The notes below the pieces were generated by a model that did no database searches, was not told the origin of the DNA, and worked only from the letters and a program-made list of their open reading frames with translations. Positions 1 to 64,000 of a DNA stretch of 64,000 nt are shown here, in pieces. Positions within the stretch are counted from its first letter, which is position 1, and each line of letters starts with the position of its first letter. This DNA comes from Psychrobacter arcticus 273-4. Lineage in GTDB: Bacteria > Pseudomonadota > Gammaproteobacteria > Pseudomonadales > Moraxellaceae. The stretch spans positions 930,001 to 994,000 of the forward strand of contig NC_007204.1 of the NCBI RefSeq assembly GCF_000012305.1, written 5' to 3'. Both the position numbers and the translations under genes were made by a program.

Positions 1-452
1 AAAACAATAGCATAAGAGATCCATACCAAGGCAATCAGAATATCGATCGGCCATTCAAGCTCAGCATATTCTTTGGTCGAGGTTAAACCTAGTGGAAGGG
101 TAATCACGGCAGATACGATCACTGCCTGCCACCCCCAAAAGGTAAACCAAGCCAGATATGGCGCAAATAATCTTGTTTTACAGGTACGCTGAACGATGTA
201 ATAAGACGTTGCGAACAAGGCTGAGCCACCGAACGCAAAAATAACTGCATTGGTGTGCAGTGGTCTTAAACGACTAAATGTTATCCATGGAATGTCAGCG
301 TTGAGAGCTGGCCAAACCAACTCTGAAGCAATGAACACACCAAGGCTCATGCCGATTATGCCCCATACTATGGCCATGATCGTAAAAAATCGTACGATAG
401 TGATTTCGTACTCACGGTCAATGGGGGTGAGTGCTGTGTTTTGTAAACTCAT
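1..452 (-). CDS. ccoN: cbb3-type cytochrome c oxidase subunit I, N-terminal part
   Basis: Catalytic heme-copper subunit of the cbb3 terminal oxidase in the inner membrane; only about 150 N-terminal residues lie in the window and the gene runs off the left edge. Reading from an ATG at 452, the protein starts [20 protein letters not shown], then a hydrophobic helix ([22 protein letters not shown]), then the family-typical [22 protein letters not shown] segment, which carries the first heme-ligand histidine region. A good ribosome binding site (AAAGGA) sits 7-8 bases before the ATG. Upstream is a long AT-rich gap. I searched that gap by eye for an FNR/ANR box (TTGAT-N4-ATCAA) and found none. Identification rests on recognised CcoN sequence and is strong despite truncation. 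Confidence 0.9.
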
Positions 453-1328
453 TGGATGATTCCTTTACAGCCCGAATTATCAACAGAATTAACTAACACG
501 CCGCGTCATCTGGATCATGATAACTATCATAACCAGACAATGGCTTTGGTAAATGCTGTTTTTCACTCGTCTTATTAGGCTGACGGTATTAACTATCAAG
601 CTAAGCATGGTCTAGATATCAGTGATTGCTGATGGGTAGAAAGCAGTACTAAAACGCACTGCAAGCACAGCTGGTTGCATAGTAGGATTGTTAATATATT
701 GTCAGATTTAATAAGAAAATGTGCCGTTCTCGAGCATCAAACATCTATTGAGCCGGAGTATTTATCTTAATTGTCACCGCTAAAAGCCGTACAAACCAAG
801 ATAGATACTAATGTTCAACCGGTGATAAGAAGGTATCGACCGTCAATGTATGCTAGCGATAGCTGACAAAAAAACATATTTACGTAATGTTTAGTTAAAA
901 CTCCCGACTCTGTTTAAGGGTATTGTAACGCAAACCTAATCAAATATCATCAGAACTATGCGCCAAAATACAAACTCTTTGGTAAAAATTTTAGCAAGTA
1001 ACTTATTACTGCTGCGTTATCCACTTATTTTATACCCAATTTCACGACTATTCTATAGATGAAAAAAGATAGTATTAACAAGTTTGTACAAACAAATTAT
1101 TAAAAAGGTTTTGTAACAATTGTAGTATTTGCTCTACAAATAGGTTTTACTTATTATAAATTCGCATCTTATAATGCAACTGAGCAGTATCGATAATAAA
1201 GTGCTTATTATATAAAATAATCACCTTGTAGTAGTAAGTTTTTTTATCATTTAACTGGCTGTTAGGTTGGAGCACGAAAGGTGCTGACCTAGCACTGATC
1301 AACAATAATAGGCATTAAGGATAATAAT
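453..1328. other. long AT-rich intergenic region
   Basis: 876 bases between divergent ccoN and the SCP2-domain gene without a credible ORF, tRNA or known RNA family. It holds a 12-bp perfect palindrome GTTTGTACAAAC (1082-1093) and a perfect TATAAT hexamer (1170-1175) preceded 17 bases earlier by TTACTT. The rest shows nothing I can name. Confidence 0.6.
1147..1175 (+). promoter_or_regulatory. possible sigma-70 promoter for the SCP2-domain gene
   Basis: A perfect -10 hexamer TATAAT at 1170-1175 with a weak -35-like TTACTT 17 bases upstream. The transcript would have an approximately 145-base leader before the ATG at 1329. The -35 matches consensus poorly, so this is a suggestion only. Confidence 0.35.
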
Positions 1329-1718
1329 ATGGCAGTTTTTTTGACAGATGAGTGGTTTGAGCAAGTTGAGAAAATGGGTCAAGAAGCCGGTGAGCTTAAT
1401 TTACCACCAGCACTTGCGAATATGATCGTTAATCTAAAAGTATCTGACGCTGAGCAAGACATCGAAGCAAACTTTGCAAACGGTTTATTGCATCGCGGCT
1501 TAAACGATGCAGCGACGACAACATTATTGCTTGACCGCAGTATCTTACAATCCATCATCACTGATTTCGATACCAATGAAATCATGGGTGCCTTTATGGG
1601 TGGTAAAATTCGTGTCGAGGGCGACATGTCACAGTTGATGGCGGTACAGACGGCTCGTCCAAGTACTGAGCAAAAAGAGCTTTATAGCCGCATCAAATCA
1701 ATGACTACGATGGCTTAA
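1329..1718 (+). CDS. SCP2 sterol-binding domain-containing protein
   Basis: 129-residue cytoplasmic protein whose whole length matches the SCP-2/sterol-carrier-like fold: an N-terminal helix (TDEWFEQVEKMGQ), a beta core, the LHRGLNDAATTTLLLDRSIL stretch and the characteristic MGAFMGGKIRVEGDMSQLM motif (residues about 83-103). That motif resembles the usual GKLKVEGDM-type signature of the family. Such stand-alone bacterial SCP2 proteins are thought to bind fatty-acyl or lipid ligands; the ligand here is unknown. AAGGA lies 8 bases before the ATG. Monocistronic, followed by a strong hairpin terminator. Confidence 0.8.
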   Translation: MAVFLTDEWFEQVEKMGQEAGELNLPPALANMIVNLKVSDAEQDIEANFANGLLHRGLNDAATTTLLLDRSILQSIITDFDTNEIMGAFMGGKIRVEGDMSQLMAVQTARPSTEQKELYSRIKSMTTMA

Positions 1719-1777
1719 GGTTGTTATCGCCTTAATCGTATTTTATACAAATAAAAAGCCCCTAATCTGAACAGACA

Positions 1778-1815
1778 CCCCATAAGTTGAACACAACTTA
1801 TGGGGCTTTTTATTT
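1778..1815 (+). terminator. Rho-independent terminator after the SCP2 gene
   Basis: Perfect 12-bp stem (1778-1789 with 1794-1805), 4-base loop, then TTTTTATTTG. It is nearly symmetrical with the AAAAAG upstream, so it may also serve the convergent minus-strand gene ending at 1838. The left arm sits in a stretch that resembles an IS3-family terminal repeat (see findings). Confidence 0.85.
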
Positions 1816-1837
1816 GTATGAAATAAACTAATTCTCA

Positions 1838-2806
1838 CTAGCTTGCTTTTGACTGTGCTACTTGCTGGTTTTCTTTATAAATAGCTGCTTGTAGCCAAAC
1901 GTTCGCTTGCACATAATCATGAACGTTAATAGAGGCGGTATCTGGTGTTTTAAGCGCACCAATACGCATCACGAACGGGTCAGCATCTTGCTCACGCAGT
2001 ACCACCACATCAAACAGAATAATCGTCTTGCCATTAAATAAGGTTTCTTGCTTGCCAAGCACTTGACCTTGACACCAGGCTTCGTCTTCTTGTCCTAACG
2101 TATCCCCAAACAGGTAGGCACACATATGACCCAAATTAATCTCAACTGGTGCCATTTGTTCTTTGGTTTCTGGCTGCCATGCTTTGATTTGTTCTTGTAA
2201 GTCATCCGGCATTTTTCCATCGTTTGCCGCGACGATATCATTGAAAGCACGGTGGTAGCGTATCGCGTCTTGATCTTCTACCTTAATGACCTCATTTTGT
2301 TCACTAAGCTTAATCTCATGTGCCCATGCGCTAAAGTTAACAAAATAGGCTGTATCACGTTGATATATATGACGATTGGCAGTATATAACTGATCAAAAG
2401 CGTAGATGATGCTGCCATCAGTGGTGCGTAAGCGTAATACCGCATCGTGCGAGTTGTCATTGACAATCATACGCTCAATTTTACAGCTTAATCCGTATGG
2501 GCTATCGACACAAGGGTAAGCATTGATAAAGCATTCAGGCTTGCCATTCTTCATCGCCAGTACTTGATTGATATGACAAGGCTGGTTCTCAGATAGCAAT
2601 AAACAGCTGTCTTTGGCACTGACACTGGTATTAAGTCCTTTAGGCATTGCTGCTTGTTCAATCATCTTTTGTAACCATTCAGGTACATCATGACTCATGT
2701 CATCAGTCAGAATACGCCAATGGTCGCCGTGACCAGCTGATTGTTCATCAGTTAAGATGATTTTGGTAGGAGACTGGATGTTTTTATATTGATAATTAAT
2801 AGTCAT
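1838..2806 (-). CDS. conserved hypothetical protein, 322 aa
   Basis: Not recognised. Soluble, acidic protein without signal peptide or membrane helices. N-terminal part contains three cysteines in a CLLLSENQPCHINQV-like region and PECFINAYPCVDS; the C-terminal part (INLGHMCAYLFGDTLGQEDEAWCQGQVLGKQETLF) looks like a beta-rich binding domain. Start: an in-frame TTG lies at 2818 (LSIFM) and the first ATG at 2806; neither has a convincing ribosome binding site, and I chose the ATG. Codon use matches its neighbours. Transcribed alone, convergent with the SCP2 gene. Confidence 0.6.
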   Translation of the reverse strand: MTINYQYKNIQSPTKIILTDEQSAGHGDHWRILTDDMSHDVPEWLQKMIEQAAMPKGLNTSVSAKDSCLLLSENQPCHINQVLAMKNGKPECFINAYPCVDSPYGLSCKIERMIVNDNSHDAVLRLRTTDGSIIYAFDQLYTANRHIYQRDTAYFVNFSAWAHEIKLSEQNEVIKVEDQDAIRYHRAFNDIVAANDGKMPDDLQEQIKAWQPETKEQMAPVEINLGHMCAYLFGDTLGQEDEAWCQGQVLGKQETLFNGKTIILFDVVVLREQDADPFVMRIGALKTPDTASINVHDYVQANVWLQAAIYKENQQVAQSKAS

Positions 2807-2818
2807 GAAGATACTCAA

Positions 2819-3256
2819 ACTTAAGTCGGCAATGAGGTTTGGGTCTGAAACTGTGATCGCTGAGTACCATTTACCGTTTTAAAAGAGGGGTTTATGATGG
2901 TCAGCAATGCCGTCAGTAAAGAGGCAACAAACAACAATTAGGGGTTAATGATAATTGTCCTTAGCATACAATATATAGGTATAGACACAGAGAATAGCAA
3001 GTCTCTCATAAAAAATAATAATAAAATCCCATTTTTTATTATAAAATTTGGGCAGTTTTCGGTAATGACTGGCACCTGTTAGCCAAATTGTGTCAAACTA
3101 ACTCCCTTTATGACAGCCGCATTTTGCTTGTCTTACCCCCTGTTTTTGTGTTCGATTGATATGTTTTTGTGGCAGCTGCAAAAGTGTGATGCAATTGCCG
3201 CTATTTGTTTTGTAACCTACATAAAGTCGCACGTAGATAAGATAAAGAGTTTGAAT
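2819..3256. other. intergenic region upstream of lolC
   Basis: 438 AT-rich bases between the divergent unknown gene and lolC. The only coding-like signal is a 15-codon ORF at 2894-2941 (ATG ATG GTC AGC...) directly preceded by AGAGGGG; it could be a leader peptide or chance. An in-frame extension of lolC to 3110 exists but is not family-like. No clear promoter was identified. Confidence 0.4.
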
Positions 3257-4492
3257 ATGTTTCGTCCTTTAGCGTTATTTATCGGCTTACGGTACACCCG
3301 AGCAGAACGTAGTAATGGTTTTATCTCTTTTATATCGCTGATCTCAATGATTGGTCTGACGCTTGGCGTGGCGGTATTGATTACGGTGCTGTCGGTCATG
3401 AACGGCTTTGATCGTGAGCTAAAGACTCGTATTTTGGGTATGGTGCCGCAAGCGACCGTCACATCAACCGAGATTATCGGTGATTGGAAACAACTCGCGG
3501 ACAAAATTAAAGAAGATCCAGAAGTGGTTGCGGTTGCGCCTTTTATCCAGTTGCAAGGTATGTTGACGTCAAATGGTCAGGTAGCCGGTATCATGGTGAC
3601 AGGTGTTGATCCTGAGTATGAGAAAAACGTTTCAATCATCAATGAGCATATGGTGGAAGGCAATATTGATACGCTAAAAAATGGCGAGTTTGGTATTGTG
3701 CTTGGTGAAGGTATGGTGCAATCACTAGGACTGCAATTGGGCGACAAAGTCACTCTAGTGCTGCCAGAAGCGTCGCCCTCACCTGCTGGCGTGATACCAC
3801 GCTTTAAGCGCTTTACCTTGACCGGTATATTCTCTATCAGTCCAGAAGTCGACAGTCTCATGGCATTTATTCCAATGGGCGACGCCGCCAAGCTATTACG
3901 TTTACCAGAGGGCGCGCAAGGTATCCGTATGAAGCTTAATGATATCTTTACAGCGCCAATGGCGGCGCAAAAAGCGGCTGCGATAGCGCCTGAGCAATTA
4001 TATCCTAGTGATTGGACCCAAACGCATGGCAACTTATTTGGTGCCATCCAAATGGAAAAAGCCATGGTAGGATTGCTGCTGTTCTTAATCATACTCGTGG
4101 CAGCTTTTAATATTGTCTCAAGTTTGGTCATGTTGGTGACTGATAAAAAAGCGGATATTGCTATTTTAAAAACCTTTGGTGCCTCACCGCGTCTGATTAC
4201 TCAAGTCTTCATGGTGCAAGGTGTGGTCATCGGTTTTATTGGTACGATTGCAGGGACGATATTGGGCGTGATATTTGCATTGACGGTCAGTGATATTTTA
4301 GGCTTTATCAATCAAAGCTTTGATCTAAATTTATTTGATGCCTATTTTGTGAACTATTTGCCATCGCAGCTACGTTTGGTAGATGTGGTACTGATTACCA
4401 GTGCGTCATTTGTGTTGAGCTTTTTGGCAACCGTTTATCCAGCACGCCGAGCGGCTAAAATTCAGCCTGCACAAACGCTGCGTTACGAGTAA
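3257..4492 (+). CDS. lolC: lipoprotein-releasing ABC transporter permease (LolC/LolF type)
   Basis: Inner-membrane permease that with LolD extracts outer-membrane lipoproteins and hands them to LolA. 411 residues, the usual length. Starts MFRPLALFIGLRYTRAERSN, the classical LolC/E amino terminus. One N-terminal helix (FISLISMIGLTLGVAVLITVLSVMNGFD) is followed by a periplasmic domain (about 50-265), then three C-terminal helices of the FtsX domain (MVGLLLFLIILVAAFNIVSSLVML, GVVIGFIGTIAGTILGVIFAL, VVLITSASFVLSFLATVYPARRAA). An in-frame ATG at 3110 would add 49 unrelated residues; I chose 3257 by family alignment. Only one permease precedes lolD and no lolE follows, suggesting a LolF-like homodimer as described in related Moraxellaceae. 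Confidence 0.92.
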   Translation: MFRPLALFIGLRYTRAERSNGFISFISLISMIGLTLGVAVLITVLSVMNGFDRELKTRILGMVPQATVTSTEIIGDWKQLADKIKEDPEVVAVAPFIQLQGMLTSNGQVAGIMVTGVDPEYEKNVSIINEHMVEGNIDTLKNGEFGIVLGEGMVQSLGLQLGDKVTLVLPEASPSPAGVIPRFKRFTLTGIFSISPEVDSLMAFIPMGDAAKLLRLPEGAQGIRMKLNDIFTAPMAAQKAAAIAPEQLYPSDWTQTHGNLFGAIQMEKAMVGLLLFLIILVAAFNIVSSLVMLVTDKKADIAILKTFGASPRLITQVFMVQGVVIGFIGTIAGTILGVIFALTVSDILGFINQSFDLNLFDAYFVNYLPSQLRLVDVVLITSASFVLSFLATVYPARRAAKIQPAQTLRYE

Positions 4493-4536
4493 TTTATAGG
4501 CGTCAATGCCGTGATAAATAAAATAAAGGAAGCATT

Positions 4537-5217
4537 ATGTCTGCTATCTTAAAAGCGACCAATATTAATAAGATATACGATGAAGGCGCCGTGAGTACCC
4601 AAGTTTTGACTGGTTTGGATTTGACTGTCAATGCCGGTGAGCGTATTGCTATCGTTGGCACCAGTGGGTCAGGAAAGAGTACCTTGCTTCATCTGCTTGG
4701 TGGGCTTGATACGCCAACCAGTGGTGAGGTTTGGTTGCATGGTCAGTTATTAAACAGTATGAATGAGACCGAACGCGGTGCGATGCGTAATAAGCATTTG
4801 GGATTTATTTATCAGTTCCATCATCTGTTGGCTGAATTTACTGCCGTTGAAAACGTTGCCATGCCATTATTGATGCGCTCAGAAGTATCGACGGCTGAAG
4901 CGCGTCAACAAGCCATCGATATTTTAAACAGTGTTGGTCTTGAGCATCGTTTGGCACATAGACCTGGTGAGCTGTCAGGTGGTGAGCGTCAGCGTGTGGC
5001 GATTGCGCGTGCTTTGGTCACTAAGCCGTCGCTTATTTTGGCAGATGAGCCAACGGGTAACCTAGATTATGACAATGCGCAAAGCGTGTTTGGATTATTA
5101 TCAGAGCTACAAAGCACCATGCAAACAGCACTATTGATGGTCACCCATGATCGCAATCTAGCAGCGCTTGCTGATCGTCAGCTGTTATTACGCAATGGTC
5201 ATTGGGAAAATTATTAA
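4537..5217 (+). CDS. lolD: lipoprotein-releasing ABC transporter ATP-binding protein LolD
   Basis: Cytoplasmic ATPase of the Lol lipoprotein-release complex. 226 residues. Walker A GTSGSGKS at 41-48, Q-loop in [23 protein letters not shown] signature [15 protein letters not shown] at about 147-161, Walker [13 protein letters not shown] and the H-loop in [10 protein letters not shown]. The MacB/LolD subfamily is indicated by the [16 protein letters not shown] stretch. AAAGGA stands 6 bases before the ATG; the gene follows lolC by 44 bases and is surely co-transcribed. Confidence 0.95.
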
Positions 5218-5229
5218 AATATAAAAGAA

Positions 5230-5258
5230 AACAGGCTGCAAAATAGCAGCCTGTTTAT
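5230..5258 (+). terminator. hairpin after lolD
   Basis: Perfect 10-bp stem AACAGGCTGC / GCAGCCTGTT (5230-5239, 5246-5255) with a 6-base loop, 13 bases after the lolD stop. The T-run is short (TTTATT) and the next gene begins only about 20 bases on, so it may attenuate rather than end transcription. Confidence 0.6.
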
Positions 5259-5276
5259 TGAATGAGGATGAATATA

Positions 5277-5585
5277 ATGGATAAAGATGACGACCCGATT
5301 GCCGCTTTTGGCAGCATTGAAGAAGGCGATGAGCCATTAAAATCTTATATGGATACTGCGTTATTTGATACGCTCGATAAACAGGAGCAAATAGATTTAC
5401 TGACGCCCATTTTCGATCATATTACTTTGGCAGGTGTTGATTTTGATTTAAAGGCTCAAGACAGTGCGACAGGTAAGCGTTATGTATTGCTCAAAAACGA
5501 AGAGGTGGTTGAAGTTTTTGTGATGGATAATAAGCTGACTGACAATATTCTTAATGCTATTGAAGACAATAAAGACGATGATTAA
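5277..5585 (+). CDS. small acidic hypothetical protein, 102 aa
   Basis: Not recognised as a named family. Strongly acidic soluble protein with Asp/Glu-rich ends (MDKDDDPIAAFGSIEEGDEP ... NAIEDNKDDD) and a middle that looks like an alpha/beta segment (YVLLKNEEVVEVFVMDNKLTDNILNAIE). Start chosen at 5277 because GAGG at 5264-5267 gives proper spacing; upstream in-frame ATGs at 5262 and 5268 lack one. It follows the lolD hairpin closely and could be the last gene of the lol operon by read-through. Convergent with the DUF2062 gene 9 bases beyond its stop. Confidence 0.65.
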   Translation: MDKDDDPIAAFGSIEEGDEPLKSYMDTALFDTLDKQEQIDLLTPIFDHITLAGVDFDLKAQDSATGKRYVLLKNEEVVEVFVMDNKLTDNILNAIEDNKDDD

Positions 5586-5594
5586 TAGTCTTGA

Positions 5595-6188
5595 TTAAAG
5601 TTTGGGCGGCTTATTTGAAGAGCTAAGCTGCCTTTTTTGCCAACTGGTGACAGCCTTATAACGCCAGATAGTTTTAAACCCTAAGCCGCATACGATGCTT
5701 GTGATAATGGCTAAGATAGTCAGACCTAAGCAAAATGCAGTTAAGGACACGGTGCCTTTATAAGTAATAAAGGGATTGGCACCGTTAGATATGATCCATA
5801 AACTTAAGTCAGAGATCATCCTGCCAATAGTGCGCAAGCTAATCATCGGCAGATCGAGGATTTTGGCACCGATATAGTAACCGGTGTAAAATACAGGTAG
5901 GGTAGTGAGCGGATTGGTAATCCATGTCAAACCAAGTGCCATAGGAACATTGGCACGAAAAATAAGTGCACCAATCAATGCCAACAACATCTGTCCCGGC
6001 AAGGGAAAAAAGGCACTCAGCACACCGATATAGACGGCTTTATTTAAGCTATGGCGATTAAAATGCCACAAGCGCGGGTCAGAAAGTTGCGGCGCAAACA
6101 GTTTTAATGTGCGACTTTCTAACACTTTTTCGGGGGTAGGTAATAGGTCTTTTAGACGTTTTTTTGGCACAGAATTGCCTTTACTCAT
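5595..6188 (-). CDS. DUF2062 domain-containing membrane protein
   Basis: About 197 residues. DUF2062 signature region HSLNKAVYIGVLSAFFPLPGQMLLALIGALIFRANVPMALGLTWITNPLTTLPVFYTGYYIG (roughly residues 47-110) with two hydrophobic segments, then a C-terminal helix (GTVSLTAFCLGLTILAIITSIVCGLG). The function of DUF2062 proteins is not established; Pfam groups them as small integral membrane proteins. Start: ATG at 6188 chosen over an in-frame TTG at 6206; both have weak ribosome binding sites. Minus strand, convergent with the small acidic protein. Confidence 0.8.
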   Translation of the reverse strand: MSKGNSVPKKRLKDLLPTPEKVLESRTLKLFAPQLSDPRLWHFNRHSLNKAVYIGVLSAFFPLPGQMLLALIGALIFRANVPMALGLTWITNPLTTLPVFYTGYYIGAKILDLPMISLRTIGRMISDLSLWIISNGANPFITYKGTVSLTAFCLGLTILAIITSIVCGLGFKTIWRYKAVTSWQKRQLSSSNKPPKL

Positions 6189-6431
6189 TGTCCGCCGCCC
6201 GCTCAATCATAATAATAGCTTGGTAGGCAGTCATGTTATTGATAAAAATATAGATAAGAATTCTATCAGAAAAACGCAAAAAGAACGTTAGGTAATCACC
6301 ATCCTGGTGTGTGTAATTAGTATAGGATAATATCAGGATAAATACCATGGCTTGATGTGGCAGTATTTAGCGACAAGGTAATGTAAAAAGCATATCGCAA
6401 TTTTTTAGTGAACGCTATTTATCATTTCAAA

Positions 6432-6569
6432 TATAGTTGAAATACTTTAAAGTCGCTACCGTATTGCTGGTGTAAATTTTTTGCAGCCTCTGTCTGCGTA
6501 GGCACAGCAAGCAAGAAAAATTTGCACCAGTAGTACGTGTTGTATCGATATTACTTTTCACCGACTATA
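6432..6569 (+). repeat. 138-bp palindromic MITE-like repeat, copy 1
   Basis: Begins TATAGTTGAAATAC and ends CACCGACTATA. Seven near-identical copies occur in this window at exactly 138 bp. Imperfect inverted arms share TATAGT ends and the inner CTGGTGyAAATTTTT block, around a core containing CTGTCTGCGTAGGCACAG. This copy ends six bases before the comEC ribosome binding site (AAGGAG, 6576-6581), so it occupies the comEC promoter/leader region. Confidence 0.93.
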
Positions 6570-6586
6570 TCAAGCAAGGAGCGCTG

Positions 6587-9547
6587 GTGTATTGGTTAAT
6601 AGGTAGCTTTATCATCATTGCTATGATGGGCGTTTTGGCCGTTGCTGATAGTACGTCGATGCCAATCGTTTCACTATTTATGGATAGCGCTAGCACTCCT
6701 GTTCTGACTTTCTCGCTTGTGTTTCTTACCCTTATTTTGATGGTGGTTAGCCAGTTTAGTATACCGGCAGCTAATACTATCAACCCTGTAAAAAGTGTGT
6801 CTCATCACTCTACGTATGCTTGTCGCGTTCTCTCTTTCGTATTAATCGCTTTACTGGCAATTGCTCTGATTATCGGTAGTGGTCTACAAGCACTGATGAG
6901 TCACCAACAAGCAGACACTCAAAAAATAACTGAGCCTATGCGTATTCAGGCTTTGGTTCATATAGAGGGAATAAGCGATAGTGTGTATGATGCCGGTATT
7001 GATACGGGCTATCGGCAAGTTGCGACCATCAGTCAAATATCGCCATTGGTTTCTGAGCTGACAGCGCAAGACTTAGATAAAGTTGCAACGGAGTATTGGG
7101 CAGAAATAAATAATAGCCTAAGCAGTAATAATGTTAAATATGAATTTTCAAACTCTCAATCTTCACATCAAGACACACTAGCTGAAAGTGCTGTCCAAGG
7201 TAACGTATACCGCGTACTACTCAACGCTTATCCAAAAAAGCCAGCTAAACAGTCATCTAAGACTGGCTCTAAGAAAAAATCCGAAAAATCAGAAAAACAA
7301 AATCAGATTGCTGACTTAAATCATTTGCAGCCGGGTGATAGGTTATTTATGACCTTGACGCTTGCACCGCTTGCTACTTCTAAGCAAGCACTGAATAATC
7401 CATCAGGGTTTGATAGTTATCGCTGGTTACGTGGTCGGCATATTGATGGTGTTGCCAATATACTTGCTACCAGTAGCTCGATTTTGCCATCCAGTCATCC
7501 ACAGTCACATTCACTAGCTTCTGATTCTTATTTAACGCGTTTGCGTACTGCTATTGACAAAGGGCGTTGGCAGTTACGTCAGCACTTTTATCAAAATTGG
7601 GTAGCAAATACTGCTGCAGGGCAACAAGCAAAAGCGGTCACGTTAAGCTTGCTGACAGGCGATCGCAGTTTAGTTAATCGTGAAACCAAAGATTTATATC
7701 AGCTGGCTGGAATTTCACACTTATTGGCAATATCGGGTACGCATGTTTTGTTTTTAGCAATAGTGCTGGCTGGCATAGTCATACTATTCATTAATCGTCT
7801 GTATCCAGCCCTATATCGCTATATTCCGCGTTGGCACGTACGTTGGTGGCTGATGATTAGCGCCGCTTTTATCTATGCATTATTTACAGGGTTTGATGTG
7901 CCTGCTGCACGTACCGCATGGATGTTATTGGCAATCGGTCTAACAAGGCTGACTTTATTGCCCGTCAGTACCATGCGCATATTATTTGCCTTGGCAGTGT
8001 TGATGGCGTGGCATGATCCTTATGTATTATGGCAAGCAGGTTATTGGCTGTCCTTTATTGCCGTGGCGTTATTGCTTAAATATGAAGATACCTCACAAAA
8101 GCAGCCATTAGAATCAAACCAACCCTCTACTTCCCATCATAAATTACTCAGACATCTATGGCTAAACTTTAAGCGCTTATTTAAGTTGCAGTGTTGGCTA
8201 TTCCTCGCTCTACTGCCTGTGACTTTGTTGCTATTTGGCAAAGCATCATTATGGGGATTGGTCGTCAATCTCTTTGCCATTGGCTTATTTGGTTGGATTA
8301 TTGTACCGCTGAATTTATTGGCTGGGCTTTGCTATCTTATATTGCCGGCTATAGCCAATATTATTTGGACATTAGTCACTGCGATTGTAACTAACTTACA
8401 CGAACTAATATCATGGCTAACGGCAATGCCTGTGCTGTCAGATGCGTGGCTTTATACCCCTGTCAATGCTGCTATTTTGCTCATGGCATTATTAGCCATC
8501 TTACCTTGGTTGCTTCCCCGCGGTCTGATCAGCCGCTGGCTAGTATTACCACCGCTCAGCCTTTTGGTAATGACGGTATATGCCAATCAGCAGTCACTGA
8601 CTAAGACACCCACCTTATATATATTGCCAACCGGCGATCAATATATAAGTGCCACTTTATTACAGTATCCTGTTTTAAGTGACAAGGATGCCAAAAACAG
8701 TAGCTGGCTGTTCTTGACGGATCATAGACCAAGTAGCACCAAGACCACGCCCAGCAACCTGACGGCAGATAAATTCTCTGCCACATTAAAGCAGCAATTG
8801 GGTAGCTTAGCAGTCAATAAGCTAGAGGGCATCGTAGTACAAAGCAGTAGTAGTGGCGTGACTGATTCACGCGTTTATGATAAGACGAGCGGCGCAGTGA
8901 ACCCTAATGATTCAGAGATTTTACCCATGGTGGTCGCTCAGCTCAGTCAGCGATTGCCTGTGAGCCAATACTGGCAAGCAGGGCGTAGTGAGCGTTGGTC
9001 TGCGCTGCAGCAAGCTTATAAAATCACTACGGATTCTCAAAAGACTGCGACCATCAGTGCCCAACGCTGCGAATCCGGTAAAATATGGCAGCTGCCAAAT
9101 GGTCACTTAACGCTGCAAGCAATCACAGGCTGGAGCAAGATAGATGATGCCAGTGTTTGGGATTGTACAATTGCTATTGATAGCAGCAAACCTATAAGGG
9201 TGCTCAAGTATCAAGCAAACGATCCTCTCAAGTCATTACCCGTCACTTCACAAACACTCACGTCAAACAGCCAACAACCGATTGACCAAGCAAATACGTC
9301 GCAATCACGCCTAATTTTGAATGCAGATACGCATGAGCGAGCTTGGCAAATGTGGTCGTTGCTCTGCTCGGTTGAGTCAACCAATAGCAATATAACAATG
9401 AATCGTACGACATGGTTGGGTCACAGCACCTCGCATATATCGAGTGAGGTAATCAGCCAACAACAAATAGATGAGGTAACCACCTACGATAATAAACCGT
9501 TAGAAGTGGCTTTATCTTCTGATGCGCTAATCAGAGAGGGCGATTAA
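6587..9547 (+). CDS. comEC: DNA internalization-related competence protein ComEC/Rec2
   Basis: Inner-membrane channel that takes single-stranded DNA into the cytoplasm during natural transformation. 986 residues, longer than typical (about 750-800). Starts at GTG 6587 behind AAGGAG (5-base spacing). Order: three N-terminal hydrophobic segments, a DUF4131-like soluble domain (about 100-300, with a Lys/Ser-rich insert KKPAKQSSKTGSKKKSEKSE), then the Competence domain with LLTGDRSLVNRETKDLYQLAGISHLLAISGTH (about 355-387) and many helices to about residue 670. The C-terminal region aligns in position with the metallo-beta-lactamase-like domain, but I see no HxHxDH metal-binding motif. Bracketed by two inverted copies of the 138-bp repeat. 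Confidence 0.9.
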   Translation: MYWLIGSFIIIAMMGVLAVADSTSMPIVSLFMDSASTPVLTFSLVFLTLILMVVSQFSIPAANTINPVKSVSHHSTYACRVLSFVLIALLAIALIIGSGLQALMSHQQADTQKITEPMRIQALVHIEGISDSVYDAGIDTGYRQVATISQISPLVSELTAQDLDKVATEYWAEINNSLSSNNVKYEFSNSQSSHQDTLAESAVQGNVYRVLLNAYPKKPAKQSSKTGSKKKSEKSEKQNQIADLNHLQPGDRLFMTLTLAPLATSKQALNNPSGFDSYRWLRGRHIDGVANILATSSSILPSSHPQSHSLASDSYLTRLRTAIDKGRWQLRQHFYQNWVANTAAGQQAKAVTLSLLTGDRSLVNRETKDLYQLAGISHLLAISGTHVLFLAIVLAGIVILFINRLYPALYRYIPRWHVRWWLMISAAFIYALFTGFDVPAARTAWMLLAIGLTRLTLLPVSTMRILFALAVLMAWHDPYVLWQAGYWLSFIAVALLLKYEDTSQKQPLESNQPSTSHHKLLRHLWLNFKRLFKLQCWLFLALLPVTLLLFGKASLWGLVVNLFAIGLFGWIIVPLNLLAGLCYLILPAIANIIWTLVTAIVTNLHELISWLTAMPVLSDAWLYTPVNAAILLMALLAILPWLLPRGLISRWLVLPPLSLLVMTVYANQQSLTKTPTLYILPTGDQYISATLLQYPVLSDKDAKNSSWLFLTDHRPSSTKTTPSNLTADKFSATLKQQLGSLAVNKLEGIVVQSSSSGVTDSRVYDKTSGAVNPNDSEILPMVVAQLSQRLPVSQYWQAGRSERWSALQQAYKITTDSQKTATISAQRCESGKIWQLPNGHLTLQAITGWSKIDDASVWDCTIAIDSSKPIRVLKYQANDPLKSLPVTSQTLTSNSQQPIDQANTSQSRLILNADTHERAWQMWSLLCSVESTNSNITMNRTTWLGHSTSHISSEVISQQQIDEVTTYDNKPLEVALSSDALIREGD

Positions 9548-9608
9548 TAACTGCCCCAATATTAAATGTTAATAGTATTGTGGATAGTATTAATGCGCCC
9601 TAATATTT

Positions 9609-9746
9609 TATAGTCGGTGAAAAGTAATATCGATACAACACGTATTGCTGGTGCAAATTTTTCTTGCTTGCTGTGCCTACGCAGACAGAGGCTGCAAAAA
9701 ATTTACACCAGCAATACGGTAGCGACTTTAAAGTATTTCAACTATA
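9609..9746 (-). repeat. 138-bp palindromic MITE-like repeat, copy 2
   Basis: Opposite orientation to copy 1: starts TATAGTCGGTGAAAAG and ends TATTTCAACTATA. Lies 61 bases after the comEC stop, so copies 1 and 2 form a 3.3-kb inverted pair around comEC. A GTG-initiated 63-codon ORF inside is an artefact of the repeat. Confidence 0.93.
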
Positions 9747-9935
9747 TTTGTGATATCACATTTATAAAATATAGGTATTTCACAGAGACGCTATTGAACC
9801 ATGAGTAAAATGGCACCATACTTAATAACCTATTCATACAGAAAAATTAAACAGTAAGCATATCGAATTTTTCGGTAGTAAGTTTATATAATCTGTCTTT
9901 TATCGTTTTACATTGTTTCTGACTTAGGAAATTAT

Positions 9936-10991
9936 ATGCCCAACTGGCCGCCAGACCCTAACAAACGTCCTGATAATTCGGCAAATCAGCCAGCGCCGAT
10001 GCAGCAATCAAACCAGCCGAGCGGGCAAGAATGGCGACTGATTGAAAATACTTTATTAGCCAGCGTGGTTGAGCAACGCCGTGCCCGTCGCTGGAGTATC
10101 TTCTTTAAGCTATTGACCTTCGGCTATATTCTATTGATATTTTTGACGATTGGTCGTAGTTGCAGCACTGAAGCACCAACTGCTCTTGACGGTATCGACA
10201 CCAATAAGCCACATTTAGCAGTGGTTGAGATTCAAGGAACTATTAGCAGTGGTGATGTCGCCAACGCTTATGACGTCAATGATGCGCTAACACGCGCCTT
10301 TGAAAATAGTAACTCAAAGGCAGTAGCTCTAGATATCAACTCACCGGGTGGCTCGCCAGTACAGTCGGATGAAATCTGGCAAACCATGATGGATTTACGT
10401 AAACAATATCCGGATAAAAAGCTTTATGCGGTGATTGGCGATATGGGCGCTTCAGGCGCGTATTATATTGCATCAGCGGCTGATGAGATTTATGTCAACC
10501 CATCAAGCCTCGTTGGTTCGATTGGCGTTATTATGCCAAGCTACAATGTAAAAGGCTTAATGGATAAGGTTGGTGTAGAAGATCGCACCATTACGGCGGG
10601 TGAGTATAAAGATATCTTGAGTCTGTCACGTCCATTAACGGATTATGAAGAACAGCATGTCGAAAAAGTGTTGGACAATACTCATAAGCATTTTATCAAT
10701 GCTGTAAAAGAAGGTCGTGGTGATCGTCTAAAAAATCCTGAACAAAATAAGCTGTTTTCAGGACTATTTTGGACAGGAGAGCAATCTATTGAGCTTGGCT
10801 TGGCTGATAAGAAAGGCAGTATCTCAAGCTTAGAGAAGCAGCTTAAGCTAAATAACGTGGTCAATTATACGCCGAGTGATCCGTTCCAATTGTTTATGGA
10901 TCGCTTTGCCGTCAAATTGGGCGCAGGTGTGGGTTCAAGCATTAATCTTGATCTCTTGCCACAAGAAGAAGGCAACGCGCAGATGCGTTAA
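9936..10991 (+). CDS. sppA: signal peptide peptidase SppA (short form)
   Basis: Membrane-anchored serine protease that degrades released signal peptides; S49 family. 351 residues, the one-domain form. Pro/Asn/Gln-rich cytoplasmic N-terminus (1-50), one membrane helix (FFKLLTFGYILLIFLTIG, about 49-66), then the periplasmic protease domain with LDINSPGGSPVQSDEIW, the nucleophile Ser in DMGASGAYYIASAADEIY (about residue 173) and the general-base Lys in AGEYKDILS (about 225), the family's Ser-Lys dyad. AGGAAA precedes the ATG by 7 bases. Followed by a strong terminator. Confidence 0.92.
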   Translation: MPNWPPDPNKRPDNSANQPAPMQQSNQPSGQEWRLIENTLLASVVEQRRARRWSIFFKLLTFGYILLIFLTIGRSCSTEAPTALDGIDTNKPHLAVVEIQGTISSGDVANAYDVNDALTRAFENSNSKAVALDINSPGGSPVQSDEIWQTMMDLRKQYPDKKLYAVIGDMGASGAYYIASAADEIYVNPSSLVGSIGVIMPSYNVKGLMDKVGVEDRTITAGEYKDILSLSRPLTDYEEQHVEKVLDNTHKHFINAVKEGRGDRLKNPEQNKLFSGLFWTGEQSIELGLADKKGSISSLEKQLKLNNVVNYTPSDPFQLFMDRFAVKLGAGVGSSINLDLLPQEEGNAQMR

Positions 10992-11028
10992 TTGACTTTA
11001 ATTTTTAGAGTTACCGTGTATGATTGTT

Positions 11029-11062
11029 AAGGCTGAGCGTATGATTACGCTCAGCCTTATTT
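11029..11062 (+). terminator. Rho-independent terminator after sppA
   Basis: Perfect 13-bp stem AAGGCTGAGCGTA / TACGCTCAGCCTT (11029-11041, 11046-11058) with loop TGAT, then ATTTAT. Poor T-run but very stable stem, 38 bases after the stop. Confidence 0.75.
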
Positions 11063-11116
11063 ATATGTCGCTATTTAGCATTTAACACCATAAATACAAA
11101 CTAATGAGAATGTGTC

Positions 11117-12007
11117 ATGAGTGAAGTCAATTTGCAGTCTTTTGCGTCCTTACCTATATCGACAATAACCCAAAAACCCGTTATTCATTTTGCTCATGCC
11201 AACGGGATGCCGAGTCCTGTGTATGAGCCATTTTTTGAAAAGTTGGCTGAATTTTTCACCATTGAATATATCTCGATGCTTGGTGATACGCCTGATTATC
11301 CAGTCGATAACCAATGGCGCAGTCTCACGCAGCAGATTGTCAATAGCGTCAAAGATACCTGTAAAAAACATGGCGTTAAGCAAGTCATAGCCGTTGGGCA
11401 TTCGCTTGGCGCCATGTGTACATTGCAAGCGTTGTACCGTGCACCCGAGTACTTTTCGCAAGCAGTACTCATGGATCCACCATGGATTTATGGCAAAGTC
11501 AGCTTGCTATGGCATCTTGCCAAGACAGTAGACCGATTGCCACTGATGAATAATCGATTGATGGATAAGCTATCGCCAGCTGGCGTATCTAAGCATCGTC
11601 GTGACGTTTGGGACAGCCGAGAAGATGCGTATGATAAGCTACGACATAAAGGCTTTTTTAAAAACTTTACTGAGCGCAGTTTTCAAGGTTATATTGAGCA
11701 TGGTCTGCATAAGCGTGCCGATGGTAAAGTGACCTTGGCGATTCCAAAAGCCAGTGAAGTTGCCGTCTTTCGTACTAATCCTTCTTGGTATTGGTTGACC
11801 CCAAATCGTGCCCCTAAAGTGCCAGTTACCTTGATTATCGGTGAGGACAGTATATTTTTAAAACGTCGATTCCCCCAACAAATAAAGTCGCGCTTACGCA
11901 TTCCTTATATCACTCATGCGGGCGGTCATATGTTTCCACTTGAGCATCCAGAGTCTGTGTCTCAACAGGTATTAGCATTAATTGAAAAACAGTTATTTGC
12001 CAAATAA
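11117..12007 (+). CDS. alpha/beta hydrolase
   Basis: 296-residue cytoplasmic alpha/beta-hydrolase-fold enzyme. N-terminal strand with HFAHANGMPSPVYEPFFEKLA (oxyanion-side HANG motif), nucleophile elbow GHSLGA (Ser about 96), then the MDPPWIYG strand, and the catalytic His in THAGGHMFPLEHPE near the C-terminus; an acid in LIIGEDSIFLKRRF. The HANGxxxxxY start is typical of a gammaproteobacterial hydrolase subfamily of unknown substrate. Weak GAG upstream of the ATG. Stands between the sppA terminator and the CPBP gene, 99 bases ahead. Confidence 0.85.
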   Translation: MSEVNLQSFASLPISTITQKPVIHFAHANGMPSPVYEPFFEKLAEFFTIEYISMLGDTPDYPVDNQWRSLTQQIVNSVKDTCKKHGVKQVIAVGHSLGAMCTLQALYRAPEYFSQAVLMDPPWIYGKVSLLWHLAKTVDRLPLMNNRLMDKLSPAGVSKHRRDVWDSREDAYDKLRHKGFFKNFTERSFQGYIEHGLHKRADGKVTLAIPKASEVAVFRTNPSWYWLTPNRAPKVPVTLIIGEDSIFLKRRFPQQIKSRLRIPYITHAGGHMFPLEHPESVSQQVLALIEKQLFAK

Positions 12008-12106
12008 TGACAGTCTTTGTTTTCAATCAATTTTCTGACGCTAAACAGACTGTCCTTTTGAGCAGTTTTTAAGCAATGCTTTAGTACCGTTTCGAGTGAA
12101 CCTATT

Positions 12107-12904
12107 ATGTCAATGCGAATGCCAAATAAGCGCGCCGCTGAAAACAATACAGTTGTCATATCCTCTCAGCCTTTATTCACACGCTTAGGTACTTTGCTGC
12201 TTATTGTAGGCATGGTGGTTGTTTTTTTTATCAGTCAATTGATTGGGATTTACATCGCCGGCAAACTGATATTACCAACTGCCGAAAGCGCAACGGTAGG
12301 CGATATTTTCTTTTTTGGCAGCAATGATGGGACGGTTGTCAGTATTTCTATCATGATAGGCTGCGTGCTATTAGTGGCAATCAGTTCGTTAATTATTCGC
12401 ATGAGAGGGGGCAATTTAAAGCAGTATTTAGCATTAACACCGTTCTCATTGGCGGTTGGTATGGGCATGATAGGGCTGCTGTTGATATTTATGATTGGCA
12501 GTCAGGCATTGACGTATTTGCTTGATAAATCACCGCTGGCGTTTGTAGACCCTTTATATCAGTCTGTCAGCTCAGTATGGTTACTTGTTTTTGCGATGGT
12601 CATCGTCGCGCCCATTTATGAAGAGCTCATATTTCGAGGTATATTGTGGTCGGCGCTTGCAGAGCAATTTGCTGCGTCATCTGATACAGAGTATCGCGGG
12701 GCAATCGTAGCAAGTCTGGTGACCAGTTTAATATTTGCGGTCATTCATTTGCAATATGGTATTTATGAGATCAGTACCATCGTGGTGCTGGCATTGATAT
12801 TTTGCTATGCGCGTATCAAATCAGGCTCGCTGATATTGCCCATGCTATTACATATTATAAATAACGGCGCGGCTATGTGGCAGTATCTGGTGCAAGTGGC
12901 GTAG
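12107..12904 (+). CDS. CPBP family intramembrane glutamic endopeptidase
   Basis: 265-residue polytopic membrane protein with the CAAX-protease/bacteriocin-processing (Abi/CPBP) motifs: motif 1 EELIFRG (EExxxR, about residue 171) in a helix, motif 2 FAVIHLQYG (FxxxH), and motif 3 LPMLLHIINN (HxxxN). About six to eight hydrophobic segments. The family cleaves prenylated or other substrates within the membrane; substrate here is unknown. The ATG at 12107 is followed by two further in-frame ATGs at 12113 and 12119; ribosome binding sites are weak for all. Convergent with dusA. Confidence 0.88.
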   Translation: MSMRMPNKRAAENNTVVISSQPLFTRLGTLLLIVGMVVVFFISQLIGIYIAGKLILPTAESATVGDIFFFGSNDGTVVSISIMIGCVLLVAISSLIIRMRGGNLKQYLALTPFSLAVGMGMIGLLLIFMIGSQALTYLLDKSPLAFVDPLYQSVSSVWLLVFAMVIVAPIYEELIFRGILWSALAEQFAASSDTEYRGAIVASLVTSLIFAVIHLQYGIYEISTIVVLALIFCYARIKSGSLILPMLLHIINNGAAMWQYLVQVA

Positions 12905-12972
12905 GAGGTAACAGTGAATATTTACGCCGTATTCACTGTTATTTAATAATAGGTTTTATCAGGGCTAAGAAG

Positions 12973-13944
12973 TCAGGCGTCAGGGTTAAGGGCTAATACT
13001 TCAGTCGCTGCATATTTGATATCATCTATCGTCAAATGAGGCTTGCCACTCAACGCTTGACGCCATTTTCGTGCACCCACCAATCCTTGGAATAACCCTA
13101 AATAATGCCGAGTCATCGTTGGAAGTGCTTCACCTTTAGCGATTTGCTCTTCTAGATAAGGATACAGCTGCGCCAAAATATCTGAACGCTTCGGGACAGG
13201 GGTGCCCCACAGGCTATTGGCTTCGGCTAGCAGATACGGGTTATGATAAAAGGCACGTCCTATCATAACCCCATCGATATGCTCAAGGTGTGCCTCAATA
13301 TCAGCGACGGTCTCAATCCCACCATTAATCTCAATATCAAGTGCAGGAAAATCTTGTTTTAAACGATACACATCTTCATAACGCAGTGGTGGTATCTCAC
13401 GATTTTGCTTTGGACTCAAGCCTTGTAGCCATGCTGTACGAGCATGGACGATAAAGCGCGTACAACCACCAGCTGCTACCTTCTGTACAAAATCCGCCAT
13501 AAATTCATAACTGTCAAAGTCATCAATGCCGATACGATGCTTGACCGTTACTGGGATATCGACAGCCGCTTGCATATGCTTGACCAAATCTGCAACGGTA
13601 TTGGGTTCAGCCATCAGGCAGGCACCGATTTTATTGTGCTGTACACGATCGGAGGGGCAGCCCACATTAATATTGACCTCATCATAACCATGCTGCTGGG
13701 CGAATTCTGCACACTGCGTCATCTCAGTCATATCTGCACCGCCAAGTTGCAGTACCAGCGGGTGCTCAAGGGCATCAAAGCGCAGATGCCGTGCGCGATT
13801 GCCATGTATCAGCGCGCCTGTACTAATCATCTCGGTATACAAATAGACATGTGGATTAAAAAGACGGGCAAAATAACGATAATCTGTTGTTGTCCAATCG
13901 ATCATAGGGGCAACCGAAAGACGTTTGTTGGTCATATCAACCAT
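12973..13944 (-). CDS. dusA: tRNA-dihydrouridine(20/20a) synthase DusA
   Basis: FMN-dependent enzyme reducing U20/U20a in tRNA D-loops. 323 residues. TIM-barrel N-terminus RLSVAPMIDWTTTDYRYFARL, TEMISTGALIHG, catalytic Cys96 in NINVGCPSDRVQHNKIGACLM, VKHRIGIDD, IVHARTAWLQGLSPKQNREIPPLRY (DusA-specific) and INGGIETV...GVMIGRAFYHNPYLLAE. The ATG at 13944 is followed by an in-frame ATG at 13935 (MTNKRLSVAP), which is equally possible. Alone on the minus strand. Confidence 0.95.
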   Translation of the reverse strand: MVDMTNKRLSVAPMIDWTTTDYRYFARLFNPHVYLYTEMISTGALIHGNRARHLRFDALEHPLVLQLGGADMTEMTQCAEFAQQHGYDEVNINVGCPSDRVQHNKIGACLMAEPNTVADLVKHMQAAVDIPVTVKHRIGIDDFDSYEFMADFVQKVAAGGCTRFIVHARTAWLQGLSPKQNREIPPLRYEDVYRLKQDFPALDIEINGGIETVADIEAHLEHIDGVMIGRAFYHNPYLLAEANSLWGTPVPKRSDILAQLYPYLEEQIAKGEALPTMTRHYLGLFQGLVGARKWRQALSGKPHLTIDDIKYAATEVLALNPDA

Positions 13945-14047
13945 AGTGGTTCAGCCTTAATTTTTCAGAAATTTTTTAAAGATGCATATCTTAAATGCTG
14001 ATGGTGTATATGCCAATTTGCGCATCACTTGTAATGGATTGTGACTC

Positions 14048-14185
14048 TATCGTTGAAATACTTTAAAGTCGCTACCGTATTGCTGGTGTAAATTTTTTGC
14101 AGCCTCTATCTGCGTAGGCACAGCAAGCAAGAAAAATTTGTACCAGTAGTACGTGTTGTATCGATATTACTTTTCACCGACTCTA
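14048..14185 (+). repeat. 138-bp palindromic MITE-like repeat, copy 3
   Basis: Same orientation as copy 1 but with both ends mutated: TATCGTTG at the left and CCGACTCTA at the right, plus CTATCTG for CTGTCTG in the core. Length is still 138. Lies between dusA and the MFS gene. The end mutations suggest an older insertion. Confidence 0.9.
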
Positions 14186-14231
14186 TAATCAATAGGCTGA
14201 TAAAAGATCAGCCTATTTGGATAAAAGATCA

Positions 14232-15533
14232 CTAAATGATCTGATTGATTTTTTTGAATTCAGGCATATTATAAAAATAAATCCCCATTATGATAGCAAT
14301 AAAACCGATGAAAGTGATGTAGAGTGCAGGTGAAAAACTCACATATAAAGTGGCGTAGCCAAGCCCAAACGGTACCAATACCCCGACAATACCGTAGGTA
14401 ATATTATAGCAAAAAGCCATTCCAGTGAGTCGTATATTGGTTGGAAAAAGCTGAATCAAGATGGCGGGTATCATGCCGACAATACCTGAACAAAAGCCTA
14501 AAAGCGCATACATAATAAGGATATAGTCGCCGCTTGCCTCTAAGTGATAGAAGAAAGCAAGCATTTGAGCGATCAATATGATAGAGCCTATCGCCAAAAT
14601 TTTGCCGAAATTTTGATGGTTAGAGATGATGCCATAAAAAATACAGCCAAAAATCATAAAGACGATGCCAAGATTGTGCGAGAACCCAAATAAATCAGTA
14701 TCGAGTGTAAAGCGTAATTCGATCAAGTCAGGCAGTAAAAGTACAACGACAGTCGTAATACTTGAGATAATCAAAGTAAGAACCAGACCAATAAAGATGG
14801 CATGCTTGCAATGCTTAAGTAGGATTGTAAAAGGCTTAGCAACATAATCATTGGGTCTTGATTTTTTCATCTGAGTGAAAAACGGTGTTTCCTCTATCCA
14901 TCGCCAGGCAAGGAGTGGTAAAACCGTCAGGATAGCGGCGATAAAGAAGGGTAAACGCCAGCCATAATCTGCCAATTGCTCAGTGGTTAAAATGTTATTT
15001 AACCAGAGAAAAAAAGCATTAGAGAATAAAACGCCCACAAAAAAACTGGCAGTCACATAGCTACAGCTTACTGAAAGATATTGGCGCGGCACGTGCTCTG
15101 CAACGAACACCCAAGAAAGTGGCACATAAAGACCATAGGCCATCCCGTGTATCAGTCGCAATATAATAAACAGCGCAGGCGCCGCCAAACCCCATTGTGC
15201 ATAAGTAGGCAGACAGCCCATCACCAATAAGCTTGCTGCTGTGACCAAGATGCTGATCAGCAATAAAGGTTTACGACCTTTGATATCACCATAACGTCCA
15301 AAGATAACGCCGCCAAGTGGGCGTGCCACATAACCAATCGCAAACAGTGATAGCCCCTGTATCTTCATGAGATTGGGGTCTGAGCTAACAGGAAATAAAG
15401 TCGCTGCCAACATATCTGAAAGATACAGGTATATTAAAAAGTCAAAAAATGCCACTGCGCTGCTATAGCAGGTAAATATTACCGTATTTCTATCTTTAGA
15501 AGACATCAGTGCATATTGAGAACGAGAAGGCAT
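14232..15533 (-). CDS. MFS transporter, metabolite:H+ symporter (MHS) type
   Basis: 433-residue inner-membrane transporter with about 12 hydrophobic segments. MHS-family features: SSAVAFFDFLIYLYLSD in TM1, ARPLGGVIFGRYGDIKGRKPLLL (MFS motif A after TM2), RLIHGMAYG in TM4, and WRLPFFIAAILTVLPLLAWRWIEETP linking the halves. MHS members carry organic acids, osmolytes or proline; nothing here decides the substrate. Starts at ATG 15533 with a weak ribosome binding site; an in-frame ATG lies nine codons later (MSSKDRN). Monocistronic. Confidence 0.88.
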   Translation of the reverse strand: MPSRSQYALMSSKDRNTVIFTCYSSAVAFFDFLIYLYLSDMLAATLFPVSSDPNLMKIQGLSLFAIGYVARPLGGVIFGRYGDIKGRKPLLLISILVTAASLLVMGCLPTYAQWGLAAPALFIILRLIHGMAYGLYVPLSWVFVAEHVPRQYLSVSCSYVTASFFVGVLFSNAFFLWLNNILTTEQLADYGWRLPFFIAAILTVLPLLAWRWIEETPFFTQMKKSRPNDYVAKPFTILLKHCKHAIFIGLVLTLIISSITTVVVLLLPDLIELRFTLDTDLFGFSHNLGIVFMIFGCIFYGIISNHQNFGKILAIGSIILIAQMLAFFYHLEASGDYILIMYALLGFCSGIVGMIPAILIQLFPTNIRLTGMAFCYNITYGIVGVLVPFGLGYATLYVSFSPALYITFIGFIAIIMGIYFYNMPEFKKINQII

Positions 15534-15738
15534 ATTAGGTCACGCATCCAGATATTAAGGTATTCGTTAAGACAGTCATTATCTAAATAATTGCCTATAA
15601 TAAAAAACGATAAATCATCATTGCTAATGATTTATCGTAAAAATAAAGACGTTTGTGTCAAATATGGTTACATGAAAAAGAATTGAGCCAAGAGTACTCA
15701 AACACCATTCAATTTCTGCTTCTTTTATATTGAGTGGA

Positions 15739-17451
15739 CTATAACAGCCAATCAATAGGTAGCCATGACATGATAGTCAGCCAAACATGGTCACTGACAG
15801 CGACGCGCGGCTCTGAATCATAGATGACTTTCTTATCTTTTTCCATGGTATGCCATTGTAAGTTACCGTTTTCTAGTAACTTCACTTCATACGCTTGGTT
15901 TAATAAGTCATCGCTTAGTGCATCATGCAACTGAGTAGCAAGCTCATCATCATTGATAATCACGCCCATCTCGGTATTGATATTAGCCGAGCGTGGGTCA
16001 ACATTATATGAGCCAATGAAAACTTGGTAGTCATCAACGGCAAAAGCTTTAGCATGTAAGCTAGTTGAGGATTGACTACGACCTTTCCAAAGTTTGTTTT
16101 CGCGCTTTTCTTCAGAAGCGGTTGATTTTAGCTCATAAATTTTTACGCCCGCGCGCAGCAAACTAGGACGCCATTGGCTATAGCCAGAATGTACCGCCGT
16201 TACATCGGTGGCATCAAATGAATTGGTTAGAATTTTGATTTCGATACCAGATTCTGCCAATGCGTTCAACGTATTAACACCGTCTTTAGTCGGTACAAAG
16301 TAAGATGAGATAATAGTGAGTTTCTTTGATGGACTGCCAAGCAAAGTGCGCAGTTGATGCACTAAATTGGTGTCTGCTGGCACGGTTTTGGTTAGCTTGC
16401 CGACATCATCACTTAAAAACTGCATGTCCGTCCAGCGAAACGGCACTCGTTTGTTAATCAAATCAGTATCGATAGAGGAGTCTTCAATGGCTGCTTTATA
16501 AATCGACAAACTGCCATTACTACTACTCTTCTCATCTGTTTTTAACTTATCGAGCCCTTTTACAAAATCAGTCGTCTCTCCTTTATCAAGAGTCGCTAAG
16601 GTTTGAATATCAAATGATATTGGCGCTGACCAGTAGCTGGCAAAGCTATTATCAATATCTGCCACGACTTTACCAATCAGTAGTACATCTAAGTCTGCGA
16701 ACTGGCTGTTTTTATCATTACTTAAGTATCCATCACCGATATTACGGCCACCAATGATGGTGATTTGCTTATCAAAAATCATGCTTTTATTATGCATGCG
16801 TCTATTGATACGCGGCAGTCCGGTTAAAAAGTTTAAGCTTTTAAATTTACGGTATATGAGTGGATTAATAATACGCACAGCGACATTAGGGTGACTGGCA
16901 AAACGTAATAAATGCTGATCAAATTTAGCATTATTATTAAAATCATCAAGCAATAAGCGCACAATAACGCCACGCTCCGCAGCATCCCATAAGTCTTTGA
17001 GCATCAGCTGACCGGCCTGATCATCGTGCCAAATATAGTACTGGGCATCGATATTGCGTGTGGCCATACCTGTCAATATACTGCGTGAGGCAAAAGCATT
17101 GGCACCAGTTACAATCGGATGGTAGCCTGACAAATCAGGGTGAATCTTACTTTGTTGACTGATGGCGGCTACCAAATCAAGGCTATCCGTATTTGGGGTG
17201 ACAGTGTCTGTGCTGACATTCGTGGTATCTTTCGTGGTATCTATAGAATCGCCATCTTTTTGGACGTCTTTTTCTATGTTATCTTGTTTGCTAATGTCTG
17301 ATTGGTATAAAGCATTAACCCTTGCTGATAGTGCTTGGCTTTCAGGCAAGTGCGGCTGCTTTGGTAAGCTTTGGCATCCACTAAGACCTAAGGTGAGACC
17401 GAGTGTCAGGCTCAACGATAAGTTGCTGGGTTCTATACTGAACATCGACAT
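15739..17451 (-). CDS. phospholipase D family lipoprotein (cardiolipin synthase-like)
   Basis: 570-residue protein with two HKD phosphodiesterase motifs: HNKSMIFDKQITIIGGRNIGD (about 218) and HAKAFAVDDYQVFIGSYNVD (about 465). It has a lipoprotein-type N-terminus ending LTLGLSGCQSLPKQ, a lipobox with Cys about 26, so it is probably membrane-anchored in the envelope. Asp/Thr-rich linker at about 45-85. Overall arrangement resembles ClsC/YmdC, which joins phospholipids to cardiolipin, but phospholipase or nuclease activity cannot be excluded. Start ATG 17451 has AAGG 10 bases upstream; the next Met is codon 3. No YmdB-like partner gene is adjacent. Confidence 0.87.
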   Translation of the reverse strand: MSMFSIEPSNLSLSLTLGLTLGLSGCQSLPKQPHLPESQALSARVNALYQSDISKQDNIEKDVQKDGDSIDTTKDTTNVSTDTVTPNTDSLDLVAAISQQSKIHPDLSGYHPIVTGANAFASRSILTGMATRNIDAQYYIWHDDQAGQLMLKDLWDAAERGVIVRLLLDDFNNNAKFDQHLLRFASHPNVAVRIINPLIYRKFKSLNFLTGLPRINRRMHNKSMIFDKQITIIGGRNIGDGYLSNDKNSQFADLDVLLIGKVVADIDNSFASYWSAPISFDIQTLATLDKGETTDFVKGLDKLKTDEKSSSNGSLSIYKAAIEDSSIDTDLINKRVPFRWTDMQFLSDDVGKLTKTVPADTNLVHQLRTLLGSPSKKLTIISSYFVPTKDGVNTLNALAESGIEIKILTNSFDATDVTAVHSGYSQWRPSLLRAGVKIYELKSTASEEKRENKLWKGRSQSSTSLHAKAFAVDDYQVFIGSYNVDPRSANINTEMGVIINDDELATQLHDALSDDLLNQAYEVKLLENGNLQWHTMEKDKKVIYDSEPRVAVSDHVWLTIMSWLPIDWLL

Positions 17452-17893
17452 AAAAAAATTACCTTAGTGAGCCTTTGTATAATGGAGAATATACCAAAAA
17501 ATGCGTATGGATTTTTTGGTAGTTTTGCAGATGATAACACTGATTATAAGGCATATAATGATATCACCTAAGGCAAAGTCTAAAGCGCCGCTAAGCTTAG
17601 CAGGTGTCGGCATCTGTGCCTATTATAAATACGTTACTTTTATTAAATATTGCCCGTATTAAATATTACCCGTATTAAATGCTGTCCTTATTGGATGTTG
17701 ACAGCATAATTTTTTACCTTGCCTTTCTAATAAGTTATGCGTTAGGCAAAATAATGGACAGGCAGCCTCTGAAATCTACTGCTTTGAAGCTGCTGCTTGG
17801 AATAAGTTATCATGATATGATAACGCGAATGCGTGATGTTTATAATCAACAATAAACGGTATTGTAAATAATAATTAGGGCAATGGAAAACTT
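17452..17893. other. intergenic region with degenerate 16-bp tandem repeat
   Basis: 442 bases between the divergent PLD gene and metZ. At 17642-17705 there are four tandem 16-base units, the first two differing by one base (ATTAAATATTGCCCGT and ATTAAATATTACCCGT), the last two diverged. No SAM-sensing RNA or MetR box was recognised. Confidence 0.6.
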
Positions 17894-19168
17894 ATGAGTC
17901 AATCGCAAGTGCAAAATAAAGACAATATACATAGCTTGGATGCAAACTGGCGCGACGATGCGCTCGATTTAGAACTCAATTATGGCATGCAGACCATTGC
18001 AGTACGTGCAGGTCAGCATCGTACTGATGAGGGCGAGCACTCAGAAGCTATTTTTACTACCAGCTCTTATGTGTATCGCTCAGCGGTTGATGCTGCTGGT
18101 CATTTTGATGGCACGAAAACAGGCAATGTCTATTCACGCCATACCAATCCAAGCGTACGTACCTTTGAGCGCCGTTTGGCAGCGCTTGAGAACGGTGAGC
18201 GTGCAGTGGCGACAGCCTCTGGCATGGGCGCGATTTTGACCATGTGTTTGGCTTACCTAAAAGCAGGCGATCACTTGCTGGCTGCTAATCAGTTGTTTGG
18301 CTCCTCTATTGGTTTGTTTAATAACTATATGGCAAAGTTTGGCGTTGAGGTCAGTTACGTTGATTGCTTCGACAATGACGCATGGGCGAATGCCGTACAG
18401 CCCAATACCAAGGTTATTTATTGCGAAAGCCCCAGTAATCCATTGGCACAGATTTGTGATATCGGTTATTTAAGTCAGCTATGTAAAGCCAATGACATAC
18501 TCCTTGTCGTTGACAACTGTTTTGCCACCCCAGCTTTGCAGCGTCCGCTTGATTTGGGTGCAGATGTGGTGATTCATTCTGCAACCAAGTACCTAGACGG
18601 TCAAGGTCGAGTACTTGGCGGCGCATTGGTCGGTAGTGATAAGCTGATGCAAGAGGCATTTACGGTCATACGTTCAGGTGGCATCAGCATGAGCCCTTTT
18701 AATGCCTGGGTATTTACCAAGGGACTGGAGACGCTTAAACTGCGTATGCAGGCGCATTGTAGTAATGCCAATCAAGTGGCAGAGTTTTTGGTCAATCATC
18801 CCAATGTCAGCACCGTGCATTTTTCAGGCTTGAGCGATCATCCGTCTCATGAATTAACCAAGCGTCAGCATCATATGAAAGATGGCTTTGGGGCGATCAT
18901 GGGTTTTGAGGTGAAAGCTAAAGGGACGCACGATCCAAAATCTGCCGCTTGGCATGTGATTGATTCAACCCAAATGGTCTCTATTACCAACAATTTGGGT
19001 GATGCCAAAACCACCATTACCCATCCTGCAACCACCACGCATTTCCGTCTGAGCGCCCAAGAGCGGGCAGAAGCAGGTGTAAAAGACGGTCTTATTCGTC
19101 TGTCAGTTGGTTTAGAAGATGTTGAAGATATCATCAAAGATTTGGCGCGTGGTTTAGACAGTTTGTAA
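17894..19168 (+). CDS. metZ: O-succinylhomoserine sulfhydrylase
   Basis: PLP enzyme making homocysteine directly from O-succinylhomoserine and sulfide in methionine synthesis. 424 residues. Cys/Met-metabolism PLP family: YSRHTNPSVRTFERRLAALENGERAVATASGMGAI, PLP contact DNCFATPALQRPLDLGADVVIHSATKYLDGQGRVLGGALVGS with the Schiff-base Lys at residue 232, and C-terminal SLGDAKTT-like TNNLGDAKTTITHPATTTH...RLSVGLEDVEDIIKDL. The GQGRVLGG variant after the lysine is typical of MetZ rather than MetB or MetC. Weak GGA ribosome binding site. Followed by ybaB after 83 bases. Confidence 0.9.
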   Translation: MSQSQVQNKDNIHSLDANWRDDALDLELNYGMQTIAVRAGQHRTDEGEHSEAIFTTSSYVYRSAVDAAGHFDGTKTGNVYSRHTNPSVRTFERRLAALENGERAVATASGMGAILTMCLAYLKAGDHLLAANQLFGSSIGLFNNYMAKFGVEVSYVDCFDNDAWANAVQPNTKVIYCESPSNPLAQICDIGYLSQLCKANDILLVVDNCFATPALQRPLDLGADVVIHSATKYLDGQGRVLGGALVGSDKLMQEAFTVIRSGGISMSPFNAWVFTKGLETLKLRMQAHCSNANQVAEFLVNHPNVSTVHFSGLSDHPSHELTKRQHHMKDGFGAIMGFEVKAKGTHDPKSAAWHVIDSTQMVSITNNLGDAKTTITHPATTTHFRLSAQERAEAGVKDGLIRLSVGLEDVEDIIKDLARGLDSL

Positions 19169-19251
19169 AGATAACGGTATAATTGCTATTAGCATTTTAT
19201 TTTCTATCCTTTTATAAAATAATTTTTTTATTAAAAAACAAAGAGGCAGCT

Positions 19252-19581
19252 ATGAATATTCAAGCATTGATGCAACAAGCACAAACCATGCAAAAGAAAG
19301 TTGAAGCAAATGTTGAAAATGCTAAAAAAGATCTTGCTAACAAAGAAGTGCATGCAGAAGCGGGCAGTGGTCTGGTCAAAGTGACCATGACTGGTCGTCA
19401 TGTGGTTAAGCGTTTAACTATCGATCCAAGCTTATTAGAAGATGAGCCGGATATGATTGAAGACCTTATCGCCGCGGCAATCAATGATGCGGTACGTCAA
19501 GCGGACGAGCTATACGAAACGACCATGGCGGGTGCAACTTCAGGTATGGGTCTACCACCAGGTATGCAAGGTATGTTCTAA
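19252..19581 (+). CDS. YbaB/EbfC family nucleoid-associated protein
   Basis: 109-residue DNA-binding dimer. Starts [18 protein letters not shown] and contains the family core [52 protein letters not shown]. Ends in the usual Gly/Met-rich tail ([18 protein letters not shown]). An in-frame upstream TTG at 19183 would add a hydrophobic extension foreign to the family; AGAGG 8 bases before 19252 fixes the start. Paired with recR downstream, the widespread ybaB-recR arrangement (dnaX is not next to it here). Confidence 0.93.
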
Positions 19582-19620
19582 GTCGTTAGTTTTTAAACGC
19601 TAAAGGCAGTATATTAAAGA

Positions 19621-19659
19621 AAAAATGGGGTTGTTATCGATACGATACGACCCCATTTT
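19621..19659 (+). terminator. hairpin between ybaB and recR
   Basis: AAAATGGGG (19622-19630) pairs with CCCCATTTT (19651-19659), and the stem extends inward with one wobble and a bulge. It lies between two genes usually co-transcribed, so it may be a partial terminator. Confidence 0.6.
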
Positions 19660-19692
19660 CAGAGATATGATTTATAAACAAAGGACATCACT

Positions 19693-20286
19693 TTGCTGAC
19701 AGCCAAATTTGATCAGCTGGTCAAACAGCTGCGTATTTTGCCGGGCGTTGGTCAAAAAAGCGCCCAACGTATGGCGCTGCATTTGCTCACCAAAAAACGC
19801 CCACAAGGCATGGCGCTCGCTCAAGCACTTGATGAGGCAATGCGTGATATTGTAGAATGTCAGCGCTGCCATAGCTTTAGCGATGATGCCGTTTGTCCGT
19901 TATGCCAAGATCCTAGGCGTGATGACGCATTATTGTGTGTGGTTGAGACGGCAGCGGATGTCATGGCGATAGAGCAAACTGCAGGTTACCGTGGGCGTTA
20001 TTTTGTGTTGGGTGGTCACCTGTCACCGATTGACGGAATTAGCGCGGATGATTTAAATATTGAGCAACTGGTCTGGCGCGTCAAGCAAGAGCCTGTTGAG
20101 GAGTTGATATTGGCGACCGGCACTACGGTCGAAGGGCAAACGACCGCGCATTTTATCAATGAGGCAGTCAGTCGTCATGTTAATAAAGTAACGCGTTTGG
20201 CGCAAGGTGTCCCCATGGGCGGCGAGCTTGAATATCTTGATAGCATGACCCTTGGACAAGCGATGCAAAACCGCTCCTTTTTATAG
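19693..20286 (+). CDS. recR: recombination mediator protein RecR
   Basis: RecFOR pathway protein that helps load RecA at gaps. 197 residues. N-terminal helix-hairpin-helix with [18 protein letters not shown]4 zinc motif C56-C59-C68-C71 ([16 protein letters not shown]), Toprim domain [41 protein letters not shown], and C-terminal [28 protein letters not shown]. Begins with TTG at 19693, seven bases after AAGGA; there is no nearer ATG in frame that retains the N-terminus. Confidence 0.95.
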
Positions 20287-20426
20287 CAATTTTGTCTTTA
20301 TCGCATTAAAATCTTGCGCATTTTATTCGATGATGTGGTTATAATTGCTTTTATGATTTTCTCTTTTAATTCTATTAAGACGTGATTTAGCGTTTTATTT
20401 TCTCTTATCAATGCAGGTATCTGCCC

Positions 20427-21725
20427 GTGTCTAACACTGCTCTAACCGAATCAAACCCTCAAAATACACTTGCTGTTGACGCAATACAGCAGCCAACTAA
20501 TACTGCCGAATTAGCAGACCTGCCAGTAGAGCCGGATATCGACGCGTTATTAGATATCGCTGATGAGGTTGACATCACTTGGGTGCGTAAGCAAAGCCAG
20601 TTGGATGAAGTGATTGAGGCATTGGCCACTTGCGGGCGTGTGGCATTAGATACTGAATTTATCAAGCGCGATACCTATTATCCACGCTTGGCGCTGGTAC
20701 AGCTTAATACCGGCAATCATGTGTATTTATTAGATGCGCCGCAGTTGCAATTGAGTGAGCTATGGCAGGCGCTTATTAAGGTTGATGTGGCTATCTGGCA
20801 TGCTTGCGGTGAAGATTTGGGTATATTTTATCTGTTGTCCGGCTGCCCGCCGCTGACCAATATATTTGATACGCAAATTGCGCTGTCGTATTTGACTGGG
20901 CAATTACAGATGGGCTATCAGCAGGCACTTGATGAGCAGCTCGATATGCACATTGATAAAGAACAAAGCCAATCAGATTGGTTGCAGCGTCCTTTATCGG
21001 ATGAGCAAGAGCAATATGCGATTGATGACGTGCGCTTTTTGCCAGCGCTTTATTTAAGCCTTGAATATGCTCTAAAATCTCAAGGTCTCTATGGTTATGT
21101 CTGGGAAGATTGTCGGCTTTATGCCAGCGATTTATATGATGCGCAGAATGTTGCAGATGAAGCAATGTATCTGACCATGGCAGATTATCGTTATACTTCT
21201 GAGCAAATGGCGATACTACAAGCGGTGGCGACGTGGCGTGAGGAGCTGGCGCGCGCGACCAATCAACCGCGTACTTTTGTGATAAAAAAACAAGCCGTGC
21301 GTGAGATTATCACTGAAAAACCAAACAGTATGCGTGAGCTTGCACATAAAACCACCATGCACCGTAGTATGTTGCGACTGTATGGTGAAGAGCTACTCAA
21401 AGTGATAAAGGAGGCGAAAAACCTTCATCCTGCTGAGTACCCCGATTGCCTATTACCGCCGTATCGCTCAAAAAACAAAGTACTGTCAAAAGCAGTGCAA
21501 CAAGCGATAGATGATCAAGCGAAAGCTACCGGCGTACCTGCCAATGTCTTAATGCGTAAAAAATGGCTTGGGCAATTATATGAAGTGATTGCGTTTGATA
21601 AAGATATGAGCGAGTTGCCGCAAGGATTAAAAGGTTGGCGTAACGACTGGGTTATGCAAACTTTTATCCCTGTCATTGAAGCGCATAAAACTGAGCTACA
21701 GCAGGGCATGGGTATCAAGGTTTAA
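20427..21725 (+). CDS. rnd: ribonuclease D
   Basis: 3'-5' exoribonuclease for tRNA maturation. 432 residues, about 55 longer than E. coli RNase D because of an acidic N-terminal extension (1-48). DEDDy motifs: VALDTEFIKRDTYYPRLALVQL (ExoI), HACGEDLGIFY and FDTQIALSYL (ExoII), and EQYAIDDVRFLPALY with the YxxxD of ExoIII. The second half contains two HRDC-type helical regions (TWREELARATNQPRTFVIKKQAVREI and a later one). Starts at GTG 20427 with AGG nine bases upstream. Its common partner ycgL is present but 6.8 kb away. Confidence 0.9.
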   Translation: MSNTALTESNPQNTLAVDAIQQPTNTAELADLPVEPDIDALLDIADEVDITWVRKQSQLDEVIEALATCGRVALDTEFIKRDTYYPRLALVQLNTGNHVYLLDAPQLQLSELWQALIKVDVAIWHACGEDLGIFYLLSGCPPLTNIFDTQIALSYLTGQLQMGYQQALDEQLDMHIDKEQSQSDWLQRPLSDEQEQYAIDDVRFLPALYLSLEYALKSQGLYGYVWEDCRLYASDLYDAQNVADEAMYLTMADYRYTSEQMAILQAVATWREELARATNQPRTFVIKKQAVREIITEKPNSMRELAHKTTMHRSMLRLYGEELLKVIKEAKNLHPAEYPDCLLPPYRSKNKVLSKAVQQAIDDQAKATGVPANVLMRKKWLGQLYEVIAFDKDMSELPQGLKGWRNDWVMQTFIPVIEAHKTELQQGMGIKV

Positions 21726-21791
21726 CGCTTGACACTTACTCACGTTCAAATTTAGCATACTGTAAAAAATATCCTGTCTGTTTAGCGATGT

Positions 21792-21929
21792 TATAGTCGG
21801 TGAAAAGTAATATCGATACAACACGTACTACTGGTGCAAATTTTTCTTGCTTGCTGTGCCTACGCAGACAGAGGCTGCAAAAAATTTACACCAGCAATAC
21901 GGTAGCGACTTTAAAGTATTTCAACGATA
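21792..21929 (-). repeat. 138-bp palindromic MITE-like repeat, copy 4
   Basis: Orientation of copy 2. Starts TATAGTCGG, ends TTTCAACGATA, the same terminal variant seen (reverse-complemented) at the left end of copy 3. Sits between convergent rnd and gcvP. Confidence 0.92.
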
Positions 21930-21944
21930 GTATCAGCAAAATAA

Positions 21945-21984
21945 AAACCTCCAAATCAGCTACTGACTTGGAGGTTTGTTTTTA
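21945..21984. terminator. bidirectional terminator between rnd and gcvP
   Basis: 10-bp perfect stem AAACCTCCAA / TTGGAGGTTT (21945-21954, 21968-21977), extended inward by TCA/TGA, with T-rich sequence on the right and A-rich on the left. Well placed to end both converging transcripts. Confidence 0.8.
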
Positions 21985-22043
21985 TCTTTTATAAAGTATC
22001 AAAAACTGGGACTATATAAAACTGGGACTACATAAAACTGAGA

Positions 22044-24941
22044 TTACATATAGTTTTCGATACTTGGGCAAGAACACATTAGGTTCTTATCACCATAAGC
22101 ATCATCGACACGTGCCACACTTGGCCAGAACTTATTGGTACGGATATAAGGCAGTGGGAATGCTGCTGTCTCACGGCTGTATGGATATGTCCATTCGCCA
22201 TCAATTACCATGGCAGCTGTATGCGGAGCATTGACCAATGGGTTGTTCTCTAACGTCCAGTTGTCTTCACCAGCTTTGGCTTTCATCGCTTCCGCTTTGA
22301 TAGATTTTAGGGCACTGATAAAGCGATCAAGCTCTTCTTTCGACTCAGATTCTGTCGGCTCTATCATCAAGGTGCCTGCTACTGGGAAACTCATGGTTGG
22401 TGAGTGGAAACCATAATCCATTAAACGTTTCGCGATATCGCTTTCACTGATGCCCGTCTCTTCTTTTAAAGGACGAATATCGATGATACATTCGTGAGCA
22501 ACGCGGCCGTTTTTACCTGTATATAGCACAGGGTAATAGTCTTTTAATTCAGCAGCGACATAGTTGGCGTTCAGTAGCGCCAGCTCAGTCGCTTTTAATA
22601 AACCATCACGGCCCATCATGGCAATGTACATCCATGAAATTGGTAAGATGCTTGCTGAGCCATAAGGGGCTGCTGATACTGCTGAGCAGTCTTTTTGCGC
22701 ATTGTGTACAGGGCTTAAGGTATGGTTGGCCATAAATGGTGCCAAGTGTGACTTCATACCGATAGGACCCATACCAGGACCACCGCCGCCATGCGGAATA
22801 CAGAAGGTTTTATGCAAGTTCATGTGCAGTACATCAGCACCAACGTCAGCCGGCTGCATCATGCCAACCTGCGCATTCATATTGGCACCATCCATATAAA
22901 CTTGACCGCCATGTTTATGGATGAGGTCACAGATTTTACGGATACCTTCTTCAAACACGCCATGCGTCGATGGGTAAGTGATCATCAATGCACCTAGACG
23001 GGCGCTATGTTCTTCAGATTTGGCAGTTAGGTCATCGATATCAACGTTGCCATTGTCATCAGTTTTGACCACAACCACTTTCATGCCCATCATCATCGCA
23101 GTCGCAGGGTTGGTGCCATGCGCTGACATAGGAATCAAGCAAACATCGCGGTCAGTCTCACCAAGTGATTCATGATAACGGCGAATCGCTAGCAAACCAG
23201 CATATTCCCCTGAAGCGCCAGAGTTTGGCTGCATAGAGACATCATCAAAACCGGTGATGGCTTTTAGTTGCTCTTGCAAGCTATCAATCATGGCAACGTA
23301 GCCTGTGACTTGATCGCGTGGTGCAAAAGGATGTACATTGGCAAATTCAGGCCAAGTAATCGGTAGCATCTCACTGGTGGCATTCAATTTCATGGTACAG
23401 CTACCAAGTGAAATCATACTGCGGTTCATCGCCAAATCTTTGTCTTCAAGCGACTTTAAATAGCGCAGCATTTCATGCTCAGTATGATGCGAGTTAAATA
23501 CTGGATGCGTCAAGATATCATCGGTACGCAAATGAGTGCTATCAAGAGAGATGCGAGCATCTTCTGGTAGGTCATGTGCTTTAGTAACGAACAGTTGAGT
23601 GAGGATCTTAAAGTCTTCCTGATCACTGGTTTCACTAAACGCTACGCTTAATTTGCTGTCACCAAGACGCCATAAGTTATAACCAACATTGTCAGCATTT
23701 TCAAAGATTTGGGTAGCAAGTTTTTCTGAGCCGCAATCAATGACGACGCTGTCAAAGAATTGGTCATGTACCACGTTCAAATTGCTGTCGTTGGCATTTT
23801 TGATGACATCAGCAAAGGCAGTAGCAAATGCATGAATACGAGTAGCGATACGCTTCACGCCACCTGGACCATGATAAACGGCATACATACCGGCTAGGTT
23901 TGCCAATAGTACTTGTGAGGTACAGATGTTTGAGTTGGCTTTTTCGCGGCGGATATGCTGCTCACGGGTTTGCAGTGCCATACGTAGTGCAGTATTGCCT
24001 TGTGAGTCTTTTGAGACTCCGATGATACGACCAGGCGCTGAGCGTTTGGCTTTATCAGAGAACGCAAAGTAGGCGGCATGTGGACCACCAAAACCCATTG
24101 GAATACCAAAGCGCTGCGTGCTACCTAAAGCCACGTCCGCACCCATATCAGCTGGTGATTTTAATAACACCAAGCTCATGATGTCACTGACGACATTTAC
24201 ATAAGTTTTGTTTTTCTTAACGGCAGCGATAACGTCGGTTAGGTCTTTGACATCGCCTTCAACACCGACATATTGGAACAATGCACCAAAATAGTCGCCT
24301 GATTTAGCTAGTTCAAAATCACCAACAACCACTTCCCAACCAAAGTATTTAGCACGGGTATTGATAACGTCTAGCGTTTGTGAATACACGCGGTCATCAA
24401 CGAAAAACTGCATAGATTTGCTTTTGCTCACACGCTTCGACATTGCCATGGCTTCAGCAGCAGCCGTTGCTTCATCTAGCAATGAAGCACCAGCAAGTTC
24501 AAGACCAGTCAGATCAATACAAACTTGTTGGAAGTTTAGCAGCGCTTCTAGGCGACCTTGAGCGATTTCCGCTTGATAAGGCGTGTAAGCAGTATACCAA
24601 CCTGGATTTTCAAGCACATTACGCTGAATGACTGCAGGCATACGCACAGGCGAATACCCTTGACCGATATAGCTTTTATTAACCGTGATGTCGTCAGCCA
24701 TCGTACGCAATTTAGCAAGTGCGGCGTGCTCACTCATTGCCACTGGCAAATCTAATTCTTTATGCAGGCGTACTGGTTCGGGCACGGTATCGTTGATAAA
24801 CGTTGCCATGTCTTTATATCCAATGGCACTGAGCAAGTCAGCTTGTTTGGCATCATTGGAGCCAAGATGACGATAAACAAATTCAGCTTCGTTGAATAAG
24901 CCTTTAAATGTATCAAGCGTTGGGTTTTGAGAGATAGTCAT
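22044..24941 (-). CDS. gcvP: glycine dehydrogenase (decarboxylating), P-protein
   Basis: Pyridoxal-phosphate P-protein of the glycine cleavage system: decarboxylates glycine and passes the aminomethyl group to lipoyl GcvH. 965 residues, the fused single-chain form. N-terminal half with FVYRHLGSND and NKSYIGQGYSPVRMPAVIQRNVLENPGWYTAYTPYQAEIAQGRLE; C-terminal half with SLGSCTMKLNATSEM and the PLP lysine in HMNLHKTFCIPHGGGGPGMGPIG (about residue 708). AAGGA lies 5 bases before the ATG. Last gene of the riboswitch-controlled gcv block. Confidence 0.96.
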   Translation of the reverse strand: MTISQNPTLDTFKGLFNEAEFVYRHLGSNDAKQADLLSAIGYKDMATFINDTVPEPVRLHKELDLPVAMSEHAALAKLRTMADDITVNKSYIGQGYSPVRMPAVIQRNVLENPGWYTAYTPYQAEIAQGRLEALLNFQQVCIDLTGLELAGASLLDEATAAAEAMAMSKRVSKSKSMQFFVDDRVYSQTLDVINTRAKYFGWEVVVGDFELAKSGDYFGALFQYVGVEGDVKDLTDVIAAVKKNKTYVNVVSDIMSLVLLKSPADMGADVALGSTQRFGIPMGFGGPHAAYFAFSDKAKRSAPGRIIGVSKDSQGNTALRMALQTREQHIRREKANSNICTSQVLLANLAGMYAVYHGPGGVKRIATRIHAFATAFADVIKNANDSNLNVVHDQFFDSVVIDCGSEKLATQIFENADNVGYNLWRLGDSKLSVAFSETSDQEDFKILTQLFVTKAHDLPEDARISLDSTHLRTDDILTHPVFNSHHTEHEMLRYLKSLEDKDLAMNRSMISLGSCTMKLNATSEMLPITWPEFANVHPFAPRDQVTGYVAMIDSLQEQLKAITGFDDVSMQPNSGASGEYAGLLAIRRYHESLGETDRDVCLIPMSAHGTNPATAMMMGMKVVVVKTDDNGNVDIDDLTAKSEEHSARLGALMITYPSTHGVFEEGIRKICDLIHKHGGQVYMDGANMNAQVGMMQPADVGADVLHMNLHKTFCIPHGGGGPGMGPIGMKSHLAPFMANHTLSPVHNAQKDCSAVSAAPYGSASILPISWMYIAMMGRDGLLKATELALLNANYVAAELKDYYPVLYTGKNGRVAHECIIDIRPLKEETGISESDIAKRLMDYGFHSPTMSFPVAGTLMIEPTESESKEELDRFISALKSIKAEAMKAKAGEDNWTLENNPLVNAPHTAAMVIDGEWTYPYSRETAAFPLPYIRTNKFWPSVARVDDAYGDKNLMCSCPSIENYM

Positions 24942-25004
24942 GACAATCCTTGGTAAAAAGAGTAATAAAGGAGGTGGCTATAATGAAAATAGGGATTTAA
25001 CAGG

Positions 25005-25817
25005 TTATACGTAATGTACAAATTGATCTTGCTCAAAGCGGAACTGGGTATTGTAGACACCATTATCAGCACGCTCGCCAGCACCAATCATCATAACGAT
25101 ATGATGATGATTACTCAGCTTTAATAAGCGCTTCATCGCAGGCTCATCGAAACCGCCCATCGGACAGCTATCAAAGCCATGCGCACGCAGTGCAAGCATC
25201 AGGTTTCCAGCCGCTAAGGCGGTGTTATTGGTTGCCCAGTTTTTGGTATCTTCAAAGGTATAGTAAGGCGACTTAATAGGACCTTTTATTCGTCTAACTA
25301 CTTGAATGGCGCTCCACTTAGCTACTGATACTACGTTAGCAGGTCCACGCAAAAAATCTAAGGCAACGACTTTGTTGTAGTAGTCTTTGACTTTTTTTGG
25401 CACCGGCATATCAGGGTATTCACGTAGGATTTTTTTGGCGTGGTCATGCCAAACGTCAGTACGAGCAACGACAGCGATTAAGCGCGCTGAGGTTTTTGCT
25501 GCGTTTTGATTCATGCAGTTTTTGACCGCGCGCTTGCGCTTGTCAGCATCATCAATCACATAAAACTCCCATGGCTGAAGATTGCTTGAGTTTGGTGCAA
25601 GCATCGCCAAACGCAGACAGTCTGCTAACACATCGTCAGGTATCGGCGCATCTGTAAATCGGCGTACTGAACGGCGTGACTCTACCACGTCACAAAACGC
25701 TTGCAGCTGCGGGGTGTGACTAGGCGTCGCAAGACTGTCTTTATTGCCAGTATTAGCATTCATAGTAGGGTCCATGCTGAGGAATGAGTAATCAGCTTCA
25801 GGCATTATCGATTGCAT
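25005..25817 (-). CDS. nitroreductase family protein
   Basis: Flavin-dependent NAD(P)H nitroreductase-fold enzyme, about 270 residues. SRRSVRRFTDAPIPDDVLADCLRLAMLAPNSSNLQPWEFYVIDD is the classical FMN-binding start; NNTALAAGNLMLALRAHGFDSCPMGGFDEPAMKRLL and the closing MMIGAGERADNGVYNTQFRF follow. The N-terminal 50 residues lack similarity to the fold. Start uncertain: TTG 25838, ATG 25817 or ATG 25802, none with a good ribosome binding site; ATG 25817 chosen. It lies between gcvH and gcvP on the same strand, 63 bases from gcvP. Substrate is unknown. Confidence 0.85.
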   Translation of the reverse strand: MQSIMPEADYSFLSMDPTMNANTGNKDSLATPSHTPQLQAFCDVVESRRSVRRFTDAPIPDDVLADCLRLAMLAPNSSNLQPWEFYVIDDADKRKRAVKNCMNQNAAKTSARLIAVVARTDVWHDHAKKILREYPDMPVPKKVKDYYNKVVALDFLRGPANVVSVAKWSAIQVVRRIKGPIKSPYYTFEDTKNWATNNTALAAGNLMLALRAHGFDSCPMGGFDEPAMKRLLKLSNHHHIVMMIGAGERADNGVYNTQFRFEQDQFVHYV

Positions 25818-25891
25818 ATCTTCAATAGCGTCGGACAAGTGATTAATACGAATAAATCAGATAGCAGTTGGGCGTCATAAATTGAGTGCTG

Positions 25892-25947
25892 ATTGTCTTG
25901 AAAATATTGTCTTGCCATTATTGTCTTGCCATTATTGTCTTAAAAAT
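25892..25947. repeat. 14-bp tandem repeat, four units
   Basis: Four consecutive 14-base units beginning ATTGTCTT; the middle two (ATTGTCTTGCCATT) are identical and the outer two end in AAAAT. Located between gcvH and the nitroreductase gene inside the gcv block. Confidence 0.85.
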
Positions 25948-26079
25948 AAAGAGCACAGATACCAGCGCTTGCCAGTATCCGTCGGATTGATTCTGTTAAT
26001 AATTAATGATCTTATCAATGAAAATATTAAAAGCAATATTTAAATCAAATGCTGCTTTTAAGAGAGCGTAAGACTGATA

Positions 26080-26460
26080 TTACAGCTCGTTTTCGTACTC
26101 ATCAGCAGTCAGAAGTGCTTCGTAGTCAGCGATATTGTCAGGCTTCATTCTGAAGAACCAACCTTCGCCATATGGGTCAGAGTTGATGATTTCCGGGTCA
26201 TCTTCTAGCGCTTCGTTGATGGCAACGACTTCACCTGAGATAGGCGCATAAACGTCAGAAGCTGCTTTTACTGATTCAACCACTGAGATTTCGTCATCAA
26301 CAGCGATGATGTCACCCACGTCTGGCAATTCAACAAATACCACGTCACCTAATAGGTCTTGAGCATGGTCAGTGATACCAACAGTGATAGTACCGTCGTC
26401 TTCTAAGCGTAACCACTCATGGCTGGCAATGTATTTTAGTTCTGCTGGGATATTACTCAT
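26080..26460 (-). CDS. gcvH: glycine cleavage system H protein
   Basis: Lipoyl carrier shuttling the aminomethyl group between P, T and L proteins. 126 residues, family length. [47 protein letters not shown], then the lipoylation site [19 protein letters not shown] with Lys65, and [21 protein letters not shown] lies 6 bases before the ATG. Directly downstream of gcvT (66 bases). Confidence 0.97.
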
Positions 26461-26526
26461 GGTCTCTCTCCTAGGTGATAGAGGTTAATTAATAAAAAAG
26501 GAAGCTAATAATAGAATTTATAAAGC

Positions 26527-27699
26527 CTATGAGTCAAACTGCTGCTTGCCATTGCGGACAAAAGGTAGCTTAAGTACGCGCACATCGACGAATTTGCCTT
26601 TACCGCGCAAATCTACTTGTACATTGTCTTCAGCTGACACGCTGTCAGGAACACGAGCGATAGCGATTGAATTTTTTAGACTAGGGGAGAATGTGCCACT
26701 GGTAATGATACCAGTTTGCTCATTGTCGGTGCCTTGATTGATGGTGACGCTCATACCTTCACGTAACACACCACGTGTGGTTAGCAATAAGCCCACTTGC
26801 TTCATAGCGGTATTGTCATCTTTTGACTGCTTGCGTTTGCTGACCATAGCTTTGCGACCAACAAAGTCACGCTCGTCTTTTAGCGCCAATGTCCAGCCCA
26901 TGTTGCATTCATAAGGGCTGACATCTTCATTCATGTCATGACCATAAAGGTTCATACCCGCTTCCATACGCAAGGTATCACGAGCGCCAAGACCGGCAGG
27001 CTTTATGCCATTGGCTTTTAATTGCTCAAAGAACGCCGGCGCATCATCGCCATGCATAATGACTTCAACGCCATCTTCACCAGTGTAGCCAGTACGAGCG
27101 ACGAACCAATCTTTGCCTTCGATATCGGTTAAGTCAGCACCGACAAAAGGTTTTAGCGCCGCTAAGGTATCAGCCCAACTGGGTTTAATTTTTGCCAATT
27201 TTTCAACGGCATTAGGTCCTTGAACGGCAAGCATAGCAAGGTCTGTACGCTCAGTTAAGGTAACATCAAAGTCTTTCGCTACTTTTTCAAACTGTGCCAT
27301 ATCTTTATCACGCGTTCCGGCATTTGATACGATACGGTATTCAGTTTCTTCGCTATTCGATAAATAAACGATTAAGTCATCGATAATGCCGCCTTCTTCA
27401 TTCAACATAGGTGAATAAAGAGCTTTACCAATTGTTTTGAGTTTATCGACGTCATTAGCCAATAGTTTTTGTAGCCATGCTTTGGCATCCAAGCCTTTAA
27501 TATCGACAATAACCATGTGAGAGACATCAAACATACCGGCGTCGGTACGCACCGCTTCATGCTCTTCGATTTGTGAGCCATAATGAATCGGCAGCTCCCA
27601 GCCAGAAAAGTCCACCAGCTTTCCATCACTATCGACATGAGACTGATAAAGGGGCGTGCGTTGAGGGGCTTGGCTGTTGGTATTTTGAGTATCGGTCAT
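26527..27699 (-). CDS. gcvT: glycine cleavage system T protein (aminomethyltransferase)
   Basis: Transfers the methylene carbon from GcvH to tetrahydrofolate, releasing ammonia. 390 residues. [49 protein letters not shown], the [21 protein letters not shown] region, and [35 protein letters not shown] carry the folate-site residues. AAGGA precedes the ATG by 7 bases. First gene after the glycine riboswitch. The dihydrolipoamide dehydrogenase is not in this window. Confidence 0.96.
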
Positions 27700-27873
27700 A
27701 ACAAATCCTTAAATGTACATCAAAGGTACTTAATAAAAGTAACCAGCTGATGCGCATGATCATAGTAGCGAGAAGCAATATTGCAGGGTGCAAGTATTGC
27801 AACCAAGGGTGGTACAGAAAAAATATAAAGCAATGCACCAAACAAACGCTAAACGTCGATTTGGGTAAAAGCC

Positions 27874-28188
27874 CTATCTGTCCTGTAACCTGAGATTTTC
27901 AACACGATATTATTGTCTTTTTTAACAAGCCTATAATATCGCGTTTTCTCCCCTTCGGTGGATAAGGCGTCGTCCGTCCTTACCGCTCTCCAGATTTGTT
28001 ATGCCTAAGGTTTAGAGCGCAATACGCTTAGCAGCGCGATACAAATAAACCATGGTGACATGTGTTTTTCAGTCCTTTTACCTGAGCGATTAGCAGGGTG
28101 GATGCGCCTTCGGTGGTCATATAGCGGCTGTCAGCTCATTAATATGAGTATCACTAACTTTAGGCTAAAGACTCTCTCCTGAAAAACG
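27874..28188 (-). promoter_or_regulatory. tandem glycine riboswitch upstream of gcvT
   Basis: Two glycine aptamers in series on the minus strand. Aptamer 1 (28188 to about 28062): P1 stem GTTTTTCAG/CTGAAAAAC, GGAGAG, CACCGAAGG, and CTCAGGTAAAAGGAC. Aptamer 2 (27997 to 27874): P1 stem ATCTG/CAGAT, GGAGAG, CACCGAAGGGG, and TCTCAGGTTACAGGAC. A linker of roughly 64 bases separates them. These are the conserved glycine-aptamer cores. About 175 bases lie between the second aptamer and the gcvT ATG, enough for an expression platform, though I see no certain terminator there. Glycine would be expected to switch gcv expression on. Confidence 0.93.
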
Positions 28189-28573
28189 CTTTTATTATGA
28201 AAGGTTCTCATCTTTTTTACAACCCATCAGATGGATTAAAGTGAATAATCTTAGCTATAACGATTTTTTATGAGGGTAATGCCGTAAAAAACAGCAAGAT
28301 AAAATGATGATGTTTCTATAAAATTGCACTATATTAATAGCAGATAAGACGGACACATTAATGATAAAAATTTAAAGATATAAAATTTATCGGTGAGCTT
28401 CATGCCTTATAGTACAAAGGATGCAAGATATTTGTATCAAGTGCTCCTTACTTTCTCTCAAGCCAACTGGCGAGAGTGTTTAAGATACTTTACTATATCT
28501 GAACGTAAAGCCACTACTGATAATTGCCTGAAATATGCTAATCTATGACGATAGTTTCTGATAGGTTGTTTTT

Positions 28574-28897
28574 ATGCATTGCGATATTTATAAATTCCTT
28601 AAACATGATGATATGTACATCTATATTGCCCGTCCTGATTATCCGAATGATACGGATGAGATTAAGGATTGGCTGGGTGTGTTGCCCAAAGACTTTCGTG
28701 CAGGCTTAGGTCGTAGCAAGTTCGTCATGCATCTAGATTTGGCTACAACGCCCGCACTTGCTAGGGTGGACAAAGAAGAAGTGCTGGCAAAGCTAGCGTC
28801 GCAAGGATATTTTGTGCAGTTACCACCGCAAGATGTCATGCGCCGCCAAGCAGAGTTGCATGCCCGAGAATCCCAAGACAGTATTTATAATACGTAA
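28574..28897 (+). CDS. YcgL domain-containing protein
   Basis: 107 residues. MHCDIYKFLKHDDMYIYIARPD and the C-terminal LASQGYFVQLPPQDVMRRQAELH match the YcgL (DUF709) family, whose fold is known but whose function is not. Insertions relative to E. coli YcgL lie at about 24-50. Weak ribosome binding site (GATAGGTTG before the ATG). Followed by an unrelated membrane-protein gene on the same strand. Confidence 0.85.
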   Translation: MHCDIYKFLKHDDMYIYIARPDYPNDTDEIKDWLGVLPKDFRAGLGRSKFVMHLDLATTPALARVDKEEVLAKLASQGYFVQLPPQDVMRRQAELHARESQDSIYNT

Positions 28898-29111
28898 TAG
28901 TTATAAAAAGAGGTTCCACGAAGAATAGCCTGAAACTGGTCTTATCACATTTGCTTTCTTAATTTGCTTTCTTAAAAAGGGCAGATACAAGGAGATGAGA
29001 CATTCGCTGTCATGCATTTTGGCCAGTAGTCGTGATAAACTAGCAGCTCATTAAATTTGTTAATACAATCACTATCGCGCACTATTTACGAACGCAGGTA
29101 ATAAAACACGC

Positions 29112-29699
29112 ATGGACTGGTTAAAAAATATCTTACATAGCTTACCATTAGAGGCCATCAGCGATATTCTCGGTGAGATTGCTATTTGGTGGGGGCAGCT
29201 GGTAAAAGATGTACCGGTAGCAGACTTGCCAATGTATGCCTATCTAGGTGGTGTCATTATCGTGTTGGTACTTTGGCTACTGGTCGCGCGGATACTACCA
29301 CGTCCACTAGGCGGCATGAGTTGGATGATATTGTTTGCTGTATTGTTAGCGCCAGGCACAGCATTGGACGATCCAAGCGTGATTGCACCTGCTAGCATCA
29401 GTGTGATCTATGCGATTATGATGAAGGATACCACTGGCGCAATTGCCAATATGCTGCCCATCATGGTGGTTTTATTTGTCGGTTTATTCGTTGGTTTTGT
29501 TTGGCAGCTTATTCGCGGTGCATTTGAGTCAAGCTTAGACAAGGCTCGTAGTCGTACCGCACAATATGCCCAAGCAAATATGCAACTAGCTTCTGGCAAT
29601 TATTTGGCGACAGAATCTGATGAAGTAGTGCCAGTTGAAGACATTAATTCACCAATTAATCTAAAAAAAGATACGACTGTATCTAAGAATAATGATTAG
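29112..29699 (+). CDS. conserved membrane protein, 195 aa
   Basis: Family not recognised. Four predicted hydrophobic segments: YAYLGGVIIVLVLWLLVARIL (about 43-63), GMSWMILFAVLLAPGTAL, PASISVIYAIMM, and MLPIMVVLFVGLFVGFVWQLI (about 120-140). Then a charged cytoplasmic tail (SSLDKARSRTAQYAQANMQLAS...). No signal peptide. Likely a Moraxellaceae-restricted inner-membrane protein; I cannot assign a role. Followed by a clear terminator. Confidence 0.6.
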   Translation: MDWLKNILHSLPLEAISDILGEIAIWWGQLVKDVPVADLPMYAYLGGVIIVLVLWLLVARILPRPLGGMSWMILFAVLLAPGTALDDPSVIAPASISVIYAIMMKDTTGAIANMLPIMVVLFVGLFVGFVWQLIRGAFESSLDKARSRTAQYAQANMQLASGNYLATESDEVVPVEDINSPINLKKDTTVSKNND

Positions 29700-29796
29700 C
29701 CTGAATGCTATTACTTTAACGTTGTAACCTTTCAAGGTCTTTGCTTTCTAGTGCATACCATTGATTTTTGATTCACGCATTTTTTTCATGATTATA

Positions 29797-29821
29797 AAAG
29801 ACACCATGCGTGTCTTTTTTT
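29797..29821 (+). terminator. Rho-independent terminator
   Basis: 8-bp stem AAAGACAC / GTGTCTTT with loop CATGC followed by seven T residues, about 100 bases after the membrane-protein gene. Confidence 0.88.
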
Positions 29822-29849
29822 ACGTAATAAATATCTGCGAACGCATGAG

Positions 29850-29987
29850 TATAGTTGAAATACTTTAAAGTCGCTACAGTACTACTGGTGTAAATTTTTT
29901 GCAGCCTCTGTCTGCGTAGGCACAGCAAGCAAGAAAAATTTGCACCAGTAGTGGGTGTTGTATCGATATTACTTTTCACCGACTATA
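29850..29987 (+). repeat. 138-bp palindromic MITE-like repeat, copy 5
   Basis: Orientation of copy 1. Variant bases: CGCTACAGTACTACTGG on the left arm and GTAGTGGGTGTTG on the right arm. The left arm carries the CTACTGG that other copies have only in the right arm, as if one arm had been converted by the other. Lies upstream of the MoxR gene. Confidence 0.92.
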
Positions 29988-30078
29988 TTTTGGCAATCAA
30001 CATGGCTGTGCTAATCTAAATGAAGATTTATTAACGCTCTTAAAACCTTTTAACGATAACAATAACTGAGATTTTATT

Positions 30079-30933
30079 ATGACCGATAAAAAAATCAAAT
30101 TTACGGGCACGCAAAGCTATATTGCTACCGACGATTTACAATTGGCAGTCAATGCAGCGATGATGCTACAAAAGCCGCTGCTTATCAAAGGCGAGCCGGG
30201 TACGGGCAAGACCTTGCTGGCGGAGGAAGTTGCCGAGAGTTTAGGTATGCCGCTGATTACGTGGCATATTAAGTCGACCACTAAGGCGGAGCAGGGTTTA
30301 TACGAGTATGATGCGGTATCGCGTCTGCGTGATTCGCAAATGGGTGACGACAAGGTTTATGAGATTGGCAACTATATCAAGCCGGGTAAATTGTGGGATG
30401 CCTTTACCAGTAAAGAGCGTAGTGTGCTATTGATTGACGAGATCGATAAAGCGGATATCGAGTTTCCAAATGACTTGTTGCATGAGCTTGATAAGATGTC
30501 TTTTTATGTTTATGAGACGGGTGAAACCATTACTGCTGAGCAGCGCCCTGTGGTAATTATTACCTCAAACAATGAAAAAGAGCTGCCGGATGCGTTTTTG
30601 CGTCGTTGCTTCTTTCATTATATTGATTTCCCTGAAGAAGAAACCATGCGCCAAATTATTGAGGTGCATTTCCCTAATATTCAAGAAAATCTGGTCAATG
30701 ATGCGCTTGATATCTTTTATAAACTGCGTAATATTCAAGGGCTTAAAAAGCCACCATCAACCTCAGAATTGGTCGATTGGTTGACGCTATTGTTGGCGGA
30801 TGACATGGCACAAGCAGAGTTAGAAGAAAACTTGCGCGGTGAGAAGTCTATTCCGCCGTTATATGGTGCGCTGCTTAAAAATGAAGCTGATGTGAGTCTG
30901 CTTCAGCGCTTTGCCAATATAATGCGTCGTTAA
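30079..30933 (+). CDS. MoxR family AAA+ ATPase
   Basis: 284-residue AAA+ ATPase. Walker A GEPGTGKT at 38-45, Walker B VLLIDEIDKAD at about 119-129, sensor 1 in VVIITSNNEKELPDAFLRRCFFHYIDFP, and a C-terminal lid (LRNIQGLKKPPSTSELVDWL). MoxR ATPases act with VWA-domain proteins to remodel or assemble metalloenzymes and other complexes. The next gene is such a VWA protein, 77 bases on. Of the MoxR subfamilies this one, with its CoxE-like partner, resembles the CoxD/YehL-type pairs. Target complex unknown. Confidence 0.9.
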   Translation: MTDKKIKFTGTQSYIATDDLQLAVNAAMMLQKPLLIKGEPGTGKTLLAEEVAESLGMPLITWHIKSTTKAEQGLYEYDAVSRLRDSQMGDDKVYEIGNYIKPGKLWDAFTSKERSVLLIDEIDKADIEFPNDLLHELDKMSFYVYETGETITAEQRPVVIITSNNEKELPDAFLRRCFFHYIDFPEEETMRQIIEVHFPNIQENLVNDALDIFYKLRNIQGLKKPPSTSELVDWLTLLLADDMAQAELEENLRGEKSIPPLYGALLKNEADVSLLQRFANIMRR

Positions 30934-31010
30934 GCACAGTGATGTCAGGATAAAAATCACGCCAAGTGCCTAAATCATAACCACATCAGCCAACAAGTGA
31001 TGCGTATCTT

Positions 31011-32234
31011 ATGTTTATCAAACTATTCTATACCTTACGTACTTACGGTGTGCCTGTTAGCACACGTGAGCTGCTTGACCTCAATGCTGCGCTAGACCAA
31101 GGTCTGATGATGCAGCCTCATCCTGAAGATTCAGAACGGTCTACTTTTGCTAGTCGTGAGGATATGTATCGGCTGATTCGACTTTGTATGGTCAAAGATG
31201 AGCGCCATTTTGATAAGTTTGATCGGGCAATGGCTGATTACTTTGAAGGCGTTGATAGTCTTGATATGGATGAGCTATTGTCTAAGCTAACGGACATTCC
31301 TAAAGAGTGGCTCGATCTTAAGCTTGACCCAAAAAACCTGACCGATGAGCAGCGCCGCTTACTGAAAAAATACGGCTCACTTGAAGAGTTGATGAAAGCA
31401 CTTGAAGAGCGTCTTAAAGAGCAAAAAGAGCGTCATCAAGGTGGCAATAAATGGGTAGGCACCGGTGGCACTTCACCGTTTGGTGCCTATGGTGATCACC
31501 CAGAAGGCGTGCGCGTCGGCGGTGAATCGCGTAAACGCAGCGCTGCCAAAGTCTGGGAGCAGCGAAAGTATCGAAATCTTGATGATGATAATCAGTTAGG
31601 AACGCGCCAGATTCAGATGGCACTACGCAATCTACGCCAATTTGCACGTACAGGCAGCGCTGATGAGCTTGATATTCATGAGACTATTAAGCGCACCGCC
31701 AAAAAAGGCATGCTTGATATCCATATGCAAGCGGAGCGTCGCAACCGTGTCAAAGTACTGATGCTGTTTGATGTAGGCGGTAGTATGGATGTCCATATCG
31801 AGGCACTAGAAAAGCTGTTTTCTGCGGCGAAAAATGAATTTAAAACCCTAGAGTTTTTTTACTTTCATAACTGTCTGTATGATTATGTTTGGAAGGATAA
31901 TAACCGTCGTCATAGCGCACCGATGCCAACCTTCGAGCTGCTCAATAAATACGGGCGAGAGTATCGTGTTATCTTTGTGGGTGATGCGTCGATGTCGCCT
32001 TATGAGCTGATGACGGTTGGTGGTAGCGTTGAGTATATGAATAATGAAGCAGGTATTGTCTGGTTAAAAAGAGTGCTAGCGCATTTTGATAAAGTCGCTT
32101 GGCTCAACCCTGAGAATCCAACGTATTGGCAATATACTCAAACCATCGTTGAGATTAAAAAACTGTTTGATAATAAGATGTATCCGATGACGTTACATGG
32201 CGTGGAAGATATGACCAATTATATGGCGAGGTAG
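31011..32234 (+). CDS. VWA domain-containing protein (CoxE-like)
   Basis: 407 residues. N-terminal helical region (LRTYGVPVSTRELLDLNAAL...) is typical of MoxR partners; a charged Lys/Glu/Gln-rich segment lies at about 125-145, then GTGGTSPFGAYGDHPEGVRVGG. The C-terminal von Willebrand A domain has a MIDAS-like LMLFDVGGSMDVHIEALEKLF (about 247-267). The first MIDAS element is DVGGSM rather than DxSxS, as is common in this group. Probably co-transcribed with the MoxR gene and physically its partner. Start is the ATG at 31011 with weak ribosome binding site. Confidence 0.88.
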   Translation: MFIKLFYTLRTYGVPVSTRELLDLNAALDQGLMMQPHPEDSERSTFASREDMYRLIRLCMVKDERHFDKFDRAMADYFEGVDSLDMDELLSKLTDIPKEWLDLKLDPKNLTDEQRRLLKKYGSLEELMKALEERLKEQKERHQGGNKWVGTGGTSPFGAYGDHPEGVRVGGESRKRSAAKVWEQRKYRNLDDDNQLGTRQIQMALRNLRQFARTGSADELDIHETIKRTAKKGMLDIHMQAERRNRVKVLMLFDVGGSMDVHIEALEKLFSAAKNEFKTLEFFYFHNCLYDYVWKDNNRRHSAPMPTFELLNKYGREYRVIFVGDASMSPYELMTVGGSVEYMNNEAGIVWLKRVLAHFDKVAWLNPENPTYWQYTQTIVEIKKLFDNKMYPMTLHGVEDMTNYMAR

Positions 32235-32260
32235 CTCTATATTGGTTTTAAATAGACCAT

Positions 32261-32380
32261 CCCAGATTCTGTGTAACTGCCCTTTAGATTAAATGCCTGC
32301 TGATACGGTCATCAAACATAATCATAAAGCGCAGCCGTTTCTGCGGTTGGTGGGTTATAAGCAGTGACACAGAGTTTGGG
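32261..32380 (-). mobile_element. IS256-family remnant (120-bp internally deleted element)
   Basis: Inverted ends CCCAGATTCTGTGTAACTGC (32261-32280) and GCAGTGACACAGAGTTTGGG (32361-32380), matching at 17 of 20 positions when one is reverse-complemented. The CTGTGTAACTGCC motif is typical of IS256-family ends. On the minus strand the interior still reads PQKRLRFMIMFDDRISRHLI-stop (stop at 32284-32286), apparently the transposase C-terminus. No 8-bp target duplication is visible. Confidence 0.7.
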
Positions 32381-32615
32381 AAAGGCTCAGTTTTATTGTT
32401 TACTCCAATACTTTTATGATTATTGATGTTTACATTAAATTTTAACGCTTCTTATCCTTTAATATAAACCACTTACTGCAAAGTATGCATCACTTCTACC
32501 AAATCACTTTGTACTTGCATCACTTCATCAATGTCGTTATGCACAGATAAAATCTCATCAAAATGCTCGTATCATCAGCAAACTACGCTAAATCTTATCC
32601 GATTAATCAATTACT
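32381..32615. other. intergenic remainder before the first iclR
   Basis: About 235 AT-rich bases with no ORF, hairpin or recognised site; the text around 32480-32570 (ACTTCTACCAAATCACTT..., CATCACTTCATCAATG...) has a mildly repetitive CATCACTT character and looks like decayed sequence. Confidence 0.3.
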
Positions 32616-33443
32616 CTAAACACCACTGCCGATTTTTTCAGCCAACGCTTGCAATTTAGGTACTATCATCGCTGCATAGTCGTCGCTTTTCCAGTTGGCA
32701 CTTGGGACACTGGCATTGAGCGAATAGGTATACTGCCCAGTGGCAACATCATAGACACCAACGGCTACAGCCAATATGTCCGTAGAAAACTCCCCATCCG
32801 ATATGGTATAACCATGTAATCTATAATGTTCTGTTGCTTCAGACAGAGCAGACTGCGCGAGGTTATAATCCTCTGTAGATAGAAGCTCTTGTAAATTGCT
32901 AAGAATAACAGCCTGTCTTGCTTGCGAGCTAGCTGCATAAAAGGCACGTCCAATAGCAGTGCGTGCGACGGGTACTGCAGAGCCAACTTGCAAATTGACC
33001 GATAGGCGAGCAGGGCTACGACAGCAGGCGTGATAGCGCATTTCCCCTTCGACTTCGGTTGCCAAATTCACCGACACCTCATTACTACTTGCAAACTGCC
33101 GCAGTAATGGTTCAGCTGAAGAAACCATATCGTGACGACTCCAAGCCGTTGCACTTAATCGCACCGCACTACTGCCCAATTGATACTGTCCATGTTCAGT
33201 GGTACGCAAAAATCCAAGCGTCATCAAGGTATGAATCAGGCGAGTAATCGTCGCTTTTGGCAGTGTTGTCATCTGGCATAATTTCTGATGGCTAAGCGCC
33301 TCCTCATGCTCAAAAGCTGCCAATATCACTAAGCCACGCCCAAGGGCGGTGACAAATTGCCTATCGTTATCTTCTTTACCTTGAGTAAGGGCACTATTTA
33401 ATCGATCCAATAATGGTACAGCTACCGACAAGTTTTTTCTCAT
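32616..33443 (-). CDS. IclR family transcriptional regulator
   Basis: 275 residues. N-terminal winged HTH (FVTALGRGLVILAAFEHEEALSHQKLCQMTTLPKATITRLIHTLMTLGFLRTTEHGQYQLG, about 28-88) and the IclR effector domain (SSAEPLLRQFASSNEVSVNLATEVEGEMRYHACCRSP ... VGVYDVATGQYTYSLNASVPSANW). Divergent from gcdH with a 175-base shared control region, so gcdH and the CoA-transferase are its likely targets. Effector could be glutarate or a related acid (inference). Start ATG 33443, weak ribosome binding site. Confidence 0.9.
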   Translation of the reverse strand: MRKNLSVAVPLLDRLNSALTQGKEDNDRQFVTALGRGLVILAAFEHEEALSHQKLCQMTTLPKATITRLIHTLMTLGFLRTTEHGQYQLGSSAVRLSATAWSRHDMVSSAEPLLRQFASSNEVSVNLATEVEGEMRYHACCRSPARLSVNLQVGSAVPVARTAIGRAFYAASSQARQAVILSNLQELLSTEDYNLAQSALSEATEHYRLHGYTISDGEFSTDILAVAVGVYDVATGQYTYSLNASVPSANWKSDDYAAMIVPKLQALAEKIGSGV

Positions 33444-33510
33444 TTTATGACCATCTGAATGAATAAGGGTTTACAGGACGCTAAAATTTTGCTTAAATAG
33501 TTTATATTAT

Positions 33511-33523
33511 GAAACTTAGTTTC
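33511..33523. promoter_or_regulatory. candidate IclR-type operator upstream of gcdH
   Basis: Palindrome GAAACTTAGTTTC in the iclR-gcdH divergent region, 96 bases before the gcdH ATG and 68 before the regulator's. IclR proteins bind short A/T-centred palindromes of this sort; position supports it but nothing proves it. Confidence 0.4.
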
Positions 33524-33618
33524 GCACAGCGGAATATTGAAGTCAATAGTAAACTTAGCTAAAGTATCATATTAACCATTAATCGTCGGTCAGGATGACT
33601 GACAACAAGGAGCAGCAC

Positions 33619-34803
33619 ATGGCAACTTCTAGCAGCCCACGTTTTGATTGGGAAGATCCATTTTTATTACGTGACCAGCTTACAGATGAAGAGCGCATGG
33701 TAACGGACAGTGCGCGTCAGTTTTTTCAAAAAGAGCTAATGCCTGGCATCATTCAGGCCAACCGCAATGAGCACTTCGATCGCAATATTATGCGTCAGAT
33801 GGGCGAGATGGGTCTTCTTGGTGTGACGATAGACGGTTATGGTTGTGCTGGCATGTCGAGCGTGGCTTATGGCTTGATTGCTAAAGAAGTTGAAGCGGTG
33901 GATTCAGGTTATCGTTCGGCGATGAGCGTGCAGTCAAGCTTGGTGATGCATCCGATACATGCCTATGGTACAGAAGAGCAAAAAGAAAAATATCTGCCGA
34001 AGCTGGCGACTGGCGAATATGTCGGCTGTTTTGGTTTGACAGAGCCAGATTCGGGTTCAGATCCCTCATCAATGTTAACGCGTGCACGCGCAGTGGCAGG
34101 TGGTTATGAGCTGACTGGTAATAAAATGTGGATTACCAATAGTCCGATTTCTGATGTGTTTGTCGTTTGGGCAAAAGATGATGCCGGCGATATTCGTGGC
34201 TTTATCTTAGATAAAGGTATGAAAGGACTGTCCGCACCGAAAATCGAAGGCAAGTTCTCATTGCGTGCGTCTGTCACGGGTGAGATTGTCATGGACAAAG
34301 TGTTTGTCCCTGAAGCCAATGCTTTCCCAGATATTCGTGGTCTAAAAGGTCCATTTGGTTGCTTAAACAAAGCCCGTTACGGTATCGCTTGGGGTTCAAT
34401 GGGCGCCGCTGAATTCTGCTGGAAAGCATCACGTCAGTACACCCTTGACCGTAAACAATTTGGCCGTCCGCTAGCGGCAACGCAGTTGGTACAGCTAAAG
34501 CTTGCCAATATGCAAACGGAAATCACACTAGGTCTGCAAGCTGCATTGCGTGTTGGTCGTTTGATGGATGAGGATAACGCCGCTCCTGAAATGATCTCAC
34601 TAATTAAGCGTAATAACTGTGGTAAAGCACTAGAGATTGCACGTATTGCACGTGATATGCATGGCGGTAATGGTATCTCTGATGAGTTCCATATCATTCG
34701 TCATGTTATGAATTTAGAAGCGGTCAATACTTATGAGGGCACACATGATATTCATGCCCTTATTCTAGGTCGCGCGCAGACTGGTATTCAGGCATTTTAT
34801 TAA
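33619..34803 (+). CDS. gcdH: glutaryl-CoA dehydrogenase
   Basis: FAD enzyme converting glutaryl-CoA to crotonyl-CoA and CO2. 394 residues. [68 protein letters not shown] and the catalytic Glu373 in [24 protein letters not shown] are GCDH-like within the acyl-CoA dehydrogenase family. Start at 33619: AAGGAG lies six bases before it, whereas the in-frame ATG at 33595 would include that site. Adjacent CoA-transferase (215 bases on) would supply glutaryl-CoA. Confidence 0.94.
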
Positions 34804-35017
34804 GTGTGGTTAGCTAATAAGTGCTAGCTGGTTTTCAGACCCTAGACGTACGTTACTGTTGCGCTTTTTATGAAGCACTTAACAAGCAGTAGCGTACGTT
34901 TTTTCAGTTATTAGTCCTGATTTATATCTGGTTTATCAGTAGCTTCAAAGAGTTAGATGAATGATGACTAAGCACTGTCTTATCACTATAAAAATATGTT
35001 ATCAATAAGGGGTTATT

Positions 35018-36289
35018 ATGACTGTCACCACAACGACACAAAGGCCTGAGCAAGCAAATGTTATTGACAATGCTACTGCAAATATCGTGACTGATGCTGT
35101 CGCAAAAGGCGCATTACACGGGATTAAGGTGCTGGATTTGTCTCGGGTATTGGCCGGTCCTTCTTGCACTCAGGTACTCGCCGACCTTGGTGCCGACGTT
35201 ATCAAAGTTGAGCGTCCACATATCGGTGATGAGACGCGTCATTGGGCGCCGCCAAAATTCAGCGATGACACATCCGCTTATTACGCCACCATTAATCGCA
35301 ATAAAAAATCCCTCACCGTAGATATCACGACGCCTGCTGGACAAACCATCATTAAGCAGCTCGCTGAAACAAGCGATATTGTGGTAGAAAACTTTAAAGT
35401 TGGCGGTCTGAAAAAATACGGTTTGGACTATGAGAGTTTAAAGCAAAGCAATCCACGTCTGATTTATGCCTCGTTAACTGGCTTTGGGCAAACAGGTCCC
35501 GATGCTGCGCTTCCGGGCTATGACTATATCATTCAAGGCTTATCTGGGCTGATGAGCATCACCGGACCTACTGATGGCGAACCACATAAAGTTGGCGTGG
35601 CAGTGGTAGATTTATTTGCAGGCTTGCAGCTGACCATAGGTATTCAAGCGGCGTTAATAGCGCGTCAGCATACCGGACTTGGTCAACATGTCGATGTCGC
35701 GCTACTAGACAGTGCGCTGGCAATGCTCGCCAATGTCGGTATGAATCACTTGGCATCTGGCGAGGTGCCACCAAGACTGGGCAATGGTCACCCTAATATT
35801 GTTCCCTATCAAGTGTTTGCCGGTGCAGGGGAGGAGCATTTCATTTTAGCCTGCGGTAATGACGGGCAATTTGCTAGGTTATGCCAGATGCTATCAGTAG
35901 CGTGGTATACCGACAGTCGTTTTGCGACCAATCCAGCACGGGTAGCCCATCGTGAGCTAATTTGTGAGTGGCTCATAAAAGCATTTGCCGAGCATCCACG
36001 TGCATATTGGCTTACGCGCTTGCATGAGGCGGGTATTCCTTGTGGTCCTATTCATAATATTGCAGAAGCCTTGGCTATGCCGCAAGTGCTGGCGCGCGAG
36101 ATGATTGTTAGTTTTGCCGAACAAGGCAGTCCGGTTAAAGCACTTGGCAGCCCCATTAAACTCTCAGGCTCGCCTGTTACGTATCGCACACCACCGCCAC
36201 GCTTGAGCGAGCATACTGATAGCACGCTTACTGATTTAGGCTATGACAGTGAGATGATCGCCAAGCTGAAAGCTGATGGAATTGTTTGA
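35018..36289 (+). CDS. CaiB/BaiF CoA-transferase family protein
   Basis: Class III CoA-transferase, 423 residues. LDLSRVLAGPSCTQVLADLGADVIKVERPHIGDETRHWAPP is the CoA-binding start; NRNKKSLTVDITTPAGQ, YASLTGFGQTGPDAALPGYDYIIQGLSGLMSITG; the catalytic Asp is probably in HVDVALLDSALAML. About 24 extra residues at the N-terminus (TVTTTTQRPEQ...) precede the fold. Context next to gcdH suggests it activates glutarate with succinyl-CoA or another donor (like human SUGCT); specificity is inferred. AAGGGG precedes the ATG. Confidence 0.88.
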   Translation: MTVTTTTQRPEQANVIDNATANIVTDAVAKGALHGIKVLDLSRVLAGPSCTQVLADLGADVIKVERPHIGDETRHWAPPKFSDDTSAYYATINRNKKSLTVDITTPAGQTIIKQLAETSDIVVENFKVGGLKKYGLDYESLKQSNPRLIYASLTGFGQTGPDAALPGYDYIIQGLSGLMSITGPTDGEPHKVGVAVVDLFAGLQLTIGIQAALIARQHTGLGQHVDVALLDSALAMLANVGMNHLASGEVPPRLGNGHPNIVPYQVFAGAGEEHFILACGNDGQFARLCQMLSVAWYTDSRFATNPARVAHRELICEWLIKAFAEHPRAYWLTRLHEAGIPCGPIHNIAEALAMPQVLAREMIVSFAEQGSPVKALGSPIKLSGSPVTYRTPPPRLSEHTDSTLTDLGYDSEMIAKLKADGIV

Positions 36290-36500
36290 TTAAATATAAG
36301 TGTGTGCAGTATCAATATCTGCAATGCTCAGTACTCGAAATAAAAGTTAAAAAACAGAGTGTTTTACACAGAAAGGTATTAAACAAAACAGCTTTTAAAC
36401 CAATCAATGTCAAACAAACGAATGTTAATTTTTATTCAGTGGTGACAATGATCTTTAAAATAACTGAGACAATCAAAACAACTGACAACACTCAAGCGGC

Positions 36501-36547
36501 AACAGCGTTTAGGGTTTATTGCTAATCAATAAACCCTAAACGCTGTT
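36501..36547. repeat. perfect 20-bp inverted repeat overlapping the end of the second iclR
   Basis: Arms 36501-36520 and 36528-36547 are perfect reverse complements (AACAGCGTTTAGGGTTTATT), 7-base loop GCTAATC. The right arm encodes the last codons of the IclR protein (QRLGFI) and the loop holds its stop codon. No T-run; could be a terminator for both converging transcripts. Confidence 0.9.
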
Positions 36548-37280
36548 CAATTTGCTCCGCCAATTCAATCAGTACGGCACTGACCTCAGCACGCTTGGGC
36601 TCATACTCTGCTTGTAAAAAGCTGACCGCCATACCAGCAACAGCATTACCCGACGCATTGCGAATATAAGTCCCTAAGCAGTACATACCCTCGCGCAATT
36701 GCCCATCATCCAGTGAGATGCGGCTCTGTTCTATAGCAGCAATTTCATCCGCTAAAGTCTCAAAGTTGCTGACTCCGTTTGGCGTCATTGGCTCTGGAAA
36801 GATGCCTTCATACAGCGATTTGATGCTATGCATGGACAAGGTTGAAAGCATGGCTTTGCCGGTTGCAGAAAACACGGCAGGCACACGTACGCCGGCACGG
36901 AAAGTAAAGCCAAGTGGGGCTGGTGCTTCATGACAAGCCAAAAAAACCACTTCGCCCAAATCCATTTTGGATAAGGTGACGGTGTGTTGTAACAGTATAG
37001 GATATTGCATGATGAGGTCTTTAAATAATTGTACCACCCCTTGCTGCTGCTCGTATTTACCCGCCCAATACAGCAAGTAAGAGCCTAAATGAAAGCGTCC
37101 TTCGCTATCCTTATAGATAACATGTTTGCTAAGCAGGCTATGCAAAATATTATGCGTTGAGCTACGTGGCAGCTTTAATTCTTTTGAAATATGAGCTGCC
37201 GTCAAGGGCTGCTGGCTTGCCGTGATTAAGTCCAGAATTTGAAAGGTTTTGTCTAGAGCAGGAACGGCGCTGTTACTCAT
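36522..37280 (-). CDS. IclR family transcriptional regulator
   Basis: 252 residues. HTH ALDKTFQILDLITASQQPLTAAHISKELKLPRSSTHNILHSLLSKHVIYKDSEGRFHLGSYLLYWAG (about 8-75) and effector domain with VVFLACHEAPAPLGFTFRAGVRVPAVFSATGKAMLS and AGMAVSFLQAEYEP. Divergent from gabD, with a perfect 16-bp palindrome between them. A second IclR paralogue 3 kb from the first, so the two halves of the glutarate pathway probably answer to separate regulators. ATG at 37280. Confidence 0.9.
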   Translation of the reverse strand: MSNSAVPALDKTFQILDLITASQQPLTAAHISKELKLPRSSTHNILHSLLSKHVIYKDSEGRFHLGSYLLYWAGKYEQQQGVVQLFKDLIMQYPILLQHTVTLSKMDLGEVVFLACHEAPAPLGFTFRAGVRVPAVFSATGKAMLSTLSMHSIKSLYEGIFPEPMTPNGVSNFETLADEIAAIEQSRISLDDGQLREGMYCLGTYIRNASGNAVAGMAVSFLQAEYEPKRAEVSAVLIELAEQIEQRLGFID

Positions 37281-37403
37281 AAGATGCCTATTAAAAAGTC
37301 AGTTAAAAAGTAAAAATAAAAAATATGGTTGAGAACTATCAAAATAACGGTTGCAAAGAGTATCCCATCGTTCTTATAATGATGTCTCATATATGGAATA
37401 GTT

Positions 37404-37419
37404 GTTCAGTATACTGAAC
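37404..37419. promoter_or_regulatory. candidate IclR operator, 16-bp perfect palindrome
   Basis: GTTCAGTATACTGAAC, followed immediately by the overlapping GAACGTTC (37416-37423). It lies 124 bases upstream of the iclR start and 290 before gabD. Sequence is typical of a dimer binding site; assignment to the adjacent IclR protein is inference. Confidence 0.55.
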
Positions 37420-37521
37420 GTTCTATATATTATCAATCATTATTATTAACTGGTTATGCCAATTTTTCATTGGTTTTATGGCTGTTTAAAAAGGCAAGCT
37501 TATGCCAACGTTAGATAGCTC

Positions 37522-37667
37522 TATAGTCGATTCCAAATAAAGTAGATACATCATGTTTTGACGCGGCACTGGTATAAATTTTTCTGGCGTGCTGTGCCTG
37601 CGCAGACAGAGGCTGCAAAAAATTCATTCCAGTCCCGCTGTATCGTTTTTATACTGGGCTTACTATA
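37522..37667 (-). repeat. divergent 146-bp member of the MITE-like repeat family
   Basis: Same TATAGTCG start and ACTATA end, and the same core (TGCTGTGCCT.CGCAGACAGAGGCTGCAAAAAATT), but the two outer arms differ almost entirely from the 138-bp copies. 42 bases before the gabD ATG. A separate subfamily of the same element. Confidence 0.8.
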
Positions 37668-37709
37668 TAAATAATAAACAACTACTAGTGACAAACATGG
37701 AGTGTTACG

Positions 37710-39176
37710 ATGCTAAAGACTACCCTAAATCTCTCTAACCCAGATTTGATCAAACAGCAGTGTCTTATCAAAGACGGTTGGTATGCTGCCAATGATGAAG
37801 CCACTATTGAAGTAAGCAATCCATTTAACGGCGATGTTATCGGTACGGTGCCAAGCTTGACGACCGCTGATGTCAATGACGCCGTTACTTACTCTCATGA
37901 AGCGCAAATCACTTGGGCCGCCAAAACCCCACAAGAACGCGCACAGCTGCTGCAAAAATGGGCAGATCTTATCGATGCCAACAAAGAAGATTTGGCTATT
38001 ATTATGACCGCTGAGCAGGGCAAGCCTTTGGCTGAATCACGTGGCGAGATTGGTTATGCCAATAGTTTTATTCGCTGGTTTGCAGAAGAAGGCAAGCGTG
38101 TCTATGGTGATGTCATTCCAGCAACCAACTCACAATTACGCTATGTGGTATTAAAACAGCCAGTTGGTGTTTGTGCTGCTATCACGCCTTGGAACTTTCC
38201 AGCGGCGATGATCACTCGTAAAGCAGCTCCTGCACTGGCAGCAGGCTGTACCATCATTATCAAACCTGCGACCGAAACGCCATTTTCTGCCTTAGCACTC
38301 GGTGCATTGGCTGAGCAAGCGGGTATTCCTGCAGGCGTTATCCAAGTCGTGACCGGTAAATCATCAACTATCGGCGATATCCTAACGGGCGATGCGCGCA
38401 TTCATAAACTCTCGTTTACAGGCTCTACCGAAGTCGGTCGTACCTTGATGGCGCAGTGTGCCCCAACGATTAAAAAGCTATCATTAGAGCTTGGCGGCAA
38501 TGCACCGTTTATCGTTTTTGATGATGCCGATTTGGAAAAGGCGGCGGATGGTCTTATCGCTTCCAAATATCGTAACGCGGGTCAAACCTGTGTATGTGCC
38601 AACCGTGTCTATGTTCAAGACAGCATTAAAGATGAATTCTTAGGTATTTTCATCAAAAAAGTCGCTGAGTTGAAAGTCGGTAATGGCATGGAAGAAGGGG
38701 TCAATGTTGGTCCATTGATTAATGAAAAAGCCCTACAAAAAGTACAAGCGCTATTAAAAGACGCGCTAGATAAAGGCGCTACCCTGATTGCTGGCGGTAG
38801 TACGAATAATGCTTCAGCCCTTGCTTACAATCCGACCGTCATCACCGATATCAGCGCTGATATGGACATTGCCAGCGAGGAGATATTTGGTCCTATCGCC
38901 CCAGTCTTTACCTTCTCATCGGAAGAAGAAGTCATTCGCGCCGCCAACGACACTATCTACGGTCTAGCGGCTTATTTTTATAGCAGCGACTATGCGCGTG
39001 CTTGGCGTGTGACCGAAGGTCTTGAGTATGGCATGGTCGGACACAATACTGGCATGCTCTCAACAGAAGTAGCACCATTTGGCGGGGTCAAACAATCTGG
39101 CTTTGGTCGTGAAGGCTCAAAATACGGCATCGAAGAATATGTTGTGACCAAATACTGGTGTTCTGATGTTAGCTAA
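37710..39176 (+). CDS. gabD: NAD(P)-dependent glutarate/succinate-semialdehyde dehydrogenase
   Basis: Aldehyde dehydrogenase, 488 residues. ITPWNFPAAMITRKAAPALAAGCTIIIKPA, the cofactor motif FTGSTEVGRTL, catalytic Glu in KLSLELGGNAPFIVFDDADL and Cys294 in NAGQTCVCANRVYV, and the GabD-type C-terminus GGVKQSGFGREGSKYGIEEYVVTKYWC. In context with gabT, gcdH and a CoA-transferase, glutarate semialdehyde (DavD role in lysine breakdown) is at least as likely a substrate as succinate semialdehyde. GGAG seven bases before the ATG. Confidence 0.9.
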   Translation: MLKTTLNLSNPDLIKQQCLIKDGWYAANDEATIEVSNPFNGDVIGTVPSLTTADVNDAVTYSHEAQITWAAKTPQERAQLLQKWADLIDANKEDLAIIMTAEQGKPLAESRGEIGYANSFIRWFAEEGKRVYGDVIPATNSQLRYVVLKQPVGVCAAITPWNFPAAMITRKAAPALAAGCTIIIKPATETPFSALALGALAEQAGIPAGVIQVVTGKSSTIGDILTGDARIHKLSFTGSTEVGRTLMAQCAPTIKKLSLELGGNAPFIVFDDADLEKAADGLIASKYRNAGQTCVCANRVYVQDSIKDEFLGIFIKKVAELKVGNGMEEGVNVGPLINEKALQKVQALLKDALDKGATLIAGGSTNNASALAYNPTVITDISADMDIASEEIFGPIAPVFTFSSEEEVIRAANDTIYGLAAYFYSSDYARAWRVTEGLEYGMVGHNTGMLSTEVAPFGGVKQSGFGREGSKYGIEEYVVTKYWCSDVS

Positions 39177-39322
39177 GCTTTTGATTTCTATGTTCTATTT
39201 TAATTGTCACACAGCATGAAACGGGATTCAGCACCATGAATCCCCACTATAACTAGACCTTACTCTATAAACCGCCATAACTTCACTGGCATCTACGTAA
39301 AAAGAAAGAAAAGGACATTCTT

Positions 39323-40582
39323 ATGACTACCAATCAATCATTACTTGCGCGCCGTAAAGCCATCCTACCAACAGGTCTGGGTGTGGCTTTTCCTATTTTT
39401 GCAGAAAAAGCAAAAAATTCAGAAGTGTGGGATGTTGAAGGCAATCGCTATATCGATTTTGTCGGTGGTATCTCAGTACTAAACACCGGTCACAGCCATC
39501 CAAAAATCACCCAGCGTGTCCATGAGCAGCTAGACAAATTTACCCATACTGCGGCGCAAATGATTAACTATGAATGCTATGTGGATCTTGCTGAAAAACT
39601 TTGTGAAAAAGCGCCTATCAGTGGCGACACAAAAGCGTTCTTTTTGACCACAGGTGCAGAAGCGGTTGAAAACTGTATCAAAATTGCTCGTGCAAAAACT
39701 GGTCGCCCGGGCGTCATCTCTTTCGTTGGTGGTTGGCATGGTCGCACACTTATGTGCATGAGCTTAACAGGTAAAGTATTGCCATATAAAAAGAACTTTG
39801 GTCCTATGCCGGGTCCTGTGTTCCATGCGCTGTTCCCGGCTGAAGAGTTAAATGTTACTGAAGAACAAGCATTGCACAGCCTTGAAATGATCTTCCAAGC
39901 GGATATCGATCCTAGTGAAGTGGCGGCAATAATTATTGAGCCAGTACAAGGCGAAGGTGGTTTCCATCAAGTCACGCCATCGTTTGCTAAGTCTCTACGC
40001 GATATCTGTGATGAGTATGGCATTGTGCTGATTTTTGATGAGGTACAGTGTGGTTTTGCTCGTACTGGTACGTTGTTTGCCTGTGAGCAATTGGGCGTTG
40101 AGCCTGATCTGATGACCAGTGCCAAGAGTTTGGCAGGTGGTTATCCTATCTCTGCAGTTATCGGTCGCGCCGATATCATGGATGCGCCGCAAATAGGCGG
40201 TTTGGGTGGTACTTATTCTGGTAACCCACTGGCTTGTGTCGCTGCATTAGCGGTGATGGAAGTGATTGAAGAAGAGAATCTGCTTGAGCGTAGTATTGAG
40301 ATTGGCGATAAAATCGAGTCGTTTTTAAAAGATTTAAATCTAAGCAGTATTGGTCATATTCGTCATAAAGGCGCCATGTTAGCCTTTGAATTAATCGATA
40401 ACGAAGGCAAGCCAGACGTTGAGGCGACTACTAACTTAAAAGCAAAATCGTTCGAGCAAGGTTTGCTACTAGCGTCTTGCGGTATGTATGGCAATGCCAT
40501 TCGTGTGATGGTACCACTGACTGTCGAAGATGAAGTGCTACAAGAAGGCTTAGATATCATCAAAGGTATTTTAACGGCTTAA
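39323..40582 (+). CDS. gabT: 4-aminobutyrate/5-aminovalerate aminotransferase
   Basis: PLP class III aminotransferase, 419 residues. IDFVGGISVLNTGHSHPKI, GAEAVENCIKIARAKTGRPGVISFVGGWHGRT, EPVQGEGGFHQV, LIFDEVQCGFARTGTLFACEQLGVEPDLMTSAKSLAGGYPISAVIG with the Schiff-base Lys268, and GTYSGNPLACVAALAVMEV. GabT and DavT are nearly identical enzymes; the gcdH context favours 5-aminovalerate to glutarate semialdehyde (DavT). AAGGA before the ATG. Co-oriented with gabD, 146 bases apart. Confidence 0.92.
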   Translation: MTTNQSLLARRKAILPTGLGVAFPIFAEKAKNSEVWDVEGNRYIDFVGGISVLNTGHSHPKITQRVHEQLDKFTHTAAQMINYECYVDLAEKLCEKAPISGDTKAFFLTTGAEAVENCIKIARAKTGRPGVISFVGGWHGRTLMCMSLTGKVLPYKKNFGPMPGPVFHALFPAEELNVTEEQALHSLEMIFQADIDPSEVAAIIIEPVQGEGGFHQVTPSFAKSLRDICDEYGIVLIFDEVQCGFARTGTLFACEQLGVEPDLMTSAKSLAGGYPISAVIGRADIMDAPQIGGLGGTYSGNPLACVAALAVMEVIEEENLLERSIEIGDKIESFLKDLNLSSIGHIRHKGAMLAFELIDNEGKPDVEATTNLKAKSFEQGLLLASCGMYGNAIRVMVPLTVEDEVLQEGLDIIKGILTA

Positions 40583-40641
40583 AAGCATTACGATTTAAAG
40601 TAATGAATGCTTAAGGTTAGGATTTTTTTAGTCCTGCTTTG

Positions 40642-40698
40642 AGCGGTGGTTTGACAACGGCGCCTTGCAAGTCAAGACGCCGTTGTCAAACCACCGCT
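40642..40698. repeat. long near-perfect hairpin between gabT and the permease
   Basis: Arms 40642-40662 and 40678-40698 are perfect reverse complements over 21 bp (AGCGGTGGTTTGACAACGGCG), and after one mismatch CTTG/CAAG add 4 bp inside, leaving a 5-base loop. No T-run follows. Probably a terminator or RNA-stability element of the gabDT transcript. Confidence 0.88.
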
Positions 40699-40849
40699 AT
40701 CGAGATATTAAAAATACTATCAAGCTTCTTGACCGAGAAGTATGAAAAGATAAACATGATGGGTAACGCTCTGTTACATAAAATATAGTATTACTCTAAG
40801 TGTAATAAAAAAATATTCACACGGATGAAGCACGGACAAGGAGCAAGTT

Positions 40850-42292
40850 ATGTCTGAATTAAAAAAATCGTTAGGGACGCTGGATGTTATCGCTTTAGCG
40901 TTTGGCGCTATGGTAGGTTGGGGCTGGGTCGTCTTGGCTGGTGGTTGGATTTTATCCGCTGGTACTTGGGGTGCGATGCTAGCATTCTTTATAGGCGGTT
41001 TGGCAGTGATACTGATTGGTGTGACTTATGCTGAGCTTGCTGCATCAATGCCAATCACTGGTGGTGAGCATACGTATACGCATCGCGCGCTAGGAGTAAA
41101 CGTCTCCTTTATCTGCTCATGGAGTATTTTATTTGGTTATTTCTCCGTGGTCGCTTTTGAGGCAGTCGCATTACCGACAGTCGTAGAGTATTTTATTCCC
41201 AATTATAATCAAGGGTATCTCTGGACCATCGCTGGGTGGGATGTCTACGCTACATGGGTCGGGGTTGGGATGCTAGGTTCCGTCATTGTAACATGGCTAA
41301 ATATCCGCGGTATGGAAGTCAGCGCATGGTTCCAAAAAACCGCAGTACTGGGTATTCTATTCGTCGGGACTTTGCTATTTATTGGTGCAGTACTTTATAA
41401 CCCTGACACCTCTACAGCAATACAATCGCCAGCCTTCATTGGTGGTGTCGGTGGCATGATGGCCGTTATTGTCATGGTGCCCTTTATGTTCGTGGGTTTT
41501 GACGTTATTCCACAAGCGGCAGAAGAGATTGATTTAACTCGTCCTAATATTGGTAAGTTTTTGATTATCTCTATCGTCGTTGCGGTGATGTGGTATGTGG
41601 GTATTGCTTGGAGTGTTGGGACGACTTTGCCGCTTGTACAAGCAGAGAGCTCGACCTTAGCCACTGCTGATGCCATGACCAATGCTTGGCAAGGCAAATG
41701 GGCGGGTATTCTGTTGGTTATCGGCGGTGTACTGGGTATTTTATCAAGCTGGAATGCGTTCTTAATTGGTGGTAGTCGTCTGCTGTATGCGATGTCCAAA
41801 GCGCGTATGTTGCCAGCCTTTTTAGGTAAGTTACATCCAAAATATAAAACCCCTTCAAATGCGATTTTATTGATTGGTGGTTTAGCGACGCTAGCACCAT
41901 TGTTTGGTCGTAAAATGTTGGTTTGGATCGTTGATGCCGGTGGTTTTGGTATCGTTATTGCTTATACCTGTGTCGCTATTTCATTCTTAGTACTACGCTA
42001 CCGTGAGCCTGATATGGTACGTCCATTTAAGATACCAGCAGGTAAGCTTGTCGGTATGGTAACGATTGTACTTAGTGTTGGTTTATTAATGTTATATATG
42101 CCAGGTATGCCATCAGCACTGACTGCCGTCGAATGGTGGATTTTCTTTGGTTGGACCATGTTAGGTATCGTGTTATACGGTTATGCAAGGGTGAAATATC
42201 CAGGCATTAGTGAATCGATTATGGCAGAAGAGCTACGTGAATTAAAGATTGTCAATCAGCTGTGGTTAAAGGATAATTCAACTAAGAAGTAA
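40850..42292 (+). CDS. APC family amino acid permease
   Basis: 480-residue inner-membrane transporter with about 12 hydrophobic segments. TM1 LDVIALAFGAMVGWGWVVLAGGWI holds the substrate-binding unwound Gly-rich motif; EHTYTHRALG and the FVGFDVIPQAAEEIDLTRPNIGK loop are typical of the family. Adjacent to gabDT, so a 5-aminovalerate, GABA or lysine uptake role is plausible but unproved. CAAGGAGC precedes the ATG. Ends with a strong terminator. Confidence 0.87.
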   Translation: MSELKKSLGTLDVIALAFGAMVGWGWVVLAGGWILSAGTWGAMLAFFIGGLAVILIGVTYAELAASMPITGGEHTYTHRALGVNVSFICSWSILFGYFSVVAFEAVALPTVVEYFIPNYNQGYLWTIAGWDVYATWVGVGMLGSVIVTWLNIRGMEVSAWFQKTAVLGILFVGTLLFIGAVLYNPDTSTAIQSPAFIGGVGGMMAVIVMVPFMFVGFDVIPQAAEEIDLTRPNIGKFLIISIVVAVMWYVGIAWSVGTTLPLVQAESSTLATADAMTNAWQGKWAGILLVIGGVLGILSSWNAFLIGGSRLLYAMSKARMLPAFLGKLHPKYKTPSNAILLIGGLATLAPLFGRKMLVWIVDAGGFGIVIAYTCVAISFLVLRYREPDMVRPFKIPAGKLVGMVTIVLSVGLLMLYMPGMPSALTAVEWWIFFGWTMLGIVLYGYARVKYPGISESIMAEELRELKIVNQLWLKDNSTKK

Positions 42293-42303
42293 GACATTTA
42301 ATC

Positions 42304-42384
42304 TGTCCCGTCCTAAGATAGATTGATAGTTTTTTGCTAAGCCAGATACCGTGCGTATCTGGCTTTTTTACATTGTCCCGTCCT
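42304..42384. repeat. direct repeats of TGTCCCGTCCT flanking a terminator
   Basis: TGTCCCGTCCT at 42304-42314 and again at 42374-42384, exactly 70 bases apart, each followed by a purine-rich continuation (AAGATAGA, GAAATAAG). They look like insertion-sequence ends or a duplicated remnant; no transposase is present. Confidence 0.55.
42339..42369 (+). terminator. Rho-independent terminator after the APC permease
   Basis: 11-bp perfect stem AAGCCAGATAC / GTATCTGGCTT (42339-42349, 42355-42365), loop CGTGC, then TTTTTTA. Confidence 0.93.
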
Positions 42385-42552
42385 GAAATAAGTTTACGAA
42401 AAAGTGTAGTAGTCAACTAATTTAGCACAGCTGATAAGAGGAAAATTAATAATAGGAAAGCAGCCAAAGCAGATATGACGCCAGTTAAGCATCGTTTGGC
42501 TCTTCTGTTACTTTGGTGCTATACGATGTTTTAGGTTTGTCTTTGACTGATC

Positions 42553-43782
42553 TTATTTTATTGACTGTTTTTTATGGATGATGGGCTCAGTAGTAATGCC
42601 GAAGACTTTTTTGTGTCTTCTTACCGCTAAAGCATCTGCGGCGGCTTTCTCTTCTGCCAATGCTTGCTCATGCAGATTTTTATAGACCCCTAACGTCTCA
42701 TCGATCATCTCACGCATGGTAAATTTGGTGGTCATCTCAGGGCGAGTCACACTTTCTAACTGGTTGCGCACTGCTTTACACAATGCATTGGCATTGTATT
42801 TTCTGACTAAGCCTTGCGGATAAAGTGGGCGCAGGATTTCACTAAATGCTGCTTGATCCCAACCGATCACAGGCGTACCCAAATGAATGGCTTGTAAAGT
42901 ATTGATACCGATAGATTCAGGCTGATTGGCAAGTGCCATGACAACATTGGCCGCTGACAACCACTCGCGCATATCATTACGTTTACTGCCGACATAAGTA
43001 ATGCGATCGGCAAGTCCCAAAGTATTGCTACGCTGGCGAAAATCTTCATGCGAGACATCGCCTGCGCGGTAATCTTCATCCATAATAATGGCGTGGATAT
43101 TAGGGAACTGCTCTTGCAGATTACCCAAGATATCAATCAGCCATTCTTGACCATATTCCTTACCAATGATGGTCGGAAATACCAGCCATTTTTTATTCTC
43201 AAGCTCAGGGTATTCGGCAAAGGTATGGCGTAGCCAATATACTGATGGATTGTGCCGATAAGGATAACGACGCGTATCAACGCCGCGATAAATACGCTTA
43301 ATGACTCTGGGGTCTAGCTTTTCACGGCGCAGCCCTTTTTTTAGATAATCGGTCACACTATCAGACACGGTGATAATGGTATGAACATCAAGCAAGGCTT
43401 GTGAGTATTTATTGATAGGATAAAAACCATACATAGTCGAGACCAGTTTTGGTCGACGTTTTACCCGTGCACGGCGCAGCGCTAAATGCAGTATCCATGC
43501 CGGTGTACGCGAATGTACATGAATGATATCAGGGTCATATTTTTCAATCAGACGTCGCAGCGGAGCGACCTGTAATAAGGACAGCCAAGATTTTTTGTTC
43601 ATATATAACTGGTGATAATGGTTGCCATCACGCTTTAAGCGTCTGACCAAGTCATTGTCTTCATTAGCACTAGAGATAATGATTGAAGTATGCTCATTTT
43701 TGACCAAAGCGCGCCCAAGATGAAAAATACCGCGCTCGGATTCATCATGCTTCAAAGACGACAGTAAACGCATAACTTTCAT
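42553..43782 (-). CDS. glycosyltransferase family 4 protein
   Basis: 409 residues from ATG 43782 (an in-frame GTG at 43797 would add MTHAI). GT-B fold: N-terminal MKVMRLLSSLKHDESERGIFHLGRALVKNEH, acceptor-side DPDIIHVHSRTPAWILHLALRRAR, middle ITVSDSVTDYL...IKRIYRGVDTRRYPY, and the donor-side ESIGINTLQAIHLGTPVIGWDQAAFSEIL (EX7E-like) characteristic of GT4. Lys/Arg-rich C-terminal tail. Likely works on lipopolysaccharide or another surface glycan; no other glycan genes are nearby. No clear ribosome binding site for either start. Confidence 0.85.
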   Translation of the reverse strand: MKVMRLLSSLKHDESERGIFHLGRALVKNEHTSIIISSANEDNDLVRRLKRDGNHYHQLYMNKKSWLSLLQVAPLRRLIEKYDPDIIHVHSRTPAWILHLALRRARVKRRPKLVSTMYGFYPINKYSQALLDVHTIITVSDSVTDYLKKGLRREKLDPRVIKRIYRGVDTRRYPYRHNPSVYWLRHTFAEYPELENKKWLVFPTIIGKEYGQEWLIDILGNLQEQFPNIHAIIMDEDYRAGDVSHEDFRQRSNTLGLADRITYVGSKRNDMREWLSAANVVMALANQPESIGINTLQAIHLGTPVIGWDQAAFSEILRPLYPQGLVRKYNANALCKAVRNQLESVTRPEMTTKFTMREMIDETLGVYKNLHEQALAEEKAAADALAVRRHKKVFGITTEPIIHKKQSIK

Positions 43783-43959
43783 AATGGCGTGGGTCACTAT
43801 TTGAGGATATCAAGCTGCTATTGTCAGTGAAAAGCGGCTAAAACTCAACCACCAAAACAAAAAGATGGGGTGAGATAGGGGCTAGTATTTGTGGTGAATA
43901 ACTATGGACCATTTAAATGATAGCAACTAGGGCGTGTCATCAATTAGTACAGTTATTTT

Positions 43960-43980
43960 AGGCTAAGCTATACTTAGCCT
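43960..43980 (-). terminator. small hairpin downstream of the repeat-protein gene
   Basis: 8-bp stem AGGCTAAG / CTTAGCCT with 5-base loop, followed on the minus strand by TAAAATAACTG. Weak T-run, so moderate support only. It would end the secreted-protein transcript after passing through the minisatellite. Confidence 0.4.
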
Positions 43981-44010
43981 GTCATTTCTTGAGTGCTATT
44001 CATCTGGTTT

Positions 44011-44142
44011 GTTGTGTTGATTGTTGTGTTGATTGTTGTGTTGATTGTTGTGTTGATTGTTGTGTTGATTGTTGTGTTGATTGTTGTGTTGATTGTTGTG
44101 TTGATTGTTGTGTTGATTGTTGTGTTGATTGTTGTATTTATT
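44011..44142. repeat. 12-bp minisatellite (VNTR)
   Basis: Ten perfect tandem copies of GTTGTGTTGATT (44011-44130) and an eleventh, degenerate copy (44131-44142) that overlaps the stop codon of the secreted-protein gene at 44138. The period is a multiple of three, so all frames stay open: it reads CVDC repeats on plus and NNQH repeats on minus. These ORFs are artefacts. Confidence 0.97.
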
Positions 44143-45106
44143 GTACCTTGGCACGTATGACGACAGTTTGTGCGGCATTCGGACTAAGATTTACCAAGTT
44201 CCATTTAAGACCAGAGTAATTTTCTTTAACGACGACTGTATTGCCAACTTGCTGAATGGTTTGATAGCTATCGCCACCAGTGGTCGCAAGCGTTGGCAGT
44301 GGACTGTTCAATGACACTATTCTGACGCCATTTGGCAAGGAAACCATGGCATTGATATCAGTCACCGGCTGCGCTGTGGTATTGGTATAAACGGTATGAT
44401 ACTCAATGACATCACCAGGCGCGATATGGTTAGCCGGTACTGCAACCTCACGTCCATCGCTATTTTTAAGGATTTTCATGACCTTGGTTTGAGCGTTGAC
44501 CACATCAGGCGTACTAAAAGTTGGTTTTAGCTGTAAAGCATCTATAGAGGTAATGGTTGTCACAGGGGTAGTGATCACGGGTGCATTCATCACTGACGTG
44601 TTGATTACTGGCAGCTGAGTCGCTGTGATAACAGGCAGTATTTGAGTCGTTGGTAGTATTTGAGTCGTTGGTAGTATTTGAGTCGTTGGTAGTACTTGGG
44701 TGACGGTACTGGTCGGCACCGCGATGACATCAACACGACTGCTTTGATTGGTAATATGATTGGTCACAGGTACGCTAGTGACGGTCGCACTACCTTGAGT
44801 GACAACAGTATTAATAGCACCTTGGCGAACCACGTAGTGGGGTACGTTGGTAACCTGCACCACCGCAAACGGCATGCCATCTTGCATGCCAATGCTATTA
44901 GGAGTGGCGGTGATGACAGCCGTTTTACCATCAGAATACTGCTCGACCACGGTGGTACTGCCGCCCGTAGAGGGTAGAACTGTCACCTCAGTAGCCGCAT
45001 TGGCAGAAGACATAGCCATGACAGTACCTGCCAAAAGTGCTGATACTGCTGTGAATGTGGCTGTTTTTTGCATCACAACTGATGAGTGATCAATAGTGGT
45101 GGTCAT
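44138..45106 (-). CDS. secreted DUF11-type repeat-containing protein
   Basis: 322 residues. Twin-charge-free signal peptide with cleavage expected after MSSANAA (about residue 38). Val/Thr/Ser-rich extended middle with an 18-base repeat giving three to four PTTQIL units (about 137-157). The C-terminal domain KILKNSDGREVAVPANHIAPGDVIEYHTVYTNTTAQPVTDINAMVSLPNGVRIV matches the DUF11 / conserved repeat domain found in surface proteins. Function unknown; probably periplasmic or surface-exposed. AAAGGA lies 8 bases before the ATG. The stop codon lies in the last unit of the minisatellite. Confidence 0.75.
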   Translation of the reverse strand: MTTTIDHSSVVMQKTATFTAVSALLAGTVMAMSSANAATEVTVLPSTGGSTTVVEQYSDGKTAVITATPNSIGMQDGMPFAVVQVTNVPHYVVRQGAINTVVTQGSATVTSVPVTNHITNQSSRVDVIAVPTSTVTQVLPTTQILPTTQILPTTQILPVITATQLPVINTSVMNAPVITTPVTTITSIDALQLKPTFSTPDVVNAQTKVMKILKNSDGREVAVPANHIAPGDVIEYHTVYTNTTAQPVTDINAMVSLPNGVRIVSLNSPLPTLATTGGDSYQTIQQVGNTVVVKENYSGLKWNLVNLSPNAAQTVVIRAKVQ

Positions 45107-45163
45107 AATAAAGTCCTTTAAAATTATAGTAAGTAAAACAAGAATGAAGAACGCTTAGATAAG

Positions 45164-45212
45164 AAAACCCCCGTTAATTGACTCTACAGAGCAGGTCAAA
45201 TAACGAGGGTAG
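45164..45212 (-). terminator. terminator-like hairpin 60 bases before the secreted-protein start
   Basis: On the minus strand CCCTCGTTATTTGAC pairs with GTCAATTAACGGGGG, one T-T mismatch and one wobble, followed by TTTTCTT. It lies between greA and the secreted-protein gene on the same strand, so it is either a second greA terminator or an attenuator in the leader of the next gene. Confidence 0.6.
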
Positions 45213-45383
45213 CAGTACTGATAATGGACAGCCAACTATCCATCCATCGATATATCCGTCATTATCTTAAGCAACCGCCAAGTAACCGGCTCAGTAATCT
45301 CAACTCAACAATTATGCGCTAAAACAAATTGAGTAGAAAAGCAGCGTTGTGTAACGGCTCTCCTATAAACAATGGCAATTTGT

Positions 45384-45417
45384 GCGGTTTGCTTTATTTG
45401 CTTCTTAAGCAGACCGC
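45384..45417 (-). terminator. hairpin after greA
   Basis: GCGGTCTGC pairs with GCAAACCGC with one mismatch, about 30 bases after the greA stop, minus strand. Loop of 16 bases; moderate support. Confidence 0.5.
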
Positions 45418-45446
45418 TATTTTACTCACTATAAAAGCCAGCTAGA

Positions 45447-45923
45447 CTAATCGTAAATGACTTTCATGATTTCGTATTCGACCACACCTTTAGGGGTTTC
45501 AATACGGGCTTCATCGCCTTCAGACTTACCAATTAAACCCCGCGCAATCGGTGAATTGACAGAGATTTTACCTGCTTTAAAATCCGCTTCGTCGTCACCA
45601 ACGATTTTGTATTGTTTTTCTTCTTCAGTGTCCATGTTTTCGATAACCACGCTCACGCCGAATATCACGCGACCATCTTTTGGTAACGTCGCAGGATCGA
45701 TGATTTGGGCACCGCCAAGTTTGGCTTCGATATCACGGATACGTGCTTCACAGAAACCTTGCTGTTCACGAGCAGCATGATATTCAGCATTTTCTTTTAA
45801 ATCGCCGTGTTCGCGCGCTTCAGCGATAGAGGCGGTAATACGTGGACGGTCGATACTTTTTAACTGTTTTAATTCGGCTTCTAGAGCGGCATGTCCTTGC
45901 GGAGTCATGGGGTAACGTTGCAT
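45447..45923 (-). CDS. greA: transcription elongation factor GreA
   Basis: 158 residues, family length. Rescues backtracked RNA polymerase by stimulating transcript cleavage. [69 protein letters not shown] forms the coiled-coil with the acidic tip ([12 protein letters not shown]); C-terminal FKBP-like domain ends [37 protein letters not shown] lies 7 bases before the ATG. Downstream of carB on the same strand but separated by a terminator. Confidence 0.97.
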
Positions 45924-45950
45924 GTTTTTTCCTTAAACCAATAACACGGG

Positions 45951-45973
45951 CACCATCTCATAGGGAGATGGTG
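45951..45973 (-). promoter_or_regulatory. leader hairpin before greA
   Basis: 9-bp perfect stem CACCATCTC / GAGATGGTG with a 5-base loop in the greA leader, ending 28 bases before the ATG. Possibly an attenuator or sRNA source as known for the E. coli greA leader; no T-run is present. Confidence 0.4.
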
Positions 45974-46094
45974 TCAGGGTTGTTGCAATGGGTATAAAAT
46001 AAAAAAAGAATAATGATTCAGACGGCGTAACCAGTCAGGTCGCTATCATTCATTGATATCAATTCAATAATCTGGGTGTTTAAGCTTACGTAAT

Positions 46095-46130
46095 AAAAAG
46101 CATAGTCGCAGTTTAGCCACTATGCTTTTT
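46095..46130 (-). terminator. Rho-independent terminator after carB
   Basis: 12-bp perfect stem AAAAAGCATAGT / ACTATGCTTTTT (46095-46106, 46119-46130), 12-base loop, flanked by T/A runs on both strands. It separates carB from greA. Confidence 0.82.
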
Positions 46131-46261
46131 AGGTTTATCATTTAAATTGTATTTCAAACATGGTTTGCTGTGTTCAACAGGAAATCATACTCAAATAAGC
46201 TCTTAGGCAAGCCTAACGGTTATGCTTAATCTACTGAAATTATTCAGCCAAGTCAATAGAG

Positions 46262-49200
46262 CTAAACAATAGACTTTGCTTGCTCATGCAAATCTTGCAA
46301 TTTATACACCTCAAAAGGTAGGTCAATGGCATAAGATTTACAGACCGCATCTGCCGCACCTAAAGTGGTGACGTAGAACACTTTGCCTTGTAGTGCACTA
46401 CGACGGATAGAGAATGAATCCTCTTGTGCCTGCTTGCCTTCGGTCGTGTTGATAATCATATCAATGTTGCCATTTTTCAAGGCATCAACGATATGCGGGC
46501 GACCTTCGGTGACTTTGTTGATTTGTTTACATTCAATACCATTGTCGCTAAGTACCTTTTGCGTACCAGTAGTCGCCACAATATTAAAGCCAAAGTCAAT
46601 CAGCTGACGAGCGATAGGGGCAACTTGTTCTTTATCACTATCACGTACAGAGATAAAGACCGTTTTGGTTTCACCTTCAGTTGGTAGACCGGGCAGACGC
46701 TCATTACTACCGATGACGGCTTTATAGAAAGCTTCGCCAAAGGTTTTGCCAACGCCCATCACTTCACCAGTTGATTTCATCTCAGGGCTCAAGATTGGAT
46801 CAACACCAGGGAACTTAGCAAACGGGAAGACCGCTTCTTTGACTGCAAAAAATGCAGGAACGATTTCTTTCGTAAAGCCTTGGTCTTTTAGCGAGGTGCC
46901 AGCCATACAACGCGCTGCGATTTGCGCTAGAGAAGTACCGATACATTTAGAGACAAACGGCACCGTACGCGCTGCACGAGGATTGACCTCAAGGATGTAA
47001 ACCGTTTCACCTTTTACCGCAAACTGTACGTTCATCAAACCCACAACACCAAGCTCTTTAGCCATGGCGACGGTTTGTGCGCGCATCACATCACATAACT
47101 CTTTTGAGAGCGAGTAAGGTGGTAATGAACAGGCTGAGTCACCAGAGTGTACGCCAGCTTGTTCGATATGCTGCATGATACCGCCAATCACCACGTCAGT
47201 ACCGTCGCTAACACAATCGACATCGACTTCGATAGCGTCGTCTAAGAAACGGTCTAATAGTACCGGCGCTTCGTTTGACGCTTGTACCGCAGTACGCAGA
47301 TAATGTCTTAGTTCATCTTCGTTATAGACAATCTCCATCGCACGACCACCGAGTACATATGATGGACGTACTACTAATGGATAGCCAACGTCTTTTGCTT
47401 TGACCAAACCATCTTCTAAGCTAGTGGCTAAGGCATTGGTTGGTTGAACAAGGTTCAATTGCTGAATCATATGTTGAAAGCGTTCGCGATCTTCAGCACG
47501 GTCAATCGCATCAGGGCTAGTGCCAATGATTTTGACGCCAGCGGCTTCAAGCGCACGGGCTAGCTTCAATGGCGTTTGACCACCGAACTGTACAATCACG
47601 CCATCAGGATTTTCGATACGAACGATCTCTAGCACGTCTTCTAAGGTGATTGGCTCAAAGTAGAGACGATCAGAGGTGTCATAATCGGTTGAAACGGTTT
47701 CAGGGTTACAGTTGACCATGATGGTCTCATAACCGTCTTCGCGCATCGCAAGGGCTGCGTGTACACAGCAATAGTCAAACTCGATACCTTGACCGATACG
47801 GTTAGGACCGCCACCGATAACCATAATTTTTTTGTTATTCGTTGGATTTGCTTCACATTCGCTATCATACGTTGAGTACATATAAGCAGTACTGGTAGCA
47901 AATTCTGCCGCGCAGGTATCGACGCGCTTATAAACTGGATAGATATTTAGGTCCCAACGCTTGGTACGTAGCTGCTTTTGTGAGACGCCAAGCAACTTCG
48001 CCAAACGTAAGTCTGATAAGCCTTTACGCTTAAAGCTGCGTAAGTTCTTTTCGGTTAAACCACCAAAACCTAACGCTTTAACTTGTGCTTCGGTTTTGAC
48101 GATATCTTCGATTTGTACCAAGAACCATGGGTCGATTTTGGTTAGTTTGAAAACGTCATCGACGCTCATGCCAATACGGAAAGCATCAGCAATATAATAA
48201 ATGCGTTCAGGTGTTGGAATGGTCAGACGATTGGTAATCTCGCTGCGTGCCTTTTCAATGCTGACTTTTGATAAATCGATTTGCTCATCAAAACCATCAT
48301 TGCCGGTTTCCATACCACGCAGTGCTTTTTGCATGGATTCTTGGAAGTTACGGCCGATAGCCATCACTTCACCAACTGATTTCATCTGGGTTGATAACAC
48401 GTTATCCGCTTGTGGGAATTTTTCAAAGTTAAAACGAGGTATCTTTGTAACCACATAATCAAGTGCAGGTTCGAAGCTTGCTGGCGTTTTGCCACCAGTG
48501 ATGTCATTTTGCAATTCATCTAGCGTATAACCAATCGCTAATTTTGCCGCGATTTTTGCAATCGGGAAGCCCGTGGCTTTTGATGCTAATGCTGATGAGC
48601 GTGATACGCGTGGATTCATCTCGATGACGACCATACGACCGGTATCTGGGTTGATACCGAACTGCACGTTTGAGCCGCCTGTTTCCACGCCAATCTCACG
48701 CAGTACTGCTAATGAAGCATTGCGCATGATTTGATATTCTTTGTCGGTCAGCGTTTGTGCTGGCGCAACCGTGATTGAGTCGCCCGTATGTACACCCATC
48801 GGATCAAAGTTTTCGATGGCGCAGATGATGATGCAGTTGTCGTTTTTGTCGCGAACCACTTCCATCTCATATTCTTTCCAACCAATCAATGACTCATCGA
48901 TAAGTAGCTGATGGTTTGGTGATAAGTCAAAACCACGCTCACAAATCTCGATAAATTCGTCGCGGTTGTATGCGATACCGCCGCCTGAACCGCCCATAGT
49001 AAACGAGGGGCGAATGATACAGGGATAGCCCATTTTTTCTTGGGTTGCAAAGGCTTCTTCCATCGTCTCAGCAGTTTCAGCGCGTGGACATTCAAGGCCG
49101 ATACGCTTCATCGCTTTATCGAACAAGTTGCGGTCTTCTGCCATCTCGATTGAATCTTTAGTCGCCCCAATCAATTCGCAATTATATTTGGTCAATACGC

Positions 49201-49516
49201 CATGCTTATCTAATTCTAACGCACAGTTTAGAGCGGTTTGTCCGCCCATCGTTGGCAAGATAGCATCAGGACGCTCTTTAGCAATGATTTGCTCAACCGT
49301 CTGCCATGTAATAGGCTCGATATAAGTCGCATCAGCCATAGCAGGGTCAGTCATGATAGTGGCAGGATTTGAATTGACCAAGATGACGCGGTAGCCTTCT
49401 TCTTTTAACGCTTTACACGCCTGTGCGCCTGAATAATCAAACTCGCACGCTTGCCCGATGACGATAGGACCTGCGCCAATGATAAGAATGCTTTTTATGT
49501 CGGTACGTTTTGGCAT
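46262..49516 (-). CDS. carB: carbamoyl-phosphate synthase large subunit
   Basis: Makes carbamoyl phosphate for arginine and pyrimidine synthesis from bicarbonate, ATP and ammonia delivered by CarA. 1084 residues. Two homologous ATP-grasp halves: [57 protein letters not shown] at the start and [61 protein letters not shown] at about 565. The C-terminal MGS-like regulatory domain (about 950-1084) ends with [42 protein letters not shown] lies 11 bases before the ATG. Follows carA by 198 bases containing a GCTTAAA/TTTAAGC hairpin (49642-49668). Confidence 0.97.
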
Positions 49517-49714
49517 AGTTAGGGCTACCTTCGTTTGGGTGATATTTTATTGGTTTATATTTGAATAAAACGGTATTTGAGCAAAGCTGTATCTTATGAA
49601 ATCTATATTTGAATAGTTACTATCATATTTTGGGTGGATCAGCTTAAACCACCGTCAGTGATTTAAGCTTTATAATAAATTGTTATTTATCGACAATGGT
49701 TGATGCTTAATACA

Positions 49715-50947
49715 TTAAGCTTTAGCTGCTGCTAGCATGTCTGCAAACTTATCAAATAATGGCGCGGCATCATGCGGGCCAGGGCTGGCTTCTGGGTGAC
49801 CTTGGAAGCTAAATACTGGCTTATTGGTCAGCTCGATACCTTGGTTAGTACCATCAAATAATGAGCGATGAGTAGACTTAACATTCTCTGGTAGCGTGTC
49901 TTCATCGACTGCAAAACCATGGTTCTGACTGGTAATCATGACGGTGCCGGTTGCCAAATCTTGGACGGGATGGTTAGCGCCATGATGACCAGTTTTCATT
50001 TTTATGGTGTTTGCACCGCTGGCAAGACCAATCAGCTGATGACCTAAGCAAATACCAAAGGTCGGAATATTTGTCTCTTCAATGATATGACGTACCGCAT
50101 CGATAGCGTAATCACAAGCAGCAGGGTCGCCAGGACCATTTGATAAGAATATACCGTCTGGATTCATCGCTAGCACATCTGCGATAGGCGTTTGCGCTGG
50201 CACGACGGTTACATGACAGCCGCGGTCTACTAGCATACGTAGGATATTGGTTTTGCTACCGAAGTCATAAGCAACGACATTGTATTTTGCTTCAATATGC
50301 GTGCCCAAATGCTTAAAGAAGCCGCCCGTACCACTATCATGGCTACCAGCTATATCGCGATTAAGTAGAGTATCGGATAAATCCCAGCTACCGGCTGTCC
50401 ATTCAAACGTGGTTGGCGTACAGCATTCTTTTGCCAAGTCCATACCTTCAATACCAGCAAACTCTTGCGCCAGTTTAATGGCTTGTTGCTCGTCATCACT
50501 ACTGATAGTCTCGCCATTAGAGGCGGTCATGATACATCCATTTTGTGCGCCTTTATCACGTAACAGGCGAGTCAATTGGCGCGTATCAATATCAGCGATG
50601 GCGACGGTGTTATGATTTTGTAGATAATCGCTCAGTGATTCTGAATGACGGAAGTTTGAGGTCACCATGGTCGCATCACGAATGATAAGACCGTCAGCCC
50701 ACACTTTATGGCCATTGCCAGACTCGACATCTTCAGCGTTGGTACCGGTATTACCGATATGCGGGTAGGTGAGGGTCACGAGCTGACGCGCGTAGCTTGG
50801 GTCGGTTAGGATTTCTTGATACCCTGTCATGGCTGTATTGAAAACCACCTCACCGACACGATGACCAAGGCTGCCGATACTAATACCACGAAAAATCGTA
50901 CCGTCCGCTAGTGCCAAAATTGCTTGTATTTCTGTCGATGAATTCAA
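49715..50947 (-). CDS. carA: carbamoyl-phosphate synthase small subunit
   Basis: Glutaminase subunit supplying ammonia to CarB. 410 residues, slightly longer than usual. [62 protein letters not shown] is the CarA N-terminal domain; the class I amidotransferase domain has [17 protein letters not shown] with the nucleophile Cys near residue 300 and the His/Glu pair in [15 protein letters not shown]. Initiates at TTG 50947: GGAGG sits six bases before it, and no ATG is available that keeps the N-terminus. Confidence 0.96.
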
Positions 50948-51333
50948 GGGTTGCCTCCGCTGTTATTGGTAAGTGCTGTGCTGGTTTTTTGATTAAAATA
51001 AAGCGCTGCTTTTTTGATTATTGGTATTTAACTGCGGCTAAATAGCAATAATAAAAGAGACAGCGCCAAAATTTTTCCACAAAAAAGCGAGAAGACATCA
51101 TAGATGAAAAGGTACAGGATTCACTAGGTAGTGAATTAAGTAACTTACATCATGTCCGCTCGCTTTGGCACAGATTTTGCGCATTATACTAGAGTTTTGC
51201 GTTAAGGGCTAGCACCTTAAGGATAAGTATAGTAAATAACATCCAGATAATTTAGGTGTCTCTCGATTATGCGCCATAAATAGTAAGTGGGCAGGAGTGG
51301 GAGTAAAGAGCTATTAGCAATAAACTTTATTGA
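50948..51333. promoter_or_regulatory. carAB leader and promoter region
   Basis: A minus-strand -10 hexamer TATAAT lies at 51183-51188 with a poor -35; transcription from there would give a leader of about 225 bases. Inside it is ATTCACTA-GG-TAGTGAAT (51119-51136), an 18-base palindrome. No ArgR box or pyrimidine leader peptide was recognised. Beyond the promoter, toward 51333, nothing else is visible. Confidence 0.45.
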
Positions 51334-51903
51334 TCAAAAATTATAATGCACCGATAAACCATAGTAATCTGGCGATAAGTTGGTAGCGATATGCAGCTGG
51401 TCATCTTGATAGCTTTTTGTCAGATAGATACTGCTCGCCATACCTAGGGCAGCGCCCGCTAATACATCGACAGCATCATGCTTATCGGCTTCTATACGGC
51501 TATAAGCCACAAAACCTGCGCCAATATAGGCAGGAACACTATATTTTAGTCCATAGCGTTTATGAATAAAGCTGGCACCTTGAAACGCGCTTGAGGTATG
51601 ACCTGATGGATAAGCATTATCATCGCTACCATCTGGTCGCTCTTTATCAATCACAGATTTTAGGGCATAAGTGGCAGCAACATTGGTTGCAAATGAATAA
51701 TAAAATTGCTCTCGTCCCTCTTTATCATCCATATAATAAGTGCTACCGTAAGCAACTGCTGGAATGGCGAAAGATAAGATATCGCCTGCCTTTTCGATAT
51801 TATCGCTACTACTGGCATGGGCTGGCATAGCGACAAGCAAGGTGCTCGACAATAAAAAACTACTTGGTAATAAAATGATAGCGGAAGAGGTTTTGCTGAT
51901 CAT
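51334..51903 (-). CDS. PAP2 family phosphatase
   Basis: 189 residues with a signal peptide (IILLPSSFLLSSTLLVAMPAHA, cleavage about residue 30). PAP2/acid-phosphatase signature: KSVIDKERPDG (KX6RP), YPSGHTSSAF (PSGH) and YSRIEADKHDAVDVLAGAALG (SRX5HX3D), all catalytic residues present. Few hydrophobic helices, so it is likely a soluble periplasmic or outer-membrane-associated phosphatase; the end, YYGLSVHYNF, finishes with an aromatic as in outer-membrane proteins. AGGA lies 8 bases before the ATG. Divergent from the gamma-carbonic-anhydrase-like gene. Confidence 0.88.
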   Translation of the reverse strand: MISKTSSAIILLPSSFLLSSTLLVAMPAHASSSDNIEKAGDILSFAIPAVAYGSTYYMDDKEGREQFYYSFATNVAATYALKSVIDKERPDGSDDNAYPSGHTSSAFQGASFIHKRYGLKYSVPAYIGAGFVAYSRIEADKHDAVDVLAGAALGMASSIYLTKSYQDDQLHIATNLSPDYYGLSVHYNF

Positions 51904-52023
51904 TGCGGTAATCCTAAAGAGGGTTTGGTAGGGCGGATAAGATAGGAAAATGGCATTATACTACAAATGCTTGCTATCACATTACGCGCTCACACATTTT
52001 ATAGGCTAATTTATAGGCTAATA

Positions 52024-52161
52024 TATAGTTGAAATACTTTAAAATCGCTACCGTATTGCTGGTGTAAATTTTTTGCAGCCTCTGTCTGCGTAGGCACAGC
52101 AAGCAAGAAAAATTTGCACCAGTAGTACGTGTTGTATTGATATTACTTTTCACCGACTATA
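52024..52161 (+). repeat. 138-bp palindromic MITE-like repeat, copy 6
   Basis: Orientation of copy 1, with AAAATCGC for AAAGTCGC and GTATTGATAT for GTATCGATAT. Lies in a divergent promoter region between the PAP2 and YrdA-like genes. Confidence 0.93.
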
Positions 52162-52207
52162 ATAACCAGTATCGGTGCCAGCTATTTAAATGATTTTACG
52201 ACCCATA

Positions 52208-52259
52208 CAGTAGGTATGCATAAAGGTATCGATCAGTAGGTATGCATGAAGGTATCGAT
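52208..52259. repeat. 26-bp tandem duplication
   Basis: Two adjacent 26-base units starting CAGTAGGTATGCAT, differing at one position (AAAGG versus GAAGG), 60 bases upstream of the YrdA-like gene and just beyond repeat copy 6. Confidence 0.9.
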
Positions 52260-52317
52260 TTTATATTTTAATAAAGACATGCTTTTACAAATCTTAGATG
52301 AACACCAAGGATAGATT

Positions 52318-52854
52318 ATGATTTATCAATATTTAGACAGAGTGCCTACGTTCGCTGTACCGTTTAACGGTTGGATTGCAGACTCCGCGTGCGTCATTGG
52401 TGATGTGTATTTGGGTCATCAGGCAAGCGTCTGGTTTGGTGCGGTGATTCGCGGTGACAATGAGCGTATCCATATCGGTGACTATAGTAACGTGCAAGAA
52501 AACAGCGTAATTCATACCGATGCTGGTATCGAGGTGAAAATTGGTAATCATGTCACTATTGGTCATTTAGCGATGCTGCATGGCTGTGAAGTCGGTGATA
52601 ATAGCTTAATTGGGATTGGCGCTGTCATCCTAAATAATGCCAAAATCGGCAAAAACTGTATTATTGGTGCCAAAGCCTTGGTCACCGAAGGCAAAGAGAT
52701 TCCAGATAACTCTCTCGTTGTAGGCGCTCCTGCAAAAGTGATCAAAACATTGACGGATGAGCAGGCAGTCATGATGAAACTGTCGGCGCTACATTATGCT
52801 GAGCGTTGTCAGAAGTTTAAAACCGGTCTAAGAGAGATTGAACAACCAAAATAA
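52318..52854 (+). CDS. gamma carbonic anhydrase family protein (YrdA-like)
   Basis: 178 residues, left-handed beta-helix of hexapeptide repeats: [100 protein letters not shown]. Three histidines that bind metal in gamma-class enzymes are present ([12 protein letters not shown]). Many bacterial members bind zinc without proven carbonic anhydrase activity. AAGGA lies 7 bases before the ATG. Confidence 0.93.
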
Positions 52855-52915
52855 GCCGCTAACTACGAGTTACTAGTAATTATTATTACCAATCATCATT
52901 AATGAGTATTTTGTT

Positions 52916-53632
52916 ATGAGCATGCCAAGCATTGACATTGAACCAACGCCACGCACCTTACGCACCTTAGCGCTCTTTGATTTAGACCATACCTTGCTCG
53001 ATGTCGATAGCGACTATTTATGGGGCGAATATATCGTCAAGCATAATCTTGTTGATGAAGCGCAGTATCGTACTGCCAATCAGAAATTCTATAATGACTA
53101 TATCGAAGGCAGGCTTGATGCGACGGAATATAACGAGTTTGTGGCGCAATTCTTAAGTAGCCTACCGATGGGCAGACTGCATGAGCTGCGAGAAGACTAT
53201 ATTAAAAGTGAAATCGAGCCGCACATCCGCCCAAAAGCGATGGAAGTATTGTGTCAGCATGTTGAAGAAGGTCACGATGTGGTGATTATTTCAGCGACCA
53301 ATGATTTTGTGGTATCTGCGATTGCCAAACGCTTTGGGATTGAAGATGGCAATGTACTCTCAACGCCGCTTGAGATAAAAGATAAGCGCTATACCGGTAA
53401 ATTGACCGACAAGCCAAACTTTAAAGAAGGTAAGATTTATCATTTGGATAAATGGATTGGCAAGCAACAACTGGCTGGCATTCATTTTAACAAGACCTAT
53501 GCCTATTCTGACTCTAAAAATGACATTCCGCTGCTTGAGTGGGCGGATGTGGCTATTTGTGTGTCACCGGATGCTGCGCTACATGCCCATGCATTGTCAC
53601 ATCGCTGGGCAGTTGAGGATTGGTCAATTTAA
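52916..53632 (+). CDS. HAD-IB family hydrolase (SerB-like)
   Basis: 238 residues. HAD motif I LALFDLDHTLLDVDSDYLWGEY (nucleophile Asp about 22), motif II VVIISATNDFVV, Lys of motif III in GKLTDKPNFKEGKIYHL, motif IV YAYSDSKNDIPLLEWA. Helical cap between motifs I and II as in phosphoserine phosphatase. Class IB members of this type include phosphatases for phosphoserine and lysophosphatidic acid; substrate undetermined. Weak ribosome binding site. Lies 61 bases after the YrdA-like gene. Confidence 0.9.
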   Translation: MSMPSIDIEPTPRTLRTLALFDLDHTLLDVDSDYLWGEYIVKHNLVDEAQYRTANQKFYNDYIEGRLDATEYNEFVAQFLSSLPMGRLHELREDYIKSEIEPHIRPKAMEVLCQHVEEGHDVVIISATNDFVVSAIAKRFGIEDGNVLSTPLEIKDKRYTGKLTDKPNFKEGKIYHLDKWIGKQQLAGIHFNKTYAYSDSKNDIPLLEWADVAICVSPDAALHAHALSHRWAVEDWSI

Positions 53633-53726
53633 AGGACGCATGCAGCGGCTAAAATTAGCCGAACATTTCACCTGAATCTCATTTAAAATAGCGCTATCGT
53701 ATTTTTTAAAACACACAGGAACATTT

Positions 53727-54822
53727 ATGGAAATCAATCCGTATCAAGAACGAATTAAAGACTTATCTGAGCGTGGGCAGGACTTGCGGAGGTATCTTTG
53801 ACTTCGATGGTAAGCAAGAACGCTTAGAAGAAGTCAATTTAGAGCTGGAAAATCCTGAGCTATGGAATGATCCAGAACGCGCGACCAAGATTAATAAAGA
53901 AAAAAGTCAGCTTGATGGGGTGATTGATGTGGTGGTGTCGCTTGAAACCACATTGGAAGATGCGTCTGCGATGCTAGAGCTTGCAGTAGAAGAAGAAGAC
54001 GAGTCATTGCTTGCTGATGTGCAAGCCGAATTAGACAACGCTGAAAAACGCGTGGCAGATTTAGAGTTCCGCCGCATGTTTAGCGGTGAGATGGATCCGA
54101 ATAATTGCTATTTGGATATCCAGTCAGGTAGTGGCGGTACAGAGGCACAAGATTGGGCAGAGATGTTGCTGCGTATGTATACGCGTTGGGCAGAAGCACA
54201 TGGTTTTAAAGTAGACGTTATCGAAGTGTCTGCTGGCGGAGTCGCTGGTATCAAGTCAGCAACCATTGAGATTAAAGGCGATTATGCTTTTGGTTGGTTA
54301 CGTACCGAAATCGGCGTGCATCGCTTAGTACGTAAATCACCATTTGACAGTAATAACGGTCGTCATACTTCATTTGCGGCTGTTTTTGTGTCGCCTGAAA
54401 TTGATGATAATATCGAGATTGATGTCAATCCGGCAGATTTGCGTATTGATACTTATCGCTCATCGGGGGCTGGTGGTCAGCACGTAAACACCACCGATTC
54501 TGCTGTGCGTATCACTCATGAACCGAGTGGCGTGGTGGTGACTTGTCAAAACGAGCGCAGCCAGCATGGCAATAAAGCCACGGCAATGAAAATGCTGCGT
54601 GCTAAGCTATATGAGCTTGAAATGCAAAAACGGATGGAATCCCAGCAAGCCGTTGAAGATGGTAAGTCGGATGTTGGCTGGGGCAGTCAAATTCGCTCGT
54701 ATGTCCTTGATGACTCACGTATCAAGGACTTACGTACTGGCGTTGAAACCTTTAACACTGGTGCGGTGCTCGATGGCGACCTTGATCAATTTATCGAAGC
54801 GAGTCTAAAAGCGGGTCTGTAA
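53727..54822 (+). CDS. prfB: peptide chain release factor 2 (programmed +1 frameshift)
   Basis: RF2 terminates translation at UGA and UAA. Encoded as 53727-53798 plus 53800-54822, about 364 residues. The first 24 codons ([24 protein letters not shown]) run into an in-frame TGA at 53799-53801. The sequence GGAGG-TAT-CTT-TGA-C is the classical RF2 autoregulatory slippery site: low RF2 lets the ribosome shift at CTT and continue GAC TTC GAT GGT. The main part has codon-recognition tripeptide SPF ([16 protein letters not shown]) and the peptidyl-transferase GGQ motif ([18 protein letters not shown]). The usual downstream lysS is not here. Confidence 0.97.
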
Positions 54823-54891
54823 AGCCAGACTATAAAATTAGACTATAAACACAATTTTAAAATATCAACCAACACTTAATTAAGGAAAATT

Positions 54892-55176
54892 ATGCCAAGC
54901 GTTAATAATTATTTTGATAATAAAGTAACTTCTATTGCCTTTCAAACGGCAACCAAGCCTGCTACTGTTGGGGTAATGGAGATTGGTGACTATGAATTTG
55001 GCACCAGCGAATTTGAGACTATGACAGTCGTTAGCGGTGCTTTGACGGTCAAGTTGCCAGAGAGTGATGAATGGCAGACCTTTAATGCTGGCGCGCAATT
55101 TACTGTTGACGCCAATCAGAAATTTCAAGTAAAAGTAGAAGTCGAAACGGCTTATCTATGCACTTACGGTGAATAG
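54892..55176 (+). CDS. ppnP: pyrimidine/purine nucleoside phosphorylase (DUF1255)
   Basis: 94-residue cupin-fold enzyme cleaving diverse nucleosides to base plus ribose-1-phosphate. Whole length matches YaiE/Ppn[97 protein letters not shown] precedes the ATG by 7 bases. Followed by an IS3 transposase remnant. Confidence 0.94.
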
Positions 55177-55226
55177 TTTTTTAGCTTACGTTAATCTAAG
55201 AATTATAAAAACGCCAAGCATTTAAG

Positions 55227-55412
55227 TGAACTGACCCCCAAATTTTGGACGGTTTACGTTTATTTCAAGGACTGAGTTCTGTACGGTACAGGACTCAGTC
55301 CTTTTAGTTTAAGCTGAATACGTTCATGATGGTAGTAATGAATATACTCATGAATCTGTCTCTCGAAAGCTTCAATCGTTTTAGGCTTCTCAATAGTGCT
55401 GATATCAATGAT
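55227..55412 (-). mobile_element. IS3-family transposase remnant (3' end only)
   Basis: Minus strand reads EKPKTIEAFERQIHEYIHYY, then HHERIQLKLKGLSPVPYRTQ, then SLK-stop (stop 55260-55262): the C-terminus of an IS3-family OrfB integrase. Just outside is an end-like sequence TGAACTGACCCCCAAA (from 55227). The 5' part of the transposase and the other end are missing; the coding frame disappears around 55412. Confidence 0.88.
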
Positions 55413-55431
55413 TATCTGCGCAGGCTACCAT

Positions 55432-55467
55432 AAATGAGCAGTCAGTCAAAAATGAGCCGTCAGTCAA
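55432..55467. repeat. 18-bp tandem duplication
   Basis: AAATGAGCAGTCAGTCAA followed by AAATGAGCCGTCAGTCAA, one mismatch, between the IS3 remnant and the acyl-CoA synthetase gene. The 190 bases beyond it, up to 55661, are AT-rich without identifiable signal. Confidence 0.8.
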
Positions 55468-55661
55468 ATTTTCATTAAAGTTCTTTATCTATAAAAATGA
55501 TACGTTATGTATTGAAATAAATATAAAAATGCGTTACTAATAGAGCATATACCATTTAATAGGTTTAAACAGTTAATAGAATATGATTGTTTTACGATTT
55601 ATTTTATTATTTCTAACTCTCTGATTTTGTCAGTGATTCTCAATTGCTAAAGGATTAGCTT

Positions 55662-57371
55662 ATGAATACCTTCTCTCAAGAAACTTCATCTACAGAAACT
55701 GCAGTGAATACCGTCAATACAATAACGAGCTACAGTGATTATTATCATAATTTTGATATCAATACATTATTGACAGAAATATTTGGCGAGCATTTAGATG
55801 ATCGTTTGAATGCTTATATGGCGTGTTGCGGTCGTCATGTACGTGATGGTCGCGGTGACAATATCGCACTGGTACATGAAGATATGGCGGGCCATGTGAC
55901 TCGTATGAGTTTTGCTGAACTGGATAAGGCAAGTGCGCAGGTTGCCAGCTTATTACTTTCTTATGGCGTGCAAGCAGGTGACCAAGTGGCGACTATGCTG
56001 CCGCGCACGCCTGAATTACTAACCATTGTATTAGCCACTTGGCGGATTGGCGCAGTATATCAACCGCTGTTTACCGCTTTTGGTTATGATTCGATTAAGT
56101 ATCGGATGGACAAAGCCAATACTAAAGTTGTTTTTACCAATCAAGAAAATCGTGGCAAGTTTGACGACTTGGCCAAACAAAGCAAGATGGTATTGGTTGG
56201 CAGCAAGGTAGATGCGCAAAGTTGGGGTGATGATAATTATGCTGAAAGGATATCAAAGCAGCCGCAAACGATAGAACCAGTATTACTGAATACCGATGCG
56301 CCCTTTTTACAGATGTTTACCTCGGGCACGGTGGGCAAATCAAAAGGCGTTAGCGTGCCACTAAGTGCACTCTCAGCTTTTTATCTATATATGCGTTATG
56401 CGATTGACTTGCGCGCAGATGATAACTATTGGAATATGGCAGATCCAGGTTGGGCGTACGGTCTTTACTATGCAATTACAGGACCTTTATTATTAGGGGT
56501 GACGACGTATTTTAATGAAGCTGGGTTTGATGCGGAAAATACTCGTGACTTTATGGTACGTCATAAGATTAGTAATTTGGCATCCTCGCCGACGGCATTT
56601 CGCATGATGAAATCGAGTGGCGTGTTTGAAAGTGCTCACAATGACCCAGAGGCTAAATTATCACTGCGCTGTGCCAATTCAGCAGGTGAGACCTTAAATA
56701 CCGAAGTGGTCAATTGGGTTGAAAACTATTTGAACTGCAAAGTTTGTGATCAGTATGGGCAGACGGAAACAGGGATGACGTGTTGCGAGCACCATGCTTT
56801 AGATCATGAGTGCCCAGTTGGCTCGATGGGTATGGCACTACCGGGGCATACACTTGTGGTGTTAGATGATGATATGAAGGTACTCGCTGATGGTGAACAA
56901 GGGCAGCTGGCAGTGGTAGTCAGCCAATCGCCAGCATTTTATTTCCGTGGTTATAACTGGAATGAGAAAGATGCATTCGTGAATGATTATTATCTAACAG
57001 GCGATGTGGTTGAGCGTCATAGCGATGGCAGTTATTGGTTCTCTGGGCGTGATGATGACATTATTATTACGTCAGGCTACCGAGTAGGTCCTACCGATGT
57101 CGAAAATACCGTGCTTGAACATGAAGCCGTCGCAGAGTCGGCTGCTGTCGGTGTACCTGATGAAGTGCGTGGTCATACCATCAAGTCTTATGTGGTACTA
57201 AAAGACGGTATCGAAGGGACGGCAGAGATTGCCAAGGAAATTCAAGACTTGGTACGCAGACGTCTCTCGACGCATGCTTATCCACGTGAAGTTGAGTTTG
57301 TGACAGCACTACCAAAGACCCCAAGTGGTAAGATTCAGCGTTTTTTGTTGCGTAGTTTATCGGCAGCATAA
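55662..57371 (+). CDS. AMP-binding acyl-CoA synthetase
   Basis: 569 residues. ANL superfamily: phosphate-binding loop MFTSGTVGKSKGVSVP, NMADPGWAYGLYYAITGPLLLGV, DQYGQTETGMTCCEHHAL, LTGDVVERHSDGSYWFSGRDDDIIITSGYRVGPTDVEN (hinge Asp and Arg), and the adenylation Lys in PKTPSGKIQRFLL (about residue 557). Resembles medium-chain/acetyl-propionyl type synthetases of betaproteobacteria and Moraxellaceae; chain-length preference unknown. AAAGGA before the ATG. Co-oriented with the SDR gene 67 bases downstream, suggesting a short fatty-acid activation and oxidation unit. Confidence 0.9.
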   Translation: MNTFSQETSSTETAVNTVNTITSYSDYYHNFDINTLLTEIFGEHLDDRLNAYMACCGRHVRDGRGDNIALVHEDMAGHVTRMSFAELDKASAQVASLLLSYGVQAGDQVATMLPRTPELLTIVLATWRIGAVYQPLFTAFGYDSIKYRMDKANTKVVFTNQENRGKFDDLAKQSKMVLVGSKVDAQSWGDDNYAERISKQPQTIEPVLLNTDAPFLQMFTSGTVGKSKGVSVPLSALSAFYLYMRYAIDLRADDNYWNMADPGWAYGLYYAITGPLLLGVTTYFNEAGFDAENTRDFMVRHKISNLASSPTAFRMMKSSGVFESAHNDPEAKLSLRCANSAGETLNTEVVNWVENYLNCKVCDQYGQTETGMTCCEHHALDHECPVGSMGMALPGHTLVVLDDDMKVLADGEQGQLAVVVSQSPAFYFRGYNWNEKDAFVNDYYLTGDVVERHSDGSYWFSGRDDDIIITSGYRVGPTDVENTVLEHEAVAESAAVGVPDEVRGHTIKSYVVLKDGIEGTAEIAKEIQDLVRRRLSTHAYPREVEFVTALPKTPSGKIQRFLLRSLSAA

Positions 57372-57438
57372 ATGAATCGAAGTGTTAATAAGACAATAAA
57401 ATAGACAGTTTATAAAAATATTAATTAAAGGAAAGATT

Positions 57439-58218
57439 ATGAAAATTGAACAACACAGCTTTTTGGTTACGGGCGGTGCGTCAGGTCTAGGTGAGTCAGT
57501 GGCTCGCGCTATCGTGGCTCAAGGTGGTAAGGTTGTCATTGCTGACCTTAACGAGTCAACGGGGCAAGCATTGGTAGACGAGCTGGGTGACAATGCTCGT
57601 TTTGTACGCTGTGATGTGACCAGTGGCGATGAAGTGCAAGTGGCGGTTGATATCGCTGAAAAGGCGTTTGGTGGTCTGCAAGGGTCGATAAATTGTGCTG
57701 GTATCGTTGTTGTACAAAAATTGTTAGATCGTGAAAATAATCCTGCAGATCTCGATGCCTTTAGTCGTGGCGTGAACATTAACCTCGTTGGTTCTTTTAA
57801 CGTGGCACGTTTGGTGGCGGCTAGTATTGCTAAGCGCGTGGCAGCTAGTACGCCAGCCGAAGTCAATGCTGACAACGGAATTATCATCAATACGGCTTCT
57901 ATCGCCGCTTTTGATGGGCAAGTCGGACAAGCCAGTTATGCCTCATCTAAAGCTGGAGTCGTTGGCATGATGTTGCCGCTAGCCCGTGAGCTGACTCGTC
58001 ATGGTATCCGTGTGATGACTGTAGCGCCAGGGGTATTTGCAACGCCTATGATGCAAAGTCTGCCTGAAAAGGCCCGTGAGCAGCTAGAGGCTGCGGTACC
58101 TTATCCTAAGCGTTTGGGCAACCCAAATGAGTTTGCCAAATTGGTCATGCATATCATTGATAATGCCTATCTTAATGGTGAAGTGATTCGTTTAGATGGC
58201 GCGATTCGTATGGTGTAA
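57439..58218 (+). CDS. SDR family oxidoreductase, 3-hydroxyacyl-CoA dehydrogenase type-2-like
   Basis: 259 residues. Rossmann TGGASGLGESVARAI (TGxxxGxG), Asp-rich VIADLNE indicating NAD preference, NCAGIVVVQKLL, catalytic Ser in IINTASIAAFDGQ and Tyr167-Lys171 in ASYASSKAG. The C-terminus VAPGVFATPMMQSLPEKAREQLEAAVPYPKRLGNPNEFAKLVMHII...GEVIRLDGAIRM is that of HSD10-like type II 3-hydroxyacyl-CoA dehydrogenases, fitting the acyl-CoA synthetase upstream. AAAGGA lies before the ATG. Confidence 0.9.
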   Translation: MKIEQHSFLVTGGASGLGESVARAIVAQGGKVVIADLNESTGQALVDELGDNARFVRCDVTSGDEVQVAVDIAEKAFGGLQGSINCAGIVVVQKLLDRENNPADLDAFSRGVNINLVGSFNVARLVAASIAKRVAASTPAEVNADNGIIINTASIAAFDGQVGQASYASSKAGVVGMMLPLARELTRHGIRVMTVAPGVFATPMMQSLPEKAREQLEAAVPYPKRLGNPNEFAKLVMHIIDNAYLNGEVIRLDGAIRMV

Positions 58219-58603
58219 TAAGGTATTAAAGATTTAATATCGTAGCTTTAAGTATTATTCCTATAACTCGTACAATACTTGGCATGGTTTTTTGCTATCT
58301 TATAGATGATAATTTTATTTATTAATGATAAGAAGCAATGCCATGCTGTTTTTTTGTGCAAATCTTAAATAAGCAGTATCCGCAGACGCATTTTTTTGAA
58401 AATTGAATGAATTATATATTGAGTGTGAGCGCGATGTAGTAACTACATTTAAAGTAATCAATATCATTACTATTAATAAGGTTTTAACGGTAAATAGGTT
58501 GAAATCTACCTCTATATACCGCATATATAAAGGTAGAGGAAGGCAAGCAAACAGCATAAGTTTGCTGCCTGATAATATATACGAATGATAAAAGGATGCT
58601 TAT
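58219..58603. other. intergenic region upstream of clpB
   Basis: 385 bases with no credible gene. A 15-base palindrome ATGTAGT-A-ACTACAT lies at 58434-58448. I looked for a sigma-32 heat-shock promoter (CTTGAAA, then CCCCAT) and did not see one close to consensus. Confidence 0.4.
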
Positions 58604-61201
58604 ATGAGATTTGAAAAGTTTACTCAAAAACTGCAATCTGCGATACAAGAGGCACAAAGTCTGGCGTTAGGGCGTGACCATACCGGTATTGATCCGGTGC
58701 ACCTGCTTGCAGTCTTGCTGCAAGATGAGTCTAACTTGTCTATCTGCCAACAAGCAGGCGCGTCTATTCCTGCGTTAAAAAATGGCGTGGCAAAGGCATT
58801 AGATAACCAAGCAACGATTTCGGAGCCGACAGGTGATGTCAATCTTAATCCAAACTCGGTTAAGATTTTGAATTTGGCAGATCGCCAAGCGCAAAAAGAA
58901 GGCGATGATTTTATCGCGACTGAATGGGTGATGTTGGCACTTGCTGAGCAAGGCGATACCAAAAAAATATTTGAAAGTGCTGGCGTTACAGCCAATAAAT
59001 TAAAAGCGGTGATTGAGCAATTGCGCGGCGATGATACTGTGAATAATCAAAATGCAGAAGATCAGCGTGATGCCCTTAATAAATACACCATTAACTTAAC
59101 TGAGCAAGCAGAGCTTGGTAAGCTTGATCCGGTGATTGGTCGTGACGAAGAGATTCGACGTACTATCCAAGTGTTGTCACGCCGTACCAAAAACAATCCT
59201 GTGCTCATCGGTGAGCCAGGTGTTGGTAAAACGGCTATTGTAGAAGGCTTGGCACAAAAAATCATCAATGGTGATGTACCAGAAGGTTTACGTCGTAAAG
59301 AAGTGCTGTCGTTGGACTTAGGTGCTTTGATTGCTGGTGCAAAATTCCGTGGTGAGTTTGAAGAGCGTCTCAAAGCGGTACTCAGTGACTTATCGAAGCA
59401 AGAAGGTAACGTTATCTTATTTATCGATGAGCTACATACGCTAGTTGGGGCAGGTAAGGCGGATGGTGCGATGGACGCCGGTAATATGCTAAAACCAGCG
59501 CTTGCACGTGGTGAGCTGCATTGCGTCGGTGCGACTACTTTAGATGAATATCGTAAGTATATTGAAAAAGATGCGGCGCTTGAGCGTCGTTTCCAAAAAG
59601 TATTGGTTGATGAGCCGACGGTTGAAGATACCATTGCGATTTTACGTGGACTAAAAGAGCGTTATGAGCTGCATCATGGGGTCGATATCCAAGACAGCGC
59701 CATCATTGCGGCTGCTCGTATGAGTCATCGTTATATCACTGATCGCAAGCTGCCGGATAAAGCCATTGACTTGATTGATGAAGCTGCGAGTCGCTTACGT
59801 ATGGAGATGGACAGCAAACCTGAGTCACTAGGTAAGCTCGATAGTCGTTTGATACAGCTAAAAATGCAGCGTGAAGTGCTCAAAAATGAAGAAGACGCGG
59901 GCGCGCAAGCAGAGCGTAAAGTGCTTGATGCACAAATTGAAGAGCTGGAAAAAGAGTACGCCGATCTTAACGAGATTTGGCAAGCAGAAAAAGCTTTGGT
60001 TAAAGGCAGTCAGCAGTTAAAAGACGAGCTGGACAAAGCCCGTATTGCTTATGATAAAGCCAGCCGCGAAGGCGATTATGAGACCATGAGCAAGCTGCAG
60101 TATGAGACGATACCGCAGTTAGAGCGCCGTATCCATGAATCTGATTTGGCAGAGCAAAAAGAGCAGACTGGTGAAAATAGTGGTGTAAAACTGCTGCGTA
60201 ACAAAGTCACGGACAATGAAATCGCCGAAGTCGTTGCTGCAGCGACGGGTATTCCAGTTAGTAAAATGCTGCAAGGCGAACGTGACAAGATGCTGGCGAT
60301 GGAAGAAAACCTCCATGAGCGCGTCATCGGTCAAGATGAAGCGGTCGAAGCAGTAGCCAATGCAGTACGCCGTAGCCGTGCTGGCTTGTCTGATCCAAAC
60401 CGTCCTTCAGGCTCGTTCTTGTTTTTAGGGCCTACGGGTGTCGGTAAAACAGAGCTGACCAAATCGTTGGCGAACTTCTTGTTTGATTCAGAAGATGCTA
60501 TCGTCCGTATCGATATGAGTGAGTACATGGAGAAGCATAGCGTCAGCCGTTTGGTGGGCGCGCCTCCAGGTTATGTGGGCTATGAAGAAGGTGGTGCTTT
60601 GACGGAGGCGGTACGCCGTAAGCCTTATAGTGTGATTTTGTTTGATGAAGTTGAAAAAGCGCATCCTGATGTGTTTAATATCTTGCTACAAGTATTGGAC
60701 GATGGTCGCTTGACGGATTCACAAGGTCGCGTGGTAGACTTCAAAAACACCGTCATTATTATGACCAGTAACTTGGGTTCGCACAAAATCCAAGAAATGG
60801 TTGGCGAGAGCTATGAAGATATCAAAGCTGAGGTGATGGATTCGGTTGGACAGCATTTCCGCCCAGAGTTTGTCAACCGTATCGATGAGATCGTGGTATT
60901 CCATCCGCTAGGTATGTCACAGATGGCTGGTATTGCTGCGATTCAGTTGAACCGCTTGCGTCAGCGTCTATATGAGCGTGAGTTGGATATCGAGTTATCG
61001 GCAGATGCGATGAACAAACTGGTTGCAGTTGGCTATGATCCTGTTTATGGTGCGCGTCCACTTAAACGTGCGATCCAACAAGAGATTGAAAACCCATTAT
61101 CATTGAAATTGCTGGCAGGTGATTTTGTCGCTGGTGATATCATCAAAGTCGATGTCGGTGCTGATGACAAACTGACCTTTGATAAGCTTAGAATGAGCTA
61201 A
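58604..61201 (+). CDS. clpB: ATP-dependent chaperone ClpB
   Basis: Hexameric disaggregase working with DnaK. 865 residues. N-domain ([34 protein letters not shown], 1-145), first AAA+ with Walker A GEPGVGKT (about 203-210), [28 protein letters not shown] and the Arg-finger region, the M-domain coiled coil (about 410-520), second AAA+ with GPTGVGKT (about 609-616), [28 protein letters not shown] and [17 protein letters not shown]-terminus [23 protein letters not shown]. Full length for the family. AAAAGGA before the ATG. Confidence 0.97.
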
Positions 61202-61237
61202 TAATTATTGCTGGTTCTAATTGTTATGAGTTCAATC

Positions 61238-61287
61238 AAACCCCTTATTTGCCTATTTTTTTATACAGGCAAGTAAGGGGTTTTTGT
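61238..61287 (+). terminator. Rho-independent terminator after clpB
   Basis: Long stem AAACCCCTTA-TTTGCCT / AGGCAAG-TAAGGGGTTT (61238-61254, 61267-61283) with one T-G pair, 12-base loop, and a T-run. Confidence 0.92.
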
Positions 61288-61327
61288 CTTGTGCTCTACT
61301 ATTCTTCTAATGTCTCAATGTTTTTGC

Positions 61328-61465
61328 TATAGTCGGTGAAAAGTAATATCGATACAACACGTACTGCTGGTGCAAATTTTTCTTGCTTGCTGTGCCTACG
61401 CAGACAGAGGCTGCAAAAAATTTACACCAGCAATACGGTAGCGACTTTAAAGTATTTCAACTATA
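61328..61465 (-). repeat. 138-bp palindromic MITE-like repeat, copy 7
   Basis: Orientation of copy 2; starts TATAGTCGG and ends TTCAACTATA. Lies between the clpB terminator and the decayed sugar-dehydrogenase gene. Confidence 0.93.
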
Positions 61466-61513
61466 TATGAATATAAAATTTATGGAGACTAGATAATAAT
61501 AAGTAGGCAGTAT

Positions 61514-61931
61514 ATGAGCGCGCCAAACCTACAGTCGATTACTCCCATTTGGCAGCAGACGCCAAAGGTAGACGGGCAAGGGCATTATAGCCACCGTTTA
61601 TTATTCTCTCCTGATGGGCAAAATAATACGGCTAAATGCTGATGGCTCCATGCCAACGGATAATCCATTTGCGAATAGTAATGACATCGCCGCCGGTCAT
61701 ATCTCCCTCATCGATCAGCATCTATTCGACTGGTACACATACCGATTTTCCGGCATGGCATGGCATGGCAATGCGCTGATCAGTGGCTTATCCTCCAAAG
61801 CGCTAATCGTGGTTAGGTTTGATGAAAATAATGGCGCTTCGGAACGATATCGCTATGATATGGGAGAGCGTATTCGGAGCGTGTTAAATGTAGAGGGGCA
61901 GGTTTGGGTTTTAGAAGATGGTAGCGAATGA
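61514..61931 (+). pseudogene. PQQ-dependent sugar dehydrogenase remnant
   Basis: Two fragments in different frames of an aldose/sorbosone-type PQQ sugar dehydrogenase (YliI-like). 61514-61628 reads MSAPNLQSITPIWQQTPKVD, then GQGHYSHRLLFSPDG, and stops soon afterward. A second frame from 61614 reads MGKIIRLNADGSMPTDNPFAN, jumps to FDWYTYRFSGMAWHGNALISGLSSKALIVVRFD, and ends ERIRSVLNVEGQVWVLEDGSE-stop. The central blades of the propeller between LLFSPDG and GKIIRL, and between DNPF and the WYTYRFSGMAW segment, are deleted. Non-functional by frame and content; intact family members are about 350-400 residues. Confidence 0.82.
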
Positions 61932-62103
61932 ATACAGAAACAGCTATCCAAATTTCTAGGGTTTTGCGGCATTGTGGTTTGTGCTACCAGATAGTTTCTT
62001 ATTTATGTCTATCAATGAGAAAATGGTAAATACTTAATTAAATTTGATAGTTGGCAGGTATCTTGTTAAGGTGGCCTTCCTAAAAACTAAGGCTAACAAA
62101 CAA

Positions 62104-63756
62104 ATGAATCATGTAAAAGTTGGCAGGTTAGGCCCTTTTCCACGGGTAAGCAAACCTGTGTTTATTACTTCAGCGTTACTTATCGTTGGATTTATCATCT
62201 TTGGCACTTTTTTCACTGAAACCGCTGGCGCGCTATTTAGTTTTTTACAAAATTTTATCACGGATAAGTTCGGCTGGATGTTTATTATATTAATGAACGT
62301 GGCGCTGGTCTTTTGTATTTATCTAGCGGCGAGCCGTTACGGTGATATTCGTTTGGGTCAACAAACAGAGAAGCCGCAGTACAGTCTTTTTTCGTGGATC
62401 GGCATGTTGTTCTCTGCTGGTATCGGTATTGGACTGGTGTATTGGGGAACGGCTGAGCCCCTATACCACTTTATGGCACCACCACTAGGTGAAGCTGAAA
62501 CAGTAGAAGCTGCCAAGCAGGCTATGAGCATCTCATTTTTGCATTGGGGATTACATGCTTGGGCGATTTATACCATAGTGGCATTGGCACTGGCTTATTT
62601 CCACTTTCGCCGTGGACTGCCGTTATCGATTCGCTCGACGTTATATCCGCTATTAGGCGAAAAAATATATGGCCGCTGGGGTCATGCGGTTGACATCCTA
62701 GCCGTATTCGGGACGATGTTTGGTGTGGTAACTTCCTTAGGTCTAGGAGTTATGCAAATCAATTCAGGTCTTGAAAATTTATTTGGTATACCAAATTCTT
62801 TAACGGTACAGTTTATTATTATTGCCTTTGTGACTGCATTGGCCTGTGGCTCGTTGATGCTTGGGCTTGATAAAGGTATCAAGCGCTTGAGTGATATCAA
62901 TATGGGTTTTACAGGTGTGCTCTTGGCCTTTATGGTTATTTTAGGGCCAACCTTATTCATTTTTGATAGTTTTATAGAAAACATCGGTAATTACATAGTC
63001 GCTATGGTGCCCTTATCAACATGGGGAGAAGCTTATGGTAATACAGACTGGCAGAGTGGTTGGACGATTTTCTATTGGGCATGGTGGGTAAGTTGGGCAC
63101 CATTTGTAGGGGTATTTATTGCGCGTATCTCTCGTGGTCGTACCATCCGTGAGTTTGTATTGGGCGTGCTGTTGATTCCAATGTTGATTTTGTTTTTCTG
63201 GTTCACCACTTTCGGTGGTGTCGCTATTCATATGGAACTTTTAGCTGCTCTTGATCCGGCTATAGCCAGTCCGGGATTGGTAGAAGCAGTACAGGCAGAT
63301 ACGGGTAGTGCTATTTTTAAACTGGTTGAGTACTATCCATTCGCGAAACCAATTACTTTTCTTGTCGTTATTATGATTGTCTTATGGTTCGTGACCTCAT
63401 CGGATTCAGCCAGTTTTGTTATCGACATGCTGACGGCTGGTGGCGATATCAATCCACCCAAAATCCAACGCTTATTTTGGGCGTTGATGGAAGGTTTGAT
63501 TGCAGCTATATTGTTAGCAGCAGGCGGACTGGGCGCATTGCAAGCAGCCGCTATTGTAGCTGGACTGCCATTTGCTTTGGTTATATTTGTCATGATGTAT
63601 GCGTTACTTCGGGGCTTAAGTCGAGATCGATTGATACTGTATCGAGCTCAACAGCACTTTATTACCGAAGAGTCGGCAGATCATAACTCAGCCAATGAGT
63701 TTGCTGATGAGCACTTGCTCACAGATCCCTCTGCTATTGAAAAGCCTGAAGGTTAA
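62104..63756 (+). CDS. BCCT family betaine/carnitine/choline transporter
   Basis: 550 residues, about 12 membrane segments. Starts MNHVKVGRLGPFPRVSKPVFITSALLIVGFIIFGTFF. Family motifs: SWIGMLFSAGIGIGLVYWGTAEPLYHFMAPP, SFLHWGLHAWAIYTIVALALAYFHFRRGLPLSIRSTLYPLLGEKIYG and the TM8 signature FYWAWWVSWAPFVGVFIARISRGRTIREFVLGVL. Osmolyte uptake (glycine betaine, choline or carnitine). The in-frame TTG at 62044 lacks a family-like N-terminus; AAGG precedes 62104 by about 11 bases. Short hydrophilic C-terminal tail. Confidence 0.93.
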   Translation: MNHVKVGRLGPFPRVSKPVFITSALLIVGFIIFGTFFTETAGALFSFLQNFITDKFGWMFIILMNVALVFCIYLAASRYGDIRLGQQTEKPQYSLFSWIGMLFSAGIGIGLVYWGTAEPLYHFMAPPLGEAETVEAAKQAMSISFLHWGLHAWAIYTIVALALAYFHFRRGLPLSIRSTLYPLLGEKIYGRWGHAVDILAVFGTMFGVVTSLGLGVMQINSGLENLFGIPNSLTVQFIIIAFVTALACGSLMLGLDKGIKRLSDINMGFTGVLLAFMVILGPTLFIFDSFIENIGNYIVAMVPLSTWGEAYGNTDWQSGWTIFYWAWWVSWAPFVGVFIARISRGRTIREFVLGVLLIPMLILFFWFTTFGGVAIHMELLAALDPAIASPGLVEAVQADTGSAIFKLVEYYPFAKPITFLVVIMIVLWFVTSSDSASFVIDMLTAGGDINPPKIQRLFWALMEGLIAAILLAAGGLGALQAAAIVAGLPFALVIFVMMYALLRGLSRDRLILYRAQQHFITEESADHNSANEFADEHLLTDPSAIEKPEG

Positions 63757-63804
63757 AGGTTTTTTGGACAATGTTTAAATAATACTGAAGTTAAAAATTA
63801 ACTT

Positions 63805-63845
63805 AAAAACCCCAAGCTTACTATTAAGCTTGGGGTTTCGTTTTA
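63805..63845. terminator. terminator after the BCCT gene
   Basis: 14-bp perfect stem AAACCCCAAGCTTA / TAAGCTTGGGGTTT (63807-63820, 63825-63838) with loop CTAT, then TCGTTTTAATT. A-rich on the left, so it can serve the convergent gene as well. Confidence 0.9.
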
Positions 63846-63912
63846 ATTGCTCAGAGGTACTTTCTACTACTAGAGAAGCTCAGATAAATTTCAACAACTA
63901 AGCATTACCGTT

Positions 63913-64000
63913 TTATTTAGTAGGCTTGTCATCTTGATTAAGCTGAATATACTTATCAAAGTTCTGTGCATAATCTGTCAAGTTATCGCTTAGCATTTGG
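63913..64000 (-). CDS. C-terminal end of an unidentified protein
   Basis: The minus strand enters the window with an open frame reading QMLSDNLTDYAQNFDKYIQL, then NQDDKPTK and a stop at 63913-63915. Hydrophilic tail; too short to identify. It is convergent with the BCCT gene and followed by the shared terminator, which supports a real gene end. Confidence 0.5.
   Translation of the reverse strand, partial: QMLSDNLTDYAQNFDKYIQLNQDDKPTK

What the first reader, a model, noticed from the sequence alone, without database searches (positions are those of the whole stretch)
6432..61465. Dispersed 138-bp MITE-like family with TATAGT ends, seven near-identical copies in 64 kb
Copies at 6432-6569, 9609-9746, 14048-14185, 21792-21929, 29850-29987, 52024-52161 and 61328-61465 are all exactly 138 bp and differ by a few bases. 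Ends are TATAGTtG and CgACTATA with variants. The arms are imperfect inverted repeats sharing CTGGTGyAAATTTTT, and the core contains CTGTCTGCGTAGGCACAG. All are intergenic and both orientations occur. Established parallel: Neisseria Correia elements also begin TATAGTGG and duplicate TA. Inference: a TA-targeting, non-autonomous element, perhaps moved by an IS630/mariner-type transposase, active recently.
Basis: partly seen in the sequence, partly recalled or inferred. Interest (0 to 1): 0.85.

Follow-up and report, generated by a model that had tools for sequence, protein, structure and literature searches.

The report
Jumping element with conserved RNA core
A 138-base element without genes sits at TA sites in an estimated 330 copies in one bacterial genome, likely moved by IS630-type transposases, and carries a hairpin whose pairing is conserved across the genus and favours one strand, so the hairpin likely works as RNA.

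Summary
In detail: seven 138-bp copies lie at the stated places, 0-5 substitutions from consensus; 864 kb of this genome gives 109 near-full copies, about 334 (275-403) genome-wide. Five of eight sites have a readable empty site in a relative, the cleanest with a single TA: a 134-bp element that duplicated TA. Ends follow the layout of the genus's IS630-type insertion sequences, but none with the same ends was found and only IS630 fragments remain here. The MITE reading is supported; the transposase is inferred.

Stem changes compensate. On one strand G-U pairs outnumber A-C 97 to 25, against 85 to 93 in the arms as control. Copies carry fewer private mutations in the core. The core is probably selected as RNA. 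Its task is unknown; orientation to neighbouring genes shows no bias.

The parts
6432..6569 (+). 138-bp element copy 1 (TA + 134 bp + TA)
   Evidence: empty site with single TA in G071
9609..9746 (-). 138-bp element copy 2
14048..14185 (+). 138-bp element copy 3 (ends TATC.. / ..TCTA)
   Evidence: near-clean empty site in G071
21792..21929 (-). 138-bp element copy 4
29850..29987 (+). 138-bp element copy 5
   Evidence: base-exact empty site with single TA in G071
52024..52161 (+). 138-bp element copy 6
   Evidence: empty site of fitting length in G056
61328..61465 (-). 138-bp element copy 7
37522..37667 (-). second-family element, 146 bp: TATAGT ends, different arms, same hairpin core
   Evidence: G071 empty there (against the flanks)
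6459..6541 (+). conserved hairpin core of copy 1 (model R1)
   Evidence: 96.5 bits
9637..9719 (-). hairpin core of copy 2
   Evidence: 99.2 bits
14075..14157 (+). hairpin core of copy 3
   Evidence: 91 bits
21820..21902 (-). hairpin core of copy 4
   Evidence: 96.5 bits
29877..29959 (+). hairpin core of copy 5
   Evidence: 95.6 bits
52051..52133 (+). hairpin core of copy 6
   Evidence: 96.5 bits
61356..61438 (-). hairpin core of copy 7
   Evidence: 98 bits
37558..37640 (-). hairpin core of the second-family element
   Evidence: 88.3 bits

Best explanation
This is a high-copy MITE: a 134-bp non-coding element that inserted at TA and duplicated it, is likely moved in trans by IS630-type transposases, and carries a genus-wide hairpin core that likely acts as RNA. 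Shown: the TA duplication at empty sites, the copy density, an end layout like that of IS630-type elements of the genus, the compensated stem and the well conserved internal loop of the core. Inferred: an IS630-type transposase, now lost from or not found in this genome, recognised the roughly 28-bp ends and spread copies; selection against damage then left them between genes, most of all between convergent genes. Inferred, and the least certain step: where a copy is transcribed in its + sense, the transcript folds into a stem of about 21 pairs with a fixed internal loop, which a host RNA-binding protein or an RNase III-like enzyme recognises, so that the insertion becomes a processing or protection signal that the host tolerates or uses. 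This would explain why the centre is conserved better than the arms between it and the terminal TATAGT.
For: Copies and number. TA duplication: (6432 and 29850 base-exact against G071; 14048 against G071 and 52024 against G056 nearly so; 37522 against G071's flanks). IS630 link: elements mostly 889-920 bp with HTH_Tnp_IS630 and DDE_3 products whose 30-bp ends follow the same pattern; over 93 elements the arms match the nearest IS end at 20.7 and 21.5 of 28 on average, against 16.0 for 247 other TATAGT sites. Core: 96 of 105 genus genomes, 1 of 243 others; 90.8% of cells paired against 84.5% shuffled, 92 double-change cells against 27 (0 of 500 shuffles), 8-26 in slid controls; pairwise identity of arm positions 7 to 27/28 0.49-0.63, of the loop words 0.84-0.88 and of the pairs around the loop 0.88-0.94. 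Strand sense: G-U 97, A-C 25 in 47 families; 36 families against 4, 7 ties; bootstrap ratio 1.9-9.5; 19 pair columns against 2, p = 0.0002; control on the arms 85 against 93; + strand folds better in 38 of 47. Present copies: private mutations 12 in 78 core sites, 30 in 60 arm and end sites, p = 0.0003.
Against: No insertion sequence with the same ends was found (105 genomes, exact pattern of one arm with a filter that alone would miss more than half; only fragments here). For the 138-bp family itself the arms are only modestly IS630-like: 20 and 21 of 28 to the nearest IS end, where 5% of other TATAGT sites reach 21; with a profile of IS ends 32 and 27 of 489 other sites score as high (some of those are themselves element ends). 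The terminal six bases are as conserved (0.87-0.88) as the core. No orientation preference relative to neighbouring genes, 23 against 19. No promoter-like or terminator-like site around copy 1. On the first 48-core alignment the wobble excess is 87 to 30 cells but only 14 to 7 columns, p = 0.19. Shared variants within the genome are frequent in the stem, 13 in 44 sites. An old copy shared by G071 and G056 has a decayed core. DNA folding energies favour the same strand, so a strand-specific single-stranded DNA form is not excluded. The 47 families share ancestry and a few of their ends are doubtful.
Confidence: 0.55

Rival explanations
1. An ordinary IS630-dependent MITE whose core is conserved only because all families descend from a recent common ancestor; the palindrome is kept up by hairpin-templated repair of DNA, not by RNA selection.
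For: The within-genome variants at positions 33/35 and 100/102 are mostly changes of G-U pairs to Watson-Crick pairs, by a change on either side, as templated correction would give. An old copy has decayed.
Against: The arms, which the transposase should read, are more diverged than the internal loop, and loop bases that are not palindromic are well conserved. Repair has no reason to spare G-U and avoid A-C on one strand only, and the arms show no such bias.
Confidence: 0.22
2. The core is a DNA-level aid to transposition: an extruded or single-stranded hairpin, or a host-factor site, that brings the ends together.
For: In 864 kb of this genome end pairs with the core are 107, without it 3 (lowest threshold). 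DNA parameters also favour the + strand.
Against: In 408 kb of relatives the same scan gives 8 with and 4 without, among them 107-108-bp coreless elements. A duplex DNA role cannot tell the strands apart; no bias to replication direction, 54 of 116. No good IHF-like site, best has 2 mismatches.
Confidence: 0.16
3. A REP/BIME-like extragenic palindrome moved by a RAYT-type enzyme.
For: High copy number, intergenic, palindromic.
Against: TA duplication and terminal repeats; 83 of 93 full elements are 137-149 bp with defined ends. RAYT genes were not searched for.
Confidence: 0.02

Closest known systems
RUP (repeat unit of pneumococcus), proposed to be moved by IS630-Spn1
   Same: 107 bp, 108 copies, TA at the target, ends like those of an IS630-type element (PMC2229807 and PMC3049150, passages seen).
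   Different: Here the ends match IS630 elements of the genus in layout only; about three times the copies by estimate; many arm families share one hairpin core across a genus. No sequence comparison with RUP was made.
Correia / NEMIS elements of Neisseria
   Same: Small, TA termini, high copy, hairpin transcripts; RNase III cutting of transcripts is reported (PMC10969869, PMC2229807, passages).
   Different: 107/155-bp forms with an IHF site in the long one; no good IHF-like site here. Kinship by sequence not tested.
BOX elements of pneumococcus
   Same: Modular repeat with a predicted RNA fold and IS-like ends (PMC3049150, passages).
   Different: BOX is built of boxA/B/C modules with variable boxB number; here one core with differing arms.
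MITEAba12 of Acinetobacter and one Moraxella
   Same: MITE of the same bacterial family (family placement recalled), 111-114 bp (PMC6382973, passages).
   Different: 16-bp GGCTTTGTTGCACAAA-type ends, 9-bp duplication, ISAba12 as partner, 90 copies in all genomes surveyed there. The word Psychrobacter does not occur in its main text.

Membership tests
MITE (non-autonomous DNA transposon) | short, no transposase gene | tested here: met
   138 bp, no room for a gene
MITE (non-autonomous DNA transposon) | terminal inverted repeats | tested here: met
   TATAGT ends; 17 of 30 end bases match, so imperfect
MITE (non-autonomous DNA transposon) | target-site duplication on insertion | tested here: met
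   TA at empty sites, 5 of 8 sites readable
MITE (non-autonomous DNA transposon) | autonomous partner with the same ends | tested here: inconclusive
   same layout, best 38 of 56 end bases for this family; none with the same ends found; only fragments in this genome
IS630/Tc1-mariner-dependent elements | insertion into TA with TA duplicated | tested here: met
IS630/Tc1-mariner-dependent elements | ends like those of an IS630-type element | tested here: inconclusive
   layout shared; by profile 32 and 27 of 489 other TATAGT sites score as high as the two arms
IS630/Tc1-mariner-dependent elements | moved by an IS630-type transposase | not testable with these tools
   needs a mobility assay
Correia / NEMIS | IHF site in the long form | tested here: not met
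   best IHF-like match has 2 mismatches (consensus recalled)
Correia / NEMIS | sequence kinship to the Neisseria element | not tested
   no Neisseria element was fetched
REP/BIME with RAYT | no target duplication (recalled) | tested here: not met
   TA duplication present
REP/BIME with RAYT | linked RAYT gene | not tested
   no search made
a described RNA family (Rfam 15) | match at gathering score | tested here: not met
   none over the elements; only matches far below gathering score, to hairpin families

The most novel reading that the evidence does not exclude
The hairpin core is a functional RNA module, better conserved than the arms that carry it: IS630-type transposition has sown one protein- or RNase-recognised RNA signal into hundreds of intergenic places in species after species of the genus, making a transposon-borne post-transcriptional network, with arms replaced as transposases come and go.
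Probability: 0.22. Interest if true: 0.85.

Novelty: new variant of a known kind. Interest (0 to 1): 0.55.

Why it matters
MITEs are usually defined by their ends, with a filler in between. Here the filler is strongly conserved while the arms vary, with a one-strand signature of RNA selection and an internal control (the arms) that lacks it. That makes the question whether bacterial MITEs carry selected RNA function directly testable, in a genus with sequenced strains and hundreds of copies per genome.

Tried and rejected
A single-copy ancestral host RNA gene as source of the core: 26 genomes with few hits were searched again; the 30 loci printed mostly show TATAGT-type ends beside the core, some shared between genomes with their flanks, and not one locus common to all.

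A shared origin of the stem with the transposase gene: an 11-bp word of this family's stem occurs in 10 of 32 IS630 elements (9 of 2000 shuffles reach this) at the codons for Trp-Cys-Lys (site found in 10 of 32 elements by its regular expression). The core variants of most other families read otherwise there, and the codons are conserved for the protein; dropped as coincidence, not excluded.

Cognate IS by end pattern: four hits in 105 genomes; two are the same old MITE in G071 and G056, one a MITE that lost its core, one a lone end.

Plasmids and phages: no match to the 138-bp element; IMG/VR: no exact match to a core pattern. A first motif search for the core in weak loci was too loose and picked wrong places; replaced.

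Replication-strand bias: none, 54 of 116, a set enriched for identical copies. Empty sites at 9609, 21792 and 61328 were not readable; at 37522 my first borders were wrong and the site was read by holding one search's flanks against one search's sequence; G056 holds a different element near there. Most intergenic stretches of the twelve relatives were too diverged to read.

Rows dropped before counts: 46 of 53 distinct non-own cores went into the alignment, with two of the window; 31 of 124 core places lacked a recognisable end on one side; 93 were reduced to 47 by arm identity over 85%; arm identities used 35 and 44 of the 47; 8 of 109 near-full copies were not exactly 138 bp or ran off a stretch, and 2 of 101 had over 12 differences; 2 of 76 copies lacked a flanking gene. 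The core-against-arm test was suggested, whose copies it partly repeats. The genus and family scans used stricter filters that lose weak matches.

Papers: seven searches, listings and abstracts seen; passages read from PMC12306157, PMC6382973, PMC10969869, PMC3049150 and PMC2229807. Nothing seen there describes this element. PMC12306157 gives P. arcticus as one row of a table of REP counts. ISfinder and the P. arcticus genome paper were not consulted, so an entry there cannot be excluded.

Full report
Observation. A blastn scan of the window finds an eighth, related element: a core match at 37568-37632, which lies in a 146-bp element with TATAGT ends at 37522-37667. The window is 930001-994000 of a single 2,650,701-bp contig. 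Exact matches to a core pattern in the named genome collection gave 20 stretches, all Psychrobacter.

Number. In 464 kb sampled evenly there are 55 near-full copies, 1.6% of that sequence; in 864 kb there are 109, which gives about 334 for the genome, 275-403 by Poisson limits. Of 99 copies of exactly 138 bp, 13 equal the consensus and the mean is 2.2 differences. Of 76 copies examined for context, 74 had predicted genes on both sides: none inside a gene, 69 intergenic, 5 overlapping an ORF edge; 20 between convergent genes, 12 between divergent ones, 42 between tandem ones, while the bases of gaps of 40 or more are 12%, 31% and 57%.

Insertion. Flanks were compared with three relatives, G071, G056 and G004. 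At 6432 and 29850 G071 has both flanks joined by a single TA where this genome has TA-134 bp-TA. At 14048 (G071) and 52024 (G056) the empty site fits with small differences. At 37522 the flanks match G071's printed sequence around one TA, with differences farther out. The other three of eight sites could not be read. The base before the TATA end is A or C in 89 of 99 copies and the base after it G or T in 72 of 99, a weak palindromic target.

Partner. DDE_3 (IS630-type) matches occur in 48 of 60 genus genomes. Elements there are mostly 889-920 bp; the one examined has an HTH_Tnp_IS630 product and a DDE_3 product. Their ends begin TATAGT and carry TAAAA near positions 17-21 and a conserved A at 27. 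Over 93 elements the MITE arms match the nearest IS end at 20.7 and 21.5 of 28 on average, against 16.0 for 247 other TATAGT sites of this genome. For the 138-bp family the arms reach 20 and 21, together 38 of 56 with one IS; by a profile of IS ends 32 and 27 of 489 other TATAGT sites score as high, so the likeness is real in layout and modest in sequence. This genome keeps four clear IS630 fragments and one marginal one, none whole. The cognate transposase is inferred.

The core. In relatives the match often stops within the arms, and reading those places showed elements with other arms and the same centre. An alignment of 48 distinct cores supports one hairpin: 90.8% of cells paired (84.5% shuffled); 15 pairs with double changes (2 of 500 shuffles reach this); 92 such cells against 27 shuffled, none of 500 reaching it, and 8 to 26 when the partner is slid. 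The structure was drawn from these sequences, which favours it over slid versions. A covariance model finds 96 of 105 genomes of the genus and 97 of 348 of the family, 1 outside the genus.

Arms against core. From 124 core places, 93 had both ends and fell into 47 arm-distinct families, a few with doubtful ends; 83 of the 93 are 137-149 bp. The terminal six bases agree at 0.87-0.88, arm positions beyond them at 0.49 to 0.63, the outer stem at 0.64-0.66, the loop words at 0.84-0.88, the pairs around the loop at 0.88-0.94. Recurrent words are AGCCTCTG and ACAGCAAGC.

One strand. Orientation was set by the loop words, not by the stem. In the 47 families the stem has 97 G-U or U-G cells and 25 A-C or C-A cells; 36 families have more G-U, 4 more A-C, 7 tie; resampling families and columns gives a ratio of 1.9 to 9.5; 19 columns lean to G-U and 2 to A-C, p = 0.0002. 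On the earlier 48-core alignment the cells are 87 to 30 but the columns 14 to 7, p = 0.19. The arms of the same elements show 85 and 93. A G-U pair on one strand is A-C on the other, so this points to the + strand RNA, or to single-stranded DNA of that strand, whose energies lean the same way. The + strand RNA folds better in 38 of 47. Copies show no preference for the leading strand, 54 of 116.

Within this genome, variants seen in one copy only fall 30 times in 60 arm and end sites and 12 times in 78 core sites (p = 0.0003; leaving out the six terminal bases on each side 20 in 48 against 12 in 78, p = 0.006). Variants shared by copies fall 12 times in arms and ends and 15 times in the core, 13 of them in the stem. 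This suggests constraint on present copies, but the counts are small and the test was prompted; an old copy shared by G071 and G056 is decayed in the core.

Against a local role: co-directional and counter-directional copies in tandem gene pairs are 23 and 19; around copy 1 there is no promoter-like or terminator-like site by simple scan. The stem of about 21 pairs resembles RNase III substrates such as NEMIS (PMC10969869, passages), but recognition is not shown. Coreless elements with similar ends occur: 3 end pairs against 107 with the core in this genome, 4 against 8 in 408 kb of relatives.

Verdict. A MITE of the IS630-dependent kind, comparable with RUP, in a genus for which nothing seen in seven paper searches describes it, with an unusually conserved core that is probably selected as RNA. 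Membership as MITE is met on ends, size and TA duplication; the partner is not identified.

Noticed in passing
window 27868-28191, - strand: Two glycine riboswitch aptamers in tandem (Rfam RF00504, 56.4 and 41.4 bits) upstream of the - strand ORF 26527-27699.
   Followed up: no
L060:15697-15804, L118:6771-6878, L120:5514-5621, L120:7561-7667: A second class of 107-108-bp elements with the same TATAGT-type ends but a different centre, in which words such as AAGCGAG recur in three of four.
   Followed up: partly
L126, L155, L159: Core-bearing elements lie beside the ends of IS630-type insertion sequences (3 of 32 spans checked), as expected if the terminal TA serves as a target.
   Followed up: partly
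L209, L210, L211, L212, L213: Nearly the same MITE with the same near flanks in five genomes; in G051 it lies on the second of two contigs, the first being 3.13 Mb: perhaps a shared plasmid or other carrier.
   Followed up: no
L058:11910-11981: A 138-bp-family element reduced to its two arms (72 bp), core deleted.
   Followed up: no
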